A DNA stretch of 51,142 bases, taken from IMG/VR virus record IMGVR_UViG_3300033552_000014, positions 1 through 51,142 of that record; one strand, 5' to 3'. This DNA comes from a virus. A program made the position numbers and the translations under genes. The number at the start of each line of letters is the position of its first letter. Positions within the stretch are counted from its first letter, which is position 1. The notes below the pieces were generated by a model. The model was given only the letters and a program-made list of their open reading frames with translations, was not told where the DNA came from and searched no databases. Below, one piece after another: positions 1 through 51,142 of this stretch.

Positions 1-194
1 CGATCTTTAACCTGAGGTTTTTGATTTACTAGCATTGTTTCAGCTTCTTCTAGTGACGGAACCTTAGCATAGGTATTAATATATTTAGTGCTATTCCACC
101 AGTAACTTTCGGAGCTAACGTCTAGGTACTGATAGTGCCAGAAAAAGCCTTTTCTTACCCCAAAAGTGCCGTCTTTAAATTTAACAATTTTCAT
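1..194 (-). CDS. Hypothetical protein, C-terminal part cut by window edge; paralogue of its neighbour
   Basis: Reading leftward from the ATG at 194 gives an open frame to the window edge beginning MKIVKFKDGTFGVRKGFFWH, so only the N-terminal 64 codons are present. It aligns by eye with the next gene (MKIVKFNDGRFALRQGWFRC), sharing the start, the YLD motif and a late EA.. segment, so the two are a tandem duplication. Its ATG overlaps the stop of that neighbour as ATGA, which implies translational coupling. Function unknown; aromatic-rich small soluble protein. Confidence 0.7.
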   Translation of the reverse strand, partial: MKIVKFKDGTFGVRKGFFWHYQYLDVSSESYWWNSTKYINTYAKVPSLEEAETMLVNQKPQVKD

Positions 195-406
195 ATTAGT
201 GTTCCGTAGTCTCGTTTTTCACGTTTCTGATTATGCTCATCTAGTCTAGCTTTAGCTTCTTGTAGTGTGTTAAAGGTGCAAAAGACGTGTGTACCTGTTT
301 TACCCATCCATAGTCTGTTGGAGCCAGCATCTAAGTACTGAAAAGTGCACCGAAACCACCCCTGTCTAAGCGCAAACCTGCCATCGTTGAATTTAACAAT
401 TTTCAT
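191..406 (-). CDS. Hypothetical 71-aa protein, tandem paralogue
   Basis: 71 residues starting MKIVKFNDGRFALRQGWFRC. It resembles the truncated gene at the window edge in its first 30 residues and in the spacing of W/F/Y residues. It overlaps both neighbours by a few bases, as in a tightly packed minus-strand operon. There is no signal peptide or membrane segment, and no known domain is recognisable. A small beta-rich fold is possible from the alternating hydrophobic pattern. Confidence 0.7.
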   Translation of the reverse strand: MKIVKFNDGRFALRQGWFRCTFQYLDAGSNRLWMGKTGTHVFCTFNTLQEAKARLDEHNQKREKRDYGTLI

Positions 407-701
407 CTTTTAGTCCTGCTGCGTAAATTTCTTTGTACATTGTTTTTGCGTGTTCAGCTACACACATTTCTGGGTTTATTGCGCTTGTTAGTTCTTTTAA
501 GGGTACTAGTTTTTGTACGCGCAAATCGTTGCAGTAGAGTCTAATAGAAAGCATATCTGCAAACAGCTCTCTGTTCCTAGCCGCCTCTGCGTTAGCCATT
601 ACTACTTTACAGTATACACTAAGCTGCTCGATATTAGTAAAAAAGATGTTACCGTCACGGTGTACAATGCCGCCAGCGGCTCGTATTAGTTCTTTAGTCA
701 T
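393..701 (-). CDS. Hypothetical 102-aa protein
   Basis: 102 residues, MTKELIRAAGGIVHRDGNIF onward, ending ..GLKDENC. Composition is that of a soluble alpha/beta protein with a helical C-terminal half. It overlaps the upstream gene by 4 nt and the downstream one by 14 nt, so it sits inside the minus-strand operon. I see no catalytic motif and do not recognise the family. Confidence 0.65.
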   Translation of the reverse strand: MTKELIRAAGGIVHRDGNIFFTNIEQLSVYCKVVMANAEAARNRELFADMLSIRLYCNDLRVQKLVPLKELTSAINPEMCVAEHAKTMYKEIYAAGLKDENC

Positions 702-1381
702 TTCTGCTTTCCAAACGCTGTAGGTGCTTGTGGTGTGGCATAAAGGGGTTCAAGGTCACCCCACACCTTGGTGCTGTAGTAAACCCAATCGCCAGACTCT
801 TTCCGACGCCACGCTACTGGCACCGCTTGTTTAGCGGGTACTTTTTCCCAAAACTGAAATTCGCCAGAGCCGACAAGTTTAAAACTTTGATTGACGGTAA
901 CGTATTCAAGAAAGCGGTCCTTGGGCACGGCTTGCACCGCCTGTTTGGCTGGTGGCTGCGGTGCGGCGTAAGCGACAAGCTCCAGGGCTTGTCTGTCTGT
1001 TATTTGGTAGATTGCTGTATCAATGTTCCAGCCGACTGGCTTGCAGTTGGCAGCAAGCCATCTGAGGATGCTTTCAGACTGTACTTTAGGCACGGTTTGC
1101 ACCGCTGGGGCAGCATAGGCCTCTAAAATAAGTTCCAGTTCTTGAATTTCTGGAAAGTTGTTTAAGGGCCTCTCCCACCCTAGCACCCGGCGCAGGTCTA
1201 AAACAAAGTTTAGGTGCTCGATCTGCGCTTTCTTTAGCGCTGCCACCTGAGTAGCTTTTATGGCTTGGGTGTAGGCGTCAAGCTGCTCGTGCGTAAGGTG
1301 AATACCTGTTGGTTTGCCGGTTTTCCATTCGTCACGGTCTAAGGCACCATGCAGTTTTGCTAGTTTAGTGTTTGTGGTCAT
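698..1381 (-). CDS. Hypothetical phage protein, PVAWR/EPLYA type
   Basis: Start taken at the ATG at 1381 (MTTNTKLAKLHGALDRDEWK) because it overlaps the stop of the 43-aa gene upstream as ATGA; the frame runs open 12 codons further with no better start. About 227 aa. The C-terminal part has the arrangement PVAWRRKESGDW..EPLYA seen in many accessory proteins of enterobacterial and lambdoid phages. The middle is proline/alanine-rich with repeated PAKQAV segments, which suggests a linker. GC content is higher than in the rest of the window. Function unknown. Confidence 0.7.
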   Translation of the reverse strand: MTTNTKLAKLHGALDRDEWKTGKPTGIHLTHEQLDAYTQAIKATQVAALKKAQIEHLNFVLDLRRVLGWERPLNNFPEIQELELILEAYAAPAVQTVPKVQSESILRWLAANCKPVGWNIDTAIYQITDRQALELVAYAAPQPPAKQAVQAVPKDRFLEYVTVNQSFKLVGSGEFQFWEKVPAKQAVPVAWRRKESGDWVYYSTKVWGDLEPLYATPQAPTAFGKQK

Positions 1382-1509
1382 GGCTGTTGGCTTTCTTCTG
1401 ATGCTTCCTGTTCGCACCGCCGTTCTTCTTCTTCGCGGGCCTCTTGCTGTCTTAGCTCATATTCTTCCTGCTGGCGCAGGTCTTCTGCTTCGCGTTCACT
1501 TGGGCTCAT
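1378..1509 (-). CDS. Small Glu/Gln/Arg-rich coiled-coil peptide (43 aa)
   Basis: An ATG at 1509 opens a 43-codon frame, MSPSEREAEDLRQQEEYELR to ..ESQQP. It is almost entirely charged and helical, probably a single amphipathic coiled coil. ATGA overlaps on both sides (with the 256-aa gene upstream and the 227-aa gene downstream) support it as a real coupled gene. Function unknown. Confidence 0.6.
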   Translation of the reverse strand: MSPSEREAEDLRQQEEYELRQQEAREEEERRCEQEASEESQQP

Positions 1510-2276
1510 GTCTCAGCCCCTCCCGGCTTGGCGAGAATTGCGGCGTCGATGAGATCGGAAGTTGGTGTTTGTCCTTTTAAGACGCGCAGGGCTTTCGCAT
1601 ACTCCCTAGGGATGGTGTGGTAAGTAGTAGCAGGGAGGCGAATGTCGCTCATGACATACTTTTCCCATAGGGCTTCTTGACGGTCGGCATCGCGGTCCAG
1701 CATCAACGCACACTGTTCGACTGCCGCGTCCCACCATGCTTGCAACTCTCTTTCCGGGCTCGCATCCTTGGCGTCCCCTTGCTCGGCTGCGGTGGCGCAA
1801 GACCTTGCAACACAGTCTGCACGTCCACATTGAGGGCACCCGCCAAAAGCTTGGTTACCTAGACGGGTATAAGGCAAGGGTATCGCAGGACATTTACTAG
1901 CATAGCCATTAAGTTTAGCTTTGCACTCCTCGATGCACCCAAGCGAACAGAAGGTGCTGCGGGATTGCGCAATGGCTTGTAACGCCACTTTAAGAGATTG
2001 GTGCGTCAGGTGTATTGTTCCGTCGGCGCGGGCGGCCTTAATTGCTAGATCAATTTCTGCGGCTGTCGCTACTTGGCTGGTTGTCAGCGATTCAATAGTT
2101 TTTGCTGCGTCAATCAACAGCTCCCGCAATAGTCCAGAGCCTGCGTCTACAACAATGGTTTCCGCTAGAGCGCTTGAAGCCGTGGCCCGACACTGACTAG
2201 CGACATTGAGGGCAATGTCTTGCACACCTTGTGCCCCAGTAAGCTCTGCGGTATTTGTTACTTGGTGTGCTGTCAT
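1506..2276 (-). CDS. Hypothetical 256-aa protein with Cys cluster
   Basis: 256 residues. The first half is alanine-rich and helical. Around residues 145-160 lies a cysteine cluster (GGCPQCGRADCVARSC) that could hold zinc, followed by a Trp-containing helical C-terminus. GC-rich codons contrast with the AT-rich neighbours, which suggests the 0.7-2.5 kb block arrived from another phage lineage. ATGA overlap with the downstream 43-aa gene. Family not recognised. Confidence 0.7.
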   Translation of the reverse strand: MTAHQVTNTAELTGAQGVQDIALNVASQCRATASSALAETIVVDAGSGLLRELLIDAAKTIESLTTSQVATAAEIDLAIKAARADGTIHLTHQSLKVALQAIAQSRSTFCSLGCIEECKAKLNGYASKCPAIPLPYTRLGNQAFGGCPQCGRADCVARSCATAAEQGDAKDASPERELQAWWDAAVEQCALMLDRDADRQEALWEKYVMSDIRLPATTYHTIPREYAKALRVLKGQTPTSDLIDAAILAKPGGAET

Positions 2277-2560
2277 GAGTTTGCTACTTGTGTGAGTGCG
2301 GCTGTGGCATAACTGCCAGCTTTATAAATTACGGTGTCGATACCTTTGCGTGAGTCAAGGTTTAGCGACTCGCTTCGCCCAGAGCACTCGCCACCTTCAA
2401 TAAATCCGGCGCTGACGATTTCACCTTGTCGGCGGTGCCAGTTGTGGTCTTCACCAAAGCGTAAAGATTCCACTGCTTGAGCCATGTGGTTGTGATTAAT
2501 GCACTTGGGAAAGGTAATTAGGTGGTCTCGACCACCATCTCGATAAACAATATATTTCAC
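2273..2560 (-). CDS. Hypothetical 95-aa protein
   Basis: 95 residues, MKYIVYRDGGRDHLITFPKC onward, with several His/Cys residues early and an Ala-rich C-terminus. It overlaps the downstream gene by 4 nt. The N-terminal YIVYRDGG..ITFP pattern is typical of small phage proteins of unknown role. No catalytic motif seen. Confidence 0.65.
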   Translation of the reverse strand: MKYIVYRDGGRDHLITFPKCINHNHMAQAVESLRFGEDHNWHRRQGEIVSAGFIEGGECSGRSESLNLDSRKGIDTVIYKAGSYATAALTQVANS

Positions 2561-2579
2561 GATTAAGCTTTAGTTTAGT

Positions 2580-3179
2580 TTAGAATAGAACAAGCGCTAG
2601 TTGATCTAGGGTAGTTGCACTCTCAATTGCAGCTCTGGCTACCCGACTTCTTGCATGTGCTACTTGAACTTTTTGACCTAGTAACAAACCCACTTCAATC
2701 ATTTGAGAAGTATTTAAAATTACAGAGGTATTGTCGGCTAATGTAAACTCAATATTTTGAGGAGAGCCCATAGACGCTAAAGTCTGTAGCATTAGCACAG
2801 CGTCTGTAATAGAGGTGCGGGCTTCTGACTTAGAATCAAATATTCCATGCGGAGTAATTAGATTAGCGTTGATAGCCCCAACCCTGTCTTTTTTTATTTG
2901 CTCCCATTTAGCATACTTATGGTCTGTGAGTGTTCGTGGGTCTACCCACTGATAAGTAAGTAAATCAAGCTTATGAAATTCAGAAGGCCGAGGCGGGCTC
3001 TTAACCCACGCAGTTCGGTAAAACCATTGAGTAACAAGCTCAGCAGGGTCAACATTTGCAGGTGCTACTACGCAAATCATAGTACTATTACCTGCTTGCA
3101 AAAAGTAACTTTCATCAACTGTTTGAGAAGAAATAAATGCCACTGAGCTATCAGGGCGGATCATTGCATATTGTATCAT
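2580..3179 (-). CDS. DUF4376-like tail-fibre-associated protein
   Basis: 199 residues. The central and C-terminal parts show the pattern of DUF4376 proteins, which accompany phage tail fibres: W..IK.DR..A....L...G..FD...EA...I.DAV. It overlaps the upstream 401-aa tail-type protein by 4 nt, so the pair is co-translated. Family members are thought to be assembly or decoration proteins for tail fibres; that role here is inferred from similarity and neighbour. A late-type structural gene in an early region is unexpected. Confidence 0.6.
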   Translation of the reverse strand: MIQYAMIRPDSSVAFISSQTVDESYFLQAGNSTMICVVAPANVDPAELVTQWFYRTAWVKSPPRPSEFHKLDLLTYQWVDPRTLTDHKYAKWEQIKKDRVGAINANLITPHGIFDSKSEARTSITDAVLMLQTLASMGSPQNIEFTLADNTSVILNTSQMIEVGLLLGQKVQVAHARSRVARAAIESATTLDQLALVLF

Positions 3180-4381
3180 AATTGGTAACTCGCGAAAAAG
3201 ACATCCATCATTGTATTAGAATTAGTGTGAAAGTCATAAGAACCCACTTCTTCAGGGTATTGTACCATAATGCTGCCAGCAGCGTAACCATAAAATGCGC
3301 TGTAAGTGCTACTGCTGACATTCATAAATCGACCCATAAAGGTTAAAGGTCCTCCTTTTCCTCCAGGTACACTGTAAGAAGTATAAGTGGCAACCCCACT
3401 AATAGAATGTATATTGTTGATGCATACACCCTGATTAGCGCTCCGGCTAAATGCAACGCTATGATAATTGGCAAAAGTTCTATTTGCTTCTATTGTTAAA
3501 TAAGGGCTTACTACAGAAACTGCATAAAAATTTGGAACAAAAGACCCAGAGTCAAAAACTTTACCCCCACTAGCATTAAACACTCTCATACCGTAGTTTT
3601 CAGTAGGTACGTAAACTGGTACCTCATCAGATACAATAAAATAAGAAAAAGAATAAGTGTTACTTTGATAAGCCCCTACGCCTTTTACACCTTCATCTAC
3701 AAACGTAGCAGCCGCTACTATTGATGCTCCAATAAATAAACCGTTTGCGTCGCGTAGCATGTAGTTCATTGCTATCATGCCAGACGAAGCGGTAATAAAA
3801 ATTAACGGCGGCTGATTATACGGCTTGTCAAAAATAATATTAGCATCTATGTTTTGGGTGTAAGTAGAAAATGTAGCTTCTCCAAATGAAGACGGAACAA
3901 CTAAAGATGATGCCGTTCCTGTTCGAATTTTAGATCCGGCAGAATTTGGGTGTACTGTGTAAACTCTGTAAGCATCAGATATAGCAAGTTGACCGGCGTT
4001 AGCTCCTCTAGCCATAAATCCGTAATTGCCAAAAGTAGGGGGTACTCCAAAAGTATGTACAAAAGTTGCGTTTGCAGTAATTACAGGATAAGGCCACTCT
4101 AGATTGGTTTTAGTTAAAACTCTTGCGCTGGGAGGGTAATAATTCAAACCTCCACTTGCAACAGATCCGCCTAAACTAAAATGATCTGTAATTAAATTTT
4201 TATGAAAAGTAACGGGCGCTAAAGGAGTTGATATTCCAAAGCTTGTGGGGAAACCGTCAACAGGAATATTGACAACAGAAGAAGAATATATACCTGTATT
4301 TTTATGGAATACACCGTTTATTGACGGCGAATGCAGTAAAAAAGCTCCTGCGGCATCTTTGGTAAGTATACCGTAACTCAT
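3176..4381 (-). CDS. DUF6453-like tail-associated protein
   Basis: 401 residues, beginning MSYGILTKDAAGAFLLHSPS, rich in Ser, Asn, Tyr and Gly with alternating hydrophobics typical of beta-rich tail or adhesin proteins. The MSYG start and repeated beta pattern recall DUF6453, found near host-specificity proteins of siphophages. It is coupled to the DUF4376-like gene. It may contribute to receptor binding or tail-tip decoration; I see no enzymatic motif. Confidence 0.55.
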   Translation of the reverse strand: MSYGILTKDAAGAFLLHSPSINGVFHKNTGIYSSSVVNIPVDGFPTSFGISTPLAPVTFHKNLITDHFSLGGSVASGGLNYYPPSARVLTKTNLEWPYPVITANATFVHTFGVPPTFGNYGFMARGANAGQLAISDAYRVYTVHPNSAGSKIRTGTASSLVVPSSFGEATFSTYTQNIDANIIFDKPYNQPPLIFITASSGMIAMNYMLRDANGLFIGASIVAAATFVDEGVKGVGAYQSNTYSFSYFIVSDEVPVYVPTENYGMRVFNASGGKVFDSGSFVPNFYAVSVVSPYLTIEANRTFANYHSVAFSRSANQGVCINNIHSISGVATYTSYSVPGGKGGPLTFMGRFMNVSSSTYSAFYGYAAGSIMVQYPEEVGSYDFHTNSNTMMDVFFASYQL

Positions 4382-4408
4382 AGGTCGTATACTACTAAAT
4401 AATGTAAG

Positions 4409-4489
4409 TTACTGGCAAGGTTTATTTTGTTGTTGGTTTTCAAGTATTGCTTTCTGGTGTTTGTCACAAATAAATTGGATATTAGACAC
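4409..4489 (-). CDS. Possible 26-aa small protein (GTG start)
   Basis: A GTG at 4489 overlaps the end of the 68-aa gene upstream and opens a frame reading MSNIQFICDKHQKAILENQQ and six more residues. The ICDKHQ..ILENQ pattern resembles small phage proteins, and the coupling fits. It fills most of the gap before the tail-type gene. No Shine-Dalgarno is obvious, so it is tentative. Confidence 0.4.
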   Translation of the reverse strand: MSNIQFICDKHQKAILENQQQNKPCQ

Positions 4490-4688
4490 ACACTACTTCT
4501 AGCTCTAAGGCCTCAGCTATTTTAGTAGCGTGTTTAAATGCTGACGTCAAAGAGCCGTGTGTAGGGTCATTAGGCTCAAATGTGTAGTCTTGGGATACAA
4601 TTTCAACCTTAAAGTAGTCTTGCGGACCCATATGGCCGAGCTTAGTACCCTTACGAACTCGAACAAAAGACGCTAGTTTGATTGCCAT
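4482..4688 (-). CDS. Hypothetical 68-aa protein
   Basis: Start chosen at the ATG at 4688 (MAIKLASFVRVRKGTKLGHM). It is preceded by AAGGAAA at a good distance and lies downstream of the -10 box at 4711-4716, whereas the longer open frame would begin inside the promoter. 68 residues of mixed alpha/beta character, unknown function. It is the first gene of a short transcription unit that runs into the tail-type genes. Confidence 0.7.
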   Translation of the reverse strand: MAIKLASFVRVRKGTKLGHMGPQDYFKVEIVSQDYTFEPNDPTHGSLTSAFKHATKIAEALELEVVCV

Positions 4689-4710
4689 AATTATTTCCTT
4701 TAATACAACT

Positions 4711-4739
4711 ATTATACCACGAAAATAGGGGCAAGACAA
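4711..4739 (-). promoter_or_regulatory. Sigma70-type promoter (minus)
   Basis: TTGTCT at 4734-4739 and TATAAT at 4711-4716 with a 17-bp spacer, read on the minus strand. The -35 box and spacer lie in the descending arm of the hairpin at 4727-4768, so terminator and promoter are fused. Confidence 0.75.
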
Positions 4740-4768
4740 GTCAATAATTATTGACCCATCTTGCCCCT
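4727..4768 (-). terminator. Terminator-like hairpin fused to promoter
   Basis: AGGGGCAAGA pairs with TCTTGCCCCT (10 bp) around an inner palindrome GTCAATAATTATTGAC. On the minus strand the stem is followed by ATTTTCG, a weak U tract. It would separate the 75-aa gene upstream from the 68-aa gene downstream. The same design recurs at 7668 and 9344. Confidence 0.6.
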
Positions 4769-4783
4769 AAGCTGTAGAGACCG

Positions 4784-5011
4784 TTAAAGTACTACAGGCG
4801 TATGCATTACCTTACTAAGTTTTCTGTATTCGTATCTTGTTAGTGCAACTCCAGAAACCTTAGAAGCTTCATGCAGTTTAAGGTACTCTTTATAGGAGAA
4901 GTTTCTACTAATTGCCCGCATTTCAACAGTATGCCAAACACTAAAATGCTCAGGAGACATTTTTTCTCGGTAGCCGGGCTCTTGGTACCATTTTTTTACT
5001 CGGTTCGGCAT
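4784..5011 (-). CDS. Hypothetical 75-aa basic protein
   Basis: 75 residues, MPNRVKKWYQEPGYREKMSP onward, basic and helical. It overlaps the end of the 56-aa gene upstream by 16 nt. The operon ends just downstream at the hairpin at 4727-4768. Family not recognised. Confidence 0.65.
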   Translation of the reverse strand: MPNRVKKWYQEPGYREKMSPEHFSVWHTVEMRAISRNFSYKEYLKLHEASKVSGVALTRYEYRKLSKVMHTPVVL

Positions 5012-5166
5012 TTAGTTTCCTCAGGTTTAATACGATATTCTAAAGTTGTACACCAAGTAGGCTCTAGTGCTTCATAACAAGACTCCCAGCCAATAATGTC
5101 TGTTACGTCGTTATATTGCCACTGTTGTCCTGGCACGTAGGTTTTTTTAAGCGCACTATGCTTCAC
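4996..5166 (-). CDS. Hypothetical 56-aa protein (GTG start)
   Basis: The GTG at 5166 overlaps the TGA of the phosphatase gene (GTGA). The 56-codon frame reads MKHSALKKTYVPGQQWQYND and continues to a TAA at 4996. The Trp/Tyr-rich sequence and tight packing between two genes argue that it is real. Unknown function. Confidence 0.6.
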   Translation of the reverse strand: MKHSALKKTYVPGQQWQYNDVTDIIGWESCYEALEPTWCTTLEYRIKPEETKCRTE

Positions 5167-6023
5167 AATACAAATACCTCTGTTTCTTTAACTTCATAGT
5201 AGTTGGCCAGCCAGAATCTGTCTGTTAGTGGCTCAGTAACTGTCAGACCCATCCAGTCTGAGGGGGTGGCTATACCATAAGGGTTGTTGGATATGTACGA
5301 CCCAAAAGCTTTTGTGTCCAGGTTTGTTTGGCCCCTAAACCGCGTAGGCTGGCGCATAATGGTATGACCGCTGTAGATGTGTGACAGCCGACTATTAAAC
5401 ATGCTATCAGCTTTTTGCAGGTTCACTGACTCATTAAATTTAGCAACAAACTCAGGCGTAAGCTCTTTAGCGTAAAGACTACCAAACAGCCAGCGGCCCC
5501 AAAGAATAAAATCACCGTCTTGGGACTGTTGAAAAGCTACTTCACCAAAAAGATCGGGATTTTCCAGTTCAGCGTCGGTTATTGGGCCCGCCGACCCTAG
5601 CTCTGCGTGGATAACGTGAAAAAACTTGTTGTCTTGACGCTCAACCGTTATCATAAGTGGCAGTTCTGCGGCTTTAGCGGATAGCTGCTGAATTTCGTTA
5701 GTTTCTATTCCGCCATAGATTCTGCCCCAGTCTCCACCATTTCGAGCCCAGTAGGATCCGTAAGGGCCATCAGTATAGAAATGGTCCATAAGCTGTTCAT
5801 GATTGCCACGTACAGCATGGAACCAAGGCTCGTTGAGCAAACGCAAGCATTCTTCGTTTTGGGGGCCGCGATCAACAAGATCACCAACGGAGAACATACG
5901 GTCAACATTTTTATCGAACTTAATAAACTCCAAGGCATCTTGGAGTCGCACATAAGCCCCGTGCAAGTCGCCACATACAAAATCGCGGCCTTGGGTGTTT
6001 TTTGGGTAATTTACTTTGTTCAT
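5163..6023 (-). CDS. Serine/threonine-type metallophosphatase (lambda PPase-like)
   Basis: 286 residues with the PPP-family signature: GDLHG (18-22), GDLVDRG (47-53) and GNHE (73-76), then a downstream ..SGHTIM.. histidine. Proteins of this size and order include the lambda-type protein phosphatase and bacterial PrpA/PrpB; they bind two metal ions and remove phosphate from proteins or dinucleotides. The substrate here is unknown. Transcribed from its own promoter (6029-6057) whose -10 box ends 5 nt before the ATG, so the mRNA is probably leaderless. Followed by coupled small genes. Confidence 0.88.
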   Translation of the reverse strand: MNKVNYPKNTQGRDFVCGDLHGAYVRLQDALEFIKFDKNVDRMFSVGDLVDRGPQNEECLRLLNEPWFHAVRGNHEQLMDHFYTDGPYGSYWARNGGDWGRIYGGIETNEIQQLSAKAAELPLMITVERQDNKFFHVIHAELGSAGPITDAELENPDLFGEVAFQQSQDGDFILWGRWLFGSLYAKELTPEFVAKFNESVNLQKADSMFNSRLSHIYSGHTIMRQPTRFRGQTNLDTKAFGSYISNNPYGIATPSDWMGLTVTEPLTDRFWLANYYEVKETEVFVL

Positions 6024-6028
6024 AAGTT

Positions 6029-6057
6029 ATTATATCAAATTATTGATACGCATTCAA
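6029..6057 (-). promoter_or_regulatory. Sigma70-type promoter for phosphatase (minus)
   Basis: TTGAAT (6052-6057), 17-bp spacer, TATAAT (6029-6034) on the minus strand. The ATG follows 5 nt after the -10 box, close to or upstream of the expected start point, which implies a leaderless transcript. Confidence 0.75.
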
Positions 6058-6090
6058 GTCATTAAAAATTGCCAATAGTTATGGGCAGCA

Positions 6091-6270
6091 TTATGCAGCC
6101 TTACGAAATACGGCTGCACGAAACTGACTGCATAAATCCTCTAAGGTTTTAGAGTCAAGAGACTTAAGTGATAAGGTCATACTTTCCATACCGGAAATAG
6201 GACTACGTTTAGTGGTAACAAAGTCTGGTACTAGAAAAGCCTCTAGTTCGAATTCAATTAATGTTTTCAT
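6091..6270 (-). CDS. Hypothetical 59-aa protein
   Basis: Start set at the ATG at 6270 (MKTLIEFELEAFLVPDFVTT), 4 nt after the stop of the 28-aa frame upstream. An extended version from a TTG at 6342 is possible but has no ribosome site and overlaps that frame. Mixed hydrophobic and charged; no motif recognised. Confidence 0.55.
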   Translation of the reverse strand: MKTLIEFELEAFLVPDFVTTKRSPISGMESMTLSLKSLDSKTLEDLCSQFRAAVFRKAA

Positions 6271-6274
6271 ATTT

Positions 6275-6361
6275 CTATTGTTTTTTATACGTTGTTTTAA
6301 CACAGCAACCTGCTGAGGATTTATATAGTCTGCCCAAGCCAATAGCAGTAATAGCTTTCAT
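6275..6361 (-). CDS. Possible 28-aa peptide
   Basis: The ATG at 6361 overlaps the stop of the 54-aa gene upstream (TAAATG) and opens 28 codons, MKAITAIGLGRLYKSSAGCC and eight more. Position and coupling are the only support. It competes with a TTG-initiated extension of the next gene in another frame. Confidence 0.35.
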   Translation of the reverse strand: MKAITAIGLGRLYKSSAGCCVKTTYKKQ

Positions 6362-6522
6362 TTATGTTCCAGTAAAGATTGAGCAAAACGCTCGTAGCCA
6401 AAAGTTTTAATTGCTTCTATTACAGAAGCTTCCAGAAGAATTTCTTCTAGCTGTGTGTTTATTGTTTTAAGTAGAAAATTAGCTAGCTGTAAATCAGTTA
6501 GTATCTGTTCGTATGTTTTCAT
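6358..6522 (-). CDS. Hypothetical 54-aa protein
   Basis: Start at the ATG at 6522 (MKTYEQILTDLQLANFLLKT); a TTG upstream would add eight residues. Mostly helical with leucine heptads, possibly a small coiled-coil protein. It overlaps the upstream 63-aa gene by 29 nt. Confidence 0.55.
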   Translation of the reverse strand: MKTYEQILTDLQLANFLLKTINTQLEEILLEASVIEAIKTFGYERFAQSLLEHK

Positions 6523-6685
6523 TTTTAATAGCCAAGTCAACGGCATTATCTAATGCTTTAGGATATTGATTGATGTAATCAGGGTTTGCACCTGTGTGAA
6601 TAGTAATATTGCCACATTTAATTACTAGCGGCTTGCCTTGTCGTAAGTACTCGTAGCGAGTAGCATTTATTTCAGTATTAGTCAT
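6494..6685 (-). CDS. Hypothetical 63-aa protein
   Basis: 63 residues, MTNTEINATRYEYLRQGKPL onward. The start overlaps the end of the 73-aa gene by 8 nt. The short N-terminal helix followed by a beta pattern (PLVIKCGNITIHTG) is common among small phage proteins. Unknown function. Confidence 0.6.
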   Translation of the reverse strand: MTNTEINATRYEYLRQGKPLVIKCGNITIHTGANPDYINQYPKALDNAVDLAIKNENIRTDTN

Positions 6686-6899
6686 GTTTTAGAGAATTAA
6701 GGTACTTAGCTCTAGCTTCTTTAATTTTTCTAAAGCAGTCATTATTATCTGGCCCTGACTGGCAAAAGCTAGATATATTAAGTCTAACTGTGTCCATAGG
6801 CATACCCAAAAAGCCATCGTACTCCGGCACTCTAACGCTGGCTCCGATTTTATAAGGTTTGGGGTACGGTTTTTGTTTACGTAGGTGTCTAAGTTTCAT
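6678..6899 (-). CDS. Hypothetical 73-aa basic protein
   Basis: 73 residues, MKLRHLRKQKPYPKPYKIGA onward, strongly basic N-terminus. ATGA overlap with the upstream metallophosphoesterase indicates coupling. It could bind nucleic acid from its charge, but there is no recognised fold. Confidence 0.6.
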   Translation of the reverse strand: MKLRHLRKQKPYPKPYKIGASVRVPEYDGFLGMPMDTVRLNISSFCQSGPDNNDCFRKIKEARAKYLNSLKHD

Positions 6900-7630
6900 A
6901 CTTCCACTATTTTTTCTTTGTAATTACGATTAAGGTTATACCCGTAAGGGTTCGCAACTACCTGCGTGGTTCCAAGGGTTATATTAACACAGTCATGAGT
7001 ATGCCCAAACAACCAGTAGGGCACATCTATCAAATCGCTAACCCAATCGCCTTGGTTATTAGCAAAATACTTATTAAGCGTAGTATTTCCAGCAGTAAGA
7101 TATTGTGCTGAAATGCACTCAGTAGCTGGTAAGAAGTGGGTAACAATTACTTTTTTACCCTCAACTGCTAAATATGCTTCACGAATAAACTTTATATGTT
7201 TATCGTGCAAATCAGAAGCACTAGCCGTACTAAATTTTCTAATTAGTCTAAAATCAGATATACCTCTTGCAGCAGTTTGCTGTGCCCACACGTCGTTTTG
7301 AAAGTTAGTCCAAAGATTAGCTCCAATAAAGGTAACGTTTCCTATCTTCTTTATACCCGGATTTAGGAAGTGGATGTTAGTGTTCGCTGAAAAGCGCTTA
7401 ATGTAGTCGTCAAATTGGGCAATTTCACCGTGGTAATACTCGTGGTTGCCTGTGGTGTATACAACATGCTCGTGAGTATCTGCAAACTGCTTTAAGGCCG
7501 ACCAACAGGTTTGATAGCCTACAGCCAGATCGCCTGCTATAACCAAAACGTCTGCTTTGTCAGGGTTTTGGTACAGGTTTTTATCTTCGTAAAATTCGTG
7601 ATGTAGATCACTTAGTAGTCTAATTTTCAT
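6896..7630 (-). CDS. Calcineurin-like metallophosphoesterase
   Basis: 244 residues with the calcineurin-like metal-binding motifs: SDLH at 7-10, AGDL near 32-35, GNHEYY near 61-66, a later THFLP, and GHTHD near the C-terminus. Such enzymes hydrolyse phosphomono- or diesters with two metal ions; members in phages are often of unknown substrate. It is the first gene of the operon driven by the promoter at 7653-7681. This is one of four calcineurin/PPP-type enzymes in the window. Confidence 0.88.
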   Translation of the reverse strand: MKIRLLSDLHHEFYEDKNLYQNPDKADVLVIAGDLAVGYQTCWSALKQFADTHEHVVYTTGNHEYYHGEIAQFDDYIKRFSANTNIHFLNPGIKKIGNVTFIGANLWTNFQNDVWAQQTAARGISDFRLIRKFSTASASDLHDKHIKFIREAYLAVEGKKVIVTHFLPATECISAQYLTAGNTTLNKYFANNQGDWVSDLIDVPYWLFGHTHDCVNITLGTTQVVANPYGYNLNRNYKEKIVEV

Positions 7631-7652
7631 TGGTTTTCTCGCTTTATATTAT

Positions 7653-7681
7653 ATTATAAACGAAAATAGGGGCACAGGCAA
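7653..7681 (-). promoter_or_regulatory. Sigma70-type promoter (minus)
   Basis: TTGCCT (7676-7681), 17-bp spacer, TATAAT (7653-7658) on the minus strand. The spacer and -35 box are formed by the descending arm of the hairpin at 7668-7709. A second TTGACT lies 5 bp upstream. Confidence 0.75.
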
Positions 7682-7709
7682 GTCAATGTTTTATGACGCC
7701 TGTGCCCCC
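7668..7709 (-). terminator. Terminator-like hairpin fused to promoter
   Basis: AGGGGCACAGGC pairs with GCCTGTGCCCC across an 18-nt loop containing TTGACT. On the minus strand it follows the stop of the 78-aa gene and is followed by TATTTTCG. Same architecture, including the CCTATTTTCG string, as the hairpin at 4727. Confidence 0.65.
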
Positions 7710-7714
7710 TAAGC

Positions 7715-7951
7715 TTAATTTACTATAATAACAGGGTTTATTGTAATAGCTTCTAAGTATTTGTGCTTACTACTTACTCGCGCTATACCTTCTGTGTCAG
7801 GATGGTTGTCTATAATACGTGCTAAAGTACAAGCCAGCTCTCCATATTTTCCAGATACGTGTACATGAGAAGCAAGCGCTTCAATAAGATGTAGGTGTTC
7901 TAGGGTAAGCCCGTAAATAGTGTACTTTTCAAATAACTTTACTACTTTCAT
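7715..7951 (-). CDS. Hypothetical 78-aa protein
   Basis: 78 residues, MKVVKLFEKYTIYGLTLEHL onward; helical, with hydrophobic residues consistent with a small globular domain. ATGA overlap with ThyX upstream, terminator-like hairpin just downstream, so it ends the operon. Unknown function. Confidence 0.65.
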   Translation of the reverse strand: MKVVKLFEKYTIYGLTLEHLHLIEALASHVHVSGKYGELACTLARIIDNHPDTEGIARVSSKHKYLEAITINPVIIVN

Positions 7952-8847
7952 TTGGAGTTATTAGGAATAAGTTGTCGAAACTGAATCCAGCCTTTGAAGT
8001 TACCTGACCAAAAGTTGTCGTTACGGTCTACGTGAGTTACGCCTTCTTCCCAAATTCCTTGGTTTCTTCCCATAGTTCTATGTCGCATAGGTTTAGCCTG
8101 ATGTTCAACTGGACTGGCATGAACAGGCGAAGAGAGGATAAGTCGATCATAAATTACTTTAGCTTTATCTACGCTATCATCAGATTTACGATAGCTAACT
8201 TGAGCACAGCAGGAGGCCGATATAATACGAGCAGTTTCTGCTGTAATAAGGCTTCCTTTATTATCTTTGTACCATACTTGGTTAAAGGAGTCTTCTTCAC
8301 GTGCTACATATGGCACATGCCAATCGTATACGCTAATCTGTAGGGGGTATGATGCAGTAGACGCATCCCACATTTTTTTAGCTAGTTCATGAATTTCAGG
8401 CTGAGCATCTTCATGATTACGTAGCCAGTACCAGTTATCCCATTCTGTAGCGGTAACTACAGTTTTCATAATCTGAAAAGGCTCTGTTACGCGATTAGCA
8501 AGCTGCTTATGCAAACCAGTATTACCCAAAGCCTTAGACCAGCGAACAGCTTCTGCTGCTGCTTCTTGCCACAAAGCTACCGCTCCTGCAAGAAATACTC
8601 CTGTTAGCTCTGTTTTTGCCTGCATTCCTGCTTGGTTAGCCCCCCAATGCACCGGCTGTGCGGGATTTTCAAGAACATACTGATGCATCTTTTCAATAGG
8701 AATAGCCCTAGAAGAAGCCGCATTACGGGAAAACTGTCTGTGAGTCATTAGCTCAGCATGAATAAATCGCGGGTATTCTAGTTCAAAAGTAGTAATACGG
8801 CTGCCGTTACAAATAGAGTCTTGAATAATAGTTGCTTTAATTGTCAT
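7948..8847 (-). CDS. thyX: Flavin-dependent thymidylate synthase (ThyX family)
   Basis: 299 residues. ThyX enzymes make dTMP from dUMP using FAD, NADPH and methylene-tetrahydrofolate. The signature RHRxxSxNxxSxR is present as THRQFSRNAASSR (35-47); the first R is T here, a change that should be checked. Later segments (LHKQLANRVTEPFQ, ..ASCCAQVSYR.., ..SPVEHQA..) fit the family. It ties in with the dUTPase at the right edge to supply dTTP for phage replication. Coupled by ATGA overlaps to small genes on both sides. Confidence 0.88.
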   Translation of the reverse strand: MTIKATIIQDSICNGSRITTFELEYPRFIHAELMTHRQFSRNAASSRAIPIEKMHQYVLENPAQPVHWGANQAGMQAKTELTGVFLAGAVALWQEAAAEAVRWSKALGNTGLHKQLANRVTEPFQIMKTVVTATEWDNWYWLRNHEDAQPEIHELAKKMWDASTASYPLQISVYDWHVPYVAREEDSFNQVWYKDNKGSLITAETARIISASCCAQVSYRKSDDSVDKAKVIYDRLILSSPVHASPVEHQAKPMRHRTMGRNQGIWEEGVTHVDRNDNFWSGNFKGWIQFRQLIPNNSK

Positions 8848-8927
8848 TTAATAAACATAAGTATAGCCGAAATTACGGCAATTAAGAAAGTAATTAAGTA
8901 GAGCGTTTTGCTCTGAATTTTAAACAT
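8844..8927 (-). CDS. 27-aa single-span membrane peptide
   Basis: The frame from the ATG at 8927 reads MFKIQSKTLYLITFLIAVIS and seven more residues, and ends by overlapping the ThyX ATG (ATGA). A basic N-terminus precedes one hydrophobic segment of about 17 residues, so an inner-membrane micropeptide is likely. Function unknown. Confidence 0.55.
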   Translation of the reverse strand: MFKIQSKTLYLITFLIAVISAILMFIK

Positions 8928-9131
8928 TTAATCCTCAATAACCTCACCCCAATGGGTAACGTTTTTAATAATCGTACCAGAGTAACTTTCACGCCAAGTA
9001 CCGTCCCAGGTACTAGCATATACACGAAGCCCGGTTTTAGTAACTACAGGAACAATTACAGAAATTTCCGAACCTAGAATTGTAAAAGTTTCAGGAAGTC
9101 GGTCTTTTACTAAGTGAAAATTGATAATCAT
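8928..9131 (-). CDS. DUF551-like 67-aa protein
   Basis: Start at the ATG at 9131 (MIINFHLVKDRLPETFTILG), which overlaps the stop of the 58-aa gene as ATGA. The layout DRLPE ... W...W ... VTHWGEVIE resembles the short DUF551 family of phage proteins, whose function is unknown. A longer frame upstream is not needed. Confidence 0.55.
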   Translation of the reverse strand: MIINFHLVKDRLPETFTILGSEISVIVPVVTKTGLRVYASTWDGTWRESYSGTIIKNVTHWGEVIED

Positions 9132-9304
9132 ATTACGTTGTAAGTATAGGTAGAGGGTAGTGCGCGGAAGTTGTCTTGTAGCCAAATACATTTATAGCTT
9201 ATTACACCGTCTGACCAATGTTCTGTACGAACATCTGTTTCAGTGTAGTCTATAAGCTTGCAAGTTTTAACTATCTGGTAGTATGATTTGTGGTTATTAA
9301 TCAT
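9128..9304 (-). CDS. Hypothetical 58-aa protein
   Basis: The frame from the ATG at 9304 gives 58 residues, MINNHKSYYQIVKTCKLIDY onward, and couples to the DUF551-like gene. The promoter at 9327-9355 places its transcript start about 15 nt upstream, and it fills the leader before the next gene fully. Family unknown. Confidence 0.6.
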   Translation of the reverse strand: MINNHKSYYQIVKTCKLIDYTETDVRTEHWSDGVISYKCIWLQDNFRALPSTYTYNVI

Positions 9305-9326
9305 TTAATTTTTTGTTTGGTAATAA

Positions 9327-9355
9327 ATTATAACACAAAAAGAAAGGGCACTCAA
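9327..9355 (-). promoter_or_regulatory. Sigma70-type promoter (minus)
   Basis: TTGAGT (9350-9355), 17-bp spacer, TATAAT (9327-9332) on the minus strand. The third promoter whose -35 and spacer lie in a hairpin arm. Confidence 0.75.
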
Positions 9356-9384
9356 GCCGATATTTTTCGACCTAAGTGCCCCTT
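9344..9384 (-). terminator. Terminator-like hairpin fused to promoter
   Basis: AAGGGGCACT pairs with AGTGCCCTT around an inner CGA..TCG stem. On the minus strand it follows the stop of the cell-wall hydrolase gene and runs into TTCTTTTTG, a better U tract than in the two related hairpins. Confidence 0.65.
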
Positions 9385-9385
9385 A

Positions 9386-9805
9386 TTATTTATAAAATAT
9401 ATGGTTACCAATTTGAGTTACTCGACGTAGATTCCATCCAGGAGATACGTAAGTATTATGAAAGTGAGTGGCCTTAAACTTTCCAAGCACATCTCTATTC
9501 ATATAAGCTTCTAGAGAAGCCTCAAAAGCTGTTCTCCACTGCTTTTCGTTAACTTTTACATTTATAGGCTTAGCTGTCCAGCTAAACTGTTTCTTTTGAT
9601 ATACTACCCCACAAATACTTTTTGGAAACCTAATGTCTTCTGTTCTGTTTAATGTTACTAAAGCAACAGCTAGCATACCTTGTCGGGACTCTCCTCTAGC
9701 CTCGTAGTACACATTTTTAGTTAAACAGTAGAGTTCCGCGTCTACGGCGTGAATATTACTTATTGGGGCTAATAACAATATTAGCGATAGAATCCATTTT
9801 ACCAT
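9386..9805 (-). CDS. SleB-type cell-wall hydrolase with signal peptide
   Basis: Start at the ATG at 9805 (MVKWILSLILLLAPI), 7 nt after AAGGA; an ATG six bases earlier lies too close to that site. Residues 1-20 form a signal peptide with probable cleavage after ..NIHA. The mature part carries the Hydrolase_2 (SleB/CwlJ) pattern: LTKNVYYEARGES, AVALVTLNRTED, VVYQKKQFSW. Family members cut peptidoglycan, and the exported form suggests a secreted endolysin or a wall-remodelling enzyme. It overlaps the 79-aa gene upstream by 50 nt. Confidence 0.85.
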   Translation of the reverse strand: MVKWILSLILLLAPISNIHAVDAELYCLTKNVYYEARGESRQGMLAVALVTLNRTEDIRFPKSICGVVYQKKQFSWTAKPINVKVNEKQWRTAFEASLEAYMNRDVLGKFKATHFHNTYVSPGWNLRRVTQIGNHIFYK

Positions 9806-9995
9806 CGGCATTTCCTTGTAGAGTGCTGACTACGCTTTCCAGGTAGACAACACAATTAGTTGAATAAACAACCGCAGCATCGTTGCGTAGTTTATTCTGC
9901 ACTTCCTCAGTTAGCTTTTGCTTTGCATAGTGCAGAGACTCTTTAGCTTTTCTTAGTGCGTGTTTTTCGTAATTAATAGTAAAAAGAGACATCAT
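9756..9995 (-). CDS. Hypothetical 79-aa protein
   Basis: 79 residues, MMSLFTINYEKHALRKAKES onward, with a strongly charged helical first half and a Val/Ser-rich second half. It overlaps the signal-peptide region of the cell-wall hydrolase by about 50 nt, an unusually long overlap. It may be a lysis partner by position only; it has no membrane span. Confidence 0.55.
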   Translation of the reverse strand: MMSLFTINYEKHALRKAKESLHYAKQKLTEEVQNKLRNDAAVVYSTNCVVYLESVVSTLQGNADGKMDSIANIVISPNK

Positions 9996-10406
9996 TTAAT
10001 TACCGCCAGTACTGCTGTTTGAATTTGCATTGTCAGTTTTACTTCCTGAATCGCTTCCAAATAAGTCTGATTGGGCCCCAGTTCCAGAGTCCATTGTGCC
10101 AGTTTTCCTGATACCATCGCATACACGTTCATTTTCATCTTTCGTAGTTAATTGAGAATATAAGACTTTTTGTTGCTCTAAAAGTTGAGTTATTTCTTTT
10201 CTTAGGTTTGCAGTTTCTAAAATACTGTCTGCCTCTCTAAGTTGTATCTGTTTAATAAGTTCATAATTTGTATCAGCTATTCCAACAAGAGTTTCTATGG
10301 CTTTTGCTGCTCTAATAGCTAAACGGGTAGGAGGTATGTGAGTAACTTCTCCGGTTACTGAATACTCTCTAGTGCCTATCATAAGCTGTTTAAATAGTGA
10401 TTTCAT
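9996..10406 (-). CDS. Hypothetical 136-aa protein with coiled coil and polar tail
   Basis: 136 residues. An N-terminal globular part is followed by a coiled coil (about 55-95, LREADSILETANLRKEITQL) and a Ser/Gly/Asn/Asp-rich tail. First gene of the leftward arm, served by the promoter at 10437-10465. Unknown function. Confidence 0.65.
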   Translation of the reverse strand: MKSLFKQLMIGTREYSVTGEVTHIPPTRLAIRAAKAIETLVGIADTNYELIKQIQLREADSILETANLRKEITQLLEQQKVLYSQLTTKDENERVCDGIRKTGTMDSGTGAQSDLFGSDSGSKTDNANSNSSTGGN

Positions 10407-10436
10407 ATTTTATTAATTTCATTGTGTGAATCATCT

Positions 10437-10465
10437 ATTATATAGCAAAAGGCAGGCCAGAACAA
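10437..10465 (-). promoter_or_regulatory. Leftward promoter of divergent pair
   Basis: TTGTTC (10460-10465), 17-bp spacer, TATAAT (10437-10442) on the minus strand, reading toward the 136-aa gene. Faces away from the promoter at 10519. Confidence 0.75.
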
Positions 10466-10518
10466 GTCAAAATTTTTCAGCCCAAAATCTGCGCCAAAAC
10501 GGGTCAGAAATTTTAATA

Positions 10519-10547
10519 TTGACAGGGCTGTCTTAAGGTGCTATAAT
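10519..10547 (+). promoter_or_regulatory. Rightward consensus promoter of divergent pair
   Basis: TTGACA (10519-10524), 17-bp spacer, TATAAT (10542-10547): a perfect sigma70 consensus and the strongest-looking promoter in the window. The interval between the two promoters (10466-10518) contains AT-rich imperfect dyads and could hold an operator. Confidence 0.85.
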
Positions 10548-10571
10548 TATCGAAACGCAACAGGACCATAT

Positions 10572-10754
10572 ATGATATCTTCCCTTAGTTATACACAAGA
10601 ATTAGAAAACCTGATTCTTAATACTTTACTACCAATTTATGAAAAGTATCAAATAGCTAACGGAGTAATAAACCCTTTAATTGGGATAAACCCTAAGCTG
10701 CTAAATCAGGTAAAGTCTAAGAAAAAACTGCCTAGATTACTAATGAAAAAATAG
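10572..10754 (+). CDS. Hypothetical 60-aa protein
   Basis: 60 residues, MISSLSYTQELENLILNTLL onward, helical with a very basic C-terminus. First gene of the rightward arm behind the consensus promoter, with AGGA just upstream. Such a position is typical of an early regulator or host-takeover protein, but no motif identifies it. Confidence 0.65.
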   Translation: MISSLSYTQELENLILNTLLPIYEKYQIANGVINPLIGINPKLLNQVKSKKKLPRLLMKK

Positions 10755-10756
10755 GC

Positions 10757-10785
10757 TTGTTTTACTACTCCTTTTGGTGTATAAT
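10757..10785 (+). promoter_or_regulatory. Sigma70-type promoter
   Basis: TTGTTT (10757-10762), 17-bp spacer, TATAAT (10780-10785), upstream of the nucleotide-hydrolase gene. Confidence 0.7.
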
Positions 10786-10824
10786 AGATGCTTATTCTGA
10801 TTTTTTTAACCAACCTTATAATAA

Positions 10825-11238
10825 ATGTCCATTTCAAGCATATCAACCCGTCAAGTAGTGTACGCAGATAATACAAGTACTACCGCAACGAGTATTAAAC
10901 CTGTTGAAGCTAAAAAAGCTTTGCGCTTCGACACTGGTAAGACTAACTGGTCTCTAATGCCTTTTGAGGCAGTAGAGGAAATAAATAAAGTACTAGAGTT
11001 TGGGGCTAACAAATACGCAGAGTGGAATTTTGCCAACGATGGCGGAATGAACCACTCCAGGATTATTAATTCGTGCTTACGCCATATTTTTGCGTATATG
11101 CGAGGACAAGACCTTGACCCTGAGTCGGGGCTATCGCACCTAGCACACGCAGGTTGTAATATTATATTCTTACTGTACTACAACAAGTACCCCGAAATTT
11201 TTAAGGCAAAAGATGACAGAAATGTCCGCAGCAGTTAA
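10825..11238 (+). CDS. DUF5664 / dATP-dGTP diphosphohydrolase-like protein
   Basis: 137 residues. After about 30 variable residues comes LRFDTGKTNWSLMPFEAVEE, then GANKYAEWNF, LRHIFAYMRG and a Glu/Asp/His-bearing helix (DLDPESGLSHLAHAGCN). This is the pattern of DUF5664, annotated as the N-terminal domain of dATP/dGTP diphosphohydrolases related to MazG. It probably adjusts the dNTP pool. Overlaps the next gene by one base. Confidence 0.75.
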   Translation: MSISSISTRQVVYADNTSTTATSIKPVEAKKALRFDTGKTNWSLMPFEAVEEINKVLEFGANKYAEWNFANDGGMNHSRIINSCLRHIFAYMRGQDLDPESGLSHLAHAGCNIIFLLYYNKYPEIFKAKDDRNVRSS

Positions 11239-11462
11239 TGTATAAAAGATTAGCCAAAGTACTGTACCGTACAAGAACACCCCTACACGAAGCCTGTCAT
11301 ACTTTAGACGTTGATATGGCGGACTTAGAACCTGAACTAATGTTAGTTGCTACATGCGACTGGTGTAGTATCTGGGAAAAAGCAAAAAATCTCGAGGAAG
11401 AAACAGACGGTACTAGGTACTGTAATGTTTGTTCCGAAATGCATTTGTACAAGTACGATTAA
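11238..11462 (+). CDS. Small zinc-ribbon-like protein (74 aa)
   Basis: 74 residues with two Cys pairs, CDWC and CNVC, separated by about 20 residues, as in a zinc ribbon; a preceding CHTLD adds another Cys/His. It shares a base with the preceding stop codon, so it is coupled to the DUF5664 gene. Exact role unknown. Confidence 0.65.
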   Translation: MYKRLAKVLYRTRTPLHEACHTLDVDMADLEPELMLVATCDWCSIWEKAKNLEEETDGTRYCNVCSEMHLYKYD

Positions 11463-11472
11463 TATTTCGTAC

Positions 11473-11501
11473 TTGACCCTAAGCCTTAATAACTGTATAA
11501 T
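11473..11501 (+). promoter_or_regulatory. Sigma70-type promoter
   Basis: TTGACC (11473-11478), 17-bp spacer beginning CTAAGCCT, TATAAT (11496-11501). Shares the TTGACCCTAAG string with four other promoters here. Confidence 0.8.
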
Positions 11502-11528
11502 ATAGGCTACACACTATAAAATACCCTA

Positions 11529-12542
11529 ATGTTTAACCAAAATATTCAACGCATTGGCTTTGCTTGTAAAATTCAAATTGCAGAGTCTAAAGCAGACCCT
11601 AAACTTAATCAAACTGGCACTACTATTAAATGGCTTACTGCGCAAACTCAAGATCGCGCACGTGAGCGCTTGTGGGATTTAATGCGCAGCAACGTAGCAG
11701 CCCTAGCCGCTCAAATTGAGTGGGTAGGTTCGCTACCACCTAATCAACGTATGTTCCGCATTACCAGCGACCTGTTAACCGCATACAGCCACGAAGCGTG
11801 GATGCCCTTCTACTTTCAATCAGACGTAGAACACTTTTTAGAAACCAACCTACGAAAAATCGGCAATCGTGCCAGAGAACTAGACATTAAACTGAGTTTC
11901 CACCCCGGCCAGTTCTGCGTATTAGCTAGTGACCAACCTCATGTTGTAGAAAACTCTATAACAGAGTTTGAGTACCACTGTGACCTTATACGCTATATGG
12001 GGTATGGGCGCGAGTTTCAAGACTTTAAGTGTAACGTACACGTAGGTGGCAGATTAGGTCCACCAGGTATTCGCGCAGCACTAAAACTGCTTACTCCTGA
12101 AGCGCGTCGTTGTTTGACTATTGAAAATGCCGAGTTTACCTGGGGCTTAGACGCTAGCCTAGAACTAGAGCGGGACTGTGCTTTGGTGCTTGACATACAT
12201 CACCACTGGATTAACAGCGGCGGCGAGTACATTAAGCCCACAGATAGCCGGTTTCAACGTGTTGTTGCGTCATGGCGCGGTGTTCGTCCTACTATTCACT
12301 ACTCCTTATCGCGAGAAGATATACTTGTAGACCATGACCCCCTTGTTTGTCCAGACCTTGTTAAACTAAAAGCCTCGGGGCTTACCAACGCTAAACTGCG
12401 TGCGCATTCAGAATACTACTGGAATCAAGCATCTAATGCTTGGGCTCTTTCATTTTTGCCACACGCAGATATTATGTGTGAAGCAAAACAAAAAAACTTA
12501 GCCGCTCAACAGTTAATAGATCAACTAAAATTTCTGGCTTGA
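11529..12542 (+). CDS. uvsE: UV-damage endonuclease, UvsE/UVDE family
   Basis: 337 residues. The opening RIGFACKIQ, the ..LSFHPGQFCVLAS.. block (HPGQF at 125-129), the ..EFEYHCDLIRYMG.. block, NVHVGG, IENAEF and LDIHHHW are the metal-binding TIM-barrel motifs of UvsE. The enzyme nicks DNA 5' of UV photoproducts and starts excision repair without UvrABC. The TGA stop is part of the TTGAAA -35 box for the next gene. It gives the phage its own repair of UV lesions. Confidence 0.9.
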   Translation: MFNQNIQRIGFACKIQIAESKADPKLNQTGTTIKWLTAQTQDRARERLWDLMRSNVAALAAQIEWVGSLPPNQRMFRITSDLLTAYSHEAWMPFYFQSDVEHFLETNLRKIGNRARELDIKLSFHPGQFCVLASDQPHVVENSITEFEYHCDLIRYMGYGREFQDFKCNVHVGGRLGPPGIRAALKLLTPEARRCLTIENAEFTWGLDASLELERDCALVLDIHHHWINSGGEYIKPTDSRFQRVVASWRGVRPTIHYSLSREDILVDHDPLVCPDLVKLKASGLTNAKLRAHSEYYWNQASNAWALSFLPHADIMCEAKQKNLAAQQLIDQLKFLA

Positions 12543-12567
12543 AATGTGTGTAAATCTTTGATATAAT
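12539..12567 (+). promoter_or_regulatory. Promoter overlapping a stop codon, leaderless output
   Basis: TTGAAA (12539-12544, containing the uvsE TGA), 17-bp spacer, TATAAT (12562-12567). The ATG at 12575 is 7 nt after the -10 box. Confidence 0.75.
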
Positions 12568-12574
12568 ATAGGCT

Positions 12575-12853
12575 ATGAAACAAATTTATATTATTACTTA
12601 TGAAAACAGCCATTGGTGTGGCGGAGAGCTGCACTGTTTAGTTGAAGCTGAAAGTGCAGATAATGCTGAAATGCTTGCCTCTGACTATATGCAAGAAACG
12701 CAACAAGAGCTGTTTTCGGATGAATACGAAGAAGAAAGCTTTGAAGACTGTGCCTACTCTGTAAATGATACTGAGGTACTCGCAGGCAGCAGCTTTGAAA
12801 AGTATGTTGCTGACCCCGGCCAACAAAGCATTTACCCCAAAGTAAATTTCTAA
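12575..12853 (+). CDS. Hypothetical acidic 92-aa protein
   Basis: 92 residues, MKQIYIITYENSHWCGGELH onward, strongly acidic centre (DEYEEESFED). The IYIITYE..W.GG start resembles other small acidic phage proteins, including the gene at 16412. It could be a DNA mimic or a host-protein binder from charge alone. Probably translated from a leaderless mRNA. Confidence 0.65.
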   Translation: MKQIYIITYENSHWCGGELHCLVEAESADNAEMLASDYMQETQQELFSDEYEEESFEDCAYSVNDTEVLAGSSFEKYVADPGQQSIYPKVNF

Positions 12854-12854
12854 C

Positions 12855-12883
12855 TTGACCCTAAGCCTGTTTTGTTGTATAAT
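12855..12883 (+). promoter_or_regulatory. Sigma70-type promoter ahead of tRNA-Arg
   Basis: TTGACC (12855-12860), 17-bp spacer beginning CTAAGCCT, TATAAT (12878-12883). Drives tRNA-Arg(TCT) and the gene after it. Confidence 0.8.
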
Positions 12884-12905
12884 TAATACTTAGAAAGCAA
12901 ACAAC

Positions 12906-12980
12906 CGGGCGTTAGTACAATGGATAGTACAGGAGGCTTCTACCCTCTAAATGGCAGTTCGATTCTGTCACGCTCGACCA
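12906..12980 (+). tRNA. tRNA-Arg (TCT)
   Basis: Cloverleaf with acceptor CGGGCGT/ACGCTCG, anticodon loop CTTCTAC (anticodon TCT), T loop TTCGATT, discriminator A and encoded CCA. It reads AGA, a codon that AT-rich phages use and enterobacteria read poorly. Confidence 0.9.
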
Positions 12981-12999
12981 CTTAACTTTAAAGATAACA

Positions 13000-13191
13000 A
13001 TGGCCGGATACACTAAAGAATTTCTCGTAGACGCTTTTTTAAGTAGATACTCGGTGCTAGGCCCTGAAGTTCTAGCGGTGCAAAAAGTTTTAGCAGAGCA
13101 ACTATATGATAATGCTGGCAAAGAAAAGTTTCGGGTGTTTGCATCACTAGACGCTGATGCAATTAAAGTCTACAAAGCAACACAAAAATAG
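13000..13191 (+). CDS. Hypothetical 63-aa protein
   Basis: 63 residues, MAGYTKEFLVDAFLSRYSVL onward; helical, soluble. It starts 19 nt after the tRNA-Arg CCA, on the same transcript. Family unknown. Confidence 0.6.
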   Translation: MAGYTKEFLVDAFLSRYSVLGPEVLAVQKVLAEQLYDNAGKEKFRVFASLDADAIKVYKATQK

Positions 13192-13193
13192 AC

Positions 13194-13222
13194 TTGTTTC
13201 CGGCAGTAAAAAATGCTATAAT
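13194..13222 (+). promoter_or_regulatory. Promoter for structured RNA and tRNA-Tyr
   Basis: TTGTTT (13194-13199), 17-bp spacer, TATAAT (13217-13222); the next 320 nt carry no gene but many stems. Confidence 0.75.
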
Positions 13223-13229
13223 TAATACA

Positions 13230-13542
13230 TATGAAGAAACGGCAACTTTGCCAAAATCTCATTTTGTAAATTCCCGCGCTAACACCATAGCTTATAACTC
13301 GGGCACTCTCTACAACTATGGAAGGTAGAGAATTTAAGTAAACGCACTAATACTGGCTTTTAGTAGCTAACCAAGCAGTAACCTGAGATATCAGATGAAG
13401 AAGTGGTTAGACCTAATAGCAGTAAAACTTGGCCAAGTCTAGTGTGTTTTCTTAAATTAGAGTGTTCACGTATATCCTTATCTATAAGCAGTCATAGAAC
13501 TGCTAAGCTTTTTATATGAATACAGAACACTCTTTCGAATAT
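13230..13542 (+). ncRNA. Structured leader upstream of tRNA-Tyr
   Basis: About 310 nt without an open frame between a promoter and tRNA-Tyr. Visible stems include TCTCTAC..GTAGAGA (near 13308-13330) and AGAGTGTTC (near 13459) pairing with GAACACTCT (near 13525), the latter ending just before the tRNA. It may be a precursor RNA or an independent small RNA; no family recognised. Confidence 0.4.
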
Positions 13543-13627
13543 GGATTTATAAACCCCTATGGAGAGGGCCGCGGCTGTAACCCGTGTTTGTAATGATCGT
13601 GAGGTTCGATTCCTTGTAAGTCCACCA
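13543..13627 (+). tRNA. tRNA-Tyr (GTA)
   Basis: Acceptor GGATTTA/TAAGTCC, anticodon loop CTGTAAC (GTA), a long variable region as expected of bacterial tRNA-Tyr, T loop TTCGATT, encoded CCA. Stems are somewhat irregular but the fold is clear. Confidence 0.85.
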
Positions 13628-13884
13628 TTTTTTAGTAAAAAGAGCAGACAAGCGCAATAAATCGTGACAAGTATGGCTATTCGTAGTTTACGCTTTAAGA
13701 ACGTCAACGCCACTTAGCGTTTACTAAATATAAAACAGTAACTTCTATCTGCTAATATAGAGTGTTCGTTCCTAGATCGTAAACTAGGACTAATACTCCC
13801 AGGGATGGGAAGACCAAGATCAAACCAACAATCAACGGAAATTCACTACTGTTAGCTCTAAGCCCGGTGAAGTTAAAAAAGTAT
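13628..13884 (+). other. Intergenic structured region, no gene seen
   Basis: Between tRNA-Tyr and the first copy of the 58-bp repeat I see no credible frame. AGCAGA (13642) and TCTGCT (13756) could close a fold of about 120 nt. An AGATCAAACCAACA string near 13818 recurs near 14003, so the duplicated unit starts before the perfect repeat. Confidence 0.4.
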
Positions 13885-13942
13885 TGCGGTGGCGTAACAA
13901 TTGACTGAACTAGGCTGTCGCCTTGACCTAGTTCCTATAATT
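13885..13942 (+). repeat. 58-bp perfect direct repeat, copy 1
   Basis: Identical to 14042-14099. It contains the hairpin GAACTAGG..CCTAGTTC with loop CTGTCGCCTTGA, and ends in CCTATAATT, which starts a long stem. The two copies are 157 bp apart. Confidence 0.9.
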
Positions 13943-13994
13943 GAATATCTTTTAGTGCTGTACGAGTCCGGAGCTTTAGGATATTCAATTATAG
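13935..13994 (+). ncRNA. Long-stem hairpin after repeat copy 1
   Basis: CTATAATTGAATATC pairs perfectly (15 bp) with GATATTCAATTATAG around a 30-nt loop. The stem sequence is unrelated to that after copy 2, but the arrangement is the same, so structure rather than sequence is kept. Confidence 0.7.
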
Positions 13995-14041
13995 AAGCAA
14001 GATCAAACCAACAGCAATAATCCGATTATTCGGAACTTGTC

Positions 14042-14099
14042 TGCGGTGGCGTAACAATTGACTGAACTAGGCTGTCGCCTTGACCTAGTTCCTATAATT
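14042..14099 (+). repeat. 58-bp perfect direct repeat, copy 2
   Basis: Identical to 13885-13942 across 58 bp and followed by its own long stem. Tandem duplication of a structured RNA unit. Confidence 0.9.
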
Positions 14100-14162
14100 A
14101 AGTAGTATAGTGAGTCGGCTTCCGATAAACTTTAAATAGAGATTATACTACTTAATTATGGG
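14091..14162 (+). ncRNA. Long-stem hairpin after repeat copy 2, overlapping tRNA-Leu
   Basis: CCTATAATTAAGTAGTATA pairs with TATACTACTTAATTATGGG (19 bp, one G-U). The closing GGG is the 5' end of tRNA-Leu, so in the precursor the tRNA start can be trapped in this stem. Confidence 0.7.
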
Positions 14163-14236
14163 CATGTGGTGAAATTGGTAAACACAGCGGTTTTAGAAGC
14201 CGTAAGCTAAGAGTTCGAGTCTCTTCTTGCCCACCA
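14160..14236 (+). tRNA. tRNA-Leu (TAG), short variable arm
   Basis: Acceptor GGGCATG/CTTGCCC with one T-T mismatch, anticodon loop TTTAGAA (TAG, reads CUA), T stem AAGAG/CTCTT, discriminator A, CCA. Only five bases lie in the variable region, whereas bacterial tRNA-Leu normally has a long arm. The D region looks Leu-like. Isotype is therefore anticodon-based and open to doubt. Confidence 0.8.
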
Positions 14237-14340
14237 CTTTATAAACTCCTAGGTAGCCTAGTAACGGCGTAAAGAGTATAACTACCATAAGGCTCGCATA
14301 CTGCGACTACTAATCAAATTAACTACAACAGGAGAACAAT

Positions 14341-14352
14341 ATGCGAATGTAA
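14341..14352 (+). promoter_or_regulatory. Three-codon upstream frame (Met-Arg-Met-stop)
   Basis: ATGCGAATGTAA with a strong AGGAG 7 nt upstream, ahead of the 120-aa gene. TCGCATA at 14293 can pair with TATGCGA (14339-14345) and hide this start. Together they look like a leader-peptide type control element, which is inference. Confidence 0.45.
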
Positions 14353-14370
14353 CTATTTAAAAGGAATTAC

Positions 14371-14733
14371 ATGAGCAGAACGTTTAACACCCGTCCCAGT
14401 AAAATTAGATTTCCTAATACTTGGGACAGAGACCTTATTAGCGTCGAGTACGTGGCACAGCGTCTGGACTGGTATACAAAAGAGATAACAGAGTGCGTCA
14501 GTCACGCCTACATCAAGCTACCTACTACTATCCCTAAAAAGAAACGTAGAGTGGATACAGAATGGCACTGGACACAAAGTACCCCAAGCTGGTGGAATAA
14601 CCTGTTTCACACTAGACCTGTTCGCGGAAACTTTCGTAAATTTACCAAAGATATCGTAAAGTCTAAAATATTGGATATTGCGGAACTACAGGAACCCTCA
14701 GACTCTACTAAACCACATAAGTATTATTGGTAA
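14371..14733 (+). CDS. Hypothetical basic 120-aa protein
   Basis: 120 residues, MSRTFNTRPSKIRFPNTWDR onward, with a KKKRR patch near residue 57 and many Trp residues (WHW..WW). Preceded by AAGGAAT and by the three-codon frame. The charge suggests nucleic-acid binding, but no known fold is visible. Confidence 0.65.
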   Translation: MSRTFNTRPSKIRFPNTWDRDLISVEYVAQRLDWYTKEITECVSHAYIKLPTTIPKKKRRVDTEWHWTQSTPSWWNNLFHTRPVRGNFRKFTKDIVKSKILDIAELQEPSDSTKPHKYYW

Positions 14734-14745
14734 GAAAATTTACAC

Positions 14746-14774
14746 TTGTCAACTATGTGCTAAAGTGTTATAAT
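14746..14774 (+). promoter_or_regulatory. Promoter for structured RNA and tRNA-Pro
   Basis: TTGTCA (14746-14751), 17-bp spacer, TATAAT (14769-14774); followed by 380 nt of gene-free structured sequence. Confidence 0.75.
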
Positions 14775-15022
14775 TATTACTTAAACAGCCGATATACATA
14801 TTACCGAAACCTTTGAATTATATAACTAGATGATGCTATATGCACAATATCTAGAACGAGTTAATAATAAGTAGGTAGTATATTAGCTTTATATACGTCA
14901 TCGCATGTATATATTAGTCGTTCTTTAAACATTACTGATAGGCAGCAGAGAAAGCAATGCGCTGCAATCGTCCCTTAGTGGAGCTGGATAGTAGGGCTAA
15001 TTCCGAAACGTAACCAGCATTT
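14775..15022 (+). ncRNA. Structured leader with 16-bp stem, no gene seen
   Basis: GAACGAGTTAATAATA (14854-14869) pairs imperfectly with TATATATTAGTCGTTC (14908-14923). CTAGAT/ATCTAG lies just upstream. No open frame of note. Probably the 5' part of the tRNA-Pro precursor. Confidence 0.45.
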
Positions 15023-15151
15023 TTATTTAAAATATACATAGCATGATACTGAAGTTAGGAACCATTAAGGATTCCACTACAATAAATTGGGTTAAATCCA
15101 CGTCTAGCAAAATCGAACAAACAGAGCTAGCTATATGTATATTTTAAATAA
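15023..15151 (+). ncRNA. Long-stem fold immediately 5' of tRNA-Pro
   Basis: TTATTTAAAATATACATAGC (15023-15042) pairs with its complement ending at 15151, about 20 bp with a bulge, enclosing about 87 nt. It ends 2 nt before tRNA-Pro. Confidence 0.65.
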
Positions 15152-15153
15152 AT

Positions 15154-15229
15154 CTCTTATTGGGCTAGCGGCTATGCCTCCTTGTTTGGAACGAGGAAAT
15201 CGAAGGTTCGAGTCCTTCATGGGAGACCA
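15154..15229 (+). tRNA. tRNA-Pro (TGG)
   Basis: Acceptor CTCTTAT/ATGGGAG, anticodon stem CCTTG/CGAGG with loop TTTGGAA (TGG), T loop TTCGAGT, discriminator A, CCA. Flanked on both sides by long-stem hairpins. Confidence 0.88.
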
Positions 15230-15405
15230 ATTTTATTAGTACACTGTAAGTGATGGGGATTATCCATTACCTTGGGGCGTAGACATACTAACATAGTGAA
15301 CGGCCGTTCACGGTATGAACCGCTCGCAGCGTGTATAAGCCGAAATAATTACTCGGAATAAAGTCACGGCGTAACTACAGTGTTACAGTGTACTATTAAA
15401 ATTGG
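15227..15405 (+). ncRNA. CCA/TGG trailer hairpin of tRNA-Pro
   Basis: The tRNA CCA begins CCAATTTTATTAGTACACTG and two more bases, pairing over 22 bp (one mismatch) with a segment at 15384-15405 that ends TTGG. The enclosed 135 nt contain further stems such as GTGAACGGCCGTTCAC. The following 105 nt to tRNA-Ala hold no gene. Confidence 0.75.
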
Positions 15406-15510
15406 TAATAGCGATGTTCCGTTTACGAGAACTAGCAACAAGACTAAATCTAACTTTAACCTATTTGCTTAGGCGTATGTTCACTAATAGTCTTTACCTT
15501 TCTAATTTTT

Positions 15511-15584
15511 GGGGTTATAGTTCAGTGATAGAACGCTGGCTTTGCAAGTCAGATACCAGAGTTTGATTCTCTGTTGCTCCACCA
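15511..15584 (+). tRNA. tRNA-Ala (TGC)
   Basis: Acceptor GGGGTTA/TTGCTCC (one mismatch), anticodon loop TTTGCAA (TGC), T loop TTTGATT, discriminator A, CCA. Confidence 0.88.
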
Positions 15585-15792
15585 TAATTACGTACGTACT
15601 GCTAACCTAGTAGGAAACTACTGCCCGTGTACGCGGTCTATATTAAGAGATTAGCACTTAGTTAAACGGTCTTCCCTTAGACCCTAAACAAAGGCAAGTT
15701 TGAAGATAACGGAAAACTTCATATGATGGATGAGAAATGTATACTGATGTAGCTGTCTCCATTCTAGGCTATTTCACAAACAAGGAATTTTT
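15585..15792 (+). other. Intergenic structured region, no gene seen
   Basis: About 208 nt after tRNA-Ala. Small stems such as GGTCTT..AGACC and AAGTTT..AAACTT are visible, but no promoter, gene or tRNA. Confidence 0.4.
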
Positions 15793-15870
15793 ATGCGCAA
15801 ATTTATTCAAATTAATTTAAAGAGTCAGGTTACTGGCTGGAATAAACACGTCTTTAAAGCAAGCCCGTAA
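15793..15870 (+). CDS. Possible 25-aa basic peptide
   Basis: AAGGA at a good distance precedes an ATG opening 25 codons, MRKFIQINLKSQVTGWNKHV and five more, then a clear intrinsic terminator. Ribosome site plus terminator make a real micropeptide plausible; function unknown. Confidence 0.5.
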   Translation: MRKFIQINLKSQVTGWNKHVFKASP

Positions 15871-15892
15871 TCTAGAAATCTCTTAGATTAAC

Positions 15893-15916
15893 AAGGGCCT
15901 TAGGGCCCTTTTTTAT
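15893..15916 (+). terminator. Intrinsic terminator
   Basis: AAGGGCC, a 4-nt loop, GGCCCTT, then TTTTATT: a compact GC stem with a U run after the 25-aa peptide. Confidence 0.8.
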
Positions 15917-16139
15917 TGCCTGCTAGTAGCAAGGTGTCTAGACCGAGTGGCGCGAGTAAGGCCTCACCCCTATTAGTATAAGTTCGCAACTTGTATGATC
16001 AGATAGCTGCACGATGGTACGCAGAACAACATATGTTAGCACTACGCCTACTACTAGAGATAGTAGGTAGAGAGCTAAAAAGGTCCTAGCCTTTTAGCTC
16101 AATAATACCTGTGATGGGTAAAGAGAGTGTTAACATATG
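15917..16139 (+). ncRNA. Structured leader of tRNA-Thr(GGT), long outer stem
   Basis: CATATGTTAGCACT (16030-16043) pairs with AGTGTTAACATATG (16126-16139). Inside are CCTACT..AGTAGG and GAGCTAAAAAGG..CCTTTTAGCTC. The outer stem ends on the first base of tRNA-Thr. An AAGTTCGCAACTT stem lies near 15987. No gene. Confidence 0.5.
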
Positions 16140-16214
16140 CTGTTTTAGTTCAGTTGGTAGAATTTGCCCTTGGTATGGGTAAGGTCGTTGGTTCGAGTCC
16201 AGCAAGCAGCACCA
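16139..16214 (+). tRNA. tRNA-Thr (GGT)
   Basis: Acceptor GCTGTTT/AAGCAGC, anticodon loop TTGGTAT (GGT), T stem TTGG with loop TTCGAGT, discriminator A, CCA. Confidence 0.88.
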
Positions 16215-16218
16215 CATT

Positions 16219-16347
16219 ATGAAAAAATTATACACCCCAACATATAAATCTTATTTGCTATTTGTAAAAAGAAAAAACAGGGATATGGTACTTATTTGGC
16301 TAAAAAAGGCGTTTTGCAAGTCTTTGGTTTTTGATCGCGGAGAGTAG
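16219..16347 (+). CDS. Possible 42-aa basic peptide directly after tRNA-Thr
   Basis: The ATG lies 4 nt after the tRNA CCA, with no ribosome site; the 42 codons begin MKKLYTPTYKSYLLFVKRKN. After 3' processing of the tRNA the mRNA would be leaderless. Basic with hydrophobic stretches. Real status uncertain. Confidence 0.45.
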   Translation: MKKLYTPTYKSYLLFVKRKNRDMVLIWLKKAFCKSLVFDRGE

Positions 16348-16357
16348 TTTTTCAAAC

Positions 16358-16386
16358 TTGAATAGTTAACTCTTTCGCCGTATAAT
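16358..16386 (+). promoter_or_regulatory. Sigma70-type promoter
   Basis: TTGAAT (16358-16363), 17-bp spacer, TATAAT (16381-16386), upstream of the acidic 78-aa gene. Confidence 0.75.
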
Positions 16387-16411
16387 TAATACTTAAACAG
16401 GAAAAAGCAAA

Positions 16412-16648
16412 ATGAAATCAATCTATTATGTAATTACTGACAGTGGCGATGGTGCTAACTATATTGAGTGGCATAAAACCATGTCCGCAGAAAAGATAGC
16501 TAAACTAGAGTCTGAGGATGAGTATGGTAGATACTCTTCAGGTGACGGATTTCAGTGTACGGAGCTAAAGTTTCCTGATGATTTTGATGTTGAAACTTTT
16601 GCTGAAACGAACCACATTTATTGGTTTGAAGACGAGCAAAAAATTTAA
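16412..16648 (+). CDS. Hypothetical acidic 78-aa protein
   Basis: 78 residues, MKSIYYVITDSGDGANYIEW onward, rich in Asp/Glu and aromatics. It begins like the 92-aa protein at 12575 (short beta strand, then G..W), so the two may be related. AGGA precedes the start. Unknown function. Confidence 0.65.
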   Translation: MKSIYYVITDSGDGANYIEWHKTMSAEKIAKLESEDEYGRYSSGDGFQCTELKFPDDFDVETFAETNHIYWFEDEQKI

Positions 16649-16649
16649 C

Positions 16650-16678
16650 TTGACCCTAAACTGTATTTATTGTATAAT
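16650..16678 (+). promoter_or_regulatory. Sigma70-type promoter
   Basis: TTGACC (16650-16655), 17-bp spacer beginning CTAAACTG, TATAAT (16673-16678), right after a stop codon. Confidence 0.8.
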
Positions 16679-16697
16679 TATCTTTTAAGGGATAATT

Positions 16698-16811
16698 ATG
16701 ACTCAAATACAGTATCGGAATAACATTATCAACACACTAATGGTTTTAGGCAGCTTGTCATACGCTCAAGCAGCACATATGTATTATTGCCTTAGAAATT
16801 ACACTAAATAG
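16698..16811 (+). CDS. Hypothetical 37-aa peptide
   Basis: 37 codons beginning MTQIQYRNNIINTLMVLGSL, with AAGGGA before the start and its own promoter. The next ATG follows 1 nt after the stop. Unknown function. Confidence 0.55.
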   Translation: MTQIQYRNNIINTLMVLGSLSYAQAAHMYYCLRNYTK

Positions 16812-16812
16812 T

Positions 16813-16944
16813 ATGAAACTAGCCTTTGTTTTCCAAGCGTTTGGCGGTTTACCCGTTGACGCAGTCCCGGTAGTTATCCCCTTTGCTCAGTGGCATGAAG
16901 CTGCTAATTACGAAGAGTTTACTAATCTGCCACAAAAAAGTTGA
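16813..16944 (+). CDS. Hypothetical 43-aa peptide
   Basis: 43 codons beginning MKLAFVFQAFGGLPVDAVPV; hydrophobic N-terminal half, but too short and proline-broken for a confident membrane span. Coupled to the 37-aa frame; the promoter for the next gene begins at its stop. Confidence 0.5.
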   Translation: MKLAFVFQAFGGLPVDAVPVVIPFAQWHEAANYEEFTNLPQKS

Positions 16945-16945
16945 C

Positions 16946-16974
16946 TTGATGTTTCAATAACAATTTGTTATAAT
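16946..16974 (+). promoter_or_regulatory. Promoter with leaderless output
   Basis: TTGATG (16946-16951), 17-bp spacer, TATAAT (16969-16974); the ATG at 16982 follows 7 nt later. Confidence 0.75.
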
Positions 16975-16981
16975 TAATACT

Positions 16982-17149
16982 ATGAATAAAATTGAAAAAC
17001 AACTGCTTAGAACTCTAAATAAAGCGCTTGCTAATCAAGACGAGCACCCACTATCTAATTCAGCTAACAGAGAAGTCAAAAAAGCCGAGTCTGCTCTTGC
17101 TCACTATATTAGCGAACCAGAGTTGTACTTGGACTTAGAAACACTATGA
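16982..17149 (+). CDS. Hypothetical 55-aa protein
   Basis: 55 codons beginning MNKIEKQLLRTLNKALANQD; helical and soluble. ATGA overlap with the next gene. Probably leaderless. Confidence 0.6.
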   Translation: MNKIEKQLLRTLNKALANQDEHPLSNSANREVKKAESALAHYISEPELYLDLETL

Positions 17150-17322
17150 CTTTTCCTTCAATTTTAACCGGATTTTTAATAACTATTTGGCTAGTAGGTA
17201 TTGTACTAGCTAAAGGCTTCTGGATGACCTTACTAGCAATTACTATTCCTTTTGTGGGTATGTACCTTGCAGTAGAAGCTTACCTAATTCCCTTACTTAA
17301 CAAATTGATTACACTGCTATGA
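17146..17322 (+). CDS. 58-aa two-span membrane protein
   Basis: 58 codons beginning MTFPSILTGFLITIWLVGIV, with two hydrophobic segments (about 5-22 and 26-45) joined by AKGFW. Overlaps both neighbours by 4 nt, so it is translated in a coupled set. A small inner-membrane protein; holin-like size, but no evidence of lysis function. Confidence 0.6.
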   Translation: MTFPSILTGFLITIWLVGIVLAKGFWMTLLAITIPFVGMYLAVEAYLIPLLNKLITLL

Positions 17323-17507
17323 AAATTCATGAAGCAATTGCTATGCTAGAGCAAATGGACCAAAACAAAGAGTGTACAGTTACATTTGGTCAGCCTAAAA
17401 GTATTTTCCCGTATCCGGGAACGCCTTTTCAAAACCACCGCTACTACCCTCCAGTAGGGCCGCCTACCTTCCCAAATTTTTTACCAGGTACTATAACCTG
17501 TCATTAA
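17319..17507 (+). CDS. Hypothetical 62-aa protein with Pro-rich tail
   Basis: 62 residues: a short N-terminal domain (MKIHEAIAMLEQMDQNKECT, then VTFG) common in tailed phages, followed by a Pro/Tyr/Phe-rich tail (YYPPVGPPTFPNF). ATGA overlap with the membrane protein. Unknown function. Confidence 0.6.
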   Translation: MKIHEAIAMLEQMDQNKECTVTFGQPKSIFPYPGTPFQNHRYYPPVGPPTFPNFLPGTITCH

Positions 17508-17508
17508 T

Positions 17509-17643
17509 ATGAAAACACGAAAACAAACGCTAGTGCCGCGAAACCCCTTCGCTGTACTAGCTTCGAAAAGAAAAGCGGGTAGTCATCGCAAGCCTCATAA
17601 GGCCGAGCGCGGTGCCCTAAACCGTGAAGGTTGGGATAGTTAA
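17509..17643 (+). CDS. Small basic phage protein (44 aa)
   Basis: 44 codons beginning MKTRKQTLVPRNPFAVLASK, then a basic RKAGSHRK..KAERG segment. The VPRNPF..A...KAG.H.K pattern is a widespread small phage protein family of unknown function. It ends with a TAA directly abutting tRNA-Lys. Confidence 0.65.
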   Translation: MKTRKQTLVPRNPFAVLASKRKAGSHRKPHKAERGALNREGWDS

Positions 17644-17717
17644 GGGATTAAAACTTTAAAGTGAAGTAACTGGCTTTTAACCAGTAAAATTAGGGGCAGT
17701 ACCTAATAGTCCTACCA
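17644..17717 (+). tRNA. tRNA-Lys (TTT) with aberrant T and D loops
   Basis: Acceptor GGGATTA/TAGTCCT, anticodon stem ACTGG/CCAGT with loop CTTTTAA (TTT), T stem TTAGG/CCTAA, discriminator A, CCA. The T loop is GGCAGTA rather than TTCRANT, and the D loop lacks the usual GG, so the elbow contacts must differ. All stems pair well, which argues for a functional but altered tRNA. Confidence 0.8.
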
Positions 17718-17815
17718 TATTTAAGTAATTTAACGGGCACTTACTTAGCTCGGTGACTTTGACGAGTTGCGAAACCCAAGCGTCAACTTGGATAGATTAA
17801 ATTACTTAAATATGG
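17715..17815 (+). ncRNA. CCA/TGG trailer hairpin of tRNA-Lys
   Basis: CCATATTTAAGTAATTTA (17715-17732) pairs perfectly over 18 bp with 17798-17815, ending in TGG. The 65-nt interior contains TTGACG..CGTCAA around GTTGCGAAACC. Confidence 0.8.
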
Positions 17816-17917
17816 TCAGAGTTACTGAAACGACAATACGTCCAGGCAGTTAAGTTGTGCCTTATATTAAGACTTCTAAGACGGTGTTAAGTATCATCAA
17901 GTAAATAACTCCTACCA
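17816..17917 (+). ncRNA. tRNA-like or decayed tRNA ending in CCA
   Basis: About 100 nt between two trailer hairpins. GAGTTA near its start pairs with TAACTC near its end, followed by CT, A and CCA, as in a tRNA acceptor. I cannot assign a clear anticodon or T arm. Either a decayed tRNA or a tRNA-mimic RNA. Confidence 0.4.
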
Positions 17918-18020
17918 TATTTAAACACATTGTGACGAGTTTAATACAAGTTAAGCCTTCGAAAAGCTTAGCTCCGCTATTAACGGTAGTCTGTGGCCAC
18001 AGCAATGTGTTTAAATATGG
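17915..18020 (+). ncRNA. CCA/TGG trailer hairpin
   Basis: CCATATTTAAACACATTG pairs perfectly over 18 bp with 18003-18020. It shares the CCATATTTAA start with the previous trailer but encloses different sequence (70 nt, with AAGC..GCTT and GTGGCCAC). Confidence 0.8.
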
Positions 18021-18074
18021 TCAGAAGGAGTAATTAGCCTTTCGCCAGACTCGGAGTCATGACCCGAAGAACTC

Positions 18075-18139
18075 CGCAATCGTCTAGTGGTTAGGACACC
18101 CCGGTGAGGGTAAACGTAGGTTCGACTCCTGCTTGCAAT
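18075..18139 (+). pseudogene. Degenerate tRNA-Glu-like sequence
   Basis: TCGTCTAGTGGTTAGGACA is the D region of tRNA-Glu, and GTAGGTTCGACTCCTGC is an intact T arm. About five bases are missing from the anticodon arm (CCC CGGTGA GGG, a 3-bp stem with 6-nt loop) and no CCA follows. Probably a pseudo-tRNA; a functional tRNA-Glu lies at 30416. Confidence 0.6.
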
Positions 18140-18146
18140 GAGTTCG

Positions 18147-18268
18147 CATATTTATAGACTTTAGACGGCCTTAATGTACAAAATACCTTACATTATTAGT
18201 CGGTAGGCTGACACCTGCGAAACAATTACGTTGTCAGACGTAGTTAATATTTAAAGTTTATAAATATG
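18147..18268 (+). ncRNA. Long-stem fold 5' of tRNA-Gln
   Basis: CATATTTATAGACTTTA pairs with TAAAGTTTATAAATATG (17 bp, one G-U). Inside, CTGACA..TGTCAG encloses CTGCGAAAC, echoing TTGCGAAAC in the tRNA-Lys trailer. Confidence 0.65.
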
Positions 18269-18274
18269 TTTTAT

Positions 18275-18348
18275 TGGGGTATAGTGTAATGGTAACACTA
18301 CGGACTTTGACTCCGTCATTCTAGGTTCGAGCCCTGGTGCCTCTGCCA
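18275..18348 (+). tRNA. tRNA-Gln (TTG)
   Basis: Acceptor TGGGGTA/TGCCTCT with an unpaired first position, as tolerated in tRNA-Gln; anticodon loop CTTTGAC (TTG); T loop TTCGAGC; discriminator G; CCA. Confidence 0.88.
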
Positions 18349-18496
18349 ATATTCTTTAGCAATAAAGAATTCCTATGCGAGTTGATGGTAAGTAACTCTC
18401 GCTGTAAATGTCATGTTTAGTGTTTACGCTAACTTGCGCAACCATCTTTAAAATCAAGTTACACGATCGGGCCTAGGACTACCGATCACTAATTAT

Positions 18497-18575
18497 TCCG
18501 TAGAATCCGAGCCAGGTGCACGGACGTGACTGTTAATCACTGACTAGATAGGTTCGAGTCCTATCTACGGAGCCA
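18497..18575 (+). tRNA. tRNA-Asn (GTT)
   Basis: Acceptor TCCGTAG/CTACGGA perfect, D arm TCCG..CGGA, anticodon loop CTGTTAA (GTT), T loop TTCGAGT, discriminator G, CCA. The 148 nt before it (18349-18496) hold only stems such as GATGGT..ACCATC. Confidence 0.88.
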
Positions 18576-18686
18576 GTATATCCTTATGTTAAGCAGGTTA
18601 AGCGCTACCTTTGGCCTATGAACGGTCTTGCTAATAGTTGGTAAATGTGTGCATCAACGTACACCTTAGGGGCCATAAATTTAGAC

Positions 18687-18716
18687 TTGATAGTCTAGTA
18701 TTTTTTACTGTATAAT
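18687..18716 (+). promoter_or_regulatory. Sigma70-type promoter (18-bp spacer)
   Basis: TTGATA (18687-18692), 18-bp spacer, TATAAT (18711-18716), ahead of the D5-like 96-aa gene. Confidence 0.7.
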
Positions 18717-18735
18717 TATCTTTTAAAGGCACTCA

Positions 18736-19026
18736 ATGGCTACAAAGTTTATTTATACAGATACAGAGCTAGCAGAAATCATCGCTAAGTATAACGCAGA
18801 TATTAGTTTAGAAGTTCTTGCCCAAGAATATAATAAAAGTGTTGCTAGTGTACGCATGAAACTTGTAAAACAAGGCGTATATAAAAAAGCAGCATTGCCA
18901 GTAAAAACTACTAAAGCAACCGACACGCTCCCACAATTTGAAAAGTTTCAAATAGCCACAACTAAATCAGGTATTCTTGCACAGTTTAATAGTGCCCTTA
19001 AGGCAGTTGGTCCGGCACTACTATAA
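18736..19026 (+). CDS. D5-family helix-turn-helix protein, short paralogue
   Basis: 96 residues. The N-terminal half, YTDTELAEIIAKYNADISLE followed by VLAQEYNKSVASVRMKLVKQ, reads as a helix-turn-helix; the SVRMKLVKQGVYKK end matches GVRMILVQSGDYVKK of the protein at 30562 and units of the D5-like protein at 35701. T5 D5 is an abundant DNA-binding early protein. This paralogue probably binds DNA as well. Own promoter, AAGG before the start. Confidence 0.7.
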   Translation: MATKFIYTDTELAEIIAKYNADISLEVLAQEYNKSVASVRMKLVKQGVYKKAALPVKTTKATDTLPQFEKFQIATTKSGILAQFNSALKAVGPALL

Positions 19027-19058
19027 ACATCAAACTATCAAGTTTTAAAAATTTAGAC

Positions 19059-19087
19059 TTGATAGTTCTCTGTATTTATTGTATAAT
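19059..19087 (+). promoter_or_regulatory. Promoter for TROVE leader RNA
   Basis: TTGATA (19059-19064), 17-bp spacer, TATAAT (19082-19087). Transcription would start near 19094, about 500 nt before the TROVE start codon. Confidence 0.75.
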
Positions 19088-19105
19088 AGATACTTATTCG
19101 GAAAT

Positions 19106-19371
19106 AATATAATTAAACACTGATATGTAGTGAAGGTTATTAGCAAAGACTTTTTGTCTTAAAAAGGTATACGATGTTTGTACTAGCTAATATTAACCAC
19201 AGTTACTTCATTATACTGTAAATAGTCGTACGGTAAACAAATTCCGTCGTGCTTTACCCTAGTAGGATACTGCATTAGTACTATAACCAACTCGCTTTCT
19301 GGCATTACGAGTTTAAACATAAGGTCAGAGCACTGTAGACGATCAATCTCTTGTTAGTGTTTAATTATATT
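19106..19371 (+). ncRNA. Candidate TROVE-associated RNA: 266-nt closed fold
   Basis: AATATAATTAAACACT (19106-19121) pairs perfectly over 16 bp with 19356-19371, enclosing 234 nt. Internal stems include GGTTATTAGC with GCTAATATTAACC, AGAC..GTCT, GGTAAA..TTTACC and AACTCG..CGAGTT. The 5'/3' end-pairing, its promoter and the adjacent TROVE gene suggest a Y-RNA-like partner or a regulatory leader. It has no tRNA CCA end. Confidence 0.5.
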
Positions 19372-19598
19372 GTAACGTGTGATAAGAACACATTAATATT
19401 TTACATTGAAGTAAATCTTAGCCCAGCATCTGGATAGATGTAAAACGTACCCTTTTATTTCGTAGCGACATTAGACAGTTACTTCTTTTCTATTACAAAA
19501 AACCTAGTCGGTTCGATTCCGGCGTGCCTAGTGGTCATGGTGGCAATACCTGTTTTACCTATTCTCGAAATTTTCCCAATTAAAACTAAAGCAAATTA
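19372..19598 (+). other. TROVE 5' leader remainder with isolated T arm
   Basis: About 227 nt, no credible frame. GTCGGTTCGATTCCGGC near 19509 is a perfect tRNA T arm followed by GTGCCTA, but no matching acceptor or anticodon arm lies upstream, so it is a tRNA fragment or mimic. No strong ribosome site precedes the TROVE ATG. Confidence 0.4.
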
Positions 19599-20879
19599 AT
19601 GTCTTCACTTAATCGCATCAATCAAACTCAATCGCCATCCCAAGTTACTCCTGAAAAGCAGCTCCGCAGACTAGTTATGTCTGCAATGCTATGGGAAAAG
19701 CAGTTCTACATTGATGGACAATCAGTTGCAGAAGCTATCAAAGCTCTGGTTCCTTTAGTTAATCCAAATGTTGTAGCAGTATTAGCTATGCAAGCTCGCG
19801 GCGACTATAAGCTGCGTCATATGCCTTTGCTGTTGTGCCGCGAACTAGCGCGCAGCGGTATGTTGCCATGGAAAGTGCTAAATGAAGTTATTCAGCGTCC
19901 AGACGAAATGTCTGAGTTTCTGGCTATTTACTGGCTAGAAGGGCGCACAGCTCTTAGCAACCAAGTAAAGAAAGGTATTGCTGCTGCTTTTGGTAAGTTC
20001 AATGAGTATTCCCTAGCTAAGTGGGATAAAAACTCCGCAGCTATTAGCTTGCGCGATGTAATGTTCTTGACTCACCCTAAGCCGCAAAACCCAGAACAAG
20101 AAGCTTTGTTTCACCGTGTAGCTAATAAGGATCTTAAAACACCAGATACCTGGGAGACAGAACTCTCTAAGGGAGCAGATAAGGCCAAAACCTTCACTCG
20201 TCTTATGGCCGAGAAAAAACTGGGTGCTCTTGCGTTCCTGCGTAACCTACGTAACATGCTAGAAGCTGGCGTTAGTGCCACGGCTATTAACAACTACTCT
20301 ATTAGTGTTGACGTTGCGCGAGTTCTGCCTTTTAGGTATGTTGCAGCTGCTCGTATTGTGCCAGCAATGGCCCCAATGCTAGAAGCCATGATGGTGCGCT
20401 CGCTTAAGGAAGCCCCTAAGCTCAGTGGGCATACCGCACTATTAGTAGACGTGTCTGGCTCAATGTTTGGCACTAAAATTAGTGCCAAATCCGATCTTGA
20501 CCGATTTGACGCCGCCGCCGCTTTAGCAATGCTTTGCAAAGAAGTTTGCGAAAACGTTGATGTGTATACCTTCTCCAATAGTTTAGTTAAAGTTGACGGT
20601 GTAAGTGGCTTTGCAATGATTAATGCCCTTAAAAACAGTCAAAATAACGGCGGTACAGCTTTGGGTATGGCTATTCGTAACCTTCCTCGAGAATACGGTC
20701 GTTTGATTGTATTTACAGACGAACAAAGTCAAGATGCTGTAGGCGCTGCTCCAGCAGAAAAATCTTACATCATTAACGTTGCTGCCAATAAAAACGGCAT
20801 AGAGCACGCTAGTTATACAAAGATTGATGGCTTCTCAGAGGCTGTTATTGACTACATTCGTGAAAGCGAAAAAGAATAA
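19599..20879 (+). CDS. TROVE-vWA protein (Ro60 / Rsr-like RNA-binding protein)
   Basis: 426 residues. Residues about 15-270 form the all-helical TROVE ring domain (..LRRLVMSAMLWEKQFYIDG.., ..VNPNVVAVLAMQARGDYKLR.., ..LRNLRNMLEAGVSATAI..). Residues about 278-420 are a von Willebrand A domain with a complete MIDAS: DVSGS (284-288), T353 and D374. Ro60 proteins bind Y RNAs on the ring surface and RNA 3' ends in the hole, and act in RNA quality control and degradation. It is shorter than most bacterial Rsr proteins (about 500+). It lies inside the tRNA array between structured RNAs, and its stop codon is the first base triplet of a tRNA-like fold. Confidence 0.92.
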   Translation: MSSLNRINQTQSPSQVTPEKQLRRLVMSAMLWEKQFYIDGQSVAEAIKALVPLVNPNVVAVLAMQARGDYKLRHMPLLLCRELARSGMLPWKVLNEVIQRPDEMSEFLAIYWLEGRTALSNQVKKGIAAAFGKFNEYSLAKWDKNSAAISLRDVMFLTHPKPQNPEQEALFHRVANKDLKTPDTWETELSKGADKAKTFTRLMAEKKLGALAFLRNLRNMLEAGVSATAINNYSISVDVARVLPFRYVAAARIVPAMAPMLEAMMVRSLKEAPKLSGHTALLVDVSGSMFGTKISAKSDLDRFDAAAALAMLCKEVCENVDVYTFSNSLVKVDGVSGFAMINALKNSQNNGGTALGMAIRNLPREYGRLIVFTDEQSQDAVGAAPAEKSYIINVAANKNGIEHASYTKIDGFSEAVIDYIRESEKE

Positions 20880-20959
20880 GTGAGTAAGTTGGTGGTACGT
20901 AAGAGATAGATATCTCTGAGGACCGGGATTCCAGAAGGCGCAAACAACGCCATCACTTA
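20877..20959 (+). ncRNA. tRNA-like RNA starting at the TROVE stop codon
   Basis: TAAGTGA (20877-20883, TAA being the TROVE stop) pairs with TCACTTA (20953-20959), a 7-bp acceptor-like stem. Inside are AGAGATA..TATCTCT and, at the T-arm position, GGCG CAAACAA CGCC. No CCA follows. Bacterial Y RNAs are known to carry a tRNA-mimic module, so this is a Y-RNA candidate. Confidence 0.45.
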
Positions 20960-20960
20960 G

Positions 20961-21020
20961 TAAGATGTGCTAAACTTGTGAAGGTATTACGTAAGTAATA
21001 CTGGAGGTACCCACATCTTA
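20961..21020 (+). ncRNA. Stem-loop RNA downstream of TROVE
   Basis: TAAGATGTG pairs with CACATCTTA (9 bp), then a 14/10-nt internal loop, then GTATTAC GTAA GTAATAC. The end-paired stem, internal loop and terminal hairpin layout is like a minimal Y RNA. Function inferred only. Confidence 0.45.
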
Positions 21021-21388
21021 CATATACCTGCTAGATGTGGTAATGCTCTTGCCTAGGCTAACCACTATTAAACTAGACGTAACCAGCCGTGAAAAGGTAG
21101 TATCCGAGACTGACCTCTCAAACTAAAACATTCTTAGTCAGCTTGTTTTATTACACACGCTCTAAAGGTAGTCAGCCCTTGCCCAAAGTTGTGACTCTAA
21201 GTCTCACAAGGACTTAGATAAGTATATGGTGATAAGATTAGATACTTCTTCTGGTAAAAACTCTAATCTTGATTTGTTCCTATACTTATCTTAGTCCTTA
21301 GCGAATTTGACTGTTACTTCCGCTCACATTGGAAGGCCCTTGATACGGCCTTAATCACAGTTAATAATATATTCTAGGATTTCTTTTA
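21021..21388 (+). ncRNA. Structured region before tRNA-Ser with 17-bp stem at 21210-21297
   Basis: Gene-free 368 nt. GGACTTAGATAAGTATA (21210) pairs over 17 bp (one mismatch) with the segment ending at 21297, enclosing a second hairpin AAGATTAGA..TCTAATCTT. Upstream, GACTGAC and TAGTCAG can also pair near 21110-21140. No promoter or frame seen. Confidence 0.5.
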
Positions 21389-21475
21389 GGAAGATGTGCT
21401 GCAAGGTGCGGCAGAGGTTTGCTAAACCTCCGTTCAGAAATGGGCCGATAGGTTCAATTCCTATATCTTCCGCCA
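21389..21475 (+). tRNA. tRNA-Ser (GCT)
   Basis: Acceptor GGAAGAT/ATCTTCC, anticodon stem GAGGT/ACCTC with loop TTGCTAA (GCT), long variable arm, T loop TTCAATT, discriminator G, CCA. Confidence 0.9.
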
Positions 21476-21481
21476 AATAAT

Positions 21482-21556
21482 GCCCGTTAGACCGAATGGT
21501 GAGGTAGCGTCTTGATAAGGCGTTTGCAGGTGGATCGTAACCACCAGCGGGTACCA
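21482..21556 (+). tRNA. tRNA-Ile (GAT), altered T loop
   Basis: Acceptor GCCCGTT/AGCGGGT, anticodon loop TTGATAA (GAT), T stem GGTGG/CCACC with loop ATCGTAA instead of TTCRANT, discriminator A, CCA. The 115 nt after it hold stems such as TCTGG..CCAGA and TTTTGTAGT..ACTACAAA. Confidence 0.82.
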
Positions 21557-21671
21557 AGTTTTGTAGTCTGGTGATTAGCCAGATAAAGGCGTTGCGGGTA
21601 GTTCATAGCAACCAATAAAAATCGAAGCGCAACTTAATAATAATGTGTGCAGCCTACTACAAATTAAATAT

Positions 21672-21748
21672 GGCTCAGTAGCTCCAATTGGTAGAGCAGG
21701 GGATTCCAAATCCTTGTGTTGGTGGTTCGAGTCCATCCTGGGTTGCCA
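21672..21748 (+). tRNA. tRNA-Trp (CCA)
   Basis: Acceptor GGCTCAG/CTGGGTT, anticodon loop TTCCAAA (CCA), T loop TTCGAGT, discriminator G, encoded CCA. Confidence 0.88.
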
Positions 21749-21758
21749 AATAATTTAT

Positions 21759-21787
21759 TTGAATTATTTATCAAATTTTGTTATAAT
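21759..21787 (+). promoter_or_regulatory. Sigma70-type promoter
   Basis: TTGAAT (21759-21764), 17-bp spacer, TATAAT (21782-21787), between tRNA-Trp and the 67-aa gene. Confidence 0.75.
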
Positions 21788-21804
21788 TAATCTTTAGGAA
21801 ATAA

Positions 21805-22008
21805 ATGATTAATAGAAAAGAGCTAATCTTAGTTCCGGCATACGGGCATAAATACGATAGCAAAGAGGCTATGATTAAAGGCTGGGTTACCGGAAAAGAC
21901 TTTAGAATTATTACCGGCTCTTATTGCTCAATAAGAGATATTAGTCGGCTAAAAAACAAATCTACTGTAATTACTATATCGCAAGATTTGTTTAATTATG
22001 TAGTATAA
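21805..22008 (+). CDS. Hypothetical 67-aa protein
   Basis: 67 residues, MINRKELILVPAYGHKYDSK onward. The ILVPAYG.KY.S...M..GW..GKDF.I pattern is a small phage protein type of unknown function. AGGA precedes the start. The tRNA-Met follows 5 nt after its stop. Confidence 0.65.
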   Translation: MINRKELILVPAYGHKYDSKEAMIKGWVTGKDFRIITGSYCSIRDISRLKNKSTVITISQDLFNYVV

Positions 22009-22013
22009 AATAC

Positions 22014-22087
22014 CGCGGGTAGTGTAGCCAACAATTCGGTCTCATAAGCCAGAATCATCGGAGGTGCGAATCCTTCACCCGCTACCA
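22014..22087 (+). tRNA. tRNA-Met (CAT), possible initiator
   Basis: Acceptor CGCGGGT/ACCCGCT with a C-T mismatch at the first pair, a feature of initiator tRNA; anticodon loop CTCATAA (CAT); T loop TGCGAAT; discriminator A; CCA. The D arm is poorly formed and the anticodon stem has one mismatch, so the assignment to initiator is tentative. Confidence 0.75.
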
Positions 22088-22092
22088 AAAAT

Positions 22093-22182
22093 GGAAGAGC
22101 AACCCAATTGGCGATGGGACCGGTCTTGAAAACCGTCGAGTTAGAAATAGCCTTGAGAGTTCAACTCTCTCCTCTTCCGCCA
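22093..22182 (+). tRNA. tRNA-Ser (TGA)
   Basis: Acceptor GGAAGAG/CTCTTCC, anticodon loop CTTGAAA (TGA), long variable arm, T loop TTCAACT, discriminator G, CCA. Confidence 0.9.
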
Positions 22183-22267
22183 TAATTATACGCTGTGGGT
22201 AACTAGAGTGCGCACATAACAATGAACTAGAGTTCGAGCAATCGAACCTCAGAGCGTATAATTATGG
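22180..22267 (+). ncRNA. CCA/TGG trailer hairpin of tRNA-Ser(TGA)
   Basis: CCATAATTATACGCT (22180-22194) pairs perfectly over 15 bp with 22253-22267, ending in TGG. The 58-nt interior contains GTTCGAGCAATCGAAC. Confidence 0.8.
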
Positions 22268-22378
22268 TGTTTTACAGAAGCTACAATGGAACACCGATAG
22301 TTTATACCAAACCTATAGTACGGTATAAACAGGCCATGAAGACGGGCTTCCTCAGATTCAAGTACTGAGTAAGACACC
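22266..22378 (+). ncRNA. 113-nt tRNA-like RNA
   Basis: GGTGTTTTA pairs with TAAGACACC (9 bp, one G-U) as an acceptor-like stem. Inside are GTTTATACC..GGTATAAAC (9 bp, 13-nt loop), GAAG..CTTC, and CTCAG ATTCAAGTA CTGAG in the T-arm position, then TTTTG. No CCA. Candidate tRNA mimic of the Y-RNA type. Confidence 0.45.
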
Positions 22379-22388
22379 TTTTGTTTAT

Positions 22389-22462
22389 GCCGGGTTGGCG
22401 GAGTGACTACGCTGTTGGCTGCAACCCTTCACAGGCTGGTTAGAATCCAGCACCCGGTTCCA
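22389..22462 (+). tRNA. tRNA-Cys (GCA)
   Basis: Acceptor GCCGGGT/ACCCGGT, discriminator T as required for tRNA-Cys, anticodon loop CTGCAAC (GCA), T loop TTAGAAT, CCA. The anticodon stem has two T-T mismatches. The ClpP-like start codon lies 4 nt beyond the CCA. Confidence 0.82.
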
Positions 22463-22466
22463 CTTT

Positions 22467-23084
22467 ATGAAAGCAGCGATGATCAAAGCAGATAAATTTA
22501 ATACACTATTTGGCAGTGGTATTCCGGGAATGATTGAGCCTAAGGCTTCTTCTCATGTACATGAGTTCTATATTTCAGGAACCCTTGACAGCCCAGAAAA
22601 TTATATTGAGTGGTTTGATACTATTCGACACTGCAAACCAGAAGATACTGTAAAGATTTATATTAATAGCTACGGCGGTGATATGTTTACAGGTATTCAG
22701 TTTATGCGCGTATTAGCAGAAACTGAAGCCTTAGTTATCTGTAGTGTTGAAGGTGCATGTATGAGTGCCGCCACTATGATCTTTTTATGTGCAGACCAAT
22801 TTGAAGTAACTCCACACTCCATGTTTATGTTTCACAATTATTCTGGTGGAACCATGGGTAAGGGTGGCGAAATGTATGGTCAAATTCAGCATGAGCGTAA
22901 GTGGTCAGAACAACTACTTAAAGAAATTTACGAAGACTTCCTTTCCCCTCAAGAAATTCAATCACTATTAGATAACAAAGATTTGTGGATGGACGTAGAT
23001 GAAGTAGTCCTGCGCATGGAGTCCCGCTCCAAAGTCTTACACGCACTAGCAAATGAACAAGATACTACTGACATTACTAATTAG
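22467..23084 (+). CDS. ClpP-family (S14) serine protease
   Basis: 205 residues with the ClpP core: YINSYGGDMFTG (oxyanion region), VEGACMSAAT with Ser100 as nucleophile, and MFHNY with His123; an acidic residue in ..NKDLWMD.. probably completes the triad. ClpP forms a barrel protease fed by ClpA/X chaperones; a phage copy may replace or redirect the host enzyme. The GACMSA motif differs from the usual GxASSxA. The ATG is 4 nt after the tRNA-Cys CCA and has no ribosome site. Confidence 0.88.
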   Translation: MKAAMIKADKFNTLFGSGIPGMIEPKASSHVHEFYISGTLDSPENYIEWFDTIRHCKPEDTVKIYINSYGGDMFTGIQFMRVLAETEALVICSVEGACMSAATMIFLCADQFEVTPHSMFMFHNYSGGTMGKGGEMYGQIQHERKWSEQLLKEIYEDFLSPQEIQSLLDNKDLWMDVDEVVLRMESRSKVLHALANEQDTTDITN

Positions 23085-23253
23085 CACCTCACTTAGCGGG
23101 TGCTATCAATCCGTTAATTCTAATGACATTGATACAGCTGTATCAGTATGTGCTAAAAATCAAGCTACTGTAGTTGAAATTACGGCACAGTTTTCTGGTA
23201 GCGAGTTGGTTATGTGTTCTAATAGAAAAAGGTATATGCTTGCGGTAGAGTAG
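23053..23253 (+). CDS. Small lipoprotein (66 aa)
   Basis: 66 residues: MNKILLTLLISTSLSGC is a lipoprotein signal with lipobox LSGC, giving a mature lipoprotein of about 50 residues with two further Cys. It starts 32 nt inside the ClpP gene in another frame, and its last codons overlap the 5' end of a tRNA. T5-like phages use small lipoproteins for superinfection exclusion at the outer membrane; that role here is a guess. Confidence 0.7.
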   Translation: MNKILLTLLISTSLSGCYQSVNSNDIDTAVSVCAKNQATVVEITAQFSGSELVMCSNRKRYMLAVE

Positions 23254-23319
23254 CTTAGAGGCAAAAGCAGCTCCTTCATACGGAGAAGGTCGTAGGTTCG
23301 AGTCCTATCTTTACTACCA
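23244..23319 (+). tRNA. tRNA-Met (CAT), overlapping a CDS
   Basis: Acceptor GGTAGAG/CTTTACT, D stem GCTT/AAGC, anticodon loop TTCATAC (CAT), T loop TTCGAGT, discriminator A, CCA. Its first 10 bases are the last codons and stop of the lipoprotein gene, so maturing the tRNA cuts that mRNA. Could be elongator Met or Ile (lysidine). Confidence 0.85.
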
Positions 23320-23369
23320 AACATGGTTCTATAATATATAGCAACCCGGCAAGTGAAATGCTTGCATTT

Positions 23370-23446
23370 CTCTCTTTAGCACAACTGAATAGTGCATCTG
23401 GCTACGAACTAGAAGGTTGGAGGTTTGAATCCTCTGAGAGAGGCCA
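23370..23446 (+). tRNA. tRNA-Arg (ACG)
   Basis: Acceptor CTCTCTT/GAGAGAG, D stem GCAC/GTGC, anticodon loop CTACGAA (ACG, read as ICG if deaminated), T loop TTTGAAT, discriminator G, CCA. Confidence 0.87.
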
Positions 23447-23526
23447 TAGACTAATATATCTCCTATTCCTTATTTTAAGATAAACGCGTGCAAAATAAGA
23501 GCGGCAAAAGATATATTACTCTATGG
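23444..23526 (+). ncRNA. CCA/TGG trailer hairpin covering the next start codon
   Basis: CCATAGACTAATATATCT pairs (18 bp, one mismatch) with 23509-23526, ending TATGG. That ATG is the start codon of the 96-aa gene at 23523, so an unprocessed transcript hides it. Confidence 0.75.
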
Positions 23527-23813
23527 CTAAATTGTTTTCAACTTTAAAAGACCCTAAGCTGGGCATGCATGACCAAATTACGTTTGGTAAACTAAAAGGT
23601 TGTAGAGTTTGTGATGTTATCCAAGATCACTACGAGTACTTAATCTGGGTTGAAAAAGAAGGTTACTGCAAGTTTCAACAAATAGTAGTAGAAACTATAC
23701 AAGATGCAGCTAATTTTGCAAAGTGGGAAGAGCCTAAAGAAGATAAGGTAGTAGATACCTATGACAAGTTTACTAGGTATGATGACTTCTGGTATGATGA
23801 TATACCTTTTTAA
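23523..23813 (+). CDS. DUF3820-like 96-aa protein
   Basis: 96 residues. The block ITFGKLKGCRVCDV..HYEYLIWVEKEGY matches the small DUF3820 pattern (FGK.KG..l.D....YL.W), also found at the end of exodeoxyribonuclease X-type proteins. Acidic C-terminus. The start codon lies in the 3' arm of the tRNA-Arg trailer hairpin and has no ribosome site. Confidence 0.65.
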   Translation: MAKLFSTLKDPKLGMHDQITFGKLKGCRVCDVIQDHYEYLIWVEKEGYCKFQQIVVETIQDAANFAKWEEPKEDKVVDTYDKFTRYDDFWYDDIPF

Positions 23814-23816
23814 TAT

Positions 23817-23890
23817 GTTGGCCTTAGTGTAGTGGAAGCAAACCTCGCTGTGACCGAGGAGGCGAGGGTTCGATTCCCCAGGCCACCCCA
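23817..23890 (+). tRNA. tRNA-His (GTG)
   Basis: Anticodon stem CCTCG/CGAGG with loop CTGTGAC (GTG), T loop TTCGATT, 3' end AGGCCAC C CCA with discriminator C typical of tRNA-His. The 5' acceptor strand carries an extra T relative to a perfect pairing, so the 5' end could lie a base either way. Confidence 0.82.
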
Positions 23891-23987
23891 AATAATACAA
23901 AGCCGCTACTTAAAGGGCTTACAAAAGTCGTAGTATTAGACACACGACAAACCTTAAACGCATAACAAACTACGCTTGGAGCTTAAA

Positions 23988-25133
23988 GTGCAAGTTACTG
24001 TTTCTATCTCAGACACGGATATTAAATCTATAGTAGGTTTAATTGTGACAGGAGTAACCTCTGAGTTAATCGCTCAAGGGTTGCCTTTGCCTTTGCCTGT
24101 ACCACTACCACTACCACTACCCCTACCCGTAACACCTCCACGCGAAATTTTAACCCTTAAGCCGGGAATAGATGTTCTTGCGGCCCTTACAGAGCTTCAA
24201 GTAAAAAAAGGACCCTACAAGGGTATGTTCCTTGTAGCTCCAGCAGGTGTAGGAAACTGGTACTTTGCAAACCTTGGGCTGCAAGGAATTATTCCATACA
24301 TGGATAATTCCGCACTAGAAGCACTTATTAGACCTTATCTTGATCTCTACATTAGTAAGCTTCGCTCGGATTACACCATTGATGACGTCGGATTTCCAGG
24401 TGGAATTGACTTTCCTGAAACAACTGTGCTGCATATCTCAGATAGTGATGATTCGTATGCCTCAACATTTACAAGCCTAGTACTATTGTACGTAAAAGCT
24501 AGCGGTAACACTGCTTGGTGGAATAGTAATTCTGTGGTCATAAATGAAATAATGACACGCAACTGTTTAATTCCGATTAAGCCTAATAACTTAACAAGCA
24601 CCTTTACGCCAACTAATATCCAAAAGATATGGGACGTAGGTTATTTCATGGATAATTGTGAAGTATACCGTGGACTAAGAGACGCAGCAACCTTAAATAA
24701 AGATAATGTTGCTGTTGCCAATACTTTTAGTGCTGGAGCAGACCGAATTGCTGTAGGTCTTAGAGGTCTCTGGGCAGAAACAGGGTTCCGGTACGCTGAT
24801 GCAGCCCCTATTTTGCGGACTACTGACAAGGCACTTTACCCTGATGGGGCGTGTCAAGTCTTTGCCGAAGCCTTTGGCGTAACTGAGTTACGTGACCTAT
24901 TTGATAAGTCTTATACGTATCTCAACAATAGCTTCCCGGGCTGGGAAACTGGAAACCTAGACGCGTTTCCCTTTGCAGTTCTTGGTTATGTTTCAGCGTT
25001 ACGTCAAGACTTTACCAGAGCAAAAACACAGGTCAGTATTATCGAAGAAAAGTTTACTCTAAGTCGCCCACACATAACCTTGAATGAACTTGGGTGGTAT
25101 TCAAAAACTCGTGCAATAGTACAAGTAACATAA
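23988..25133 (+). CDS. Putative six-hairpin glycosidase-like protein with (LP)n linker
   Basis: GTG start at 23988 preferred: GGAG (23978-23981) lies 6 nt upstream, whereas the TTG at 23976 overlaps that site. About 381 residues. The first 35 resemble a short beta segment; next come alternating Leu-Pro pairs (about residues 37-52), a rigid spacer. The C-terminal 320 residues are helical with DSDDSYASTFTSLVLLYVKA, LRGLWAETGFRYAD, and ..GWETGNLDAFPFAVLGYV.., reminiscent of alpha/alpha-toroid (six-hairpin) glycosidases. Sugar target unknown. Could act on host polysaccharide or on modified bases. Confidence 0.55.
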   Translation: MQVTVSISDTDIKSIVGLIVTGVTSELIAQGLPLPLPVPLPLPLPLPVTPPREILTLKPGIDVLAALTELQVKKGPYKGMFLVAPAGVGNWYFANLGLQGIIPYMDNSALEALIRPYLDLYISKLRSDYTIDDVGFPGGIDFPETTVLHISDSDDSYASTFTSLVLLYVKASGNTAWWNSNSVVINEIMTRNCLIPIKPNNLTSTFTPTNIQKIWDVGYFMDNCEVYRGLRDAATLNKDNVAVANTFSAGADRIAVGLRGLWAETGFRYADAAPILRTTDKALYPDGACQVFAEAFGVTELRDLFDKSYTYLNNSFPGWETGNLDAFPFAVLGYVSALRQDFTRAKTQVSIIEEKFTLSRPHITLNELGWYSKTRAIVQVT

Positions 25134-25137
25134 ATAA

Positions 25138-25211
25138 GCGTGCGTAGTTCAATGGTAGAATAGGACGTTGCCAACGTCTAGACGAGAGTTCGATCCTCTC
25201 CGCCCGCACCA
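25138..25211 (+). tRNA. tRNA-Gly (GCC)
   Basis: Acceptor GCGTGCG/CGCCCGC (one mismatch), anticodon loop TTGCCAA (GCC), T loop TTCGATC, discriminator A, CCA; starts 4 nt after a stop codon. Confidence 0.88.
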
Positions 25212-25221
25212 GAATACTGAC

Positions 25222-25250
25222 TTGATTTATAAGTAAAATCTTGATATAAT
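25222..25250 (+). promoter_or_regulatory. Promoter with leaderless output
   Basis: TTGATT (25222-25227), 17-bp spacer, TATAAT (25245-25250); the ATG at 25257 follows 6 nt later. Nearly identical to the promoter at 25497. Confidence 0.78.
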
Positions 25251-25256
25251 TATACT

Positions 25257-25469
25257 ATGAAAACAATTAAAGAATTAGTACAAAATAGAATTGTACATTT
25301 TGTAGAGTACCGAAAAGGTAATCTCTGGTACACTATTAGTGGAGACGAAGACTTTATTTTTCCAGTACCTATTGAAGATACTGGAGACGGTATTTTTAAA
25401 TCCTCAGATAAAGCAATTTTGTTTATGAGATATATTCGTAAACACTTAGAAACTACTACCCCTAGTTAG
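25257..25469 (+). CDS. Hypothetical 70-aa protein
   Basis: 70 residues, MKTIKELVQNRIVHFVEYRK onward; the pattern LW Y.. ... FPVPIEDTGDG.F...DKA..FMRYIRKH is that of a small conserved phage protein of unknown function. Probably leaderless. Confidence 0.65.
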   Translation: MKTIKELVQNRIVHFVEYRKGNLWYTISGDEDFIFPVPIEDTGDGIFKSSDKAILFMRYIRKHLETTTPS

Positions 25470-25496
25470 TCAAAATTTCTTTGGTAAAATACTGAC

Positions 25497-25525
25497 TTGA
25501 TTTATAGGCAAAATATTGATATAAT
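25497..25525 (+). promoter_or_regulatory. Promoter with leaderless output (duplicate)
   Basis: TTGATT (25497-25502), 17-bp spacer, TATAAT (25520-25525), ATG 6 nt later. Differs from the promoter at 25222 by few bases, a local duplication. Confidence 0.78.
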
Positions 25526-25531
25526 TATTAG

Positions 25532-25756
25532 ATGAAAAAAACTTTTAAATTTACATCAATTCAACCAGAAATGGTAAACCACAGAGAGAGTAGTCAACAC
25601 CCAAGTTTAGTAACTCCTGGTGGTTCTACAGCACTTAAAAAAGTACCTGTGTATACAGGAAATGCCATGATTGGTATTTCTGTTATTCATAAATCATGTT
25701 TACAACCAATTTTTAGTAAGCAGGCAGCAATTGACGCTGCCTCCATGCGAAGATAA
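25532..25756 (+). CDS. Hypothetical 74-aa protein
   Basis: 74 residues, MKKTFKFTSIQPEMVNHRES onward; contains GNAMIGISVIHKSCLQPIFS, a pattern met in small phage proteins. Not obviously related to the 70-aa neighbour despite the duplicated promoter. tRNA-Gly follows 2 nt after the stop. Confidence 0.62.
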   Translation: MKKTFKFTSIQPEMVNHRESSQHPSLVTPGGSTALKKVPVYTGNAMIGISVIHKSCLQPIFSKQAAIDAASMRR

Positions 25757-25758
25757 AT

Positions 25759-25832
25759 GTGTGGTTAGTTCAATGGTAGAACAGTAGGCTTCCACCCTTC
25801 AAACATCGGTTCGATACCGTTACCTCACACCA
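25759..25832 (+). tRNA. tRNA-Gly (TCC)
   Basis: Acceptor GTGTGGT/ACCTCAC (one mismatch), anticodon loop CTTCCAC (TCC), T loop TTCGATA, discriminator A, CCA. Confidence 0.88.
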
Positions 25833-25838
25833 ATAAAA

Positions 25839-26144
25839 ATGCAACCATATACAATTAACGAGCTAGAAGAGCTAGCACGCATTATAATGAATCAAACAAA
25901 AACCACAATTCTAAACACTGATATGCTTGTTCAGGGAATCCGCAATAAGCACTTTATTGTAGGTAGCTTTACAGAACACCAAGGCTTTAGTGTTTCCTCA
26001 ACACCAGTTATGCATACTTCGCGGTCACTGGCACGTCAAGAATGTAATCGTCTAGCTAAACTTACCCCAAGTAAGCTTTACATTTTTGTTGAGTTAAGCG
26101 GCGGAGAAATGCAGCCAGCCGTAGTAAACACTATAAGTATCTAA
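25839..26144 (+). CDS. Hypothetical 101-aa protein
   Basis: 101 residues, MQPYTINELEELARIIMNQT onward, with a helical start and a beta C-terminal part (FIVGSFTEHQGFSVSSTPVM, KLYIFVELSG). Starts 6 nt after the tRNA-Gly CCA without a ribosome site. Family not recognised. Confidence 0.62.
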   Translation: MQPYTINELEELARIIMNQTKTTILNTDMLVQGIRNKHFIVGSFTEHQGFSVSSTPVMHTSRSLARQECNRLAKLTPSKLYIFVELSGGEMQPAVVNTISI

Positions 26145-26151
26145 GCTACAT

Positions 26152-26226
26152 AGTTCCTTAGCTCAGGGGTAGAGCAACTCTTTTACACGGAGAAGGTCCA
26201 CAGTTCGAAACTGTGAGGAACTACCA
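26152..26226 (+). tRNA. tRNA-Val (TAC)
   Basis: Acceptor AGTTCCT/AGGAACT perfect, anticodon loop TTTACAC (TAC), T stem CACAG/CTGTG, T loop TTCGAAA, discriminator A, CCA. Confidence 0.9.
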
Positions 26227-26237
26227 TAATTTCTTAT

Positions 26238-26266
26238 TTGAAGTCTTTGTTGATTTTCTGCATAAT
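26238..26266 (+). promoter_or_regulatory. Sigma70-type promoter
   Basis: TTGAAG (26238-26243), 17-bp spacer, CATAAT (26261-26266). Confidence 0.65.
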
Positions 26267-26289
26267 TAAGACATTAATTAGGAAATAAA

Positions 26290-26598
26290 ATGAAAAAGAT
26301 TGTAATTCACTGCACTACCACCACTGGTGGAACCGACTCCTGGGAGTTTTTTGAAGTCCCGAATGATTATTCGGGTAGCTCACTTGATAGTTTAGCCAAT
26401 GAGTGTGCTTTAGGTAACGCTGAAATGTATGGCATTTACCCGCCTTCTGATTCCTATGATGAGTTTGATAATGGAGAACCTGTTGAAGATGACAATGATT
26501 CCACAGACGATAACATAGAAGGCTATTGGGAGCTCTATGACGCTGAAAAACATGATGGGCACACTATGACTGGTGTTCCTGAGTGGCAAACTAATTAA
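26290..26598 (+). CDS. Hypothetical very acidic 102-aa protein
   Basis: 102 residues, MKKIVIHCTTTTGGTDSWEF onward, with an Asp/Glu-rich middle (EPVEDDNDSTDDNIEGYWEL). AGGA precedes the start. Strong acidity might mean DNA mimicry, but no family is visible. Confidence 0.65.
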   Translation: MKKIVIHCTTTTGGTDSWEFFEVPNDYSGSSLDSLANECALGNAEMYGIYPPSDSYDEFDNGEPVEDDNDSTDDNIEGYWELYDAEKHDGHTMTGVPEWQTN

Positions 26599-26608
26599 AA
26601 CACAATAT

Positions 26609-26683
26609 ACTCTTTTAGCTCATTTGGTAGAGCGGCGGACTGAAAATCCGTGCGGCGTGGTTCAAAACCACGAAAGAGTACCA
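26609..26683 (+). tRNA. tRNA-Phe (GAA)
   Basis: Acceptor ACTCTTT/AAAGAGT, anticodon stem GCGGA/TCCGT with loop CTGAAAA (GAA), T loop TTCAAAA, discriminator A, CCA. Confidence 0.9.
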
Positions 26684-26786
26684 ATACGTAAATACTAACA
26701 CTCTTGGCATTCGTGAGGAAGTATAGCTAGCGCTGGTAAAAGTGGGCAGATAGAACCATTTACTTTAGTTAGTATTTACATATTGG
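26681..26786 (+). ncRNA. CCA/TGG trailer hairpin of tRNA-Phe, overlapping tRNA-Asp
   Basis: CCAATACGTAAATACTAAC pairs (19 bp, one mismatch) with 26768-26786. The closing GG is the first two bases of tRNA-Asp, so both tRNA ends can be tied up in one stem. Confidence 0.8.
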
Positions 26787-26859
26787 GGTATTCATATAAC
26801 GGCCATTATCGCGGATTGTCTATCCGTAGACGGGAGTTCGACTCTCCCATACCTCGCCA
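26785..26859 (+). tRNA. tRNA-Asp (GTC)
   Basis: Acceptor GGGGTAT/ATACCTC, anticodon stem GCGGA/TCCGT with loop TTGTCTA (GTC), T loop TTCGACT, discriminator G, CCA. Confidence 0.9.
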
Positions 26860-26865
26860 AACAAA

Positions 26866-27093
26866 ATGAAACAATCAAAACTTGAAGCATACCGCGTGTA
26901 CTTTCTGACCCTAAACTGTTGGAGTTTAGCTATCAGATTTAACTTTGATGAAGCGGAAATCTTGCAAGAATTGCGTAATATACACTTAAATGCTAAAAAT
27001 ATATCTAAACTGCCTAAAAGCTGCCCTGCTTTATTTTACATGCAAGATAAAGTAGCTAAAAATAAATGGGTACAAAAGGTAATAAATGAGTAA
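26866..27093 (+). CDS. Hypothetical 75-aa protein
   Basis: 75 residues, MKQSKLEAYRVYFLTLNCWS onward; helical and basic. Starts 6 nt after the tRNA-Asp CCA without a ribosome site, and overlaps the next gene by 8 nt. Confidence 0.6.
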   Translation: MKQSKLEAYRVYFLTLNCWSLAIRFNFDEAEILQELRNIHLNAKNISKLPKSCPALFYMQDKVAKNKWVQKVINE

Positions 27094-27406
27094 AATGTAT
27101 ATTGCAGTATTAGATGAAGTACCTTCACATATGGTACCAGTACTAGTAGCGCACAGTGTTTTAAATGCTCATATAAAGTTTAGTACCTGTAATGTACTGC
27201 CTAGTTATACTACGTGGCTTAGAGATTCTTTTAAAAAAGTAGTTCTTAAAGTCAACCGTAAAGAGTTTGATAAAATTTCTGAAATTACCGCTGTTTATCT
27301 AGGACATGAAAATACTACTCTAGAAGGCACTAAATCTTGCATTGTTGTATGCCCTAGGGATGAATACCCTAACGTAATTAAATTTGCCAAAATGTGGCAA
27401 CCCTAA
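27086..27406 (+). CDS. Peptidyl-tRNA-hydrolase-like (Pth2-type) protein, tentative
   Basis: 106 residues, MSKMYIAVLDEVPSHMVPVL onward. The start YIAVLDEVP.....V.V.HSVL.A, the middle FKKVVLKV..KEF and the late hydrophobic strand recall phage Pth2-domain proteins (peptidyl-tRNA hydrolase II, which frees stalled tRNAs). Catalytic residues cannot be confirmed by eye. A tRNA-recycling role would fit the tRNA array. Confidence 0.45.
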   Translation: MSKMYIAVLDEVPSHMVPVLVAHSVLNAHIKFSTCNVLPSYTTWLRDSFKKVVLKVNRKEFDKISEITAVYLGHENTTLEGTKSCIVVCPRDEYPNVIKFAKMWQP

Positions 27407-27430
27407 GCCGCCTATGTGCGGCTATTTAAG
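27406..27430 (+). terminator. Possible weak terminator
   Basis: AGCCGC, a 6-nt loop, GCGGCT, then ATTTAAGTTT: short GC stem at the stop codon with a poor U tract. Confidence 0.45.
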
Positions 27431-27435
27431 TTTAT

Positions 27436-27987
27436 ATGCCTAATATCTTTCTAGCCAGTGATCACCATTTTTCCCATGCAGGAGTAATTAAATTCTTTCG
27501 TGAAGACGGCGTAACTGTGTTGCGTGACTTTGCAACCACAGAAGAAATGAATGAGCATATGATAGCTCAACATAATCAAGTAGTAGGTAAAAACGACAAA
27601 GTTTACATGTTAGGCGACGTAGCTTTTAATAAAAAGGGTCTTGCTAATGTGGGGAAGCTAAACGGCAATAAAGTTCTTATTAAAGGTAACCACGATAAAG
27701 AGTCTCTTAATGAGTACATAAAGTATTTTCAAGACATTCGTGGAAGCCATCAATTTGATGGTATGGTACTTACACATATTCCCGTTCACCCTAATAGTTT
27801 ATCACGATGGCCTATTAATGTTCACGGGCACTTACACTCTAACGTAGTAACTATTGAGGGTACCAAAACCCCTGACCCTAGATACTACTGTGTTAGCATG
27901 GAACAACTAGACGACTATACGCCCGTTTCACTAGAAGAACTTAAGCTGCGTATTAAAAATAGACTTGAAGCTTCTGCTGAAAGCTGA
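27436..27987 (+). CDS. Calcineurin-like phosphoesterase
   Basis: 183 residues with SDHHFSH at 8-14, LGDVAF near 55, KGNHD near 79, a THIP and GHLHS near the C-terminus: the metal ligands of the calcineurin-like superfamily, in the compact form common in phages. Substrate unknown. The final codons hold the -35 box for the next gene. Confidence 0.87.
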   Translation: MPNIFLASDHHFSHAGVIKFFREDGVTVLRDFATTEEMNEHMIAQHNQVVGKNDKVYMLGDVAFNKKGLANVGKLNGNKVLIKGNHDKESLNEYIKYFQDIRGSHQFDGMVLTHIPVHPNSLSRWPINVHGHLHSNVVTIEGTKTPDPRYYCVSMEQLDDYTPVSLEELKLRIKNRLEASAES

Positions 27988-27993
27988 TATAAT
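27965..27993 (+). promoter_or_regulatory. Promoter inside the end of the phosphoesterase gene
   Basis: TTGAAG (27965-27970), 17-bp spacer ending at the TGA, TATAAT (27988-27993). Confidence 0.7.
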
Positions 27994-28018
27994 TAAATCT
28001 TACAACGAAACAATTATT

Positions 28019-28417
28019 ATGAAACCTAACCTTTTTGAGTTTCCTAAAACTCCCGCATGGCCGCTCCCTTTATTTTCCACTACAGAATACTTTTCTCCAG
28101 CTACTAAAAGTGTGGTTAAGCCTGTTGTTGAAGATAGTATTGGCATTGTACATATCTATAATCCTGACTACCCTAAAGGCGGTATGACGGTTGCCTACCG
28201 TAAATCTAATCAACATAAATCTGGTGTAATGGTAGATGTAGCTGTGCACGTGTGCTCAAATGCAGACTCTTTTAGTAAGAAAATCGGCAACGCCGGAGCT
28301 ACTGCAAAATTCTTGAATGGCAATACCATTCAGCTGCCCTTACTTAGAGCCTTTGCAAAAGCAGACATTTCTTTTGCCGTTAAAAACGCCTTTACTGCGC
28401 TTAACGAGACTATCTAA
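28019..28417 (+). CDS. Hypothetical 132-aa protein
   Basis: Start set at the ATG at 28019 (MKPNLFEFPKTPAWPLPLFS) because the promoter at 27965-27993 would start transcription after the earlier in-frame ATG at 27965. Compact alpha/beta sequence with a repeated GG/VV pattern; family not recognised. Confidence 0.62.
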   Translation: MKPNLFEFPKTPAWPLPLFSTTEYFSPATKSVVKPVVEDSIGIVHIYNPDYPKGGMTVAYRKSNQHKSGVMVDVAVHVCSNADSFSKKIGNAGATAKFLNGNTIQLPLLRAFAKADISFAVKNAFTALNETI

Positions 28418-28424
28418 CGTATTT

Positions 28425-28511
28425 GCCCCGGTGGTGGAACGGTATACACAGGAGACTTAAAATCTCCCGCCCTATCGGGCTTGCTCGGTTCGAATCCGGC
28501 CCGGGGTACCA
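28425..28511 (+). tRNA. tRNA-Leu (TAA)
   Basis: Acceptor GCCCCGG/CCGGGGT, anticodon stem GGAGA/TCTCC with loop CTTAAAA (TAA), normal long variable arm (CCCTATCGGG), T loop TTCGAAT, discriminator A, CCA. Confidence 0.92.
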
Positions 28512-28516
28512 ATTAC

Positions 28517-28593
28517 AGGTCGATAGCTTAGTGTTCCAAAGCAGCGGCCTCATAAGCCGTTGATCCTGGGTTAGAATCCCAGTCGATCTACCA
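28517..28593 (+). tRNA. tRNA-Met (CAT)
   Basis: Acceptor AGGTCGA/TCGATCT, anticodon stem GCGGC/GCCGT with loop CTCATAA (CAT), T loop TTAGAAT, discriminator A, CCA. One of three CAT tRNAs; elongator Met or Ile(CAT) not resolved. Confidence 0.85.
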
Positions 28594-28614
28594 ATATAAC
28601 TATAAGCGTAATAC

Positions 28615-28986
28615 ATGCAATTTCTTATCTGTCCCGTCCCTAAACTGCATCTACTAATGCTAGACGCTAGTGCGTTGTTCTATAGCCGGCAAGGTACTGC
28701 CTTCTACTACAGTATTAGTTTTACTAACGATAAAGTCGTTATATCCGATACCCTAGGCCGCTCAGTAATTATTAAAGTCTCTCAAATAGAAGAATTACTG
28801 CAAACAGCTATCAACAGCGATAAAGAGTGTGTGTATGTAATGTGTAATGGGTTTTTTGTGCCTTTTGAAGTATCAGAACTACCACATTTAGCAAGAATTC
28901 TTCAACGTATTGTTACCTACACAAACCAAAAAAGAGTACTAGAAAGTATCTTAATTAGTAATCTTGTTCGCGACGCAGAAGTTTAA
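28615..28986 (+). CDS. Hypothetical 123-aa protein
   Basis: 123 residues, MQFLICPVPKLHLLMLDASA onward, alpha/beta with a regular beta pattern (FYYSISFTNDKVVISDTLGR). Starts 21 nt after tRNA-Met. Family not recognised. Confidence 0.62.
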   Translation: MQFLICPVPKLHLLMLDASALFYSRQGTAFYYSISFTNDKVVISDTLGRSVIIKVSQIEELLQTAINSDKECVYVMCNGFFVPFEVSELPHLARILQRIVTYTNQKRVLESILISNLVRDAEV

Positions 28987-29010
28987 AATAATATAGATAG
29001 AGGTATCACC

Positions 29011-29406
29011 ATGGCAAAAGCAAAAAGTAAAACAGCAGTAGCAGCATCTTCAGTTTACAAGACTACCCGTCGCTGGGAAACTAATCGTAAACTAAAACTA
29101 GAGCGCACTATTCGTAATCAGCCCAATAACGAGCAAGCTAAGCTAGCTCTTAAAGGAATGGTTTACAGACGCAAAACCCCAAAAGCACAAGAGTGGTCAG
29201 CAAGTTGGATTGCTACTGCTAAATTGTTTAAACTATTCGGTGGTCGTTTTGATCGCGCTATTATGAGCGCTAATGTAGAAGCAGTTCGTGCAGCACTACA
29301 GGCTCAAAGCCCTGTTGCAGCACGTACAGTGTTGAAGCCTGAAACTAGAGCGGCTATGGCATTTTTCTCTTTTGAGAACCGTGCTAATATTCGTCAGGCT
29401 AAATAA
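29011..29406 (+). CDS. Hypothetical basic 131-aa protein
   Basis: 131 residues, MAKAKSKTAVAASSVYKTTR onward; highly Lys/Arg/Ala-rich and helical, as in histone-like or RNA-binding proteins. GAGGT precedes the ATG. Binding to nucleic acid is inferred from charge only. Confidence 0.65.
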   Translation: MAKAKSKTAVAASSVYKTTRRWETNRKLKLERTIRNQPNNEQAKLALKGMVYRRKTPKAQEWSASWIATAKLFKLFGGRFDRAIMSANVEAVRAALQAQSPVAARTVLKPETRAAMAFFSFENRANIRQAK

Positions 29407-29409
29407 TTC

Positions 29410-29655
29410 ATGAGTTTTTTATTTTACTACTCTATATTTGCTCTTACTACCGCCGTTATGTCCCTGTTCGAATTGCTGTATCCAGTAATTAAAAAGCGAG
29501 AAACTGACTACGGAAAAGTCGATAATAAGGTGGCCACTTACGCAGCCTACCTTAGTATTAGCCTATTAATGGCTCCGCTAGTATTCTTAAGCTGCGTAAT
29601 TCCTTCAATGGGCGAGGTGTACAGAAAGTCGCTTAATAAAGGTATTTTCCCCTAA
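29410..29655 (+). CDS. 81-aa two-span membrane protein
   Basis: 81 residues with hydrophobic segments at about 3-25 (FLFYYSIFALTTAVMSLFEL) and 46-66 (AAYLSISLLMAPLVFLSCVI), and a charged loop between. Probably an inner-membrane hairpin; role unknown. Confidence 0.65.
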   Translation: MSFLFYYSIFALTTAVMSLFELLYPVIKKRETDYGKVDNKVATYAAYLSISLLMAPLVFLSCVIPSMGEVYRKSLNKGIFP

Positions 29656-29673
29656 ACCGTAGAAATTTTATAT

Positions 29674-29702
29674 TTGAAGCCCGTGTTTAAATATTGTATA
29701 AT
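29674..29702 (+). promoter_or_regulatory. Sigma70-type promoter
   Basis: TTGAAG (29674-29679), 17-bp spacer, TATAAT (29697-29702). Confidence 0.75.
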
Positions 29703-29731
29703 TAATACTTAAACACAGAAAGCAATATATA

Positions 29732-30004
29732 ATGAACTTCATAACCTTTGACTATACTAAAAGCGCTGACAAAGTATCTTCACGTGCCTTTTATCCAATC
29801 TCGGTGCCTAATACTATGTATGAAGGCATTGACGTTTCAGCATTGAGTGACGAACTTCAAGCTTTGTTTGTTGCTAAAATGGAAGACGCTAAACTTAGGT
29901 TTCTTAACGAGTGTTTGGCAATTAAAGCAGATTTTGATGTAGTTAATGACTATCGTCGTTTTGATCCTAATAAAATGTCTAATATCAAAACTGAGTGTTT
30001 GTAA
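29732..30004 (+). CDS. Hypothetical 90-aa protein
   Basis: 90 residues, MNFITFDYTKSADKVSSRAF onward. The opening ITFDYTKS..K.S.R....I..P...Y.GID.S matches a small conserved type in T5-like and other large phages (DNA- or WYL-like fragment suspected). Function unknown. Confidence 0.62.
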   Translation: MNFITFDYTKSADKVSSRAFYPISVPNTMYEGIDVSALSDELQALFVAKMEDAKLRFLNECLAIKADFDVVNDYRRFDPNKMSNIKTECL

Positions 30005-30255
30005 TTAAGCCTCGTGTGCTGCCTAAGTGTCTTGCGTTGTTGTGGAGATAAAATGCTTGAACGACGGTACATTGGGTAGTGTCCACTACTTTTAATAGTA
30101 CTTACAGATAGGATACGTCGTCCTTAATAGACGTGTTCCCGTCACCTGGGAACATCGCAGGGAGTTCTTGTAGACTTCTGCTGTGGTGAGTGGACTGGCG
30201 CTGGCTGGCACCGAAAAAGTTTTCTAGCAGGTGTTCTTTAAAAACAGCTGCCCTT
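30005..30255 (+). ncRNA. Structured leader before tRNA-Thr(TGT), no gene seen
   Basis: About 250 nt without a frame. GTTCCC GTCACCT GGGAAC (6-bp stem, 7-nt loop, arm-like) near 30131, GTAGTG..CACTAC near 30078, and GCAG..CTGC around 30160-30180. May be a decayed tRNA cluster or part of the tRNA-like RNA family. Confidence 0.4.
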
Positions 30256-30330
30256 GCCCTTATATCCTTAGTGGTAAAGGTCCTGTTTTGTAAGCAGGGT
30301 TCGGAGGTTCGATTCCTTCTTGGGGCACCA
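30256..30330 (+). tRNA. tRNA-Thr (TGT)
   Basis: Acceptor GCCCTTA/TTGGGGC (one mismatch), anticodon stem CCTGT/GCAGG with loop TTTGTAA (TGT), T loop TTCGATT, discriminator A, CCA. Confidence 0.88.
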
Positions 30331-30396
30331 TATATTAGTATTATCACGGATGCGCAGCAACTTACGGTTCGATTCCGTGATAGTACTAATATATGG
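30328..30396 (+). ncRNA. CCA/TGG trailer hairpin of tRNA-Thr(TGT)
   Basis: The longest stem of the set: 23 bp with one mismatch, from CCATATATTAG (30328) to CTAATATATGG (30396), around a 23-nt loop. The loop and stem end include ACGG TTCGATT CCGT, a T-arm-like segment. Confidence 0.85.
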
Positions 30397-30415
30397 TTCA
30401 ATCCATAATATCTAC

Positions 30416-30490
30416 ACTACATTCGTCTATCGGTTAGGACAGTGGCTTTTCAAGCCATTAAGAGCAGTTCAACTCTGCTATGTAGTACCA
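30416..30490 (+). tRNA. tRNA-Glu (TTC)
   Basis: Acceptor ACTACAT/ATGTAGT perfect, Glu-type D region TCGTCTATCGGTTAGGACA, anticodon loop TTTTCAA (TTC), T loop TTCAACT, discriminator A, CCA. Confidence 0.9.
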
Positions 30491-30501
30491 ATAATATTCA
30501 C

Positions 30502-30530
30502 TTGAATTTGATTCAAGAATAGCGTATAAT
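30502..30530 (+). promoter_or_regulatory. Sigma70-type promoter
   Basis: TTGAAT (30502-30507), 17-bp spacer, TATAAT (30525-30530), upstream of the D5-like 118-aa gene; a TTGAATTTGATTCAAG dyad overlaps the -35 box. Confidence 0.78.
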
Positions 30531-30561
30531 TAATCTTTAAACAACACAACTAGGATAAACA

Positions 30562-30918
30562 ATGGCTTGGACTGACGAACAAAAGAAACTGGTGATTGAA
30601 AAGTACTTGGCAGGTTCCCCAACCGCTGAGAACTCAACTGAGCTAGTTAAAGAAATTGCAGAAGAAATGGAACAGTCAGCTAATGGCGTTCGTATGATTC
30701 TTGTGCAAAGCGGCGACTACGTTAAAAAAGACGCAGCAGTTGCCTCAGGCACTGCTAAAGCTAAAACCGGCGACAAAGCTCCTCGTGTTAGCAAAGAGTC
30801 ACAAATCAAAGAGCTGCGTGATGCCATCGAGGCCAAAGGCGCTGAGGTTGACGACGAAGTTCTTGATAAGCTAACCGGAAAAGCGGCAGCTTACTTTACC
30901 AAGGTTCTTGCGGCCTAA
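30562..30918 (+). CDS. D5-family helix-turn-helix protein, middle-sized paralogue
   Basis: 118 residues. WTDEQKKLVIEKYLAGSPTA..VKEIAEEMEQSANGVRMILV is a helix-turn-helix unit matching the 96-aa protein at 18736 and the repeats at 35701. An Ala/Lys linker and a helical C-terminal segment (ESQIKELRDAIEAKGAEVDD) follow. Own promoter and a strong terminator mark it as a monocistronic, probably well-expressed DNA-binding protein. Confidence 0.72.
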   Translation: MAWTDEQKKLVIEKYLAGSPTAENSTELVKEIAEEMEQSANGVRMILVQSGDYVKKDAAVASGTAKAKTGDKAPRVSKESQIKELRDAIEAKGAEVDDEVLDKLTGKAAAYFTKVLAA

Positions 30919-30923
30919 CCCTT

Positions 30924-30950
30924 AAAAAGGCAGCTTCGGCTGCCTTTTTC
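30924..30950 (+). terminator. Intrinsic terminator
   Basis: AAAAAGGCAGC TTCG GCTGCCTTTTT: 11-bp stem with UUCG tetraloop and U run. The A/U symmetry could let it work in both directions. Confidence 0.92.
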
Positions 30951-30967
30951 CGTTTAAGAAGTAAACT

Positions 30968-31363
30968 ATGAAAATATGTTTTAAAGCAAAAGATGGTGGA
31001 CCGGCATCTAAGGTCACAGGTTACTGGCTAATAGAATCTAAGATGTTTTTCTCCATTGTACTGCTACGTTTTGACAAAGGTAGCAGAGAGGCATACCATA
31101 CGCATGCATTTAATGCAGTATCCTGGCTCCTAAAGGGCAAGCTGCTAGAACTAGTTAGAAATTCTGGGGAACCTATTCAATGTTCGTATACACCCTCTCT
31201 AACTCCAATTTATACACCTAGAGAACGGTTTCATAAAGTAGAGGGTATTGCAAATACTACATGGGCCATATCTTTTAGAGGTCCATGGCTCAATATCTGG
31301 AAAGAGTTTTTGCCAGACACTAATATGGATATTACACTAACTTATGGAAGAAGAGCAGTATGA
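30968..31363 (+). CDS. Cupin-fold protein
   Basis: 131 residues. The core SIVLLRFDKGSREAYHTHAFNA followed by VSWLLKGKL, and later YTPRERFHKVEG, gives a cupin-like arrangement G..(X)HxH..G with a later His, able to bind a metal. Substrate unknown; many phages carry such small cupins. ATGA overlap with the next gene. Confidence 0.7.
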   Translation: MKICFKAKDGGPASKVTGYWLIESKMFFSIVLLRFDKGSREAYHTHAFNAVSWLLKGKLLELVRNSGEPIQCSYTPSLTPIYTPRERFHKVEGIANTTWAISFRGPWLNIWKEFLPDTNMDITLTYGRRAV

Positions 31364-31593
31364 CAGTATTATGTAAAAACTGTAAACATTTTCACGATAC
31401 TGGATACATGTACCAATGTACTAGAATAAATAGCAGTACAGACTTAGTAATGGGCACACAACACTATTTGAGCTGTGTTTCTGAAAGAAGTGGCTTTGGT
31501 TTGTGTAACCTTAAAGGTAACTTTTACGACCCTAAACCACAGCGACCCTCTTTTATCAGCAAACTTTTTAACCTGCGCCAACCCCCCAAATAA
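31360..31593 (+). CDS. Small Cys-rich protein (77 aa)
   Basis: 77 residues with CKNCKHF near the start and further Cys at CTR, SCVSE and LCNLK, a zinc-binding arrangement typical of small phage proteins (C..C..F......C). Coupled to the cupin gene. Role unknown. Confidence 0.65.
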   Translation: MTVLCKNCKHFHDTGYMYQCTRINSSTDLVMGTQHYLSCVSERSGFGLCNLKGNFYDPKPQRPSFISKLFNLRQPPK

Positions 31594-31595
31594 TT

Positions 31596-31862
31596 ATGCT
31601 TTTTACTATTTACTCGCAACCTAATTGCACCTTCTGTGAACAAGCTAAAGACTTGATTAAGTCTAAAGGGCTGGAATACGTTGAGTTAATTCTTAATGTA
31701 GGTCAGAAACAAGAACAAGGTAAACAATATGTTCCGCTTACTCACCTAAAAGCTAAAGTTCCCAGTGCTCGTTCTGTGCCTCAAATATTTGTAGGCGATA
31801 AACACGTTGGCGGATTCGTTGAACTACAGAAATACTTAAAACATGACCGCATTGTACTTTAA
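31596..31862 (+). CDS. Glutaredoxin
   Basis: 88 residues with the thioredoxin-fold active site CTFC (11-14) in YSQPNCTFCEQAKDLI, the cis-Pro segment SVPQIFVGDKHVGGF (about 58-72). It reduces disulfides with glutathione and can serve ribonucleotide reductase during dNTP synthesis. Overlaps the next small gene by 20 nt. Confidence 0.9.
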   Translation: MLFTIYSQPNCTFCEQAKDLIKSKGLEYVELILNVGQKQEQGKQYVPLTHLKAKVPSARSVPQIFVGDKHVGGFVELQKYLKHDRIVL

Positions 31863-32013
31863 TATTAGATTTGGTGAATACCATTGGCAGTGGGGACCTC
31901 ACGCCCCTTATTTTGCTATTAAGCACAGTAGAACTCATCAGCTATGGCGTAAAAGTCATACTGATTGGGAGTGGTTTGGTGTTTACCGCTGGTTTGGTAA
32001 GCCTATTAATTAA
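31843..32013 (+). CDS. Hypothetical 56-aa aromatic protein
   Basis: The frame from the ATG at 31843 gives 56 residues, MTALYFNIRFGEYHWQWGPH onward, with unusually many Trp/His/Tyr. It overlaps glutaredoxin and ends just before the promoter at 32018. Unknown function. Confidence 0.6.
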   Translation: MTALYFNIRFGEYHWQWGPHAPYFAIKHSRTHQLWRKSHTDWEWFGVYRWFGKPIN

Positions 32014-32017
32014 TGAT

Positions 32018-32046
32018 TTGACCCTAAGTTGAATCTTTGATATAAT
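32018..32046 (+). promoter_or_regulatory. Sigma70-type promoter
   Basis: TTGACC (32018-32023), 17-bp spacer beginning CTAAGTTG, TATAAT (32041-32046). Confidence 0.8.
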
Positions 32047-32069
32047 TATCTTTTAAAGAAAGAAATAGT

Positions 32070-32684
32070 ATGGCAACACGTGCTAAAAATGACAGTGAAC
32101 GACTTGATGAGGCCCATTTTGAGCGCGTGATTAGCGGACTTGAGCCTCTAGAGGGCAAAGCTATGACTAAAAAGGATGCGTGTGCAATCCTTGGCATAGC
32201 CTATAATGTAACGCGCTTGGCCTCACTTATTGAAAAATACAAAGAAAATAAGGCGCGCAATCTCCAACGACGTGAAGCTCTTCGCGGCAAGCCGGCAACC
32301 AAAGACGAACTAGTTTTTGTTATTGGTGAGTATTTAGACGGCAATACCGTTGATTCGATTAGCAAATCTATTTACCGCAGCGCTGTCTTTGTAAAAACAA
32401 TTTTGGAAAAATACGATGTGCCAATTCGCGCGGGCGCTCACGACTACTTCCGCCCAGAACTAATTCCAGATGGGGCTATGCGTGTCAGATTCCCTATTGG
32501 TGAAATCGTTTACAGTGCTAGATACGATTCGTTAGCTAGGGTAGATACAGAGCAACTTTCCCCTAAGCATGGATACGTGTATCGTATTTGGCTTATTTCC
32601 GATAAATGGAAGCAAAATGCGTATCAAGAAGCTACTGAGCTTGCTAGCCTCCAACACTTGCGTGAGTTGGGAGTTAGAGTATGA
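32070..32684 (+). CDS. Probable helix-turn-helix DNA-binding protein (204 aa)
   Basis: 204 residues. Two helical units, MTKKDACAILGIAYNVTRLA (about 31-50) and ATKDELVFVIGEYLDGNTVD then SISKSIYRSAVFVKTILEKY (about 76-115), look like helix-turn-helix motifs distantly similar to the D5 paralogues. The C-terminal half is beta-rich. Probably an early regulator; exact role unknown. Confidence 0.65.
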   Translation: MATRAKNDSERLDEAHFERVISGLEPLEGKAMTKKDACAILGIAYNVTRLASLIEKYKENKARNLQRREALRGKPATKDELVFVIGEYLDGNTVDSISKSIYRSAVFVKTILEKYDVPIRAGAHDYFRPELIPDGAMRVRFPIGEIVYSARYDSLARVDTEQLSPKHGYVYRIWLISDKWKQNAYQEATELASLQHLRELGVRV

Positions 32685-32962
32685 AACTACCTGTAGCAAC
32701 CTCTCCAGAAGCTGTAGCAGCTTTGGAAGAAATGAACATAAAATATAATTATCCTACAAGTCCTGCAAATTGTGCTAGACTTGGGTGGATGGCTGCTTAT
32801 AATTACTTGTTAAAAAATGAGTCTAAAACTCTGCAAGAGCTACAAGATAAAATAAGTAGCCTTCAAAAACAGATTGATGATAATAGTTGGGTTACTAACC
32901 CTGATCGTATGGGCGGGGCTTTTACTCAGCAAGAAATAGCTGATGCGCAAACGTGGAGATAA
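32681..32962 (+). CDS. Hypothetical 93-aa protein
   Basis: 93 residues; an N-terminal part (SPANCARLGWMAAYNYLLKN) is followed by a coiled coil (ESKTLQELQDKISSLQKQID). ATGA overlap with the preceding gene. Unknown function. Confidence 0.62.
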   Translation: MKLPVATSPEAVAALEEMNIKYNYPTSPANCARLGWMAAYNYLLKNESKTLQELQDKISSLQKQIDDNSWVTNPDRMGGAFTQQEIADAQTWR

Positions 32963-32987
32963 GCGTGAATAAATATACATCAGCTTA

Positions 32988-33239
32988 ATGTGGCCAGAGC
33001 TAACTTTTGGGCCTATTAATTTATGGAACGCACCCTTAATGAGTGAAAAAAAGCAAAAAATAGAAACGTATATAGTTACATATACTTGTGATTTGTGTAA
33101 GTTGGGAACTATGATACCAACGGGAATAGTCCTAATGAGTAATCCACCTAAGTATCCTCATGCATGCGGTATTTGTAAAGCGGAAGCGGTACTAGCATAC
33201 AGGTACCCTAAACATGTATACGAGACAATAAATGAGTAA
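32988..33239 (+). CDS. Zinc-ribbon-like 83-aa protein
   Basis: 83 residues: an opening PELTFGPINLWNAP motif common to small phage proteins, then CDLC and CGIC about 35 residues apart, a likely zinc ribbon. The internal ATG at 33039 (MSEKKQ) could be an alternative start. Overlaps the next gene. Confidence 0.62.
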   Translation: MWPELTFGPINLWNAPLMSEKKQKIETYIVTYTCDLCKLGTMIPTGIVLMSNPPKYPHACGICKAEAVLAYRYPKHVYETINE

Positions 33240-33594
33240 ATTATTAGAATTAATGGAAGCTGTACCTACTGGTAAACTATATAGTATACCTAACAGTACA
33301 GCCTACAGTAGCTTAAAACCTTTAAGCGATTTTTGCGATATAAAACAAGAGTACACAGATATAACTCATGCACAAGAGTATAGAATCAAAGCTACTTTTG
33401 GAGCTAACGTAGTTGTGCATAAAGCCTCTGACTTAAAGTATGCAGTTAAACAGGTTAAACAATCTGTTAATGAAGCAGTATTTGGGGAATTTAGAGCCCC
33501 TTTACGTGAAATCCAAAAACTTCTGTGGGAGCGTAAATACACTGAAGCTTCTGATAAGCTGTCTGAACTAGAAACACAAATGTACGAAATATGA
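33232..33594 (+). CDS. Hypothetical 120-aa protein
   Basis: 120 residues, MSKLLELMEAVPTGKLYSIP onward; beta-containing first half and helical C-terminal half (ASDLKYAVKQVKQSVNEAVF, REIQKLLWERKYTEASDKLS). Resembles conserved phage proteins of unknown role. ATGA overlap downstream. Confidence 0.65.
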   Translation: MSKLLELMEAVPTGKLYSIPNSTAYSSLKPLSDFCDIKQEYTDITHAQEYRIKATFGANVVVHKASDLKYAVKQVKQSVNEAVFGEFRAPLREIQKLLWERKYTEASDKLSELETQMYEI

Positions 33595-33896
33595 CAGAAG
33601 AACCCGAACTGTATGAAAAACTTATCTATGATAACGAAGATAAGTACTACCAGCTACGACTGGTAGTTAACGAATTTCGCGGAAAGCAGTATGTGCATAT
33701 CCGTAAATACTTTCAGACTTATGAAGGAGATTACCAAGCTTCGCGCGAAGGTATATCAATGGAAGCCTCTATTAGTAATATTCTTAGCTTGCTTGATGGG
33801 CTAATGGAAATTGTTTCTAAAGAAGAAGCTTCTCAAATAGTAGCAAAACATTTTAGTGAGTTTATAGAAGCCTCAAAAAATTCGCAGTTGAACTAA
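33591..33896 (+). CDS. Hypothetical 101-aa protein, possible PC4-like fold
   Basis: 101 residues. The run YYQLRLVVNEFRGKQYVHIR followed by KYFQTYEGDYQASREGISM resembles the beta-sheet of PC4/transcription-coactivator domains (ssDNA binding). Helical C-terminus. The promoter of the ligase gene lies in its last codons. Assignment tentative. Confidence 0.5.
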   Translation: MTEEPELYEKLIYDNEDKYYQLRLVVNEFRGKQYVHIRKYFQTYEGDYQASREGISMEASISNILSLLDGLMEIVSKEEASQIVAKHFSEFIEASKNSQLN

Positions 33897-33916
33897 TTTG
33901 CCTAATCCTGTATAAT
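33888..33916 (+). promoter_or_regulatory. Promoter with leaderless output (ligase A)
   Basis: TTGAAC (33888-33893), 17-bp spacer, TATAAT (33911-33916); the ATG at 33924 follows 7 nt later. Confidence 0.75.
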
Positions 33917-33923
33917 ATAGTCT

Positions 33924-34877
33924 ATGAACAAAATAAAAGCCTACCTAGACGAAGCGTCAATTCAGTACTATTCCGGCACACCCATTATTAGTGATGAGTT
34001 GTTTGACCGTTTGGCTGAATCCATTGGGTATGCTAAAGTAGGTGCTAAGCAACATGAAAATTTGTGTAAGCACTACTACCCCATGTACAGCCTTCAAAAG
34101 TACTACGAAGACGAAGGTACTGCCCCTCTTGCTAATGTAGCTAATAAAGTCTGCACTCCTAAACTAGACGGTGCCGCACTGAGCTTACTGTATATTGCTG
34201 GTCAACTAGTGCAAGCATTGCAACGAGGTGATGGTATTGAAGGCAATAACATTACCGATAAGGTCATTGCTAGAAAAACATTGGTACCTCTTACAGTAGC
34301 CAGACTAGGTGTTTTTCAAGTTATTGGAGAAATTGTAGCTTCTAAAGAGATTCCTAATAGCCGCAACTATGCTAGCGGGGCCTTAAATCTTAAAGATACG
34401 GCAGAATTTTGTACCCGTGCCGTCAGCTTTTTTGCGTATGGCGTATACCCCTTTCAAGAGGAAACTTATAGCCATGATATTAAAAGCCTTAAAGCGCTTG
34501 GGTTTGATACTATATTCGATAACGACCTTCATAATATCTATCCTTGTGATGGTGTCGTATTTCGTGTTGACAATAATAGACAGTTTGAAGAGCTGGGTTA
34601 CACATCTAAGCATCCTCGCGGCGCGTATGCTAAGAAAGAACGCCAGGAAGCGGTAGAGACACAAATCATTTCAGTGGAATGGGGTGTAGGTAAAACAGGT
34701 AAAGTTACGCCTGTAGCTATACTAAAGCCCATTATGATTGGCGATAAACTAGTTTCTCGTGCTACATTAAATAATCCCGGATTTATTGAAATGCTGGGGC
34801 TATGTATAGGTGATACAGTAGGTGTGATTTTAGGTGGCGAAATAATCCCCTGCATTACACACAAAGTTGATGCTTAA
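33924..34877 (+). CDS. ligA: NAD+-dependent DNA ligase, nucleotidyltransferase half (LigA)
   Basis: 317 residues. The Ia-type opening YYSGTPIISDELFDRL binds NAD+. The adenylation motif K80-L-D-G83 carries the AMP-accepting Lys; GEIVASKEIPNSRNYASG, DGVVFRVD and the OB-fold segment (VSRATLNNPGF, GDTVGVILGGEIIP) follow. It stops after the OB fold; the Zn, HhH and BRCT parts are in the next gene, as in T5. Together they seal nicks during replication. Confidence 0.93.
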   Translation: MNKIKAYLDEASIQYYSGTPIISDELFDRLAESIGYAKVGAKQHENLCKHYYPMYSLQKYYEDEGTAPLANVANKVCTPKLDGAALSLLYIAGQLVQALQRGDGIEGNNITDKVIARKTLVPLTVARLGVFQVIGEIVASKEIPNSRNYASGALNLKDTAEFCTRAVSFFAYGVYPFQEETYSHDIKSLKALGFDTIFDNDLHNIYPCDGVVFRVDNNRQFEELGYTSKHPRGAYAKKERQEAVETQIISVEWGVGKTGKVTPVAILKPIMIGDKLVSRATLNNPGFIEMLGLCIGDTVGVILGGEIIPCITHKVDA

Positions 34878-34894
34878 GCAATAGAAATTTAGAC

Positions 34895-34923
34895 TTGTGC
34901 TCCTAGCCCTTTTGGGTTATAAT
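34895..34923 (+). promoter_or_regulatory. Sigma70-type promoter (ligase B)
   Basis: TTGTGC (34895-34900), 17-bp spacer, TATAAT (34918-34923), so the second ligase half has its own promoter. Confidence 0.72.
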
Positions 34924-34946
34924 TAATACATAAACCAAAACAAACT

Positions 34947-35708
34947 ATGCAAAAGATCGAGATTCCTACTACCTGTCCTTGTTGTGAGTACCTGCTCGTT
35001 TTTGTTAACGATCAGTTATTTTGTAGGAACACCGCGTGTACTGCTCAGCTTAACAAAAAGCTGGAAAACTTTTGCAAAGTGTTACAAATTAAAGGCTTCG
35101 GCCCTAAAACTATTGAGAAACTTAATTTAAGTGACATTACTGAATTGTTTTATCTCGAAAGAGACGTAGTTGTAGAAGCCTTAGGAGCTAAAACAGCTGA
35201 CAAACTATTAGACGAAATTGAGCGGGCCAAGGGTGCTGATTTAGCTACCGTACTCGCTTCGTTTTCTATACCCTTAGTTGGAGGAACCGCAGCAACCAAA
35301 ATTGCTAATACAGTTTCTTCAATTGAGGAAATCACTCAAGAGACTTGCAAACTGGCAGGTCTTGGAGAAAAAGTTACCGCTAATCTGTTGAACTGGCTTA
35401 GCACAGAGTATCTAGAAATGGTAGAGTTCCTGCCATTTAGTTTCAAAAGTTCAGGTAAGCCACCAGTTAATATAAACGCTAAACGTGTTTGTATTACAGG
35501 TAAATTAAAGTCCTTTAAGAAGAAAGCTGATGCTGAATCTTCCCTCTCAGCGGCAGGCTTCATTTTAGTAGACTCTGTGACTAAAACCACAGATTATCTA
35601 GTAGACGAAGAAGGCAAAATGTCTAGTAAACGGGAAAAAGCCGTGCAATACGGTATTATTATTATAACTGATCTAAATGATCTACTGAAAGAAAAAATTA
35701 ATGACTGA
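34947..35708 (+). CDS. ligB: NAD+-dependent DNA ligase, Zn/HhH/BRCT half (LigB)
   Basis: 253 residues: zinc finger with C10, C13, C26 and C31; helix-hairpin-helix repeats from about 45 to 170 (IKGFGPKTIEKLNL, AGLGEKVTANLLNW); BRCT domain from about 180 (RVCITGKLKSFKKKADAESS) to the end. Complements the catalytic half encoded upstream. Its end overlaps the D5-like start by 8 nt. Confidence 0.92.
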   Translation: MQKIEIPTTCPCCEYLLVFVNDQLFCRNTACTAQLNKKLENFCKVLQIKGFGPKTIEKLNLSDITELFYLERDVVVEALGAKTADKLLDEIERAKGADLATVLASFSIPLVGGTAATKIANTVSSIEEITQETCKLAGLGEKVTANLLNWLSTEYLEMVEFLPFSFKSSGKPPVNINAKRVCITGKLKSFKKKADAESSLSAAGFILVDSVTKTTDYLVDEEGKMSSKREKAVQYGIIIITDLNDLLKEKIND

Positions 35709-36447
35709 ATCTAAAGCTAAAAAATGGTCTGACGAAACTGTAGCGCAACTCCTATCGATCGTAGGAAGCTCCTCTCCTGTTAGCGTCGAGTCGGTTGAAC
35801 AAGCAGCTACTACACTGGGCGTTACAGAACGTTCCGTTGCATCTAAGTTGCGTCAACTGGACCGTGAAGTTGCTTCGATGGCAAAAGAAAAAATCTCTGC
35901 TTTCACTCCTGAACAAGGTGACGCTCTTGGTAAGTTTGTTGCTGCTAACGCAGGCAATCTTACTTACAAAGATATCGCAGAACAGTTTGAGAGTGGTACA
36001 TTCTCAGCTAAGCAAATCCAGGGCAAGCTACTTGCAATGGAACTGACAGGTAGCGTAAAAGCTGCTGAAAAAGTGGAAGCCGCCCGCATCTACACTCTTG
36101 AAGAAGAAGATGTGTTCGTGAAAATGTCTCAAGCAGGCAAGTTCATTGAAGAAATCGCTGTAACGCTCGGCAAGAGCATTGCTAGTGTTCGTGGTAAAGC
36201 ACTGTCGCTGACCCGTAAAGGTCAGATTGACAAAATTCCTACACAGAAAGATAGTCACGCAAAGAACGTGACAGACCCTGTGACTGACTTGGGTGATGCA
36301 ATTGCAACTATGACTGTTGCTGAAATTGCTCTCGCTGTTGATAAAACAGAACGTGGTCTGAAAACCCTGCTGACACGTCGTGGCATCAAGGTTGCGGACT
36401 ATGACGGTCAAGCTAAAAAAGCCAAGGCAGAAGCAAAAGCCGCTTAA
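35701..36447 (+). CDS. T5 D5-like DNA-binding protein, four HTH-like repeats
   Basis: 248 residues in about four repeats of 45-60: KWSDETVAQLL..LGVTERSVASKLRQL; FTPEQGDALG..FSAKQIQGKLLAM; YTLEEEDVFV..LGKSIASVRGKALSL; and a shorter ..MTVAEIALAVDKTERGLKTL. Each has the look of a helix-turn-helix. T5 D5, at the same place next to the ligase genes, is an abundant early DNA-binding protein affecting replication and transcription. A strong terminator follows. Codon use is less AT-rich than its neighbours, suiting high expression. Confidence 0.8.
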   Translation: MTESKAKKWSDETVAQLLSIVGSSSPVSVESVEQAATTLGVTERSVASKLRQLDREVASMAKEKISAFTPEQGDALGKFVAANAGNLTYKDIAEQFESGTFSAKQIQGKLLAMELTGSVKAAEKVEAARIYTLEEEDVFVKMSQAGKFIEEIAVTLGKSIASVRGKALSLTRKGQIDKIPTQKDSHAKNVTDPVTDLGDAIATMTVAEIALAVDKTERGLKTLLTRRGIKVADYDGQAKKAKAEAKAA

Positions 36448-36462
36448 TCTAACTGGTTAACT

Positions 36463-36503
36463 AATAGGCCGGGAGTTACTTATAGCTCCCGGCCTATTTC
36501 TGT
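36463..36503 (+). terminator. Intrinsic terminator
   Basis: AATAGGCCGGGAG pairs with CTCCCGGCCTATT around a 9-nt loop, followed by TCTGTTT; strong GC stem after the D5-like gene. Confidence 0.88.
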
Positions 36504-36510
36504 TTATACT

Positions 36511-36615
36511 ATGAAAATAATTAAAATATGGACCCTAAGCTGTAGTGAATGCTCAATGACACAACTACATCAGCCGTGTGAAGCTTGTCCAAATAGATCG
36601 GCCCAAAAATTATGA
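36511..36615 (+). CDS. Cys-rich 34-aa peptide
   Basis: 34 codons beginning MKIIKIWTLSCSECSMTQLH, with CSEC and CEAC pairs able to bind zinc. ATGA overlap with the next gene. Confidence 0.5.
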   Translation: MKIIKIWTLSCSECSMTQLHQPCEACPNRSAQKL

Positions 36616-36914
36616 AAGTTACTATAACTTATCACGATAACGATGCTTTTACGGCTGAAGAGGTTGTAAAACAAGCAGAGCACAATTATGGCAAAGCAGC
36701 TAAAGTTGAGATCATGCCTGAGTCTACAAAGGCGCATGATCTTGTATACTTCGCTTTGCAGCAAATTGTTACGCATGAACAATTAAGTCTTCTATACGAT
36801 GACAAGTTTGGCTATCAAGCCAGCTTGCAAAAACTACGGAATGAAACACTTTATAAAATGGGTGAAATTCTAGACCAAGTTATTATTGATAATGAAAGTC
36901 GAGTAGCTGTATAA
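36612..36914 (+). CDS. Hypothetical 100-aa protein
   Basis: 100 residues, MKVTITYHDNDAFTAEEVVK onward; alpha/beta with a helical second half. The ITYHD.D..T.EEV....E.NYG..A.V.I.P pattern occurs in small T5-like proteins. TAATG overlap with the next gene. Confidence 0.65.
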   Translation: MKVTITYHDNDAFTAEEVVKQAEHNYGKAAKVEIMPESTKAHDLVYFALQQIVTHEQLSLLYDDKFGYQASLQKLRNETLYKMGEILDQVIIDNESRVAV

Positions 36915-37054
36915 TGAAATATAAACACTATCCTGTACCAACACCCCCTAATACCGAGCACATTTGTGATTTTTGTGGAGTATTAACTGCCCCTAAGTAC
37001 GAGCACACATGGTGGCCGTGCAGATTCATATCCTGGCTGACAAAAGAGAGATAA
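36914..37054 (+). CDS. Cys-containing 46-aa peptide
   Basis: 46 codons beginning MKYKHYPVPTPPNTEHICDF, with CDFC and a later C in a Trp-rich context. Begins on the preceding stop (TAATG) and ends 3 nt before the helicase. Possible zinc knuckle. Confidence 0.5.
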   Translation: MKYKHYPVPTPPNTEHICDFCGVLTAPKYEHTWWPCRFISWLTKER

Positions 37055-37057
37055 CCG

Positions 37058-38446
37058 ATGGATATTAGCGCAATAGTAATTAATAAACTTTTAGTAGAGC
37101 GCAATATCGAAGTATGGGCTAAATTAAAATTAGCGTTTCTTGACCCTGCGTATTCTTCAATATATACTTTAATTACTAAGTATTATGATAAGTATAGCAC
37201 TATACCCTCGTTCCCTGACTTAGAGATATTAGCAAGGGAGGGTATTGCTCAAAAAACTTTAGCCACCCTTCGACTTATTGATGAAACTGACATTAGCGCC
37301 GAAGTCGCCCTAGACGCCTTAATTGATCAGTATACCCAAAACCAGTGTATTATACTATTGGATAAGTTTATTGATAAACTTCCACTATATGATAGCACTG
37401 AGGTAAAAGAAAGCCTAGCGAGTATAGTACTAACCTTAGATGAAAAGACGCTAAAAACAGAAGGTGTCTTTGCAATGAATGAGATTATGGTCTTTGTACG
37501 GCCAGAAGAGTTAGCTAAAAACAGAGTACATCTTGGACTTAATAATACGTTTGATTCCGTATTAGGTGGAGTAGCTAGACAAGAGCTTATCCTAATAGGC
37601 GGAAAACGTGGTTCCGGTAAATCTATTACTTGTAGTAATCTGATGATTAATCAGTATGAAATGGGTAATACTAGTGTGTATTTCACTATTGAAATGATTG
37701 CTCATGAAACCTTACAAAGAAACATGAGTATTTTAGCTAATGTAAATCACATGAACCTAAAGAACAACAAGTTAACAGACGATGAGATGTTAAAGGTTGT
37801 TAAGTCTCGTGCAGCTATGTTTGTAGACGCCGACGAGTATGTACAAGAATTTGTTAAAACTAAAGATCAGTATAAGTTCGAGGAAAATGTAGTTAACAAT
37901 TGTGTTCTACAAGATGCTCAAATGATTATTGTAGACGACAGGGCGCTGTCTCTTACCGCCCTAGACTTACATTTAGGTAAAGTTAAAGCTCGCTTTGGTG
38001 ATAAATTTACGTTAGGTATTGTGGATTACTTGAATCAAATTGTAGTAGAAGGCGGCTCTGATCAGTTTGATTGGAAGCCTCAGATTGTTATTAGTAAAAA
38101 GCTAAAAGAGCTAGCACGTAAGCACGACATTGTTTTAGTATCTCCGTATCAAATTGACGATAAAGGAGAAACCCGTTTTGCTAAAGGTATCCTAGATGCC
38201 GCGGATATTGCGGTGCTAATGGAGGCCCATACTAAAGAAGATAATGCTATTAGTATGGAGACTACTAAAATTCGCGGAGCAAAAGAAATGAAGTTTACCA
38301 GTCCTATGGATTGGGATACTCTGCGTATTAGCCCACAATCTATTGAAAAACCGGTTGTGGTTGAAAAACCTAAGAAAGATACGATGAAACGTGCAGGTAG
38401 TAAAGACACAGGCGAGCCTGCAGGAGATTTACCGTGGGACGCCTAG
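37058..38446 (+). CDS. DnaB-like replicative helicase (T5 D6-like)
   Basis: 462 residues. The N-terminal 150 are helical; the RecA-like core carries Walker A GKRGSGKS (182-189), a Walker B-type strand (..FTLGIVDYLNQIVVEG..), and a C-terminal KIRGAKEMKF motif. DnaB-family helicases unwind the fork 5' to 3' and load primase. Here it lies directly before the primase, as in T5. The last 13 nt overlap a small gene. Confidence 0.9.
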   Translation: MDISAIVINKLLVERNIEVWAKLKLAFLDPAYSSIYTLITKYYDKYSTIPSFPDLEILAREGIAQKTLATLRLIDETDISAEVALDALIDQYTQNQCIILLDKFIDKLPLYDSTEVKESLASIVLTLDEKTLKTEGVFAMNEIMVFVRPEELAKNRVHLGLNNTFDSVLGGVARQELILIGGKRGSGKSITCSNLMINQYEMGNTSVYFTIEMIAHETLQRNMSILANVNHMNLKNNKLTDDEMLKVVKSRAAMFVDADEYVQEFVKTKDQYKFEENVVNNCVLQDAQMIIVDDRALSLTALDLHLGKVKARFGDKFTLGIVDYLNQIVVEGGSDQFDWKPQIVISKKLKELARKHDIVLVSPYQIDDKGETRFAKGILDAADIAVLMEAHTKEDNAISMETTKIRGAKEMKFTSPMDWDTLRISPQSIEKPVVVEKPKKDTMKRAGSKDTGEPAGDLPWDA

Positions 38447-38634
38447 AAACGCACCCTAGCGGTTTAAAAGAAGCTGAGCTAGCTTTTGTAAGCTTTGAAT
38501 TCTGGATGCTGCCTGATAATGCTAACCTATCTAGAGACGAACAAGGCACGTGGTCTGAGCCGGGAGTATGGGAAAGGCTACTAGCCTTTCAGCAAGGGTG
38601 GAAGGCTAGTAAAGATTTTAATGGAGATAGTTAA
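38434..38634 (+). CDS. Hypothetical 66-aa protein
   Basis: 66 residues, MGRLETHPSGLKEAELAFVS onward, Trp-rich (FWML, TWSE, VWER, GWKA). Lies between helicase and primase, overlapping both slightly, so a replication accessory role is possible but unproven. Confidence 0.62.
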   Translation: MGRLETHPSGLKEAELAFVSFEFWMLPDNANLSRDEQGTWSEPGVWERLLAFQQGWKASKDFNGDS

Positions 38635-39485
38635 TGAGCGACCCCGTCCTAGACCTATTAAAAGAAAAAGGCATTGCCTTCTCTATTTCAGGAAAAGACT
38701 ACGTAACTCACTGTTTTAATCCAGATCACTCAGACAATACGCCTAGCTTTAGAATTGATAGAGTTACCGGTATAAGCCACTGCTTTTCTTGTGGGTATAA
38801 AGCCAACATATTTAAGTTTTATGGGCTATTAACTAATAATGTGTCCATTAGAATCGCAAAGCTAAAAGAAAAATTAAAAGCTTTGAATGAGAGTACAAAC
38901 GGGCTACTTCCTATGGAAGGCAGTGTTCTAGCTACATTACCTTTTAGAAATATTAGTGCAAAAACACTTAAGCAGTTTGGGGCTTTCCAAACTGATCAAG
39001 TAGACCAAATGACAGACCGTATAGTGTTCCCTATCACTGATGTACGTAATAAAACTGTGTGTTATGTAGGTAGACATATGTTGTCTAATGGAAATCCTAG
39101 GTACGTTAACTACCCGCCAGGAGTAACAATACCGCTATTTCCAGTAAGGTTTGAGGAAAGATACAGCAGCATAGTACTAGTAGAGGGCATATTCGATATG
39201 CTTAATTGTTACGATAAAGGTCTCCGTAACGTAGTATGTACCTTCGGTACACAAAAGTTAACTGGTGATATACAGCAGAAAATGCTTAGTTATAAAGTTA
39301 TGGGTATCGAAAGAATATTTATACTTTACGACGGCGATGATGCAGGTAGAGAAGCAGCAAAAAAGATTAAGCCTTTACTAGAAGAAGCAGACTTTATAGT
39401 AGAAATTATCAATTTACCTGATGGTACTGACCCGGGTGACTTAGATACTGAAAACGTTGAGTCTTTAACAGAATATACAAAGTAA
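38634..39485 (+). CDS. DnaG-type primase (TOPRIM)
   Basis: 283 residues. The N-terminal zinc-binding region has C27, H32, C50 and C53 (HCFNPDHS..HCFSCGYKAN). The TOPRIM domain has VLVEGIFDML (about 180-189) and LYDGDDAGREAA (about 229-240), supplying the acidic metal ligands. Shorter than bacterial DnaG because the helicase-binding domain is missing. Makes RNA primers with the adjacent helicase. Confidence 0.92.
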   Translation: MSDPVLDLLKEKGIAFSISGKDYVTHCFNPDHSDNTPSFRIDRVTGISHCFSCGYKANIFKFYGLLTNNVSIRIAKLKEKLKALNESTNGLLPMEGSVLATLPFRNISAKTLKQFGAFQTDQVDQMTDRIVFPITDVRNKTVCYVGRHMLSNGNPRYVNYPPGVTIPLFPVRFEERYSSIVLVEGIFDMLNCYDKGLRNVVCTFGTQKLTGDIQQKMLSYKVMGIERIFILYDGDDAGREAAKKIKPLLEEADFIVEIINLPDGTDPGDLDTENVESLTEYTK

Positions 39486-41782
39486 TGAAAATAGCTATAA
39501 TAGATAAAGCCCCAAGTAGAAATAACTATGCTGACCACTTTAAGTTTGACTTTGAGTTGTTTCATATGTCCAGCGTGCCCGTCCCTAAGCTGTTGAAAAA
39601 AGACGTTGATCTAGTTGTAGACCTAGACGAGTATACATACGTTATTCTTGTTGGCTCAGAAGCAGCTAAAGAGTATGCAAAAATTAGTTCTGTTACTAAT
39701 TACGCAGGTCAGCTAATGCACGATAAGTTTATCTGTATTAGCAACCCAGGAATCCTTCACTTTAAGCCTGAAGGCAAAGAAGCCTTTAAACGCGCAGTAG
39801 ACCGCATTCATAAGTACGTTTCTGGCGACATTAAACCACTAAAAGAATCTGGCGAGTACTTAGGTATAGCTAATAGCGAGAAAGCCTTAAAGTTTCTAAA
39901 AGAAGTGTTAGCTAATGCCGAAGGTTATGTAACATGGGATACAGAGACAACCTGCCTATACCCTAGAGACGGATATGTTCTAGGTCTTTCTATGTCTTAT
40001 AAGTCTAAACATGGCGCTTATATTTCAACAGATTGTTTAGACGAAGAGTGCATGGTAGTGCTAAGAGATATTATCAGCAGCCACTCTGCCGTATTTCATA
40101 ACATGAAGTTTGATATTAAGATGATAGAGTATCATCTAGGACTTCGTTTTAATCGTAGCAGAGTACATGACACAATGTGTATGCACTACTGTTTAGATGA
40201 AAATGACAGTCACGGCTTAAAAGCGCTAGCACTTAAGTATACTGATTATGGTGATTATGATGCTGAATTGGATGACTTTAAAAAGGCTTATTGCGCAAAG
40301 ACGGGACTATCTACAGATAGTTTTACTTACGACCTTATTCCTTTCGATATTATTAGTAAGTATGCCGCTATTGATACTGCTGTTACATTCGATCTGTTCC
40401 ACAAGTTCTGGCCCTTAATTCAGAAAAATGCTAAGATTCTTAATGTCTACAACACACTAATGATTCCCGGCACACTGTTCTTAATGGACATGGAAGAAGT
40501 AGGCATTCCTATTAGCCGTGAACGTATGACGCAGGCTGAAGTGTACTTAGATAAATGGATTTTAGAAGCCAAGCAAGAGATTTACACATTTGATGCTGTT
40601 AAGCAGTTTGAAGCAGATACGGGTGTAATTTTTAACCCTAATTCAGTGCAGCAACTCCGTAAAGTATTGTTCGACTACGTAAAGCTTAGCCCTGTTCAGG
40701 GCAAACTAACTGCTACTGGAGCTATCTCTACAGATGCTGAGGTGCTAAAAGAATTATCAGAACAACATCCGCTACCTGCTGCTATTCTTAAAGTAAGACA
40801 GCTAGGTAAGATCAAAAGCACATACATTAGTAAAATTTTACCGGAGTTAGATAAAGATGGGCGAATTCGTACAAACTTCAATCTTATTTTTACCACTAGT
40901 GGAAGGTTGTCTAGTAGCGGTAAATTTAACGCTCAGCAAATTCCGCGGGACAATCCAATTATTAAAGGTTGCATCGTCGCTCCTCCGGGATATAAGATTG
41001 TATCGCAAGATTTGACCACTGCTGAAATGTACTATGCTGCTGTACTATCAGCAGACAAAAATCTTCAGAAAGTGTTCTCTAGTGGGGGCGACTTTCACAG
41101 TACTATTGCTAAAATGGTATTTGATTTGGTATGTGATGTAGCAGATGTAAAAAAGATGTTTGGCTCAATGAGACAATCAGCTAAAGCTATTTCATTCGGA
41201 ATTTTATATGGCTCTGGTCCGCAAAAAGTATCTGACACCGTAAGTAAAGCTACAGGTGAATATTATGGAGTAGACAGGGCAAGAGAAGATATTAAGGCAT
41301 ATTTTGAAAAATTCAACAAACTTAAATCCTGGCTTAAATCTCGCAAAGAGTTTATTGAAGCTAACGGGTATACTTACAGTTTCTTTGGCCGTAAGCGTCG
41401 CCTTATTAACGTCTTCTCAACGGATAAAGGCATCGCTGCCCATGAGGTACGAAGCGGTATCAACGCAGAAATACAATCAATCGCCAGCGATGTAAATCTA
41501 TTAGCCGCTATTGATACAGCTAATGAGATAAAAGAGAAAAAGCTAGATGCAGAAATATTTATGCTTGTGCACGACTCTATTGTAGCTGTAGTAAAAGATG
41601 AAAATGTAGAGGAGTACTGTGCTATTTTGCGTAAAAATACCCAGAAAGATCGTGGATGCTCTATTCCCGGTTCCCCAATCGGAGTAGACCAGGACATTGG
41701 TCAAGATTACGCTTTTGGTGATTTTGAAGACTACTACAAGCTAGAAAACGGTATTCTTAGCTTAACTGAAAAAGATGCATAG
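39485..41782 (+). CDS. Family A DNA polymerase with 3'-5' exonuclease
   Basis: 765 residues. Exonuclease motif I WDTETT (151-156), then HNMKFDIKM and YAAIDTAVTF; polymerase motif A KIVSQDLTTAEMYYAA (DLTTAE rather than DYSQIE), motif B RQSAKAISFGILYGSG, motif C LVHDSIVAVV. No 5' nuclease domain; that activity is in the separate flap endonuclease at 50023. Same order as T5 pol. Overlaps primase and the next gene by a few bases. Confidence 0.95.
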   Translation: MKIAIIDKAPSRNNYADHFKFDFELFHMSSVPVPKLLKKDVDLVVDLDEYTYVILVGSEAAKEYAKISSVTNYAGQLMHDKFICISNPGILHFKPEGKEAFKRAVDRIHKYVSGDIKPLKESGEYLGIANSEKALKFLKEVLANAEGYVTWDTETTCLYPRDGYVLGLSMSYKSKHGAYISTDCLDEECMVVLRDIISSHSAVFHNMKFDIKMIEYHLGLRFNRSRVHDTMCMHYCLDENDSHGLKALALKYTDYGDYDAELDDFKKAYCAKTGLSTDSFTYDLIPFDIISKYAAIDTAVTFDLFHKFWPLIQKNAKILNVYNTLMIPGTLFLMDMEEVGIPISRERMTQAEVYLDKWILEAKQEIYTFDAVKQFEADTGVIFNPNSVQQLRKVLFDYVKLSPVQGKLTATGAISTDAEVLKELSEQHPLPAAILKVRQLGKIKSTYISKILPELDKDGRIRTNFNLIFTTSGRLSSSGKFNAQQIPRDNPIIKGCIVAPPGYKIVSQDLTTAEMYYAAVLSADKNLQKVFSSGGDFHSTIAKMVFDLVCDVADVKKMFGSMRQSAKAISFGILYGSGPQKVSDTVSKATGEYYGVDRAREDIKAYFEKFNKLKSWLKSRKEFIEANGYTYSFFGRKRRLINVFSTDKGIAAHEVRSGINAEIQSIASDVNLLAAIDTANEIKEKKLDAEIFMLVHDSIVAVVKDENVEEYCAILRKNTQKDRGCSIPGSPIGVDQDIGQDYAFGDFEDYYKLENGILSLTEKDA

Positions 41783-42311
41783 TACTAGTTTAAATACTAT
41801 ATCTTATCCTATATTTCGTATTGGTGTGAATAAACCTCAAACAGACTCGGGGGTTATATTCCACTATTACGAAAAAGATACAGAAGAAGGTACTATAGCT
41901 TCTTTGCGTATTTTTGATGATATCAATTTACCTCAGCAAAGTTTAGCATTGCGTAGACTTTATTTAATAACGCAAGGTGCTAAACTTGCTAAAATTGGGC
42001 AAGCTATATTTTTTCTTGGTGATTTAATAAAACTAGCTACACCTAATACTTGGTTTATTGACTCAGCAGGAAAGATGTTTAACTACGAAAAAAGCACACG
42101 CGCCAAGCTCCAATTTTATGAGATCAGTAAGAATATTCCTATAAACACAGGTGGATCTATAATAGAAGCCAAAGGCATTATTACTAGATTTAAAAGCCTA
42201 TATAGTCCAAGCCCTTATCAAAAATATGTTGGCTTATTACACTTTGGAAAATCCTTAATCTTATATGGATTTTATGAAGAAAAACCTGAAGACACCTGGA
42301 GATTAGTGTGA
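41775..42311 (+). CDS. Hypothetical 178-aa protein
   Basis: 178 residues, MHSTSLNTISYPIFRIGVNK onward; mixed alpha/beta, Ile/Lys-rich, without motifs I recognise. Sits between polymerase and small genes, coupled on both sides. No T5 counterpart comes to mind. Confidence 0.65.
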   Translation: MHSTSLNTISYPIFRIGVNKPQTDSGVIFHYYEKDTEEGTIASLRIFDDINLPQQSLALRRLYLITQGAKLAKIGQAIFFLGDLIKLATPNTWFIDSAGKMFNYEKSTRAKLQFYEISKNIPINTGGSIIEAKGIITRFKSLYSPSPYQKYVGLLHFGKSLILYGFYEEKPEDTWRLV

Positions 42312-42505
42312 TAGAAGAATTATTGGATAGAAATGTTGAGCATGCAAGGCATAACCTTAAACGCGCAACGACTACTTTGGAACTTTTAGACGAAGAAAGG
42401 GCAGAGGCCCAAGCAGAAGTAAGCCGCGCTACTGTTAGCCTAGCTACGCTTACAAAAGAGTCAGCAGACTACAAAGCTTATATAGCTTATAAAAATACAT
42501 TATGA
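42308..42505 (+). CDS. Coiled-coil 65-aa protein
   Basis: 65 residues, MIEELLDRNVEHARHNLKRA onward, almost entirely heptad-patterned and charged, so a single coiled coil. ATGA overlaps with both neighbours. Confidence 0.65.
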   Translation: MIEELLDRNVEHARHNLKRATTTLELLDEERAEAQAEVSRATVSLATLTKESADYKAYIAYKNTL

Positions 42506-42867
42506 GAACAATTATTGCAGGTGGGCGAGAAATTACTGACCCTAAGGTGTTGGAAGCCGCACTAAAGGAGTACGCAGGGCACATAAGCACAGTTATCTGT
42601 GGAGGGGCTAAAGGCGCTGATGAGCTTGGCAAGCAATGGGGAAAATCTAATAATATACCTGTAGAGGAGTTCTTAGCTGAGTGGAGTACCTATGGGCGTA
42701 AAGCAGGTTTTGTGCGTAATGCGCAAATGGCAGAAAACGCAGATGCTTTAGTAGCTCTTTGGGATGGCGAAAGTAAGGGTACTGCTAACATGATTACGGT
42801 AGCTAAAGCTAAAAAACTTAAAGTATTTGTCTACTTAGTAGGAGATCAACATCAAAGCAATAATTAG
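42502..42867 (+). CDS. SLOG / DUF2493-family protein (YspA-like)
   Basis: 121 residues. MRTIIAGGREITDP, then VICGGAKGADELGKQWG and ALVALWDGESKGTANMI are the nucleotide-binding loops of DUF2493, part of the SLOG Rossmann-like superfamily that senses or hydrolyses nucleotide-derived ligands (also found in defence systems). A phage copy may modify NAD- or ADP-ribose-like signals; this is inference. Confidence 0.85.
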   Translation: MRTIIAGGREITDPKVLEAALKEYAGHISTVICGGAKGADELGKQWGKSNNIPVEEFLAEWSTYGRKAGFVRNAQMAENADALVALWDGESKGTANMITVAKAKKLKVFVYLVGDQHQSNN

Positions 42868-42970
42868 TAATAAGATATACTTAGACACTACTCCAGAAAT
42901 ACTTAAATCTATTACAGCTGCTTTAACTTATAAAATTAAGAAACCTGCTAGGCCTGGCATTTCTTTTGGT

Positions 42971-44140
42971 ATGTTTGACATTATCAAAAACTACAAAATG
43001 CTTCCTAGAGGTAATATATCTATTCCAGTGGGTAGAGAAGACTTAATTCCCGCAGGTTATGAAATCATAGACAAACGTATACAGCATGAACTGCCTTTTC
43101 CTAAACCCCTGCTGCCTTTGCGAGAAGGTCAGCAGCTAGTTTATGATGATGTAACTGGCTCCTGTTTTATAAACGCACTAGTTGGCTGGGGTAAAACATT
43201 TACAGCACTACATATTGCTAGTAAACTAGGTCAGAAAACTCTTATAGTTTGTCATAATACCATGCTTAGGGACCAGTGGATTAAAGACGTTGAAACGTTG
43301 TTTAATATGCCTGTAGGCGTTATTGGTAGCGGCGTTTTTGATATTGACCACTCTATTGTAGTAGGTAACATACAAACTTTAACTAAACTAGTACCTAAGA
43401 TAGCTAAAGAGTTTGGCACAGTAATAGTTGATGAAGCGCATCACTGCCCCGCTACAACCTTTACTGATTTTATTGATGGTATGTATGCTAAGTATAAAAT
43501 AGGTCTTTCGGGTACTATTAAGCGTAAAGATGGTAGGCATATATTGTTTAAGGACTTCTTTGGCCCTAAGCTGTATCAGCCTGCTCAAGCAGGAACAATG
43601 ACTCCTAGTATTAAGATAATAAAGCCAGGAATCTCATTATCCCACGGCGACCCTTGGGCTATAAAGATTAATAACCTTTTATACGACCCTAATTTCCAGC
43701 ACCTAGTTGCAGGTATAGCACAAACGCAAATAGCAAAAGGCTATAAAGTACTTATAGTAGCAAGCAGAGTAGAATTTTTACAACAAGTAAAGGAACTAAT
43801 TGGTGAAGACTGTGTGTGTATTACTGGGGGGACGAGCTTTGAAGAACGTACAGAGCTCAAACGACAAGTTGAAGACGGTGAAAAGAGCAGCATTGCTGGT
43901 TCCCGCCAAATCTTTTCAGAAGGTATTTCCATAAACATTCTTAGCTGTATTATCTTAGCAGAACCTATTGCTAACGATATACTTTTAGAGCAGCTTATTG
44001 GTAGAATTCAGCGAGAACATCCTGATAAACTAGAACCTGTAGTAATTGATATAAACTTTAGTGGCCCTGCAGATAGAGCACAAAATAAAGTTAGGCACTC
44101 TTTTTACCTTCGTAAAGGGTGGGAAATAATTAACGTATGA
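42971..44140 (+). CDS. SF2 DEAH helicase (T5 D10 / UvsW-like)
   Basis: 389 residues from the first ATG: Walker A VGWGKT (71-76), TLIVCHNTMLRDQW, DEAH box VIVDEAHH (about 151-158), GLSGTIKRKDG, and motif VI LIGRIQREH. Such helicases branch-migrate or remodel forks and recombination intermediates. The frame is open upstream to 42842 and reads like a genuine N-terminal domain (IKAIISNKIYLDTTPEILKS at 42851). An AGGAG at 42840-42844 sits 6 nt before an ATC at 42851, so translation may start at a non-AUG codon about 40 codons upstream. Confidence 0.9.
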   Translation: MFDIIKNYKMLPRGNISIPVGREDLIPAGYEIIDKRIQHELPFPKPLLPLREGQQLVYDDVTGSCFINALVGWGKTFTALHIASKLGQKTLIVCHNTMLRDQWIKDVETLFNMPVGVIGSGVFDIDHSIVVGNIQTLTKLVPKIAKEFGTVIVDEAHHCPATTFTDFIDGMYAKYKIGLSGTIKRKDGRHILFKDFFGPKLYQPAQAGTMTPSIKIIKPGISLSHGDPWAIKINNLLYDPNFQHLVAGIAQTQIAKGYKVLIVASRVEFLQQVKELIGEDCVCITGGTSFEERTELKRQVEDGEKSSIAGSRQIFSEGISINILSCIILAEPIANDILLEQLIGRIQREHPDKLEPVVIDINFSGPADRAQNKVRHSFYLRKGWEIINV

Positions 44141-44149
44141 AAGAAATAA

Positions 44150-44323
44150 ATGACGTTTACTAAAGCAGAGGTAGCTATTATTCTTAATGAGTGGGTTCGT
44201 AAATTTGCGGAAACACCAGAAGAATTTGACGAACTACTAGATGAAAACGGACAACCCTTCACAGATTATGGTAGTCGTGGAGCAGAATATTTTGAAGTAT
44301 TATACACAGAGTTAGGCCTATAA
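44150..44323 (+). CDS. Hypothetical acidic 57-aa protein
   Basis: 57 codons beginning MTFTKAEVAIILNEWVRKFA, acidic second half. Ends on the start of the next gene (TAATG). A frame at 44137 overlapping the helicase is only 8 codons. Unknown function. Confidence 0.62.
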   Translation: MTFTKAEVAIILNEWVRKFAETPEEFDELLDENGQPFTDYGSRGAEYFEVLYTELGL

Positions 44324-44505
44324 TGTTTGGACTATTAGAAAATTTATTAAAAGCTACAGTAGCCGTAGTAGTAACTCCTGTTGCGCTAGTAGCGGATATT
44401 GTATCTATACCTTTTGATTCGAGTAGTAATACGGAGGTGTTTAGTCGCACTAGCGGATTACTAGACGATGCGGGTAAGGCTTTAAAAGAGGCTGTAAAAA
44501 GCTAA
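44323..44505 (+). CDS. 60-aa phage protein with hydrophobic N-terminus
   Basis: 60 residues; MFGLLENLLKATVAVVVTPV, then ALVADIVSIP, is a small family met in many tailed phages, often next to membrane-related genes. One hydrophobic segment (8-30) then a polar helix. Function unknown. Confidence 0.65.
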   Translation: MFGLLENLLKATVAVVVTPVALVADIVSIPFDSSSNTEVFSRTSGLLDDAGKALKEAVKS

Positions 44506-44506
44506 C

Positions 44507-44535
44507 TTGACCCTAAGGTTAAACTATTGTATAAT
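44507..44535 (+). promoter_or_regulatory. Sigma70-type promoter
   Basis: TTGACC (44507-44512), 17-bp spacer beginning CTAAGGTT, TATAAT (44530-44535). Confidence 0.8.
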
Positions 44536-44560
44536 TAATACTTAACAAAAGGCTTATACA

Positions 44561-44923
44561 ATGACTGACAATTATAGCAGGTACCTACTAACATACAGTG
44601 GTAGGACTCTAATAAAACAACACGGTCTTAATACTACCGGATTTTGGCTGATTAAAGGGGAAGACCCTAACTGCGATATGGGTGGTGCGCATTACAAACC
44701 TGACCTAGGTATGGTAGAGGGTAAGCTAGAAGACGTTATTAACTATGCAGTAGCTATGCCCGATTTCTGGTCTTGGGGTGTTGGAGGGACAATTATGCTG
44801 TCTTCTGCACCTAAGAAAATTACACGAGACTCCGGCAAAGAGCGTAAACAACTTTTAGCTCAGCAAATTTCTCTAAAAGCTGCACTTAGGTTAGTAGAAA
44901 ACGCCCTAGAACAGAAAGCATAA
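44561..44923 (+). CDS. Hypothetical 120-aa protein
   Basis: 120 residues, MTDNYSRYLLTYSGRTLIKQ onward. The TYSG.TL.K.H..N..G.W.I.GED.NCDMGG..Y.P.L pattern is typical of conserved T-even/T5-like hypothetical proteins. Helical basic C-terminus. Confidence 0.65.
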   Translation: MTDNYSRYLLTYSGRTLIKQHGLNTTGFWLIKGEDPNCDMGGAHYKPDLGMVEGKLEDVINYAVAMPDFWSWGVGGTIMLSSAPKKITRDSGKERKQLLAQQISLKAALRLVENALEQKA

Positions 44924-44924
44924 T

Positions 44925-45167
44925 ATGTGGGTAATTATTCAAGAAGATACCATTTATCATGAAGGAGATGAACGTAGTCGCACAAATCCCGGACACGGTT
45001 ATCCTGCACACACCGAAAAAGTGTCCAAAGCTACTAGCTATACAAATTACGAAAAGTTTGTGGAGGCTGTAGAAAGGCTGGAAACTGGATATAGTATGCC
45101 TAAGTATCAAGCATACAAAGCTGAACCAATTACCGTTACCAAAAAAATAGTAATAGACATAAATTAA
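44925..45167 (+). CDS. Hypothetical 80-aa protein
   Basis: 80 residues, MWVIIQEDTIYHEGDERSRT onward; beta pattern with GHGYPAHT, the kind of small phage protein sometimes annotated as DUF-containing. Directly follows the preceding stop. Confidence 0.62.
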   Translation: MWVIIQEDTIYHEGDERSRTNPGHGYPAHTEKVSKATSYTNYEKFVEAVERLETGYSMPKYQAYKAEPITVTKKIVIDIN

Positions 45168-45184
45168 CATATAAAAATTTAGAC

Positions 45185-45213
45185 TTGTCTGTGCGTAGCA
45201 ATTATGTTATAAT
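45185..45213 (+). promoter_or_regulatory. Sigma70-type promoter
   Basis: TTGTCT (45185-45190), 17-bp spacer, TATAAT (45208-45213). Confidence 0.75.
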
Positions 45214-45232
45214 AGAGTTTGAAAAGGCCATT

Positions 45233-45607
45233 ATGACCATATTTTTTGACCTAACTAAGTTAGAGGAACAATCATGTAACGCTTCAGATAAGTTTATGTC
45301 AATGTTAGAGTTTCACTACTCAAAACAACTACCTACTAAATACAGACGTCTACAGCCATCTAAAGTATCTTTACACGGCAATTCGTTTTTAATTAACCCC
45401 CTAGACTTGTTCAAAGATAAGTCTACTGATATACTTTTCAAGCTGCAATACGTTAAATTAGCTGCTAGAAGAGACTACAATCTGTATAAACAATACGGGT
45501 ATAAGTCATTACAAACATCGTTCTTTCCTGATTTAAATATTGGGGCTATACGACACAACCCGTTACTAACAATAACACCCACTGAAGTTCAATTTAAATA
45601 CGAGTAA
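45233..45607 (+). CDS. Hypothetical 124-aa protein
   Basis: Start set at the ATG at 45233 (MTIFFDLTKLEEQSCNASDK), since the promoter at 45185-45213 overlaps the earlier part of the frame. Alpha/beta, basic; unknown function. Confidence 0.6.
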   Translation: MTIFFDLTKLEEQSCNASDKFMSMLEFHYSKQLPTKYRRLQPSKVSLHGNSFLINPLDLFKDKSTDILFKLQYVKLAARRDYNLYKQYGYKSLQTSFFPDLNIGAIRHNPLLTITPTEVQFKYE

Positions 45608-45615
45608 ATAAAAAA

Positions 45616-46272
45616 ATGGCACTAAATTTTAAAGATACAAATGGCAAAGCAGTTAAAAATTCGCACGAGTCTTATACCTATAAAGACGGCGAAAACACTG
45701 TTCGCATGTTCGGAGGTATTCTACCTCGCTACGTATACTGGCTAAAAGGTACAAATAACAAAGATATCCCTGTTGAGTGTTTGGCTTTTGACCGAGAAGC
45801 CGAAAAATTCAATAACGCAGAAGTAGATCACGTTCAAGACTACTTTCCAGAAGCTAAGTGCTCGTGGAGCTACTCTGTTAACTGCTTAGTTAACGTAGAT
45901 GGCGCTCCTAAAGCAATTGTGTTGAACCTGAAAAAGAAACTGTTTGAGCAAGTTTGTTCCGCAGCAAGCGACCTAGGCCTTGACCCTACAGATTCCGATG
46001 ACGGTTTCGATATTGTATTCAAGCGCACTAAAACCGGCCCGCTGGCTTTTAATGTTGAGTACACACTGTCACAGTTGAAACTTAAAAAGCGTGCTCTTAA
46101 TGATGCAGAGCGTCAAGCAATTGCTGACTCCTTGACCATTGACGCTAAGTTTGTACGTCAAACTCCCGTTGAAGTTAAAGCCCTGCTAGAGCGCATGACC
46201 AAAGGTGAATCAGCAGATACTCCAGCAGATGCTGGCACAGACCAAGAATCTGTTAACGAGCTAACAAACTAA
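45616..46272 (+). CDS. Probable single-stranded DNA-binding protein
   Basis: 218 residues. Beta-rich central part (..YVYWLKGTNNKDIPVECLAF.., ..WSYSVNCLVNVDGAPKAIVL..) with many aromatics, then FEQV..AASDLGLDPTDSDDGFDI, and a long acidic disordered tail (GESADTPADAGTDQES), the standard layout of phage SSBs. Position between helicase and recombination genes and a following strong terminator agree. The equivalent T5 gene is thought to encode its SSB; identity here is inferred. Confidence 0.65.
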   Translation: MALNFKDTNGKAVKNSHESYTYKDGENTVRMFGGILPRYVYWLKGTNNKDIPVECLAFDREAEKFNNAEVDHVQDYFPEAKCSWSYSVNCLVNVDGAPKAIVLNLKKKLFEQVCSAASDLGLDPTDSDDGFDIVFKRTKTGPLAFNVEYTLSQLKLKKRALNDAERQAIADSLTIDAKFVRQTPVEVKALLERMTKGESADTPADAGTDQESVNELTN

Positions 46273-46273
46273 T

Positions 46274-46316
46274 AAAAGAGCCCTCTAAGAAATAAAAAGC
46301 TTAGAGGGCTTTTTGC
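46274..46316 (+). terminator. Intrinsic terminator
   Basis: AAAGAGCCCTCTAAG pairs with CTTAGAGGGCTTTTT around a 10-nt loop, U-rich end; follows the probable SSB gene. Confidence 0.9.
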
Positions 46317-46329
46317 ACTACGTAAGATT

Positions 46330-46617
46330 ATGAACAACCAAGAATATAATTTAATTAAAGTCATAGAAGAGTGCGCCGAAGTTCAAGAAGCATGTAGCAA
46401 AATACTCCGATTTGGTATGTATAGCACAAACCCCAGTACTCAAGAAAGTAATTTAGATAAGCTACGCTCCGAGCTAGGAGATTTAACGGTAGCCGTTCAA
46501 CTTCTAGAAGAAAATATGGGGCTAGAATTGGAAACTTCTGATTATGGGCTGGGCTTAAAGTTAGATAGGTTTCTAAAGTTCAGGGAACTTAGCGTTGAAA
46601 TAGGCATACTTTCATGA
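46330..46617 (+). CDS. MazG-like nucleotide pyrophosphohydrolase
   Basis: 95 residues with the all-alpha NTP-PPase pattern: VIEECAEVQEACSKILRFG (first EExxE) and LRSELGDLTVAVQLL (second E..D). MazG-like enzymes hydrolyse NTPs to NMP and PPi and can clear non-canonical or signalling nucleotides. Overlaps SbcD by 4 nt. Confidence 0.82.
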   Translation: MNNQEYNLIKVIEECAEVQEACSKILRFGMYSTNPSTQESNLDKLRSELGDLTVAVQLLEENMGLELETSDYGLGLKLDRFLKFRELSVEIGILS

Positions 46618-47582
46618 AGATAGCCTTTACCGCAGACCTACACATTAAATTAGGGCAAAAAAATGTGCCCGTTAGCTGGGCGCACATTAGGTACAATTTA
46701 CTTATTGAGGCACTGGTAGCTAAGTCTAGTGCCTGCGAAATGTTGATTATAGGTGGAGATATTTTTGATAAAGTCCCCAGCATGGAAGAGCTTGAAATAT
46801 ACTACAACTTAGTAGGAGCGCTAACAGTGCCTACTCTAGTATACCCAGGTAATCACGAATCGCTAAAAAAGGATACCACTTTCTTTACCTATTTAAAGAA
46901 AGTAACAAGCAAAATTAATCCTTTAGTAGTGATTGTTGATGAGTATTATACTCATTATGTTAATGATGAAGCTATTTTTGATATAATTCCGTATAACAGG
47001 TTAAAACAGTTTGAAAAGGAGCCTACACCCTTTCAAGCAAACTTACTATTTACTCATGTACGTGGAGCTATTGAACCTCACGTAAAGCCTGAAGTAGACC
47101 TAAGCATTTTTGAACGTTGGCAAACAGTACTAGCGGGTGATTTACATAGTTATGAAAATTCGCAAAGAAACATACTTTATCCTGGTTCTCCTGTTACTAC
47201 AAGCTTCCACCGCAACCCCGTGGACACAGGTATTATCATTTTTGATACTAGCAGCCATACTCACACCTGGGAAAAGTTAGGCTTACCACAGCTTATTCGT
47301 AAAACAATACAGGCAGGTGAGCCTATGGTGCCTACAACCCCAGATCATACTGTGTATGAAATTGAGGGCGATCTTGCGCAGCTAGGGTCTATTGAAGATT
47401 CTGATCTTATAGACAAAAAAGTCATGAAACGCGAAACTGATACTGCTCTAATATTAGACCCTAAAATGAGTCTGCAGCAGGAGCTTGACGAGTACTTAAC
47501 TTATATTCTTCAACTGAGCCCTGAGGAAATTGCAGCAGCAATTGCTATTCTTAACGATAACTTACATAAACTAGATGATTAA
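46614..47582 (+). CDS. SbcD/Mre11-like nuclease subunit
   Basis: 322 residues: ADLHIK at about 6-11, GGDIFD near 46-51, YPGNHES, LFTHVRG and AGDLHS are the Mre11-type metal ligands. Together with the ATPase encoded next it forms a SbcCD/gp46-gp47 nuclease that opens hairpins and resects ends for recombination-dependent replication. Corresponds to T5 D12 by position. Confidence 0.92.
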   Translation: MKIAFTADLHIKLGQKNVPVSWAHIRYNLLIEALVAKSSACEMLIIGGDIFDKVPSMEELEIYYNLVGALTVPTLVYPGNHESLKKDTTFFTYLKKVTSKINPLVVIVDEYYTHYVNDEAIFDIIPYNRLKQFEKEPTPFQANLLFTHVRGAIEPHVKPEVDLSIFERWQTVLAGDLHSYENSQRNILYPGSPVTTSFHRNPVDTGIIIFDTSSHTHTWEKLGLPQLIRKTIQAGEPMVPTTPDHTVYEIEGDLAQLGSIEDSDLIDKKVMKRETDTALILDPKMSLQQELDEYLTYILQLSPEEIAAAIAILNDNLHKLDD

Positions 47583-49371
47583 ATTTAAAGAAGTACGTTG
47601 GGGAAACGCGTTTTCGTACGGGCCAAAAAACGTAATTAGATTAGACAGCGCGCCCTTAACACAGCTAGTAGGTAAAAATGGCAACGGTAAGTCTAGTATT
47701 GCGCTAATCTTAGAGGAGGTGTTATACAATACTAACTCTAAAAAGATTAAAAAAGCGGATATTCTTAATAGGTACGTAAGCAGCAAATCTTATACTATTG
47801 AGCTAGATTTTGATAAAGACGGGGTAGAGTATGAAATTAAAACTATTCGTACTAGCAGTACGTCTAGTGTTAAGTTGTTTATGGGCGGCGTTGACATTAG
47901 CTCTCATACTGCTACTTCTACATATAGTGCGATTGCGGAGATTATTGGTTACGACCATAAAACGTTTAGCCAAATAGTTTATCAAAGTAGTGTTTCAGCG
48001 CTTGAGTTTCTTACAGCCACTGATACTGCTAGAAAGAAATTTCTAATAGAACTATTAAGCCTTACAAAGTATACTAAAGGTTCTGAGGTATTTAAAGAAT
48101 TAGCTAGCGGTGTTAATAAGCAGATAGATATTTCGCAAGCTAAAGTGTCAACTATTAATAGCTGGTTAAATAAGTATAAATTAGAAGATTTAGAACTAAA
48201 AGAGCTTGAATCGGAGCCTACACCGCCTATTAAGCAAGAAGTTAGGGTTAAAGAATTAAAAGTAGAGCTAGCAGGACTAGCTATTACCAATAAAAAGATT
48301 ACTCAAAATAACTCGTATAGATCAATACAGAATAAAATAGTTCTTCCTGATACGCCGCCATTAGCCTCTACGGTTGACTTAGTAGATAAGCAAATGAGAC
48401 TTGCACAATTACGCGCCAAACAGCAGGAGGGAAAAACATTATCAGGCACTACAGCTATTACTGTATGTAAGTCGTGTCATCAGTCAATAGATAATAGTAC
48501 TAGATTTGCGTTATTTGAAAAGTTCGAGGGTATTAAACCACAGTTAGATTTAGAAGTATCTGAACTATTAAATGAAATAGCCGCTGCTCAAAATGCTAAT
48601 ACTAGATTTAAAGAGTATACCTTACTATTAGCAGATTGGGAAAAGTACTATGCTTTAATTGATACCGATCTTACTACAGAGTTACTAAGTGCTTTAGATA
48701 TTGAAAATAAGATAGCGGTGTTAGAAGTAGAAATAAAGAACGCTATTTCTGTTATAAATAAAGTAAAAGCGGCTAATAAACTAGTAGACGCTCATAACAC
48801 TAAAATTGCTGTAATTTCTGAGCAATTAAAAGATATGACTAGTGAATTAGGTATACATAATCTAGAGCTGATTAATCTTGTTAAAGAGTCTACTACCTTA
48901 CAAATACTTACTAAAGCCTTTTCTACGACAGGTATTGTAGCATATAAAATTGAGTGCTTAGTCAAAGATTTAGAGGCTCTGACTAATGAGTATCTTGGTG
49001 TTTTGGCGGACGGGCGATTTCAACTATCGTTTAAAATAGCTTCTGCAGATAAGCTTAATGTAATTATTACCGACAATGGCCGCGATATAGATATAGCTGC
49101 TTTAAGTATGGGAGAACGCGCTAGAGTTAATATATCTACGCTTCTTGCTATTAGAAAACTTATGCAAGCGTTATCTAATAGCCGTACCAATCTTTTAATC
49201 TTAGACGAAACTATATCTAATTTAGATACAGAAGGTAAAGAGAGACTTATTGAAGTACTACTAGATGAAGAAAGTTTAAATACTTTTTTAATCGCTCATG
49301 ACTACGAGCACCCTCTGTTAGAAAAAATAAGCATAATAAAAGAGCATAACATTTCGAGGATTGAAATATGA
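47575..49371 (+). CDS. SbcC/Rad50-like ATPase subunit
   Basis: 598 residues: Walker A GKNGNGKSS (33-41), Q-loop region, a medium coiled coil with a zinc-hook CKSC (near residue 300), ABC signature LSMGERARVNIS and Walker B NLLILDETISNLD near the C-terminus. Partner of the upstream nuclease (8-nt overlap). Shorter than bacterial SbcC, as in T4 gp46 and T5 D13. Confidence 0.93.
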   Translation: MIKFKEVRWGNAFSYGPKNVIRLDSAPLTQLVGKNGNGKSSIALILEEVLYNTNSKKIKKADILNRYVSSKSYTIELDFDKDGVEYEIKTIRTSSTSSVKLFMGGVDISSHTATSTYSAIAEIIGYDHKTFSQIVYQSSVSALEFLTATDTARKKFLIELLSLTKYTKGSEVFKELASGVNKQIDISQAKVSTINSWLNKYKLEDLELKELESEPTPPIKQEVRVKELKVELAGLAITNKKITQNNSYRSIQNKIVLPDTPPLASTVDLVDKQMRLAQLRAKQQEGKTLSGTTAITVCKSCHQSIDNSTRFALFEKFEGIKPQLDLEVSELLNEIAAAQNANTRFKEYTLLLADWEKYYALIDTDLTTELLSALDIENKIAVLEVEIKNAISVINKVKAANKLVDAHNTKIAVISEQLKDMTSELGIHNLELINLVKESTTLQILTKAFSTTGIVAYKIECLVKDLEALTNEYLGVLADGRFQLSFKIASADKLNVIITDNGRDIDIAALSMGERARVNISTLLAIRKLMQALSNSRTNLLILDETISNLDTEGKERLIEVLLDEESLNTFLIAHDYEHPLLEKISIIKEHNISRIEI

Positions 49372-49544
49372 TTAATGTATGCGTGTGTCTTGGACCTACT
49401 CAAGACGATCCTTATTGTATGTGCGTAATGATACAAAACGGTTTAAAAACTAAAGAAGACTATAAAGCTTCTCCAGAAGAGTGCGCTAAATTAAATTCAG
49501 CATTAGCTAGCGTATTTGGTTGGAATGAGTCTAATGGCAGTTGA
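49368..49544 (+). CDS. Cys-rich 58-aa protein
   Basis: 58 codons beginning MINVCVCLGPTQDDPYCMCV; Cys residues at 5, 7, 18 and 20 form a plausible zinc site. It starts on the SbcC stop (ATGA) and ends inside the start region of the next nuclease, so it is coupled on both sides. Confidence 0.58.
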   Translation: MINVCVCLGPTQDDPYCMCVMIQNGLKTKEDYKASPEECAKLNSALASVFGWNESNGS

Positions 49545-49992
49545 CCCTAGAGCCAAGGGGGCCAGAGCGGAAACACTAATAAGAGACAGTCTTAGAGTAC
49601 AAACAGGACTGGATTGGGAGCGAGTCCCTAGTTCTGGTGCTTTAGACCCTAAACACGGGCTCAAAGGCGATTTATATGTCCCTAATGAAAAGAACTTGTT
49701 TGCTATAGAAGTTAAACACTATGCCGATGACCATTTAACTAGTAGTATTCTGACTTCTAAAGCTCCTCAGTTGTTAGCTTGGTGGCAGCAAGCAGTCAGA
49801 CAGGGCCTACAGGTAAATAAAGAACCCCTACTACTATTTAAACATGATCGTAGTAAAGTATTCGCAGCATTTATAGATATTCCTAGTAATGATTACCTAT
49901 ACATTTTTATAAATGATTTTAATACTTGCCCGTTTTATGTAGCTACACTAGAAGATTACATTAAGCATGAACAGCCTAAATTTATTGCTTGA
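49534..49992 (+). CDS. Holliday-junction-resolvase-like endonuclease (T5 D14 position)
   Basis: About 152 residues from the ATG at 49534 (MAVDPRAKGARAETLIRDSL); ATG 49525 and TTG 49516 are alternatives. The PD-(D/E)XK pattern is clear: KGARAE with its Glu, GDLYVP with Asp, and FAIEVKHY with E-x-K, followed by a Trp/Gln helix (LLAWWQQAVRQ), as in archaeal Hjc and phage resolvases. Probably cuts branched DNA before packaging. Confidence 0.8.
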   Translation: MAVDPRAKGARAETLIRDSLRVQTGLDWERVPSSGALDPKHGLKGDLYVPNEKNLFAIEVKHYADDHLTSSILTSKAPQLLAWWQQAVRQGLQVNKEPLLLFKHDRSKVFAAFIDIPSNDYLYIFINDFNTCPFYVATLEDYIKHEQPKFIA

Positions 49993-50017
49993 CTTTGTGC
50001 TAAAAATACTTTATAAT
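49989..50017 (+). promoter_or_regulatory. Promoter with leaderless output (flap endonuclease)
   Basis: TTGACT (49989-49994, containing a stop codon), 17-bp spacer, TATAAT (50012-50017); the ATG at 50023 follows only 5 nt later. Confidence 0.75.
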
Positions 50018-50022
50018 ACATA

Positions 50023-50877
50023 ATGACAAAAACATTCAATCAAATTAACACAACAGAATCTGGCAATCTTATGATTCTAGATAGTTTAAATCTAGCTTTT
50101 AGATATAAACATTCCAAAGCTGTAGACTTTGCACAAGACTATATGCAGACAGTAGATAGTCTTCGTAAATCGTATAAGTGTGACAAACTTATCGTTGCAG
50201 GCGATATGGGCTCTAGTTCGTATCGCAAAGCTATATACCCTGCATATAAACAAAATCGTAAAGATAAATATGCTGATCAAACTGAGGGAGAAAAGGCAGA
50301 GTTTGAGGCTTTCTTTATGGAAGTTCAAGGTATTTTGTCTGATTATGAACAGGAAGATAAGTTTCCGGTAGCTAGATTCCCAGGTGTAGAAGCCGACGAT
50401 ATTGCCTCCTATATCTCAGGAAAACGTAAATACTACCCCCAGGTAACTAAAATCTGGCTTGTTAGCTCAGACAGAGACTGGTCCCTAAACATAAACGAAC
50501 ACGTTTCTCAATTCAGCTACGTGACTAGAAAAGAAACAACTTTCGAGAATTGGGCAGAGCACTATGATTTTACTATTGATCAATATATTTCTATTAAGTG
50601 CCTTATGGGTGACTCTGGCGACAATGTACTTGGAGTACCCGGCATTGGCCCCAAAAGAGCTCTTCAATTGGTTCAAGAGTATGGATCGACTTTCGATATT
50701 ATTTCTGCTCTCCCTATCTCTAGCAAGTATAAGTACATTACTGCACTTAATGAGTTTGGGGCGGATAATCTTTTATTGAACTACCGCTTAATGGACCTTG
50801 TGACCTATAGCGCAGAAGCTATTGGTGAAGAAAACTGTAAAACACTTGATAAAATGATGGAAGCGTATTTAAAATGA
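50023..50877 (+). CDS. Flap endonuclease / 5'-3' exonuclease (T5 D15-like)
   Basis: 284 residues. LMILDSLNLAFRYKH, GDMGSSSYRKAIYPAYKQNR, GVEADDIASYI, SSDRDWSL and GDSGDNVLGVPGIGPKRALQ are the FEN-family metal ligands and H3TH motif, very close in layout to T5 D15. Removes primers and flaps at the fork, supplying what the polymerase lacks. With the -10 box 5 nt upstream, translation is either leaderless or starts at the ATG at 50071. Confidence 0.93.
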   Translation: MTKTFNQINTTESGNLMILDSLNLAFRYKHSKAVDFAQDYMQTVDSLRKSYKCDKLIVAGDMGSSSYRKAIYPAYKQNRKDKYADQTEGEKAEFEAFFMEVQGILSDYEQEDKFPVARFPGVEADDIASYISGKRKYYPQVTKIWLVSSDRDWSLNINEHVSQFSYVTRKETTFENWAEHYDFTIDQYISIKCLMGDSGDNVLGVPGIGPKRALQLVQEYGSTFDIISALPISSKYKYITALNEFGADNLLLNYRLMDLVTYSAEAIGEENCKTLDKMMEAYLK

Positions 50878-51142
50878 ATGTTGTGCAGATTAAAACTCTA
50901 GACCCTAGATGCGAGCCTAAAAAAACGTACTCTACTGATGCAGGTGCCGATTTAGTATCGGTTAAATCCTTTGTACTATACCCCGGAGATACGGAGTTAT
51001 TTGATACAGGGGTATCTATTAAAGTTCCCGTTGGTTACGTTGGGCTAGTGTTCAATAGAAGTTCACAAGGTAAAATACATGTTCAAATACCTCACTCCGT
51101 AGGGGTAATTGATAGCCCTTATCGCGGTAACATTAAGGTATT
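50874..51142 (+). CDS. dut: dUTPase, N-terminal part (cut by window edge)
   Basis: 90 residues to the edge: STDAGADLVS (motif 1), FNRSSQGK (motif 2) and GVIDSPYRGNI (motif 3) of the trimeric dUTPase family. Converts dUTP to dUMP, keeping uracil out of DNA and feeding ThyX. ATGA overlap with the flap endonuclease; same order as in T5. Confidence 0.93.
   Translation, partial: MNVVQIKTLDPRCEPKKTYSTDAGADLVSVKSFVLYPGDTELFDTGVSIKVPVGYVGLVFNRSSQGKIHVQIPHSVGVIDSPYRGNIKV

Follow-up and report, generated by a model that had tools for sequence, protein, structure and literature searches.

CCA-anchored hairpins enclose small RNAs in the tRNA arrays of T5-like phages

The tRNA array and its long stems

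The window analysed here is a stretch of 51,142 nucleotides (IMG/VR virus record IMGVR_UViG_3300033552_000014, positions 1 to 51,142) in which ARAGORN called 24 tRNAs. Its DNA polymerase is 46-47% identical, over 97-100% of the length, to those of Demerecviridae, e.g. pVp-1 and DT571/2, and the tRNA array holding the elements described below is that of a T5-like phage. An earlier note, made from the sequence alone, had reported inverted repeats leading from CCA to TGG at seven tRNA or tRNA-like 3' ends. All seven are present and the CCA is paired in each. They are listed here together with an RNA lying between two of them; RNAs enclosed by such stems are referred to as cargos.

15226-15406, + strand: Pro element, directly after tRNA-Pro (15154-15229); A73-CCA opens the stem, 24-nt arms (15226-15249/15383-15406), 133-nt cargo RNA as loop
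17714-17816, + strand: Lys element; 20-bp stem from A73-CCA of tRNA-Lys (17644-17717), loop of 63 nt
17806-17924, + strand: cargo RNA X, flanked by the Lys element and the element at 17914-18021; stem TTAAATATGGTCAGAGTTA/TAACTCCTACCATATTTAA
17914-18021, + strand: element first reported as 'tRNA-like'; 19-bp stem from ACCA after cargo X, loop of 70 nt
22180-22267, + strand: Ser element, from CCA of tRNA-Ser (22093-22182); 18-nt arms with a 15-bp perfect core, loop of 52 nt
23443-23527, + strand: Arg element; G73-CCA stem, 19-nt arms, loop of 47 nt
26681-26786, + strand: Phe element; CCA stem, 19-nt arms, loop of 68 nt
30327-30397, + strand: Thr element, from A73-CCA of tRNA-Thr; 24-nt arms, loop of 23 nt

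The tRNAs preceding the Pro, Arg, Phe and Thr elements were called by ARAGORN and those preceding the Lys and Ser elements by an Rfam search. At the gathering threshold, the Rfam search of the window returned tRNAs only, and a search by E-value added only further weak tRNA-type matches and chance miRNA matches. The element at 17914-18021 has no canonical tRNA upstream. The RNA before it, which the earlier note had taken for tRNA-like, is homologous (78% identity) to the cargo behind tRNA-Pro in a relative (L034), and a reading of 17840-17917 as a tRNA was therefore rejected. As cargo X shares its stem arms with the elements on either side, its pairing and theirs are mutually exclusive. The cargo of the Lys element belongs to a family (family 7) found in other contexts in the relatives L031, L033 and L040.

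Closing stems often extend with their 3' arm to the next gene, where the arm takes in a start codon or the initial G's of a tRNA. Thus, the first two G of tRNA-Asp (26785) close the 3' arm of the Phe element, and the 3' arm of the Arg element ends in ATGGC, the start codon of an open reading frame at 23523-23813; a start codon lies in the 3' arm behind tRNA-Arg also in the relatives L014, L092, L093 and L144. Further long stems and a protein gene were located in the same array:

14091-14162, + strand: closing stem; 3' arm takes in the GGG 5' end of tRNA-Leu
15022-15152, + strand: closing stem of 19 bp; cargo RNA ends 1 nt before tRNA-Pro, outer end without CCA
16023-16146, + strand: closing stem; 3' arm extends into the 5' acceptor strand of tRNA-Thr(GGT)
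18147-18268, + strand: closing stem after a degenerate tRNA-like sequence (18076-18136), 6 nt before tRNA-Gln
19104-19373, + strand: long inverted repeat 5' of the TROVE gene
19599-20879, + strand: gene of a TROVE (Ro60/Rsr-like) RNA-binding protein, within the tRNA array
21208-21299, + strand: conserved hairpin downstream (3') of the TROVE gene; one of the 17 members of cargo family 0

The repeat at 19104-19373 occupies the place of family 1 in relatives, a correspondence of position only, as clustering gives no membership. Since long stems are also found at tRNA 5' ends or alone, the CCA cases belong to a broader set of closing stems.

Anchoring, length and sequence of the stems

Among 922 distinct tRNA 3' ends from the window and the fetched loci, 52 carried a stem at our cut-off (score of at least 12) and shuffled sequences gave none; at a looser cut-off of 10, 2.2 would be expected by chance in this set. 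The first relatives alone had given 19 of 212 tRNA ends at a score of at least 12, again with no shuffled counterpart. The position of the stems is narrowly set: of 71 long-loop helices within -12 to +60 of a C74, 49 start at -2 to 0, and folding of tRNA plus hairpin pairs the CCA in 51 of the 52 cases. Their length is likewise restricted, with 17-21 bp in 46 of 52, while the loops range from 4 to 148 nt. Counted from the CCA, the stems form a near-perfect, A+U-rich helix of about 18-20 bp with the loose consensus ACCATATTTTAGCAYAYTA, a scan for which matched 94 stretches of viral contigs. The earlier description of the stems as almost completely different in sequence has to be corrected accordingly, because a common consensus and length mean that they are not unrelated.

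Conservation, covariation and RNA strand

When homologues were defined by the loop (at most 92% loop identity), at least 15 of 19 flanking pairs were kept at 84 of 112 places, compared to 7.2 in shuffled controls. Most places losing flanking pairs fall in clusters of coding or tRNA sequence; cargo clusters 33, 47, 90 and 102 were set aside as such. In an alignment of 30 stems, hand-picked from loop-defined homologues with some stem-detected ones included, 93.3% of the cells were paired, double changes occurred at 16 of 19 base pairs, and the covariation score was 0.59 versus 0.18 for shuffled and 0.06-0.13 for slid alignments. Selection on structure, as proposed before, is thus strongly supported by these comparisons of sequence. 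G-U pairs exceeded A-C mismatches (21 versus 5, p=0.0025), also in a symmetric scan (68 versus 38, p=0.005), which points to the + strand RNA as the paired molecule.

Cargo RNAs and their exchange

Each hairpin forms the closing stem of a small structured RNA located between tRNAs of a T5-like phage. We distinguished 34 cargo families among 48 CCA elements, with loops mostly of 23-148 nt. One cargo may recur behind different tRNAs or without any tRNA, in which case the CCA:UGG pairs are replaced by other outer base pairs that are still paired. Cargos keep their orientation: 307 plus-strand and 0 minus-strand matches were found, and invertible DNA segments were rejected as an explanation. In the relative L092, tRNA-Arg has apparently shrunken to a UUCG-capped acceptor helix ending in GCCA, and the hairpin and the open reading frame behind it persist despite this reduction.

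A comparable exchange is seen in T5 and its siblings. The T5 stem GCCACAATTGA/TCAATTGTGGC runs from the CCA of RNAI into tRNA-His and encloses the annotated RNAIII. In six phages, this slot between RNAI and tRNA-His holds four cargos (loops of 37, 80, 93 and 107 nt), and the inner pairs of its stems vary while the total stays at 20-21 bp. CCA stems are also carried by the phage Ceto.

Proposed function as excision stems

We regard it as reasonably probable that the CCA-anchored hairpins are excision stems of the cargo RNAs, presumably cut by host RNase III, with the CCA recruited as the first base pairs. The enzyme, the order of the cuts and the stability of the products are what we infer here. 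A+U-rich helices of about 18-20 bp close the cargos; if an acceptor minihelix, a tRNA or a tRNA-like RNA precedes, its CCA supplies the first pairs of the helix, usually together with nucleotide 73. As the CCA end forms the first base pairs, the helix could stack on the acceptor stem. Cleavage by RNase III within the helix would release the cargo, leaving a few nucleotides behind the CCA for exonuclease trimming and, for RNase P, a short leader; the short leftover duplex would then fall apart. The tRNA ends would hold the outer pairs while phages exchange the cargo. A host enzyme would be needed because no RNase III gene was found in seven phage records.

RNase III cuts leave a 2-nt 3' overhang. 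The ends of T5 RNAIII and RNA2H, as annotated, fall inside longer stems with just such an overhang, and those annotated for RNAIV give 1 nt instead of 2. The 3' end of RNAIII coincides with the 5' end of tRNA-His, so that RNase P could have made it. Among the roles suggested in the earlier note, a double-stranded processing site fits best.

Excision alone does not account for a helix that includes the CCA instead of beginning after it. One can imagine a cassette system for fast-changing small RNAs, a proposal which we regard as somewhat less likely than not: tRNA ends or CCA-bearing acceptor minihelices might serve as fixed docking sites into which UGG-ended cargos are plugged, released by a common cut and replaced by recombination, perhaps tracking host defences.

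Alternative explanations

The CCA itself might be the target: until the hairpin is cleaved, its pairing would conceal the tRNA 3' end of the precursor from exonucleases, the CCA enzyme, synthetases or defences that cut tRNAs. Nearly every helix has the CCA at its outer end and, as described above, folding pairs it almost without exception. However, the same cargos also occur without an upstream tRNA and with other outer bases paired, L092 keeps its GCCA hairpin though the body of tRNA-Arg is apparently gone, and 426 of 478 tRNA ends from the same loci lack a stem of this kind at our cut-off. Masking as the purpose, which the earlier note had also considered, is consequently unlikely.

The inverted repeats might instead act mainly as DNA, namely as recombination sites for cargo swapping, with RNA pairing as a by-product. 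Swaps between tRNAs and between phages and the consensus common to the arms would agree with this idea, but the + strand bias towards G-U pairs, the absence of inverted cargos and a divergence of the arms by paired changes make it quite improbable.

Another possibility is that the TROVE protein of the phage, encoded in the array, binds the hairpins as ligands, in which case they would resemble Y RNAs with paired ends. The TROVE gene lies within the array in the window and in relatives, two hairpin families flank it, and YrlA-like matches (RF02553) occur immediately 5' of it in relatives. The best of these reaches 43.1 bits where the curated score is 69 bits, and in the window the best match to this family (E=0.27) lies over tRNA-Trp, so no YrlA match attains the curated score. 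Moreover, CCA stems occur in T5 and Ceto, for which the stretches read contain no annotated TROVE gene, whereas several TROVE loci with tRNA arrays lack a CCA stem at the cut-off, and we consider such a link very doubtful. Control of translation or transcription, by attenuation or by masking of downstream start sites, would agree with the start codons in the 3' arms behind tRNA-Arg but is most improbable, as most other stems lead into tRNAs or spacers and the stems are A+U-rich with long loops and no T run after them.

Comparison with known systems

A literature search on CCA-paired trailers, T5 RNAIII and RNase III in phage tRNA processing returned nothing direct. Intrinsic terminators, i.e. 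short G+C-rich stems followed by a T run, do not match the A+U-rich stems of the window with their loops of 23-133 nt and no T run behind. The phage RNAs GOLLD and ROOL, of unknown function, also occur near tRNA islands (PMC12286853); they are much larger than the CCA cargos, and neither gave an Rfam match in the loci scanned. The T4 species 1 and 2 RNAs (rnaC, rnaD) are likewise small stable RNAs beside phage tRNAs but have no CCA-anchored long stem and were rejected as the same thing. YrlA, the bacterial Y RNA associated with Rsr (TROVE), has similarly paired ends, and a TROVE gene is present in the same array here; unlike YrlA, the CCA cargos score below the curated value and their stems occur also in T5.

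Circularly permuted tmRNA (RF04321, RF01850) contains an intervening segment of partly similar design. The phage tmRNAs of the relatives L007, L009, L029, L031 and L034 are organised as acceptor-ACCA-hairpin-acceptor, and the helix of the intervening segment continues the acceptor stem as in the CCA stems. In permuted tmRNA, however, the hairpin connects two halves, 3' and 5', of a single tRNA-like domain to which the strand comes back, and the CCA, facing TAAT or TGAT, pairs only in part; behind the tRNAs, the strand continues into the next gene and pairing of the CCA is complete. As the tRNAs of the window are complete on one side of the hairpin, the elements were not classified as such segments.

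RNase III processing stems are found in precursors of rRNA and phage RNA. They share with the CCA stems a long near-perfect helix of about two turns around a stable, or in the window presumably stable, RNA, and the CCA stems do form near-perfect RNA helices of about 20 bp. The differences are that a tRNA 3' end supplies their first base pairs and that their dependence on RNase III is putative.

The nearest counterpart is phage T5 itself. Its GenBank annotation (AY543070) lists RNAIII, RNA2H and RNAIV as 'stable RNA with unknown functions' and, like the RNAs of the window, these are small RNAs between tRNAs in long stems. The stem around RNAIII leads from the CCA of the RNA before it to the next gene, just as in the elements of the window. 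T5 has one CCA case, behind a tRNA-like RNA, and the window has seven, mostly behind tRNAs; stem and cargo sequences appear to differ between the two. The CCA rule and the exchange of cargos are absent from the T5 annotation. The earlier statement that no such family had been described thus holds for the CCA rule, for which we found no description in the literature, but not for the hairpin design, in which the annotated RNAIII was already contained. The stable RNAs of the T5 tRNA region, still annotated as of unknown function, hereby gain a rule of structure: the CCA of the preceding RNA starts a helix of about 20 bp. This rule holds in distant T5-like phages, where the inner RNA is exchanged and the frame is kept. 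Owing to this rule and the kept frame, such RNAs can be found by sequence alone, and their excision and function can be tested in T5 and laboratory E. coli, for which mutants exist. They also provide a clean case for studying the release of a tRNA 3' end from a helix of which its CCA is part.

Stems anchored at tRNA CCA ends

All seven inverted repeats that an earlier note had described behind tRNA or tRNA-like 3' ends of the window were found in the sequence at their positions. The Pro, Arg, Phe and Thr elements are preceded by tRNAs predicted by ARAGORN, and the Lys and Ser elements by tRNAs detected with Rfam (17644-17717 and 22093-22182, respectively). The repeat at 17914 exists as described, with no canonical tRNA at the supposed tRNA-like end.

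CCA-anchored stems, in which the tRNA CCA end pairs with UGG, occurred with a score of at least 12 at 52 of 922 distinct tRNA 3' ends from the window and the fetched relative loci, many of which are fragments. None occurred when the downstream 400 nt were shuffled; at a looser cut-off of at least 10, shuffling predicts 2.2. Anchoring is sharp: 49 of 71 long-loop helices with an outer end inside -12 to +60 of C74 start at -2 to 0 relative to C74. Counted from CCA, the helix comprises about 18-20 bp (17-21 in 46 of the 52), independent of loop size, with the loose consensus ACCATATTTTAGCAYAYTA. RNAfold of tRNA plus hairpin paired CCA with UGG in 51 of the 52 cases, 36 with the acceptor stem also intact.

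Orthologues chosen by loop sequence only (identity at most 92%) retained at least 15 of 19 flanking pairs at 84 of 112 places, compared with 7.2 in controls; the remaining places are mostly clusters of coding or tRNA sequence. An alignment of 30 stems, assembled by hand from homologues defined by their loops plus a few detected by their stems, had 93.3% of cells paired, changes on both sides in 16 of 19 pairs and a covariation of 0.59, compared with 0.18 after shuffling and 0.06-0.13 after sliding; MAFFT displaced two of the 30 rows, which lowers rather than raises this score. On the + strand, G-U pairs outnumbered A-C mismatches (21 versus 5, p=0.0025; symmetric scan 68 versus 38, p=0.005), which indicates that the stems function as + strand RNA.

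Cargo RNAs enclosed by the stems

Clustering of the loops yielded families of small structured RNAs (cargos), 34 among 48 CCA elements, and one family can occupy differing contexts. Family 4 lies behind tRNA-Thr in four phages, behind tRNA-Tyr in locus L031 and alone in L037 (stem CTCTTAAA../..TAAGAG). Family 6 follows Tyr or Thr, and in L030 it stands behind another hairpin as the second of two cassettes (AATATATA../..TATATATT). Family 14 follows Tyr, a GCCA end or, in L029, neither (ACTATAG../..CTATAGT). The window Lys cargo belongs to family 7, also present in L031, L033 and L040. Inverted cargos were not found (0 minus-strand versus 307 plus-strand matches). Since the outer pairs are CCA:UGG when a CCA end precedes the cargo and other pairs when none does, the closing helix is part of the cargo RNA and recruits the CCA.

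CCA was fully paired in 67 of 85 elements having an upstream T-arm. Several tRNA-less CCA elements follow a short acceptor-like hairpin ending in NCCA, such as GGCTCCC-GCAA-GGGAG-A-CCA in L006, L028, L030 and L040. In L092, the minihelix CTCTCC-TTCG-GGAGAG-GCCA occupies the tRNA-Arg position; it is apparently what remains of the tRNA-Arg seen in the relatives, an acceptor stem that has lost the body. Behind it come a hairpin of this kind and the ORF found there in the relatives. At this Arg slot, the downstream ORF (23523) has its start codon, ATGGC, inside the 3' arm (23509-23527 in the window), as in L014, L092, L093 and L144; translation control is possible.

Permuted tmRNAs encoded by several relative phages have a like design (acceptor - ACCA - hairpin - acceptor), and their type suggests a betaproteobacterial host.

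Permuted tmRNAs of betaproteobacterial type in tRNA arrays of relative loci
L007:4074-4472
L008:13825-14266
L009:8807-9181
L031:13965-14331
L034:13084-13548

Four further stems (L034:7092-7189, L008:5572-5666, L013:15398-15512, L024:44914-45014) are apparently tRNA-His in which the leader pairs with the trailer, CCA included, and so extends the acceptor stem. A degenerate tRNA-like sequence at 18076-18136 (Rfam, 29 bits) has GCA instead of CCA and precedes a 19-nt closing stem before tRNA-Gln. Before tRNA-Leu, a noncoding element (GCGGTGGCGTAACAATTGACTGAACTAGGCTGTCGCCTTGACCTAGTTCCTATAATT) forms tandem copies at 13814-14110; similar sequence precedes a stem at L008 3737. Near the L013 array, 18496-18691 matches a group I intron (RF00028, 60.7 bits).

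A TROVE gene in the tRNA array

The window array contains a TROVE (Ro60/Rsr-like) gene at 19599-20879, with relatives in 91 phage records. In relative loci, hairpin families flank it on both sides. YrlA-like matches, all under the curated score, lie directly upstream in several relatives. The window region 19460-19545, also upstream, combines ACAGTTACTTC with a T-arm (GGTTCGATTCC), resembles two YrlA-like copies in L172 and may be a diverged Y RNA missed by the model. As T5 and Ceto have CCA stems with no TROVE gene listed in their annotated stretches, and no CCA stem was found at several TROVE loci with tRNA arrays, we treat the gene as a separate feature.

Proposed function and comparison with known phages

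The best-supported reading is that closing stems serve excision of small RNAs from a transcript shared with the tRNAs. Host RNase III would most likely cut the stems (a search of seven phage records gave no RNase III), and the short extensions that remain would presumably be dealt with by exonucleases and RNase P. The excision reading agrees with the double-stranded processing site among the roles proposed earlier; CCA masking, another of them, would be a side effect rather than the purpose.

The window is T5-like, as its DNA polymerase is 46-47% identical over 97-100% to T5-like polymerases. A CCA-anchored stem was not seen at T4 rnaC and rnaD. Vibrio phage Ceto carries one at its tRNA-Val CCA. 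The T5 tRNA region is annotated with 'stable RNAs with unknown functions'. RNAI ends in GAGCC-GCCA. RNAIII lies inside a hairpin starting GCCACAATTGA and ending TCAATTGTGGC, whose final bases are the 5' end of tRNA-His. Across six T5-like phages the outer stem is unchanged while four different loops occur (37, 80, 93 or 107 nt), with inner pairs varying in step (20-21 bp overall). The annotated ends of T5 RNAIII and RNA2H fall within longer stems, where they form a 2-nt 3' overhang, and that of RNAIV, placed on its stem by hand, gives a 1-nt overhang.

What the first reader, a model, noticed from the sequence alone, without database searches (positions are those of the whole stretch)
19059..21297. 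Phage-borne Ro60 (TROVE) gene flanked by tRNA-like and end-paired RNAs: a candidate Y-RNA system
Seen: a complete TROVE-vWA protein (MIDAS DVSGS, T353, D374). Its promoter gives a leader of about 500 nt with a 266-nt fold closed by a perfect 16-bp stem. Its stop codon TAA opens a 7-bp acceptor-like stem of an 83-nt cloverleaf (20877-20959), and a second end-paired stem-loop follows at 20961-21020. Known: bacterial Ro60 proteins work with Y RNAs, some of which carry a tRNA-mimic module. Inferred: these RNAs are the partners, used on host or phage tRNA fragments. I did not find the classical Y-RNA Ro-binding sequence with confidence.
Basis: partly seen in the sequence, partly recalled or inferred. 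Interest (0 to 1): 0.9.

Follow-up and report, generated by a model that had tools for sequence, protein, structure and literature searches.

The report
Phage Ro60 with several Y RNAs
This virus of bacteria carries its own copy of the Ro60 RNA-binding ring protein together with several small RNAs built on one shared stem, to which different pieces (some of them tRNA mimics) are attached; the same protein-RNA pairing recurs in most of the related phages examined.

Summary
ORF 19599-20879 is a Ro60/TROVE protein. The best-supported partner RNAs are three co-oriented copies of one chassis at 19457-19571, 21213-21294 and 21293-21381: P1, bulged U, 2 bp, YG, P2, UUACUUC, variable module, P2', UUGUU, 2 bp, P1'.

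Compensatory change supports the chassis: with anchors chosen by sequence alone, the first four P1 pairs all form in 69% of 182 elements, against 6% with re-dealt partners. It lies beside 71 of 82 TROVE loci, never antisense, often in several copies. A sequence-only search for the RNA returned TROVE in 88 of 92 viral matches. Modules are short loops, T-arm hairpins or circularly permuted tRNA mimics.

This is a divergent branch of YrlA-type Y RNAs, below Rfam's curated threshold, with several exchangeable modules per phage. Binding and function are inferred. New variant of a known kind.

The parts
19599..20879 (+). TROVE-vWA (Ro60-like) protein, 426 aa
   Evidence: Pfam PF05731 E 5e-11; phrog_850 E 1e-35; profile matches 9l5y/9kop E 1e-48, 1yvp 1e-9, 2nvo 1e-8; AF2 model pLDDT 84.8 matches 9kop TM 0.77, Rsr 2nvo 0.64, Ro60-Y RNA 1yvp 0.61
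19059..19087 (+). sigma70-like promoter of the leader and TROVE (TTGATA-17-TATAAT)
   Evidence: 11 of 12 consensus matches; consensus match only
19457..19571 (+). Y-RNA chassis copy B with a 64-nt module: T-arm (GUCGG UUCGAUU CCGGC) plus a second hairpin UGCC/GGCA
   Evidence: Descriptor score 39, null maximum 35; homologs L002, L003, L004, L005, L007, L008, L252 with compensatory changes in both hairpins (TGCC/GGCA, TGGC/GCCA, TGTGCA/TGCACA); not found by the CM and no MFE excess over shuffles
21213..21294 (+). Y-RNA chassis copy C with a short 14-nt module
   Evidence: CM E 2e-9, but this copy was one of 60 training sequences; fold z -4.1; descriptor 55, null maximum 35; syntenic copies in L001-L005, L009, L022, L032
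21293..21381 (+). Y-RNA chassis copy D, tandem with C, 37-nt module
   Evidence: Descriptor 42, null maximum 35; syntenic second copy in L001, L004, L005, L008, L022, L032; CM weak, E 0.7
19106..19371 (+). Leader RNA closed by a perfect 16-bp stem; possibly a degenerate or variant chassis copy
   Evidence: Stem in the MFE fold; UUGUU directly before the 3' strand; partial CM hit at 19199-19219, E 0.49; the corresponding RNA in L001 (9787-9957) is a chassis copy; block 19291-19335 is 91% identical in L009/L012
20877..20959 (+).
   Evidence: z -1.9; 33-nt conserved core in L009/L012; 2 compensatory changes in the outer stem by eye, but a different MFE fold there
20961..21020 (+).
   Evidence: z -3.5; no blastn match in the loci held

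Best explanation
The locus makes a phage Ro60 ribonucleoprotein. Shown: TROVE is accompanied by several co-oriented RNAs with one covarying chassis (P1, bulged U, 2-bp step, YG, P2, UUACUUC, module, UUGUU), and the module at its tip is exchangeable (short loop, T-arm plus hairpin, or circularly permuted tRNA mimic). Inferred: the chassis helix with the bulged U docks on the outer surface of the TROVE ring, as the bulged C of known Y RNAs does on Ro60, while the module either recruits a partner nuclease or tRNA-handling factor or gates the ring. The phage would then own a set of Ro60 particles with different effector ends, most likely used for handling structured or damaged RNA (tRNA above all) during infection. 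The confidence given is for 'these RNAs are the Ro60 partners'; for the effector role of the modules it is about 0.4.
For: Covariation: all 18 pairs show double changes; covariation score 0.795 against 0.226 in shuffles and about 0.2 when slid. With anchors chosen by sequence alone, all of the first four P1 pairs form in 69% against 6%, and at least 7 of 8 P2 pairs in 66% against 16%, when re-dealt. Association in both directions: 71 of 82 TROVE loci have at least one copy, 43 at least two, 25 at least three, none antisense; the RNA pattern alone returned TROVE in 88 of 92 viral matches, and 10 of 11 records without it in the fetched stretch carry it elsewhere. Null: no shuffle hits at the threshold in 6 x 491 kb. 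Rfam YrlA sub-threshold hits fall on tRNA-type copies: L014 1e-8, L015 7e-8, L033 2e-8, L036 4e-6. Un-permuting makes 60 of 124 modules ARAGORN tRNAs, against 2 as they stand and 1 in the control. A bulged C is the primary Ro60 site in Y RNAs (PMC4030889); Microcystis phage Mvi-JY20 has a bulged C and GACGAAG. The TROVE model has the Ro60/Rsr fold.
Against: No binding or expression data. Rfam's curated YrlA threshold is not reached. Copies B and D in the window are weak one by one (no CM hit and CM E 0.7; copy B does not fold better than shuffles). More distant phage TROVEs (phiLo, HGTV-1, Neville, VanLee, RHph_TM30) show no convincing chassis within 2.5-3 kb. No RtcB in 14 records and RNA ligase above cut-off in only two, so an RNA-repair role is not supported by gene content.
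Confidence: 0.82

Rival explanations
1. The chassis elements are cis-regulatory leader structures through which TROVE controls its own mRNA, not separate small RNAs.
For: Most copies lie 0-700 nt upstream of TROVE on the same strand, and the window leader shares the TROVE promoter.
Against: Copies also lie downstream (41 against 111 upstream): in crAss001 all three are downstream, as are copies C and D here. Up to seven strict copies per locus and tRNA-mimic modules are unusual for a leader.
Confidence: 0.12
2. The tRNA-mimic modules are decoys that absorb host tRNA-targeting nucleases or modifying enzymes, with TROVE only stabilising them (compatible with their being Y RNAs; a rival on function).
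For: Modules are tRNA mimics; competitive inhibition of an anticodon nuclease by YrlA has been proposed (PMC7790460).
Against: The anticodon loop is opened and replaced by the chassis, so it should not be a substrate for an anticodon nuclease; many modules are short loops without any tRNA mimicry.
Confidence: 0.2
3. The partners are the reader's cloverleaf and hairpin just after the stop codon.
For: Both fold; the outer stem of the cloverleaf has two compensatory changes in L009 by eye.
Against: No chassis; the cloverleaf homolog is confined to one clade and has a different MFE fold; the hairpin has no homolog.
Confidence: 0.06

Closest known systems
YrlA / bacterial Y RNA (Rfam RF02553; Chen et al. 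2014, cited via PMC12282133)
   Same: End-paired stem, tRNA-like module with T, D and acceptor arms and no anticodon loop, gene beside a Ro60 homolog; Rfam hits at E 1e-8 on the best copies. Y RNAs in mycobacteriophages were already reported.
   Different: Below the curated score (52 against 69); bulged U, UUACUUC and UUGUU signature; many copies per locus; modules that are not tRNA-like.
Ro60/Rsr-Y RNA-PNPase machine (RYPER) of Deinococcus radiodurans
   Same: Ro60-fold ring with Y RNA (2nvo TM 0.64); there the tRNA-like module binds PNPase (PMC8394870).
   Different: No evidence here for a nuclease partner; the phage has several Y RNAs.
Ro60 of Thermus phage phiLo (PDB 9l5y, 9kop)
   Same: Phage Ro60, closest solved structure (TM 0.72-0.77).
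   Different: About 25% identity; no chassis found within 2.5 kb of its gene.
Candidate Rsr and Y RNAs of Listeria phage CKA15 (PMC12282133)
   Same: Phage Rsr-like protein near abundant non-coding transcripts proposed to be Y RNAs.
   Different: Speculative there; not compared with the chassis here.

Membership tests
Ro60/TROVE protein family | TROVE domain | tested here: met
   PF05731 42.8 bits, cut-off 23; phrog_850 full length
Ro60/TROVE protein family | Helical-repeat ring plus vWA domain | tested here: met
   AF2 model; Foldseek 9kop, 2nvo, 1yvp
Ro60/TROVE protein family | Binds Y RNA | not testable with these tools
   needs a binding assay or pull-down
Y RNA | 5' and 3' ends paired in a stem | tested here: met
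   P1 covariation
Y RNA | Conserved bulged cytosine in the Ro60-binding stem | tested here: inconclusive
   a bulged base at that place is conserved, but it is U in 179 and C in 3 of 182; the search pattern asked for T or C there
Y RNA | Encoded with a Ro60 homolog | tested here: met
Y RNA | Discrete small RNA bound and stabilised by Ro60 | not testable with these tools
   needs RNA-seq and pull-down
YrlA (Rfam RF02553) | Reaches the curated gathering score of 69 bits | tested here: not met
   best 51.6 bits, L014; no hit in 18400-22500 of the window at E 5
YrlA (Rfam RF02553) | tRNA-like module (T, D, acceptor arms) | tested here: inconclusive
   met for many relatives; window copy B has a T-arm and a second hairpin but no canonical D arm, C and D have none
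tRNA (for 20877-20959) | Recognised by ARAGORN or the Rfam tRNA model | tested here: not met

The most novel reading that the evidence does not exclude
A modular phage RNP platform: one Ro60 ring served by a set of Y RNAs with a common docking stem and exchangeable tips derived from different tRNAs by circular permutation, so that one protein is given several RNA-defined specificities.
Probability: 0.4. Interest if true: 0.85.

Novelty: new variant of a known kind. Interest (0 to 1): 0.7.

Why it matters
Why phages keep Ro60, and what Y RNAs do for it, is open. The chassis gives a searchable signature for the partner RNAs in cultured phages (CcrColossus, crAss001, Xanthomonas phage Olaya, Brevundimonas phage Kikimora), so binding, expression and deletion tests can be made directly. 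Some copies are at present annotated as tRNAs, most not at all.

Tried and rejected
Classical Ro-binding sequence (GNCGAA..G with UUGACC, from my own knowledge): no such pair beside TROVE in the window; several UUGACC copies in the window look promoter-like. Rfam scan of the window: only tRNAs above threshold, no YrlA even at E 5. A looser descriptor gave too many chance hits (173 at 48 or more in 2 Mb of shuffled sequence) and was used only together with synteny; window hit 16362-16699 of that scan was rejected as chance. A first sequence-only test had a spacing error in its pattern and found one element; it was corrected. CM R1 was built from sequences chosen by the descriptor, so its hits on those are not independent; one search is the control. 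RNA-repair partnership: no RtcB in 14 records, RNA ligase above cut-off in two. The key Y-RNA papers (Chen 2014, Sim and Wolin 2018, Sim 2020, Wang 2018) are not held, so I could not check how much of the phage diversity or multiplicity they already describe. The pattern (TAGTGT...) was less specific: 19 of 84 matches with TROVE in the stretch.

Full report
THE PROTEIN. ORF 19599-20879 encodes a 426-aa TROVE-vWA protein (Pfam TROVE; phrog_850). A profile of 16 relatives reaches the solved phage protein 9l5y/9kop (E 1e-48), the Ro60 entry 1yvp (1e-9) and Deinococcus Rsr 2nvo (1e-8). The predicted model (pLDDT 84.8) matches 9kop (TM 0.77), Rsr (0.64) and the Ro60-RNA complex 1yvp (0.61). D284, S286, S288 and D374 are invariant among the relatives. 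The threonine of the GGT motif is replaced in L011, L013 and L015. The window is a virus record with 24 ARAGORN tRNAs and phage replication genes (DnaB-like helicase, DNA polymerase, NAD-dependent DNA ligase, SbcCD, 5'-3' exonuclease).

The 16-bp stem (19106-19121 with 19356-19371) and the two folds after the stop codon are in the sequence. The leader as a whole does not fold better than shuffles (z -1.4). The cloverleaf is marginal (z -1.9) and the hairpin significant (z -3.5). The cloverleaf has a homolog only in L009/L012; by eye its outer stem keeps pairing there through two double changes, but the MFE fold of the homolog is different. The hairpin has no homolog among the loci held.

THE CHASSIS. 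Reading the flanks of TROVE in relatives showed a recurrent element: P1, bulged U, 2 bp, YG, P2, UUACUUC, module, P2', UUGUU, 2 bp, P1'. A strict descriptor found 71 hits on the + strand and 2 on the - strand (some fetched loci are not oriented by TROVE), with none in six Markov shuffles of 491 kb (threshold 38, null maximum 35). In one search, where loci are oriented by TROVE, no copy is antisense. The window has three copies: 19457-19571, 21213-21294 and 21293-21381. The second is strong (fold z -4.1; CM E 2e-9, though that copy was in the training set). The first and third rest on structure plus syntenic homologs. Copy B aligns with seven homologs whose T-arm and second hairpin change on both sides; in two of the eight sequences the automatic parse of one hairpin is poor (L003 T-stem, L005 second hairpin).

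STRUCTURE IS SUPPORTED BY COVARIATION. Because the descriptor asks for pairing, I repeated the test with anchors chosen by sequence alone: 182 elements from 103 loci. The first four P1 pairs all form in 69%, against 6% (maximum 10%) when 3' arms are re-dealt. At least 7 of 8 P2 pairs form in 66%, against 16%. On a 60-sequence alignment all 18 pairs show double changes; the covariation score is 0.795, against 0.226 in shuffles and about 0.2 for slid controls. The paired percentages in that alignment are inflated by the selection.

ASSOCIATION WITH TROVE HOLDS IN BOTH DIRECTIONS. Of 82 distinct TROVE loci with enough flank, 71 have at least one copy, 43 at least two and 25 at least three: 111 copies upstream, 41 downstream, 8 inside the open frame as defined stop to stop, none antisense. 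These 82 include loci that were fetched through the RNA pattern, so the share is biased upward; among the 24 listed loci fetched through TROVE itself, 20 have a strict copy. In the other direction, the 22-nt pattern TGGYGTAGNNNNCGGTTACTTC retrieved 77 IMG/VR stretches. Of its 92 matches, 88 have TROVE on the same strand in the fetched stretch, as do 53 of 54 with structural support. In GTDB genomes, 9 of 12 structure-supported matches have TROVE in the stretch; three structure-positive loci without it (L125, L139, L167) have it elsewhere in the genome. Over 11 records where it was missing from the stretch, 10 have it elsewhere; the exception is a 27-kb fragment.

MODULES. There are 261 distinct inserts with lengths clustered at about 15-45 and 60-90 nt. 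Of 124 with a T-loop-like motif, 60 are called tRNA by ARAGORN once un-permuted, against 2 as they stand and 1 of 124 in a control with the T-arm kept and the rest shuffled. So many modules are circularly permuted tRNAs opened at the anticodon loop; YrlA is described as having the D, T and acceptor arms of tRNA on a basal stem (PMC8394870). Single loci mix types: L007 has seven strict copies, Xanthomonas phage Olaya four, and CcrColossus four strict and eight with the looser scan. In three records an annotated tRNA lies inside a chassis copy: 10KY502B tRNA-Thr, Kikimora tRNA-Ser and CcrColossus tRNA-Gln.

RELATION TO KNOWN Y RNAs. Rfam YrlA hits tRNA-type copies at E 1e-8 to 1e-2 but never at its gathering score. 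The best known Ro60 contact is a bulged C in the stem (PMC4030889). Here the bulge is U in 179 and C in 3 of 182; Microcystis phage Mvi-JY20 has C followed by GACGAAG. Prior mentions of phage TROVE or Y RNAs exist. The original Y-RNA papers are not held, so the novelty of multiplicity and module exchange is my best reading, not checked against them.

MECHANISM. Shown: co-occurrence, chassis structure, exchangeable modules, Ro60 fold. Inferred: docking through the bulged-U helix, and modules as effector or gating ends. Whether the particle degrades, protects or sorts RNA is not determined. RNA repair is not supported by gene content, with the caveat that the records are fragments.

Noticed in passing
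L002 4092-4495, L003 13872-14303, L004 8825-9206, L007 8530-9309, L008 21100-21311: Permuted tmRNA genes in the tRNA arrays of the related phages; none called in the window.
   Followed up: no
window about 21160-21180; L001-L005, L008 just upstream of the downstream chassis copy: A recurrent short hairpin with GTAGTCAGCC in its loop precedes the downstream Y-RNA copy; no known family recognised.
   Followed up: no
L007 about 4260-4340 and L008 about 11470-11540: Shared non-coding sequence CTAAACTAAGAAGCGA...GAAAGCCTTAGGGAAGGGG after TROVE; no Rfam match at E 0.05.
   Followed up: partly
window 19291-19335: Leader block 91% identical to L009/L012, outside any strict chassis copy; function unknown.
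   Followed up: no
window 22093-22179: tRNA with a long variable arm found by Rfam (38 bits) but not by ARAGORN.
   Followed up: no
window 17644-17725: In the 2-kb gap 16215-18274 an 82-nt block resembles L009/L012, and 25 nt are identical to part of the tRNA-Lys of L003: possibly an undetected or broken tRNA-Lys.
   Followed up: no
L040 2795-2862, L035 2769-2843, L036 2107-2174: tRNAs annotated in public phage records lie inside Y-RNA chassis copies, so they are probably mis-annotated permuted modules.
   Followed up: yes
L008 18496-18691: Group I intron (Rfam 60.7 bits).
   Followed up: no
window about 11470, 12855, 16650, 44507: Repeated ACTTGACCCTAA motif, often just after a stop codon, possibly a phage promoter element.
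   Followed up: no
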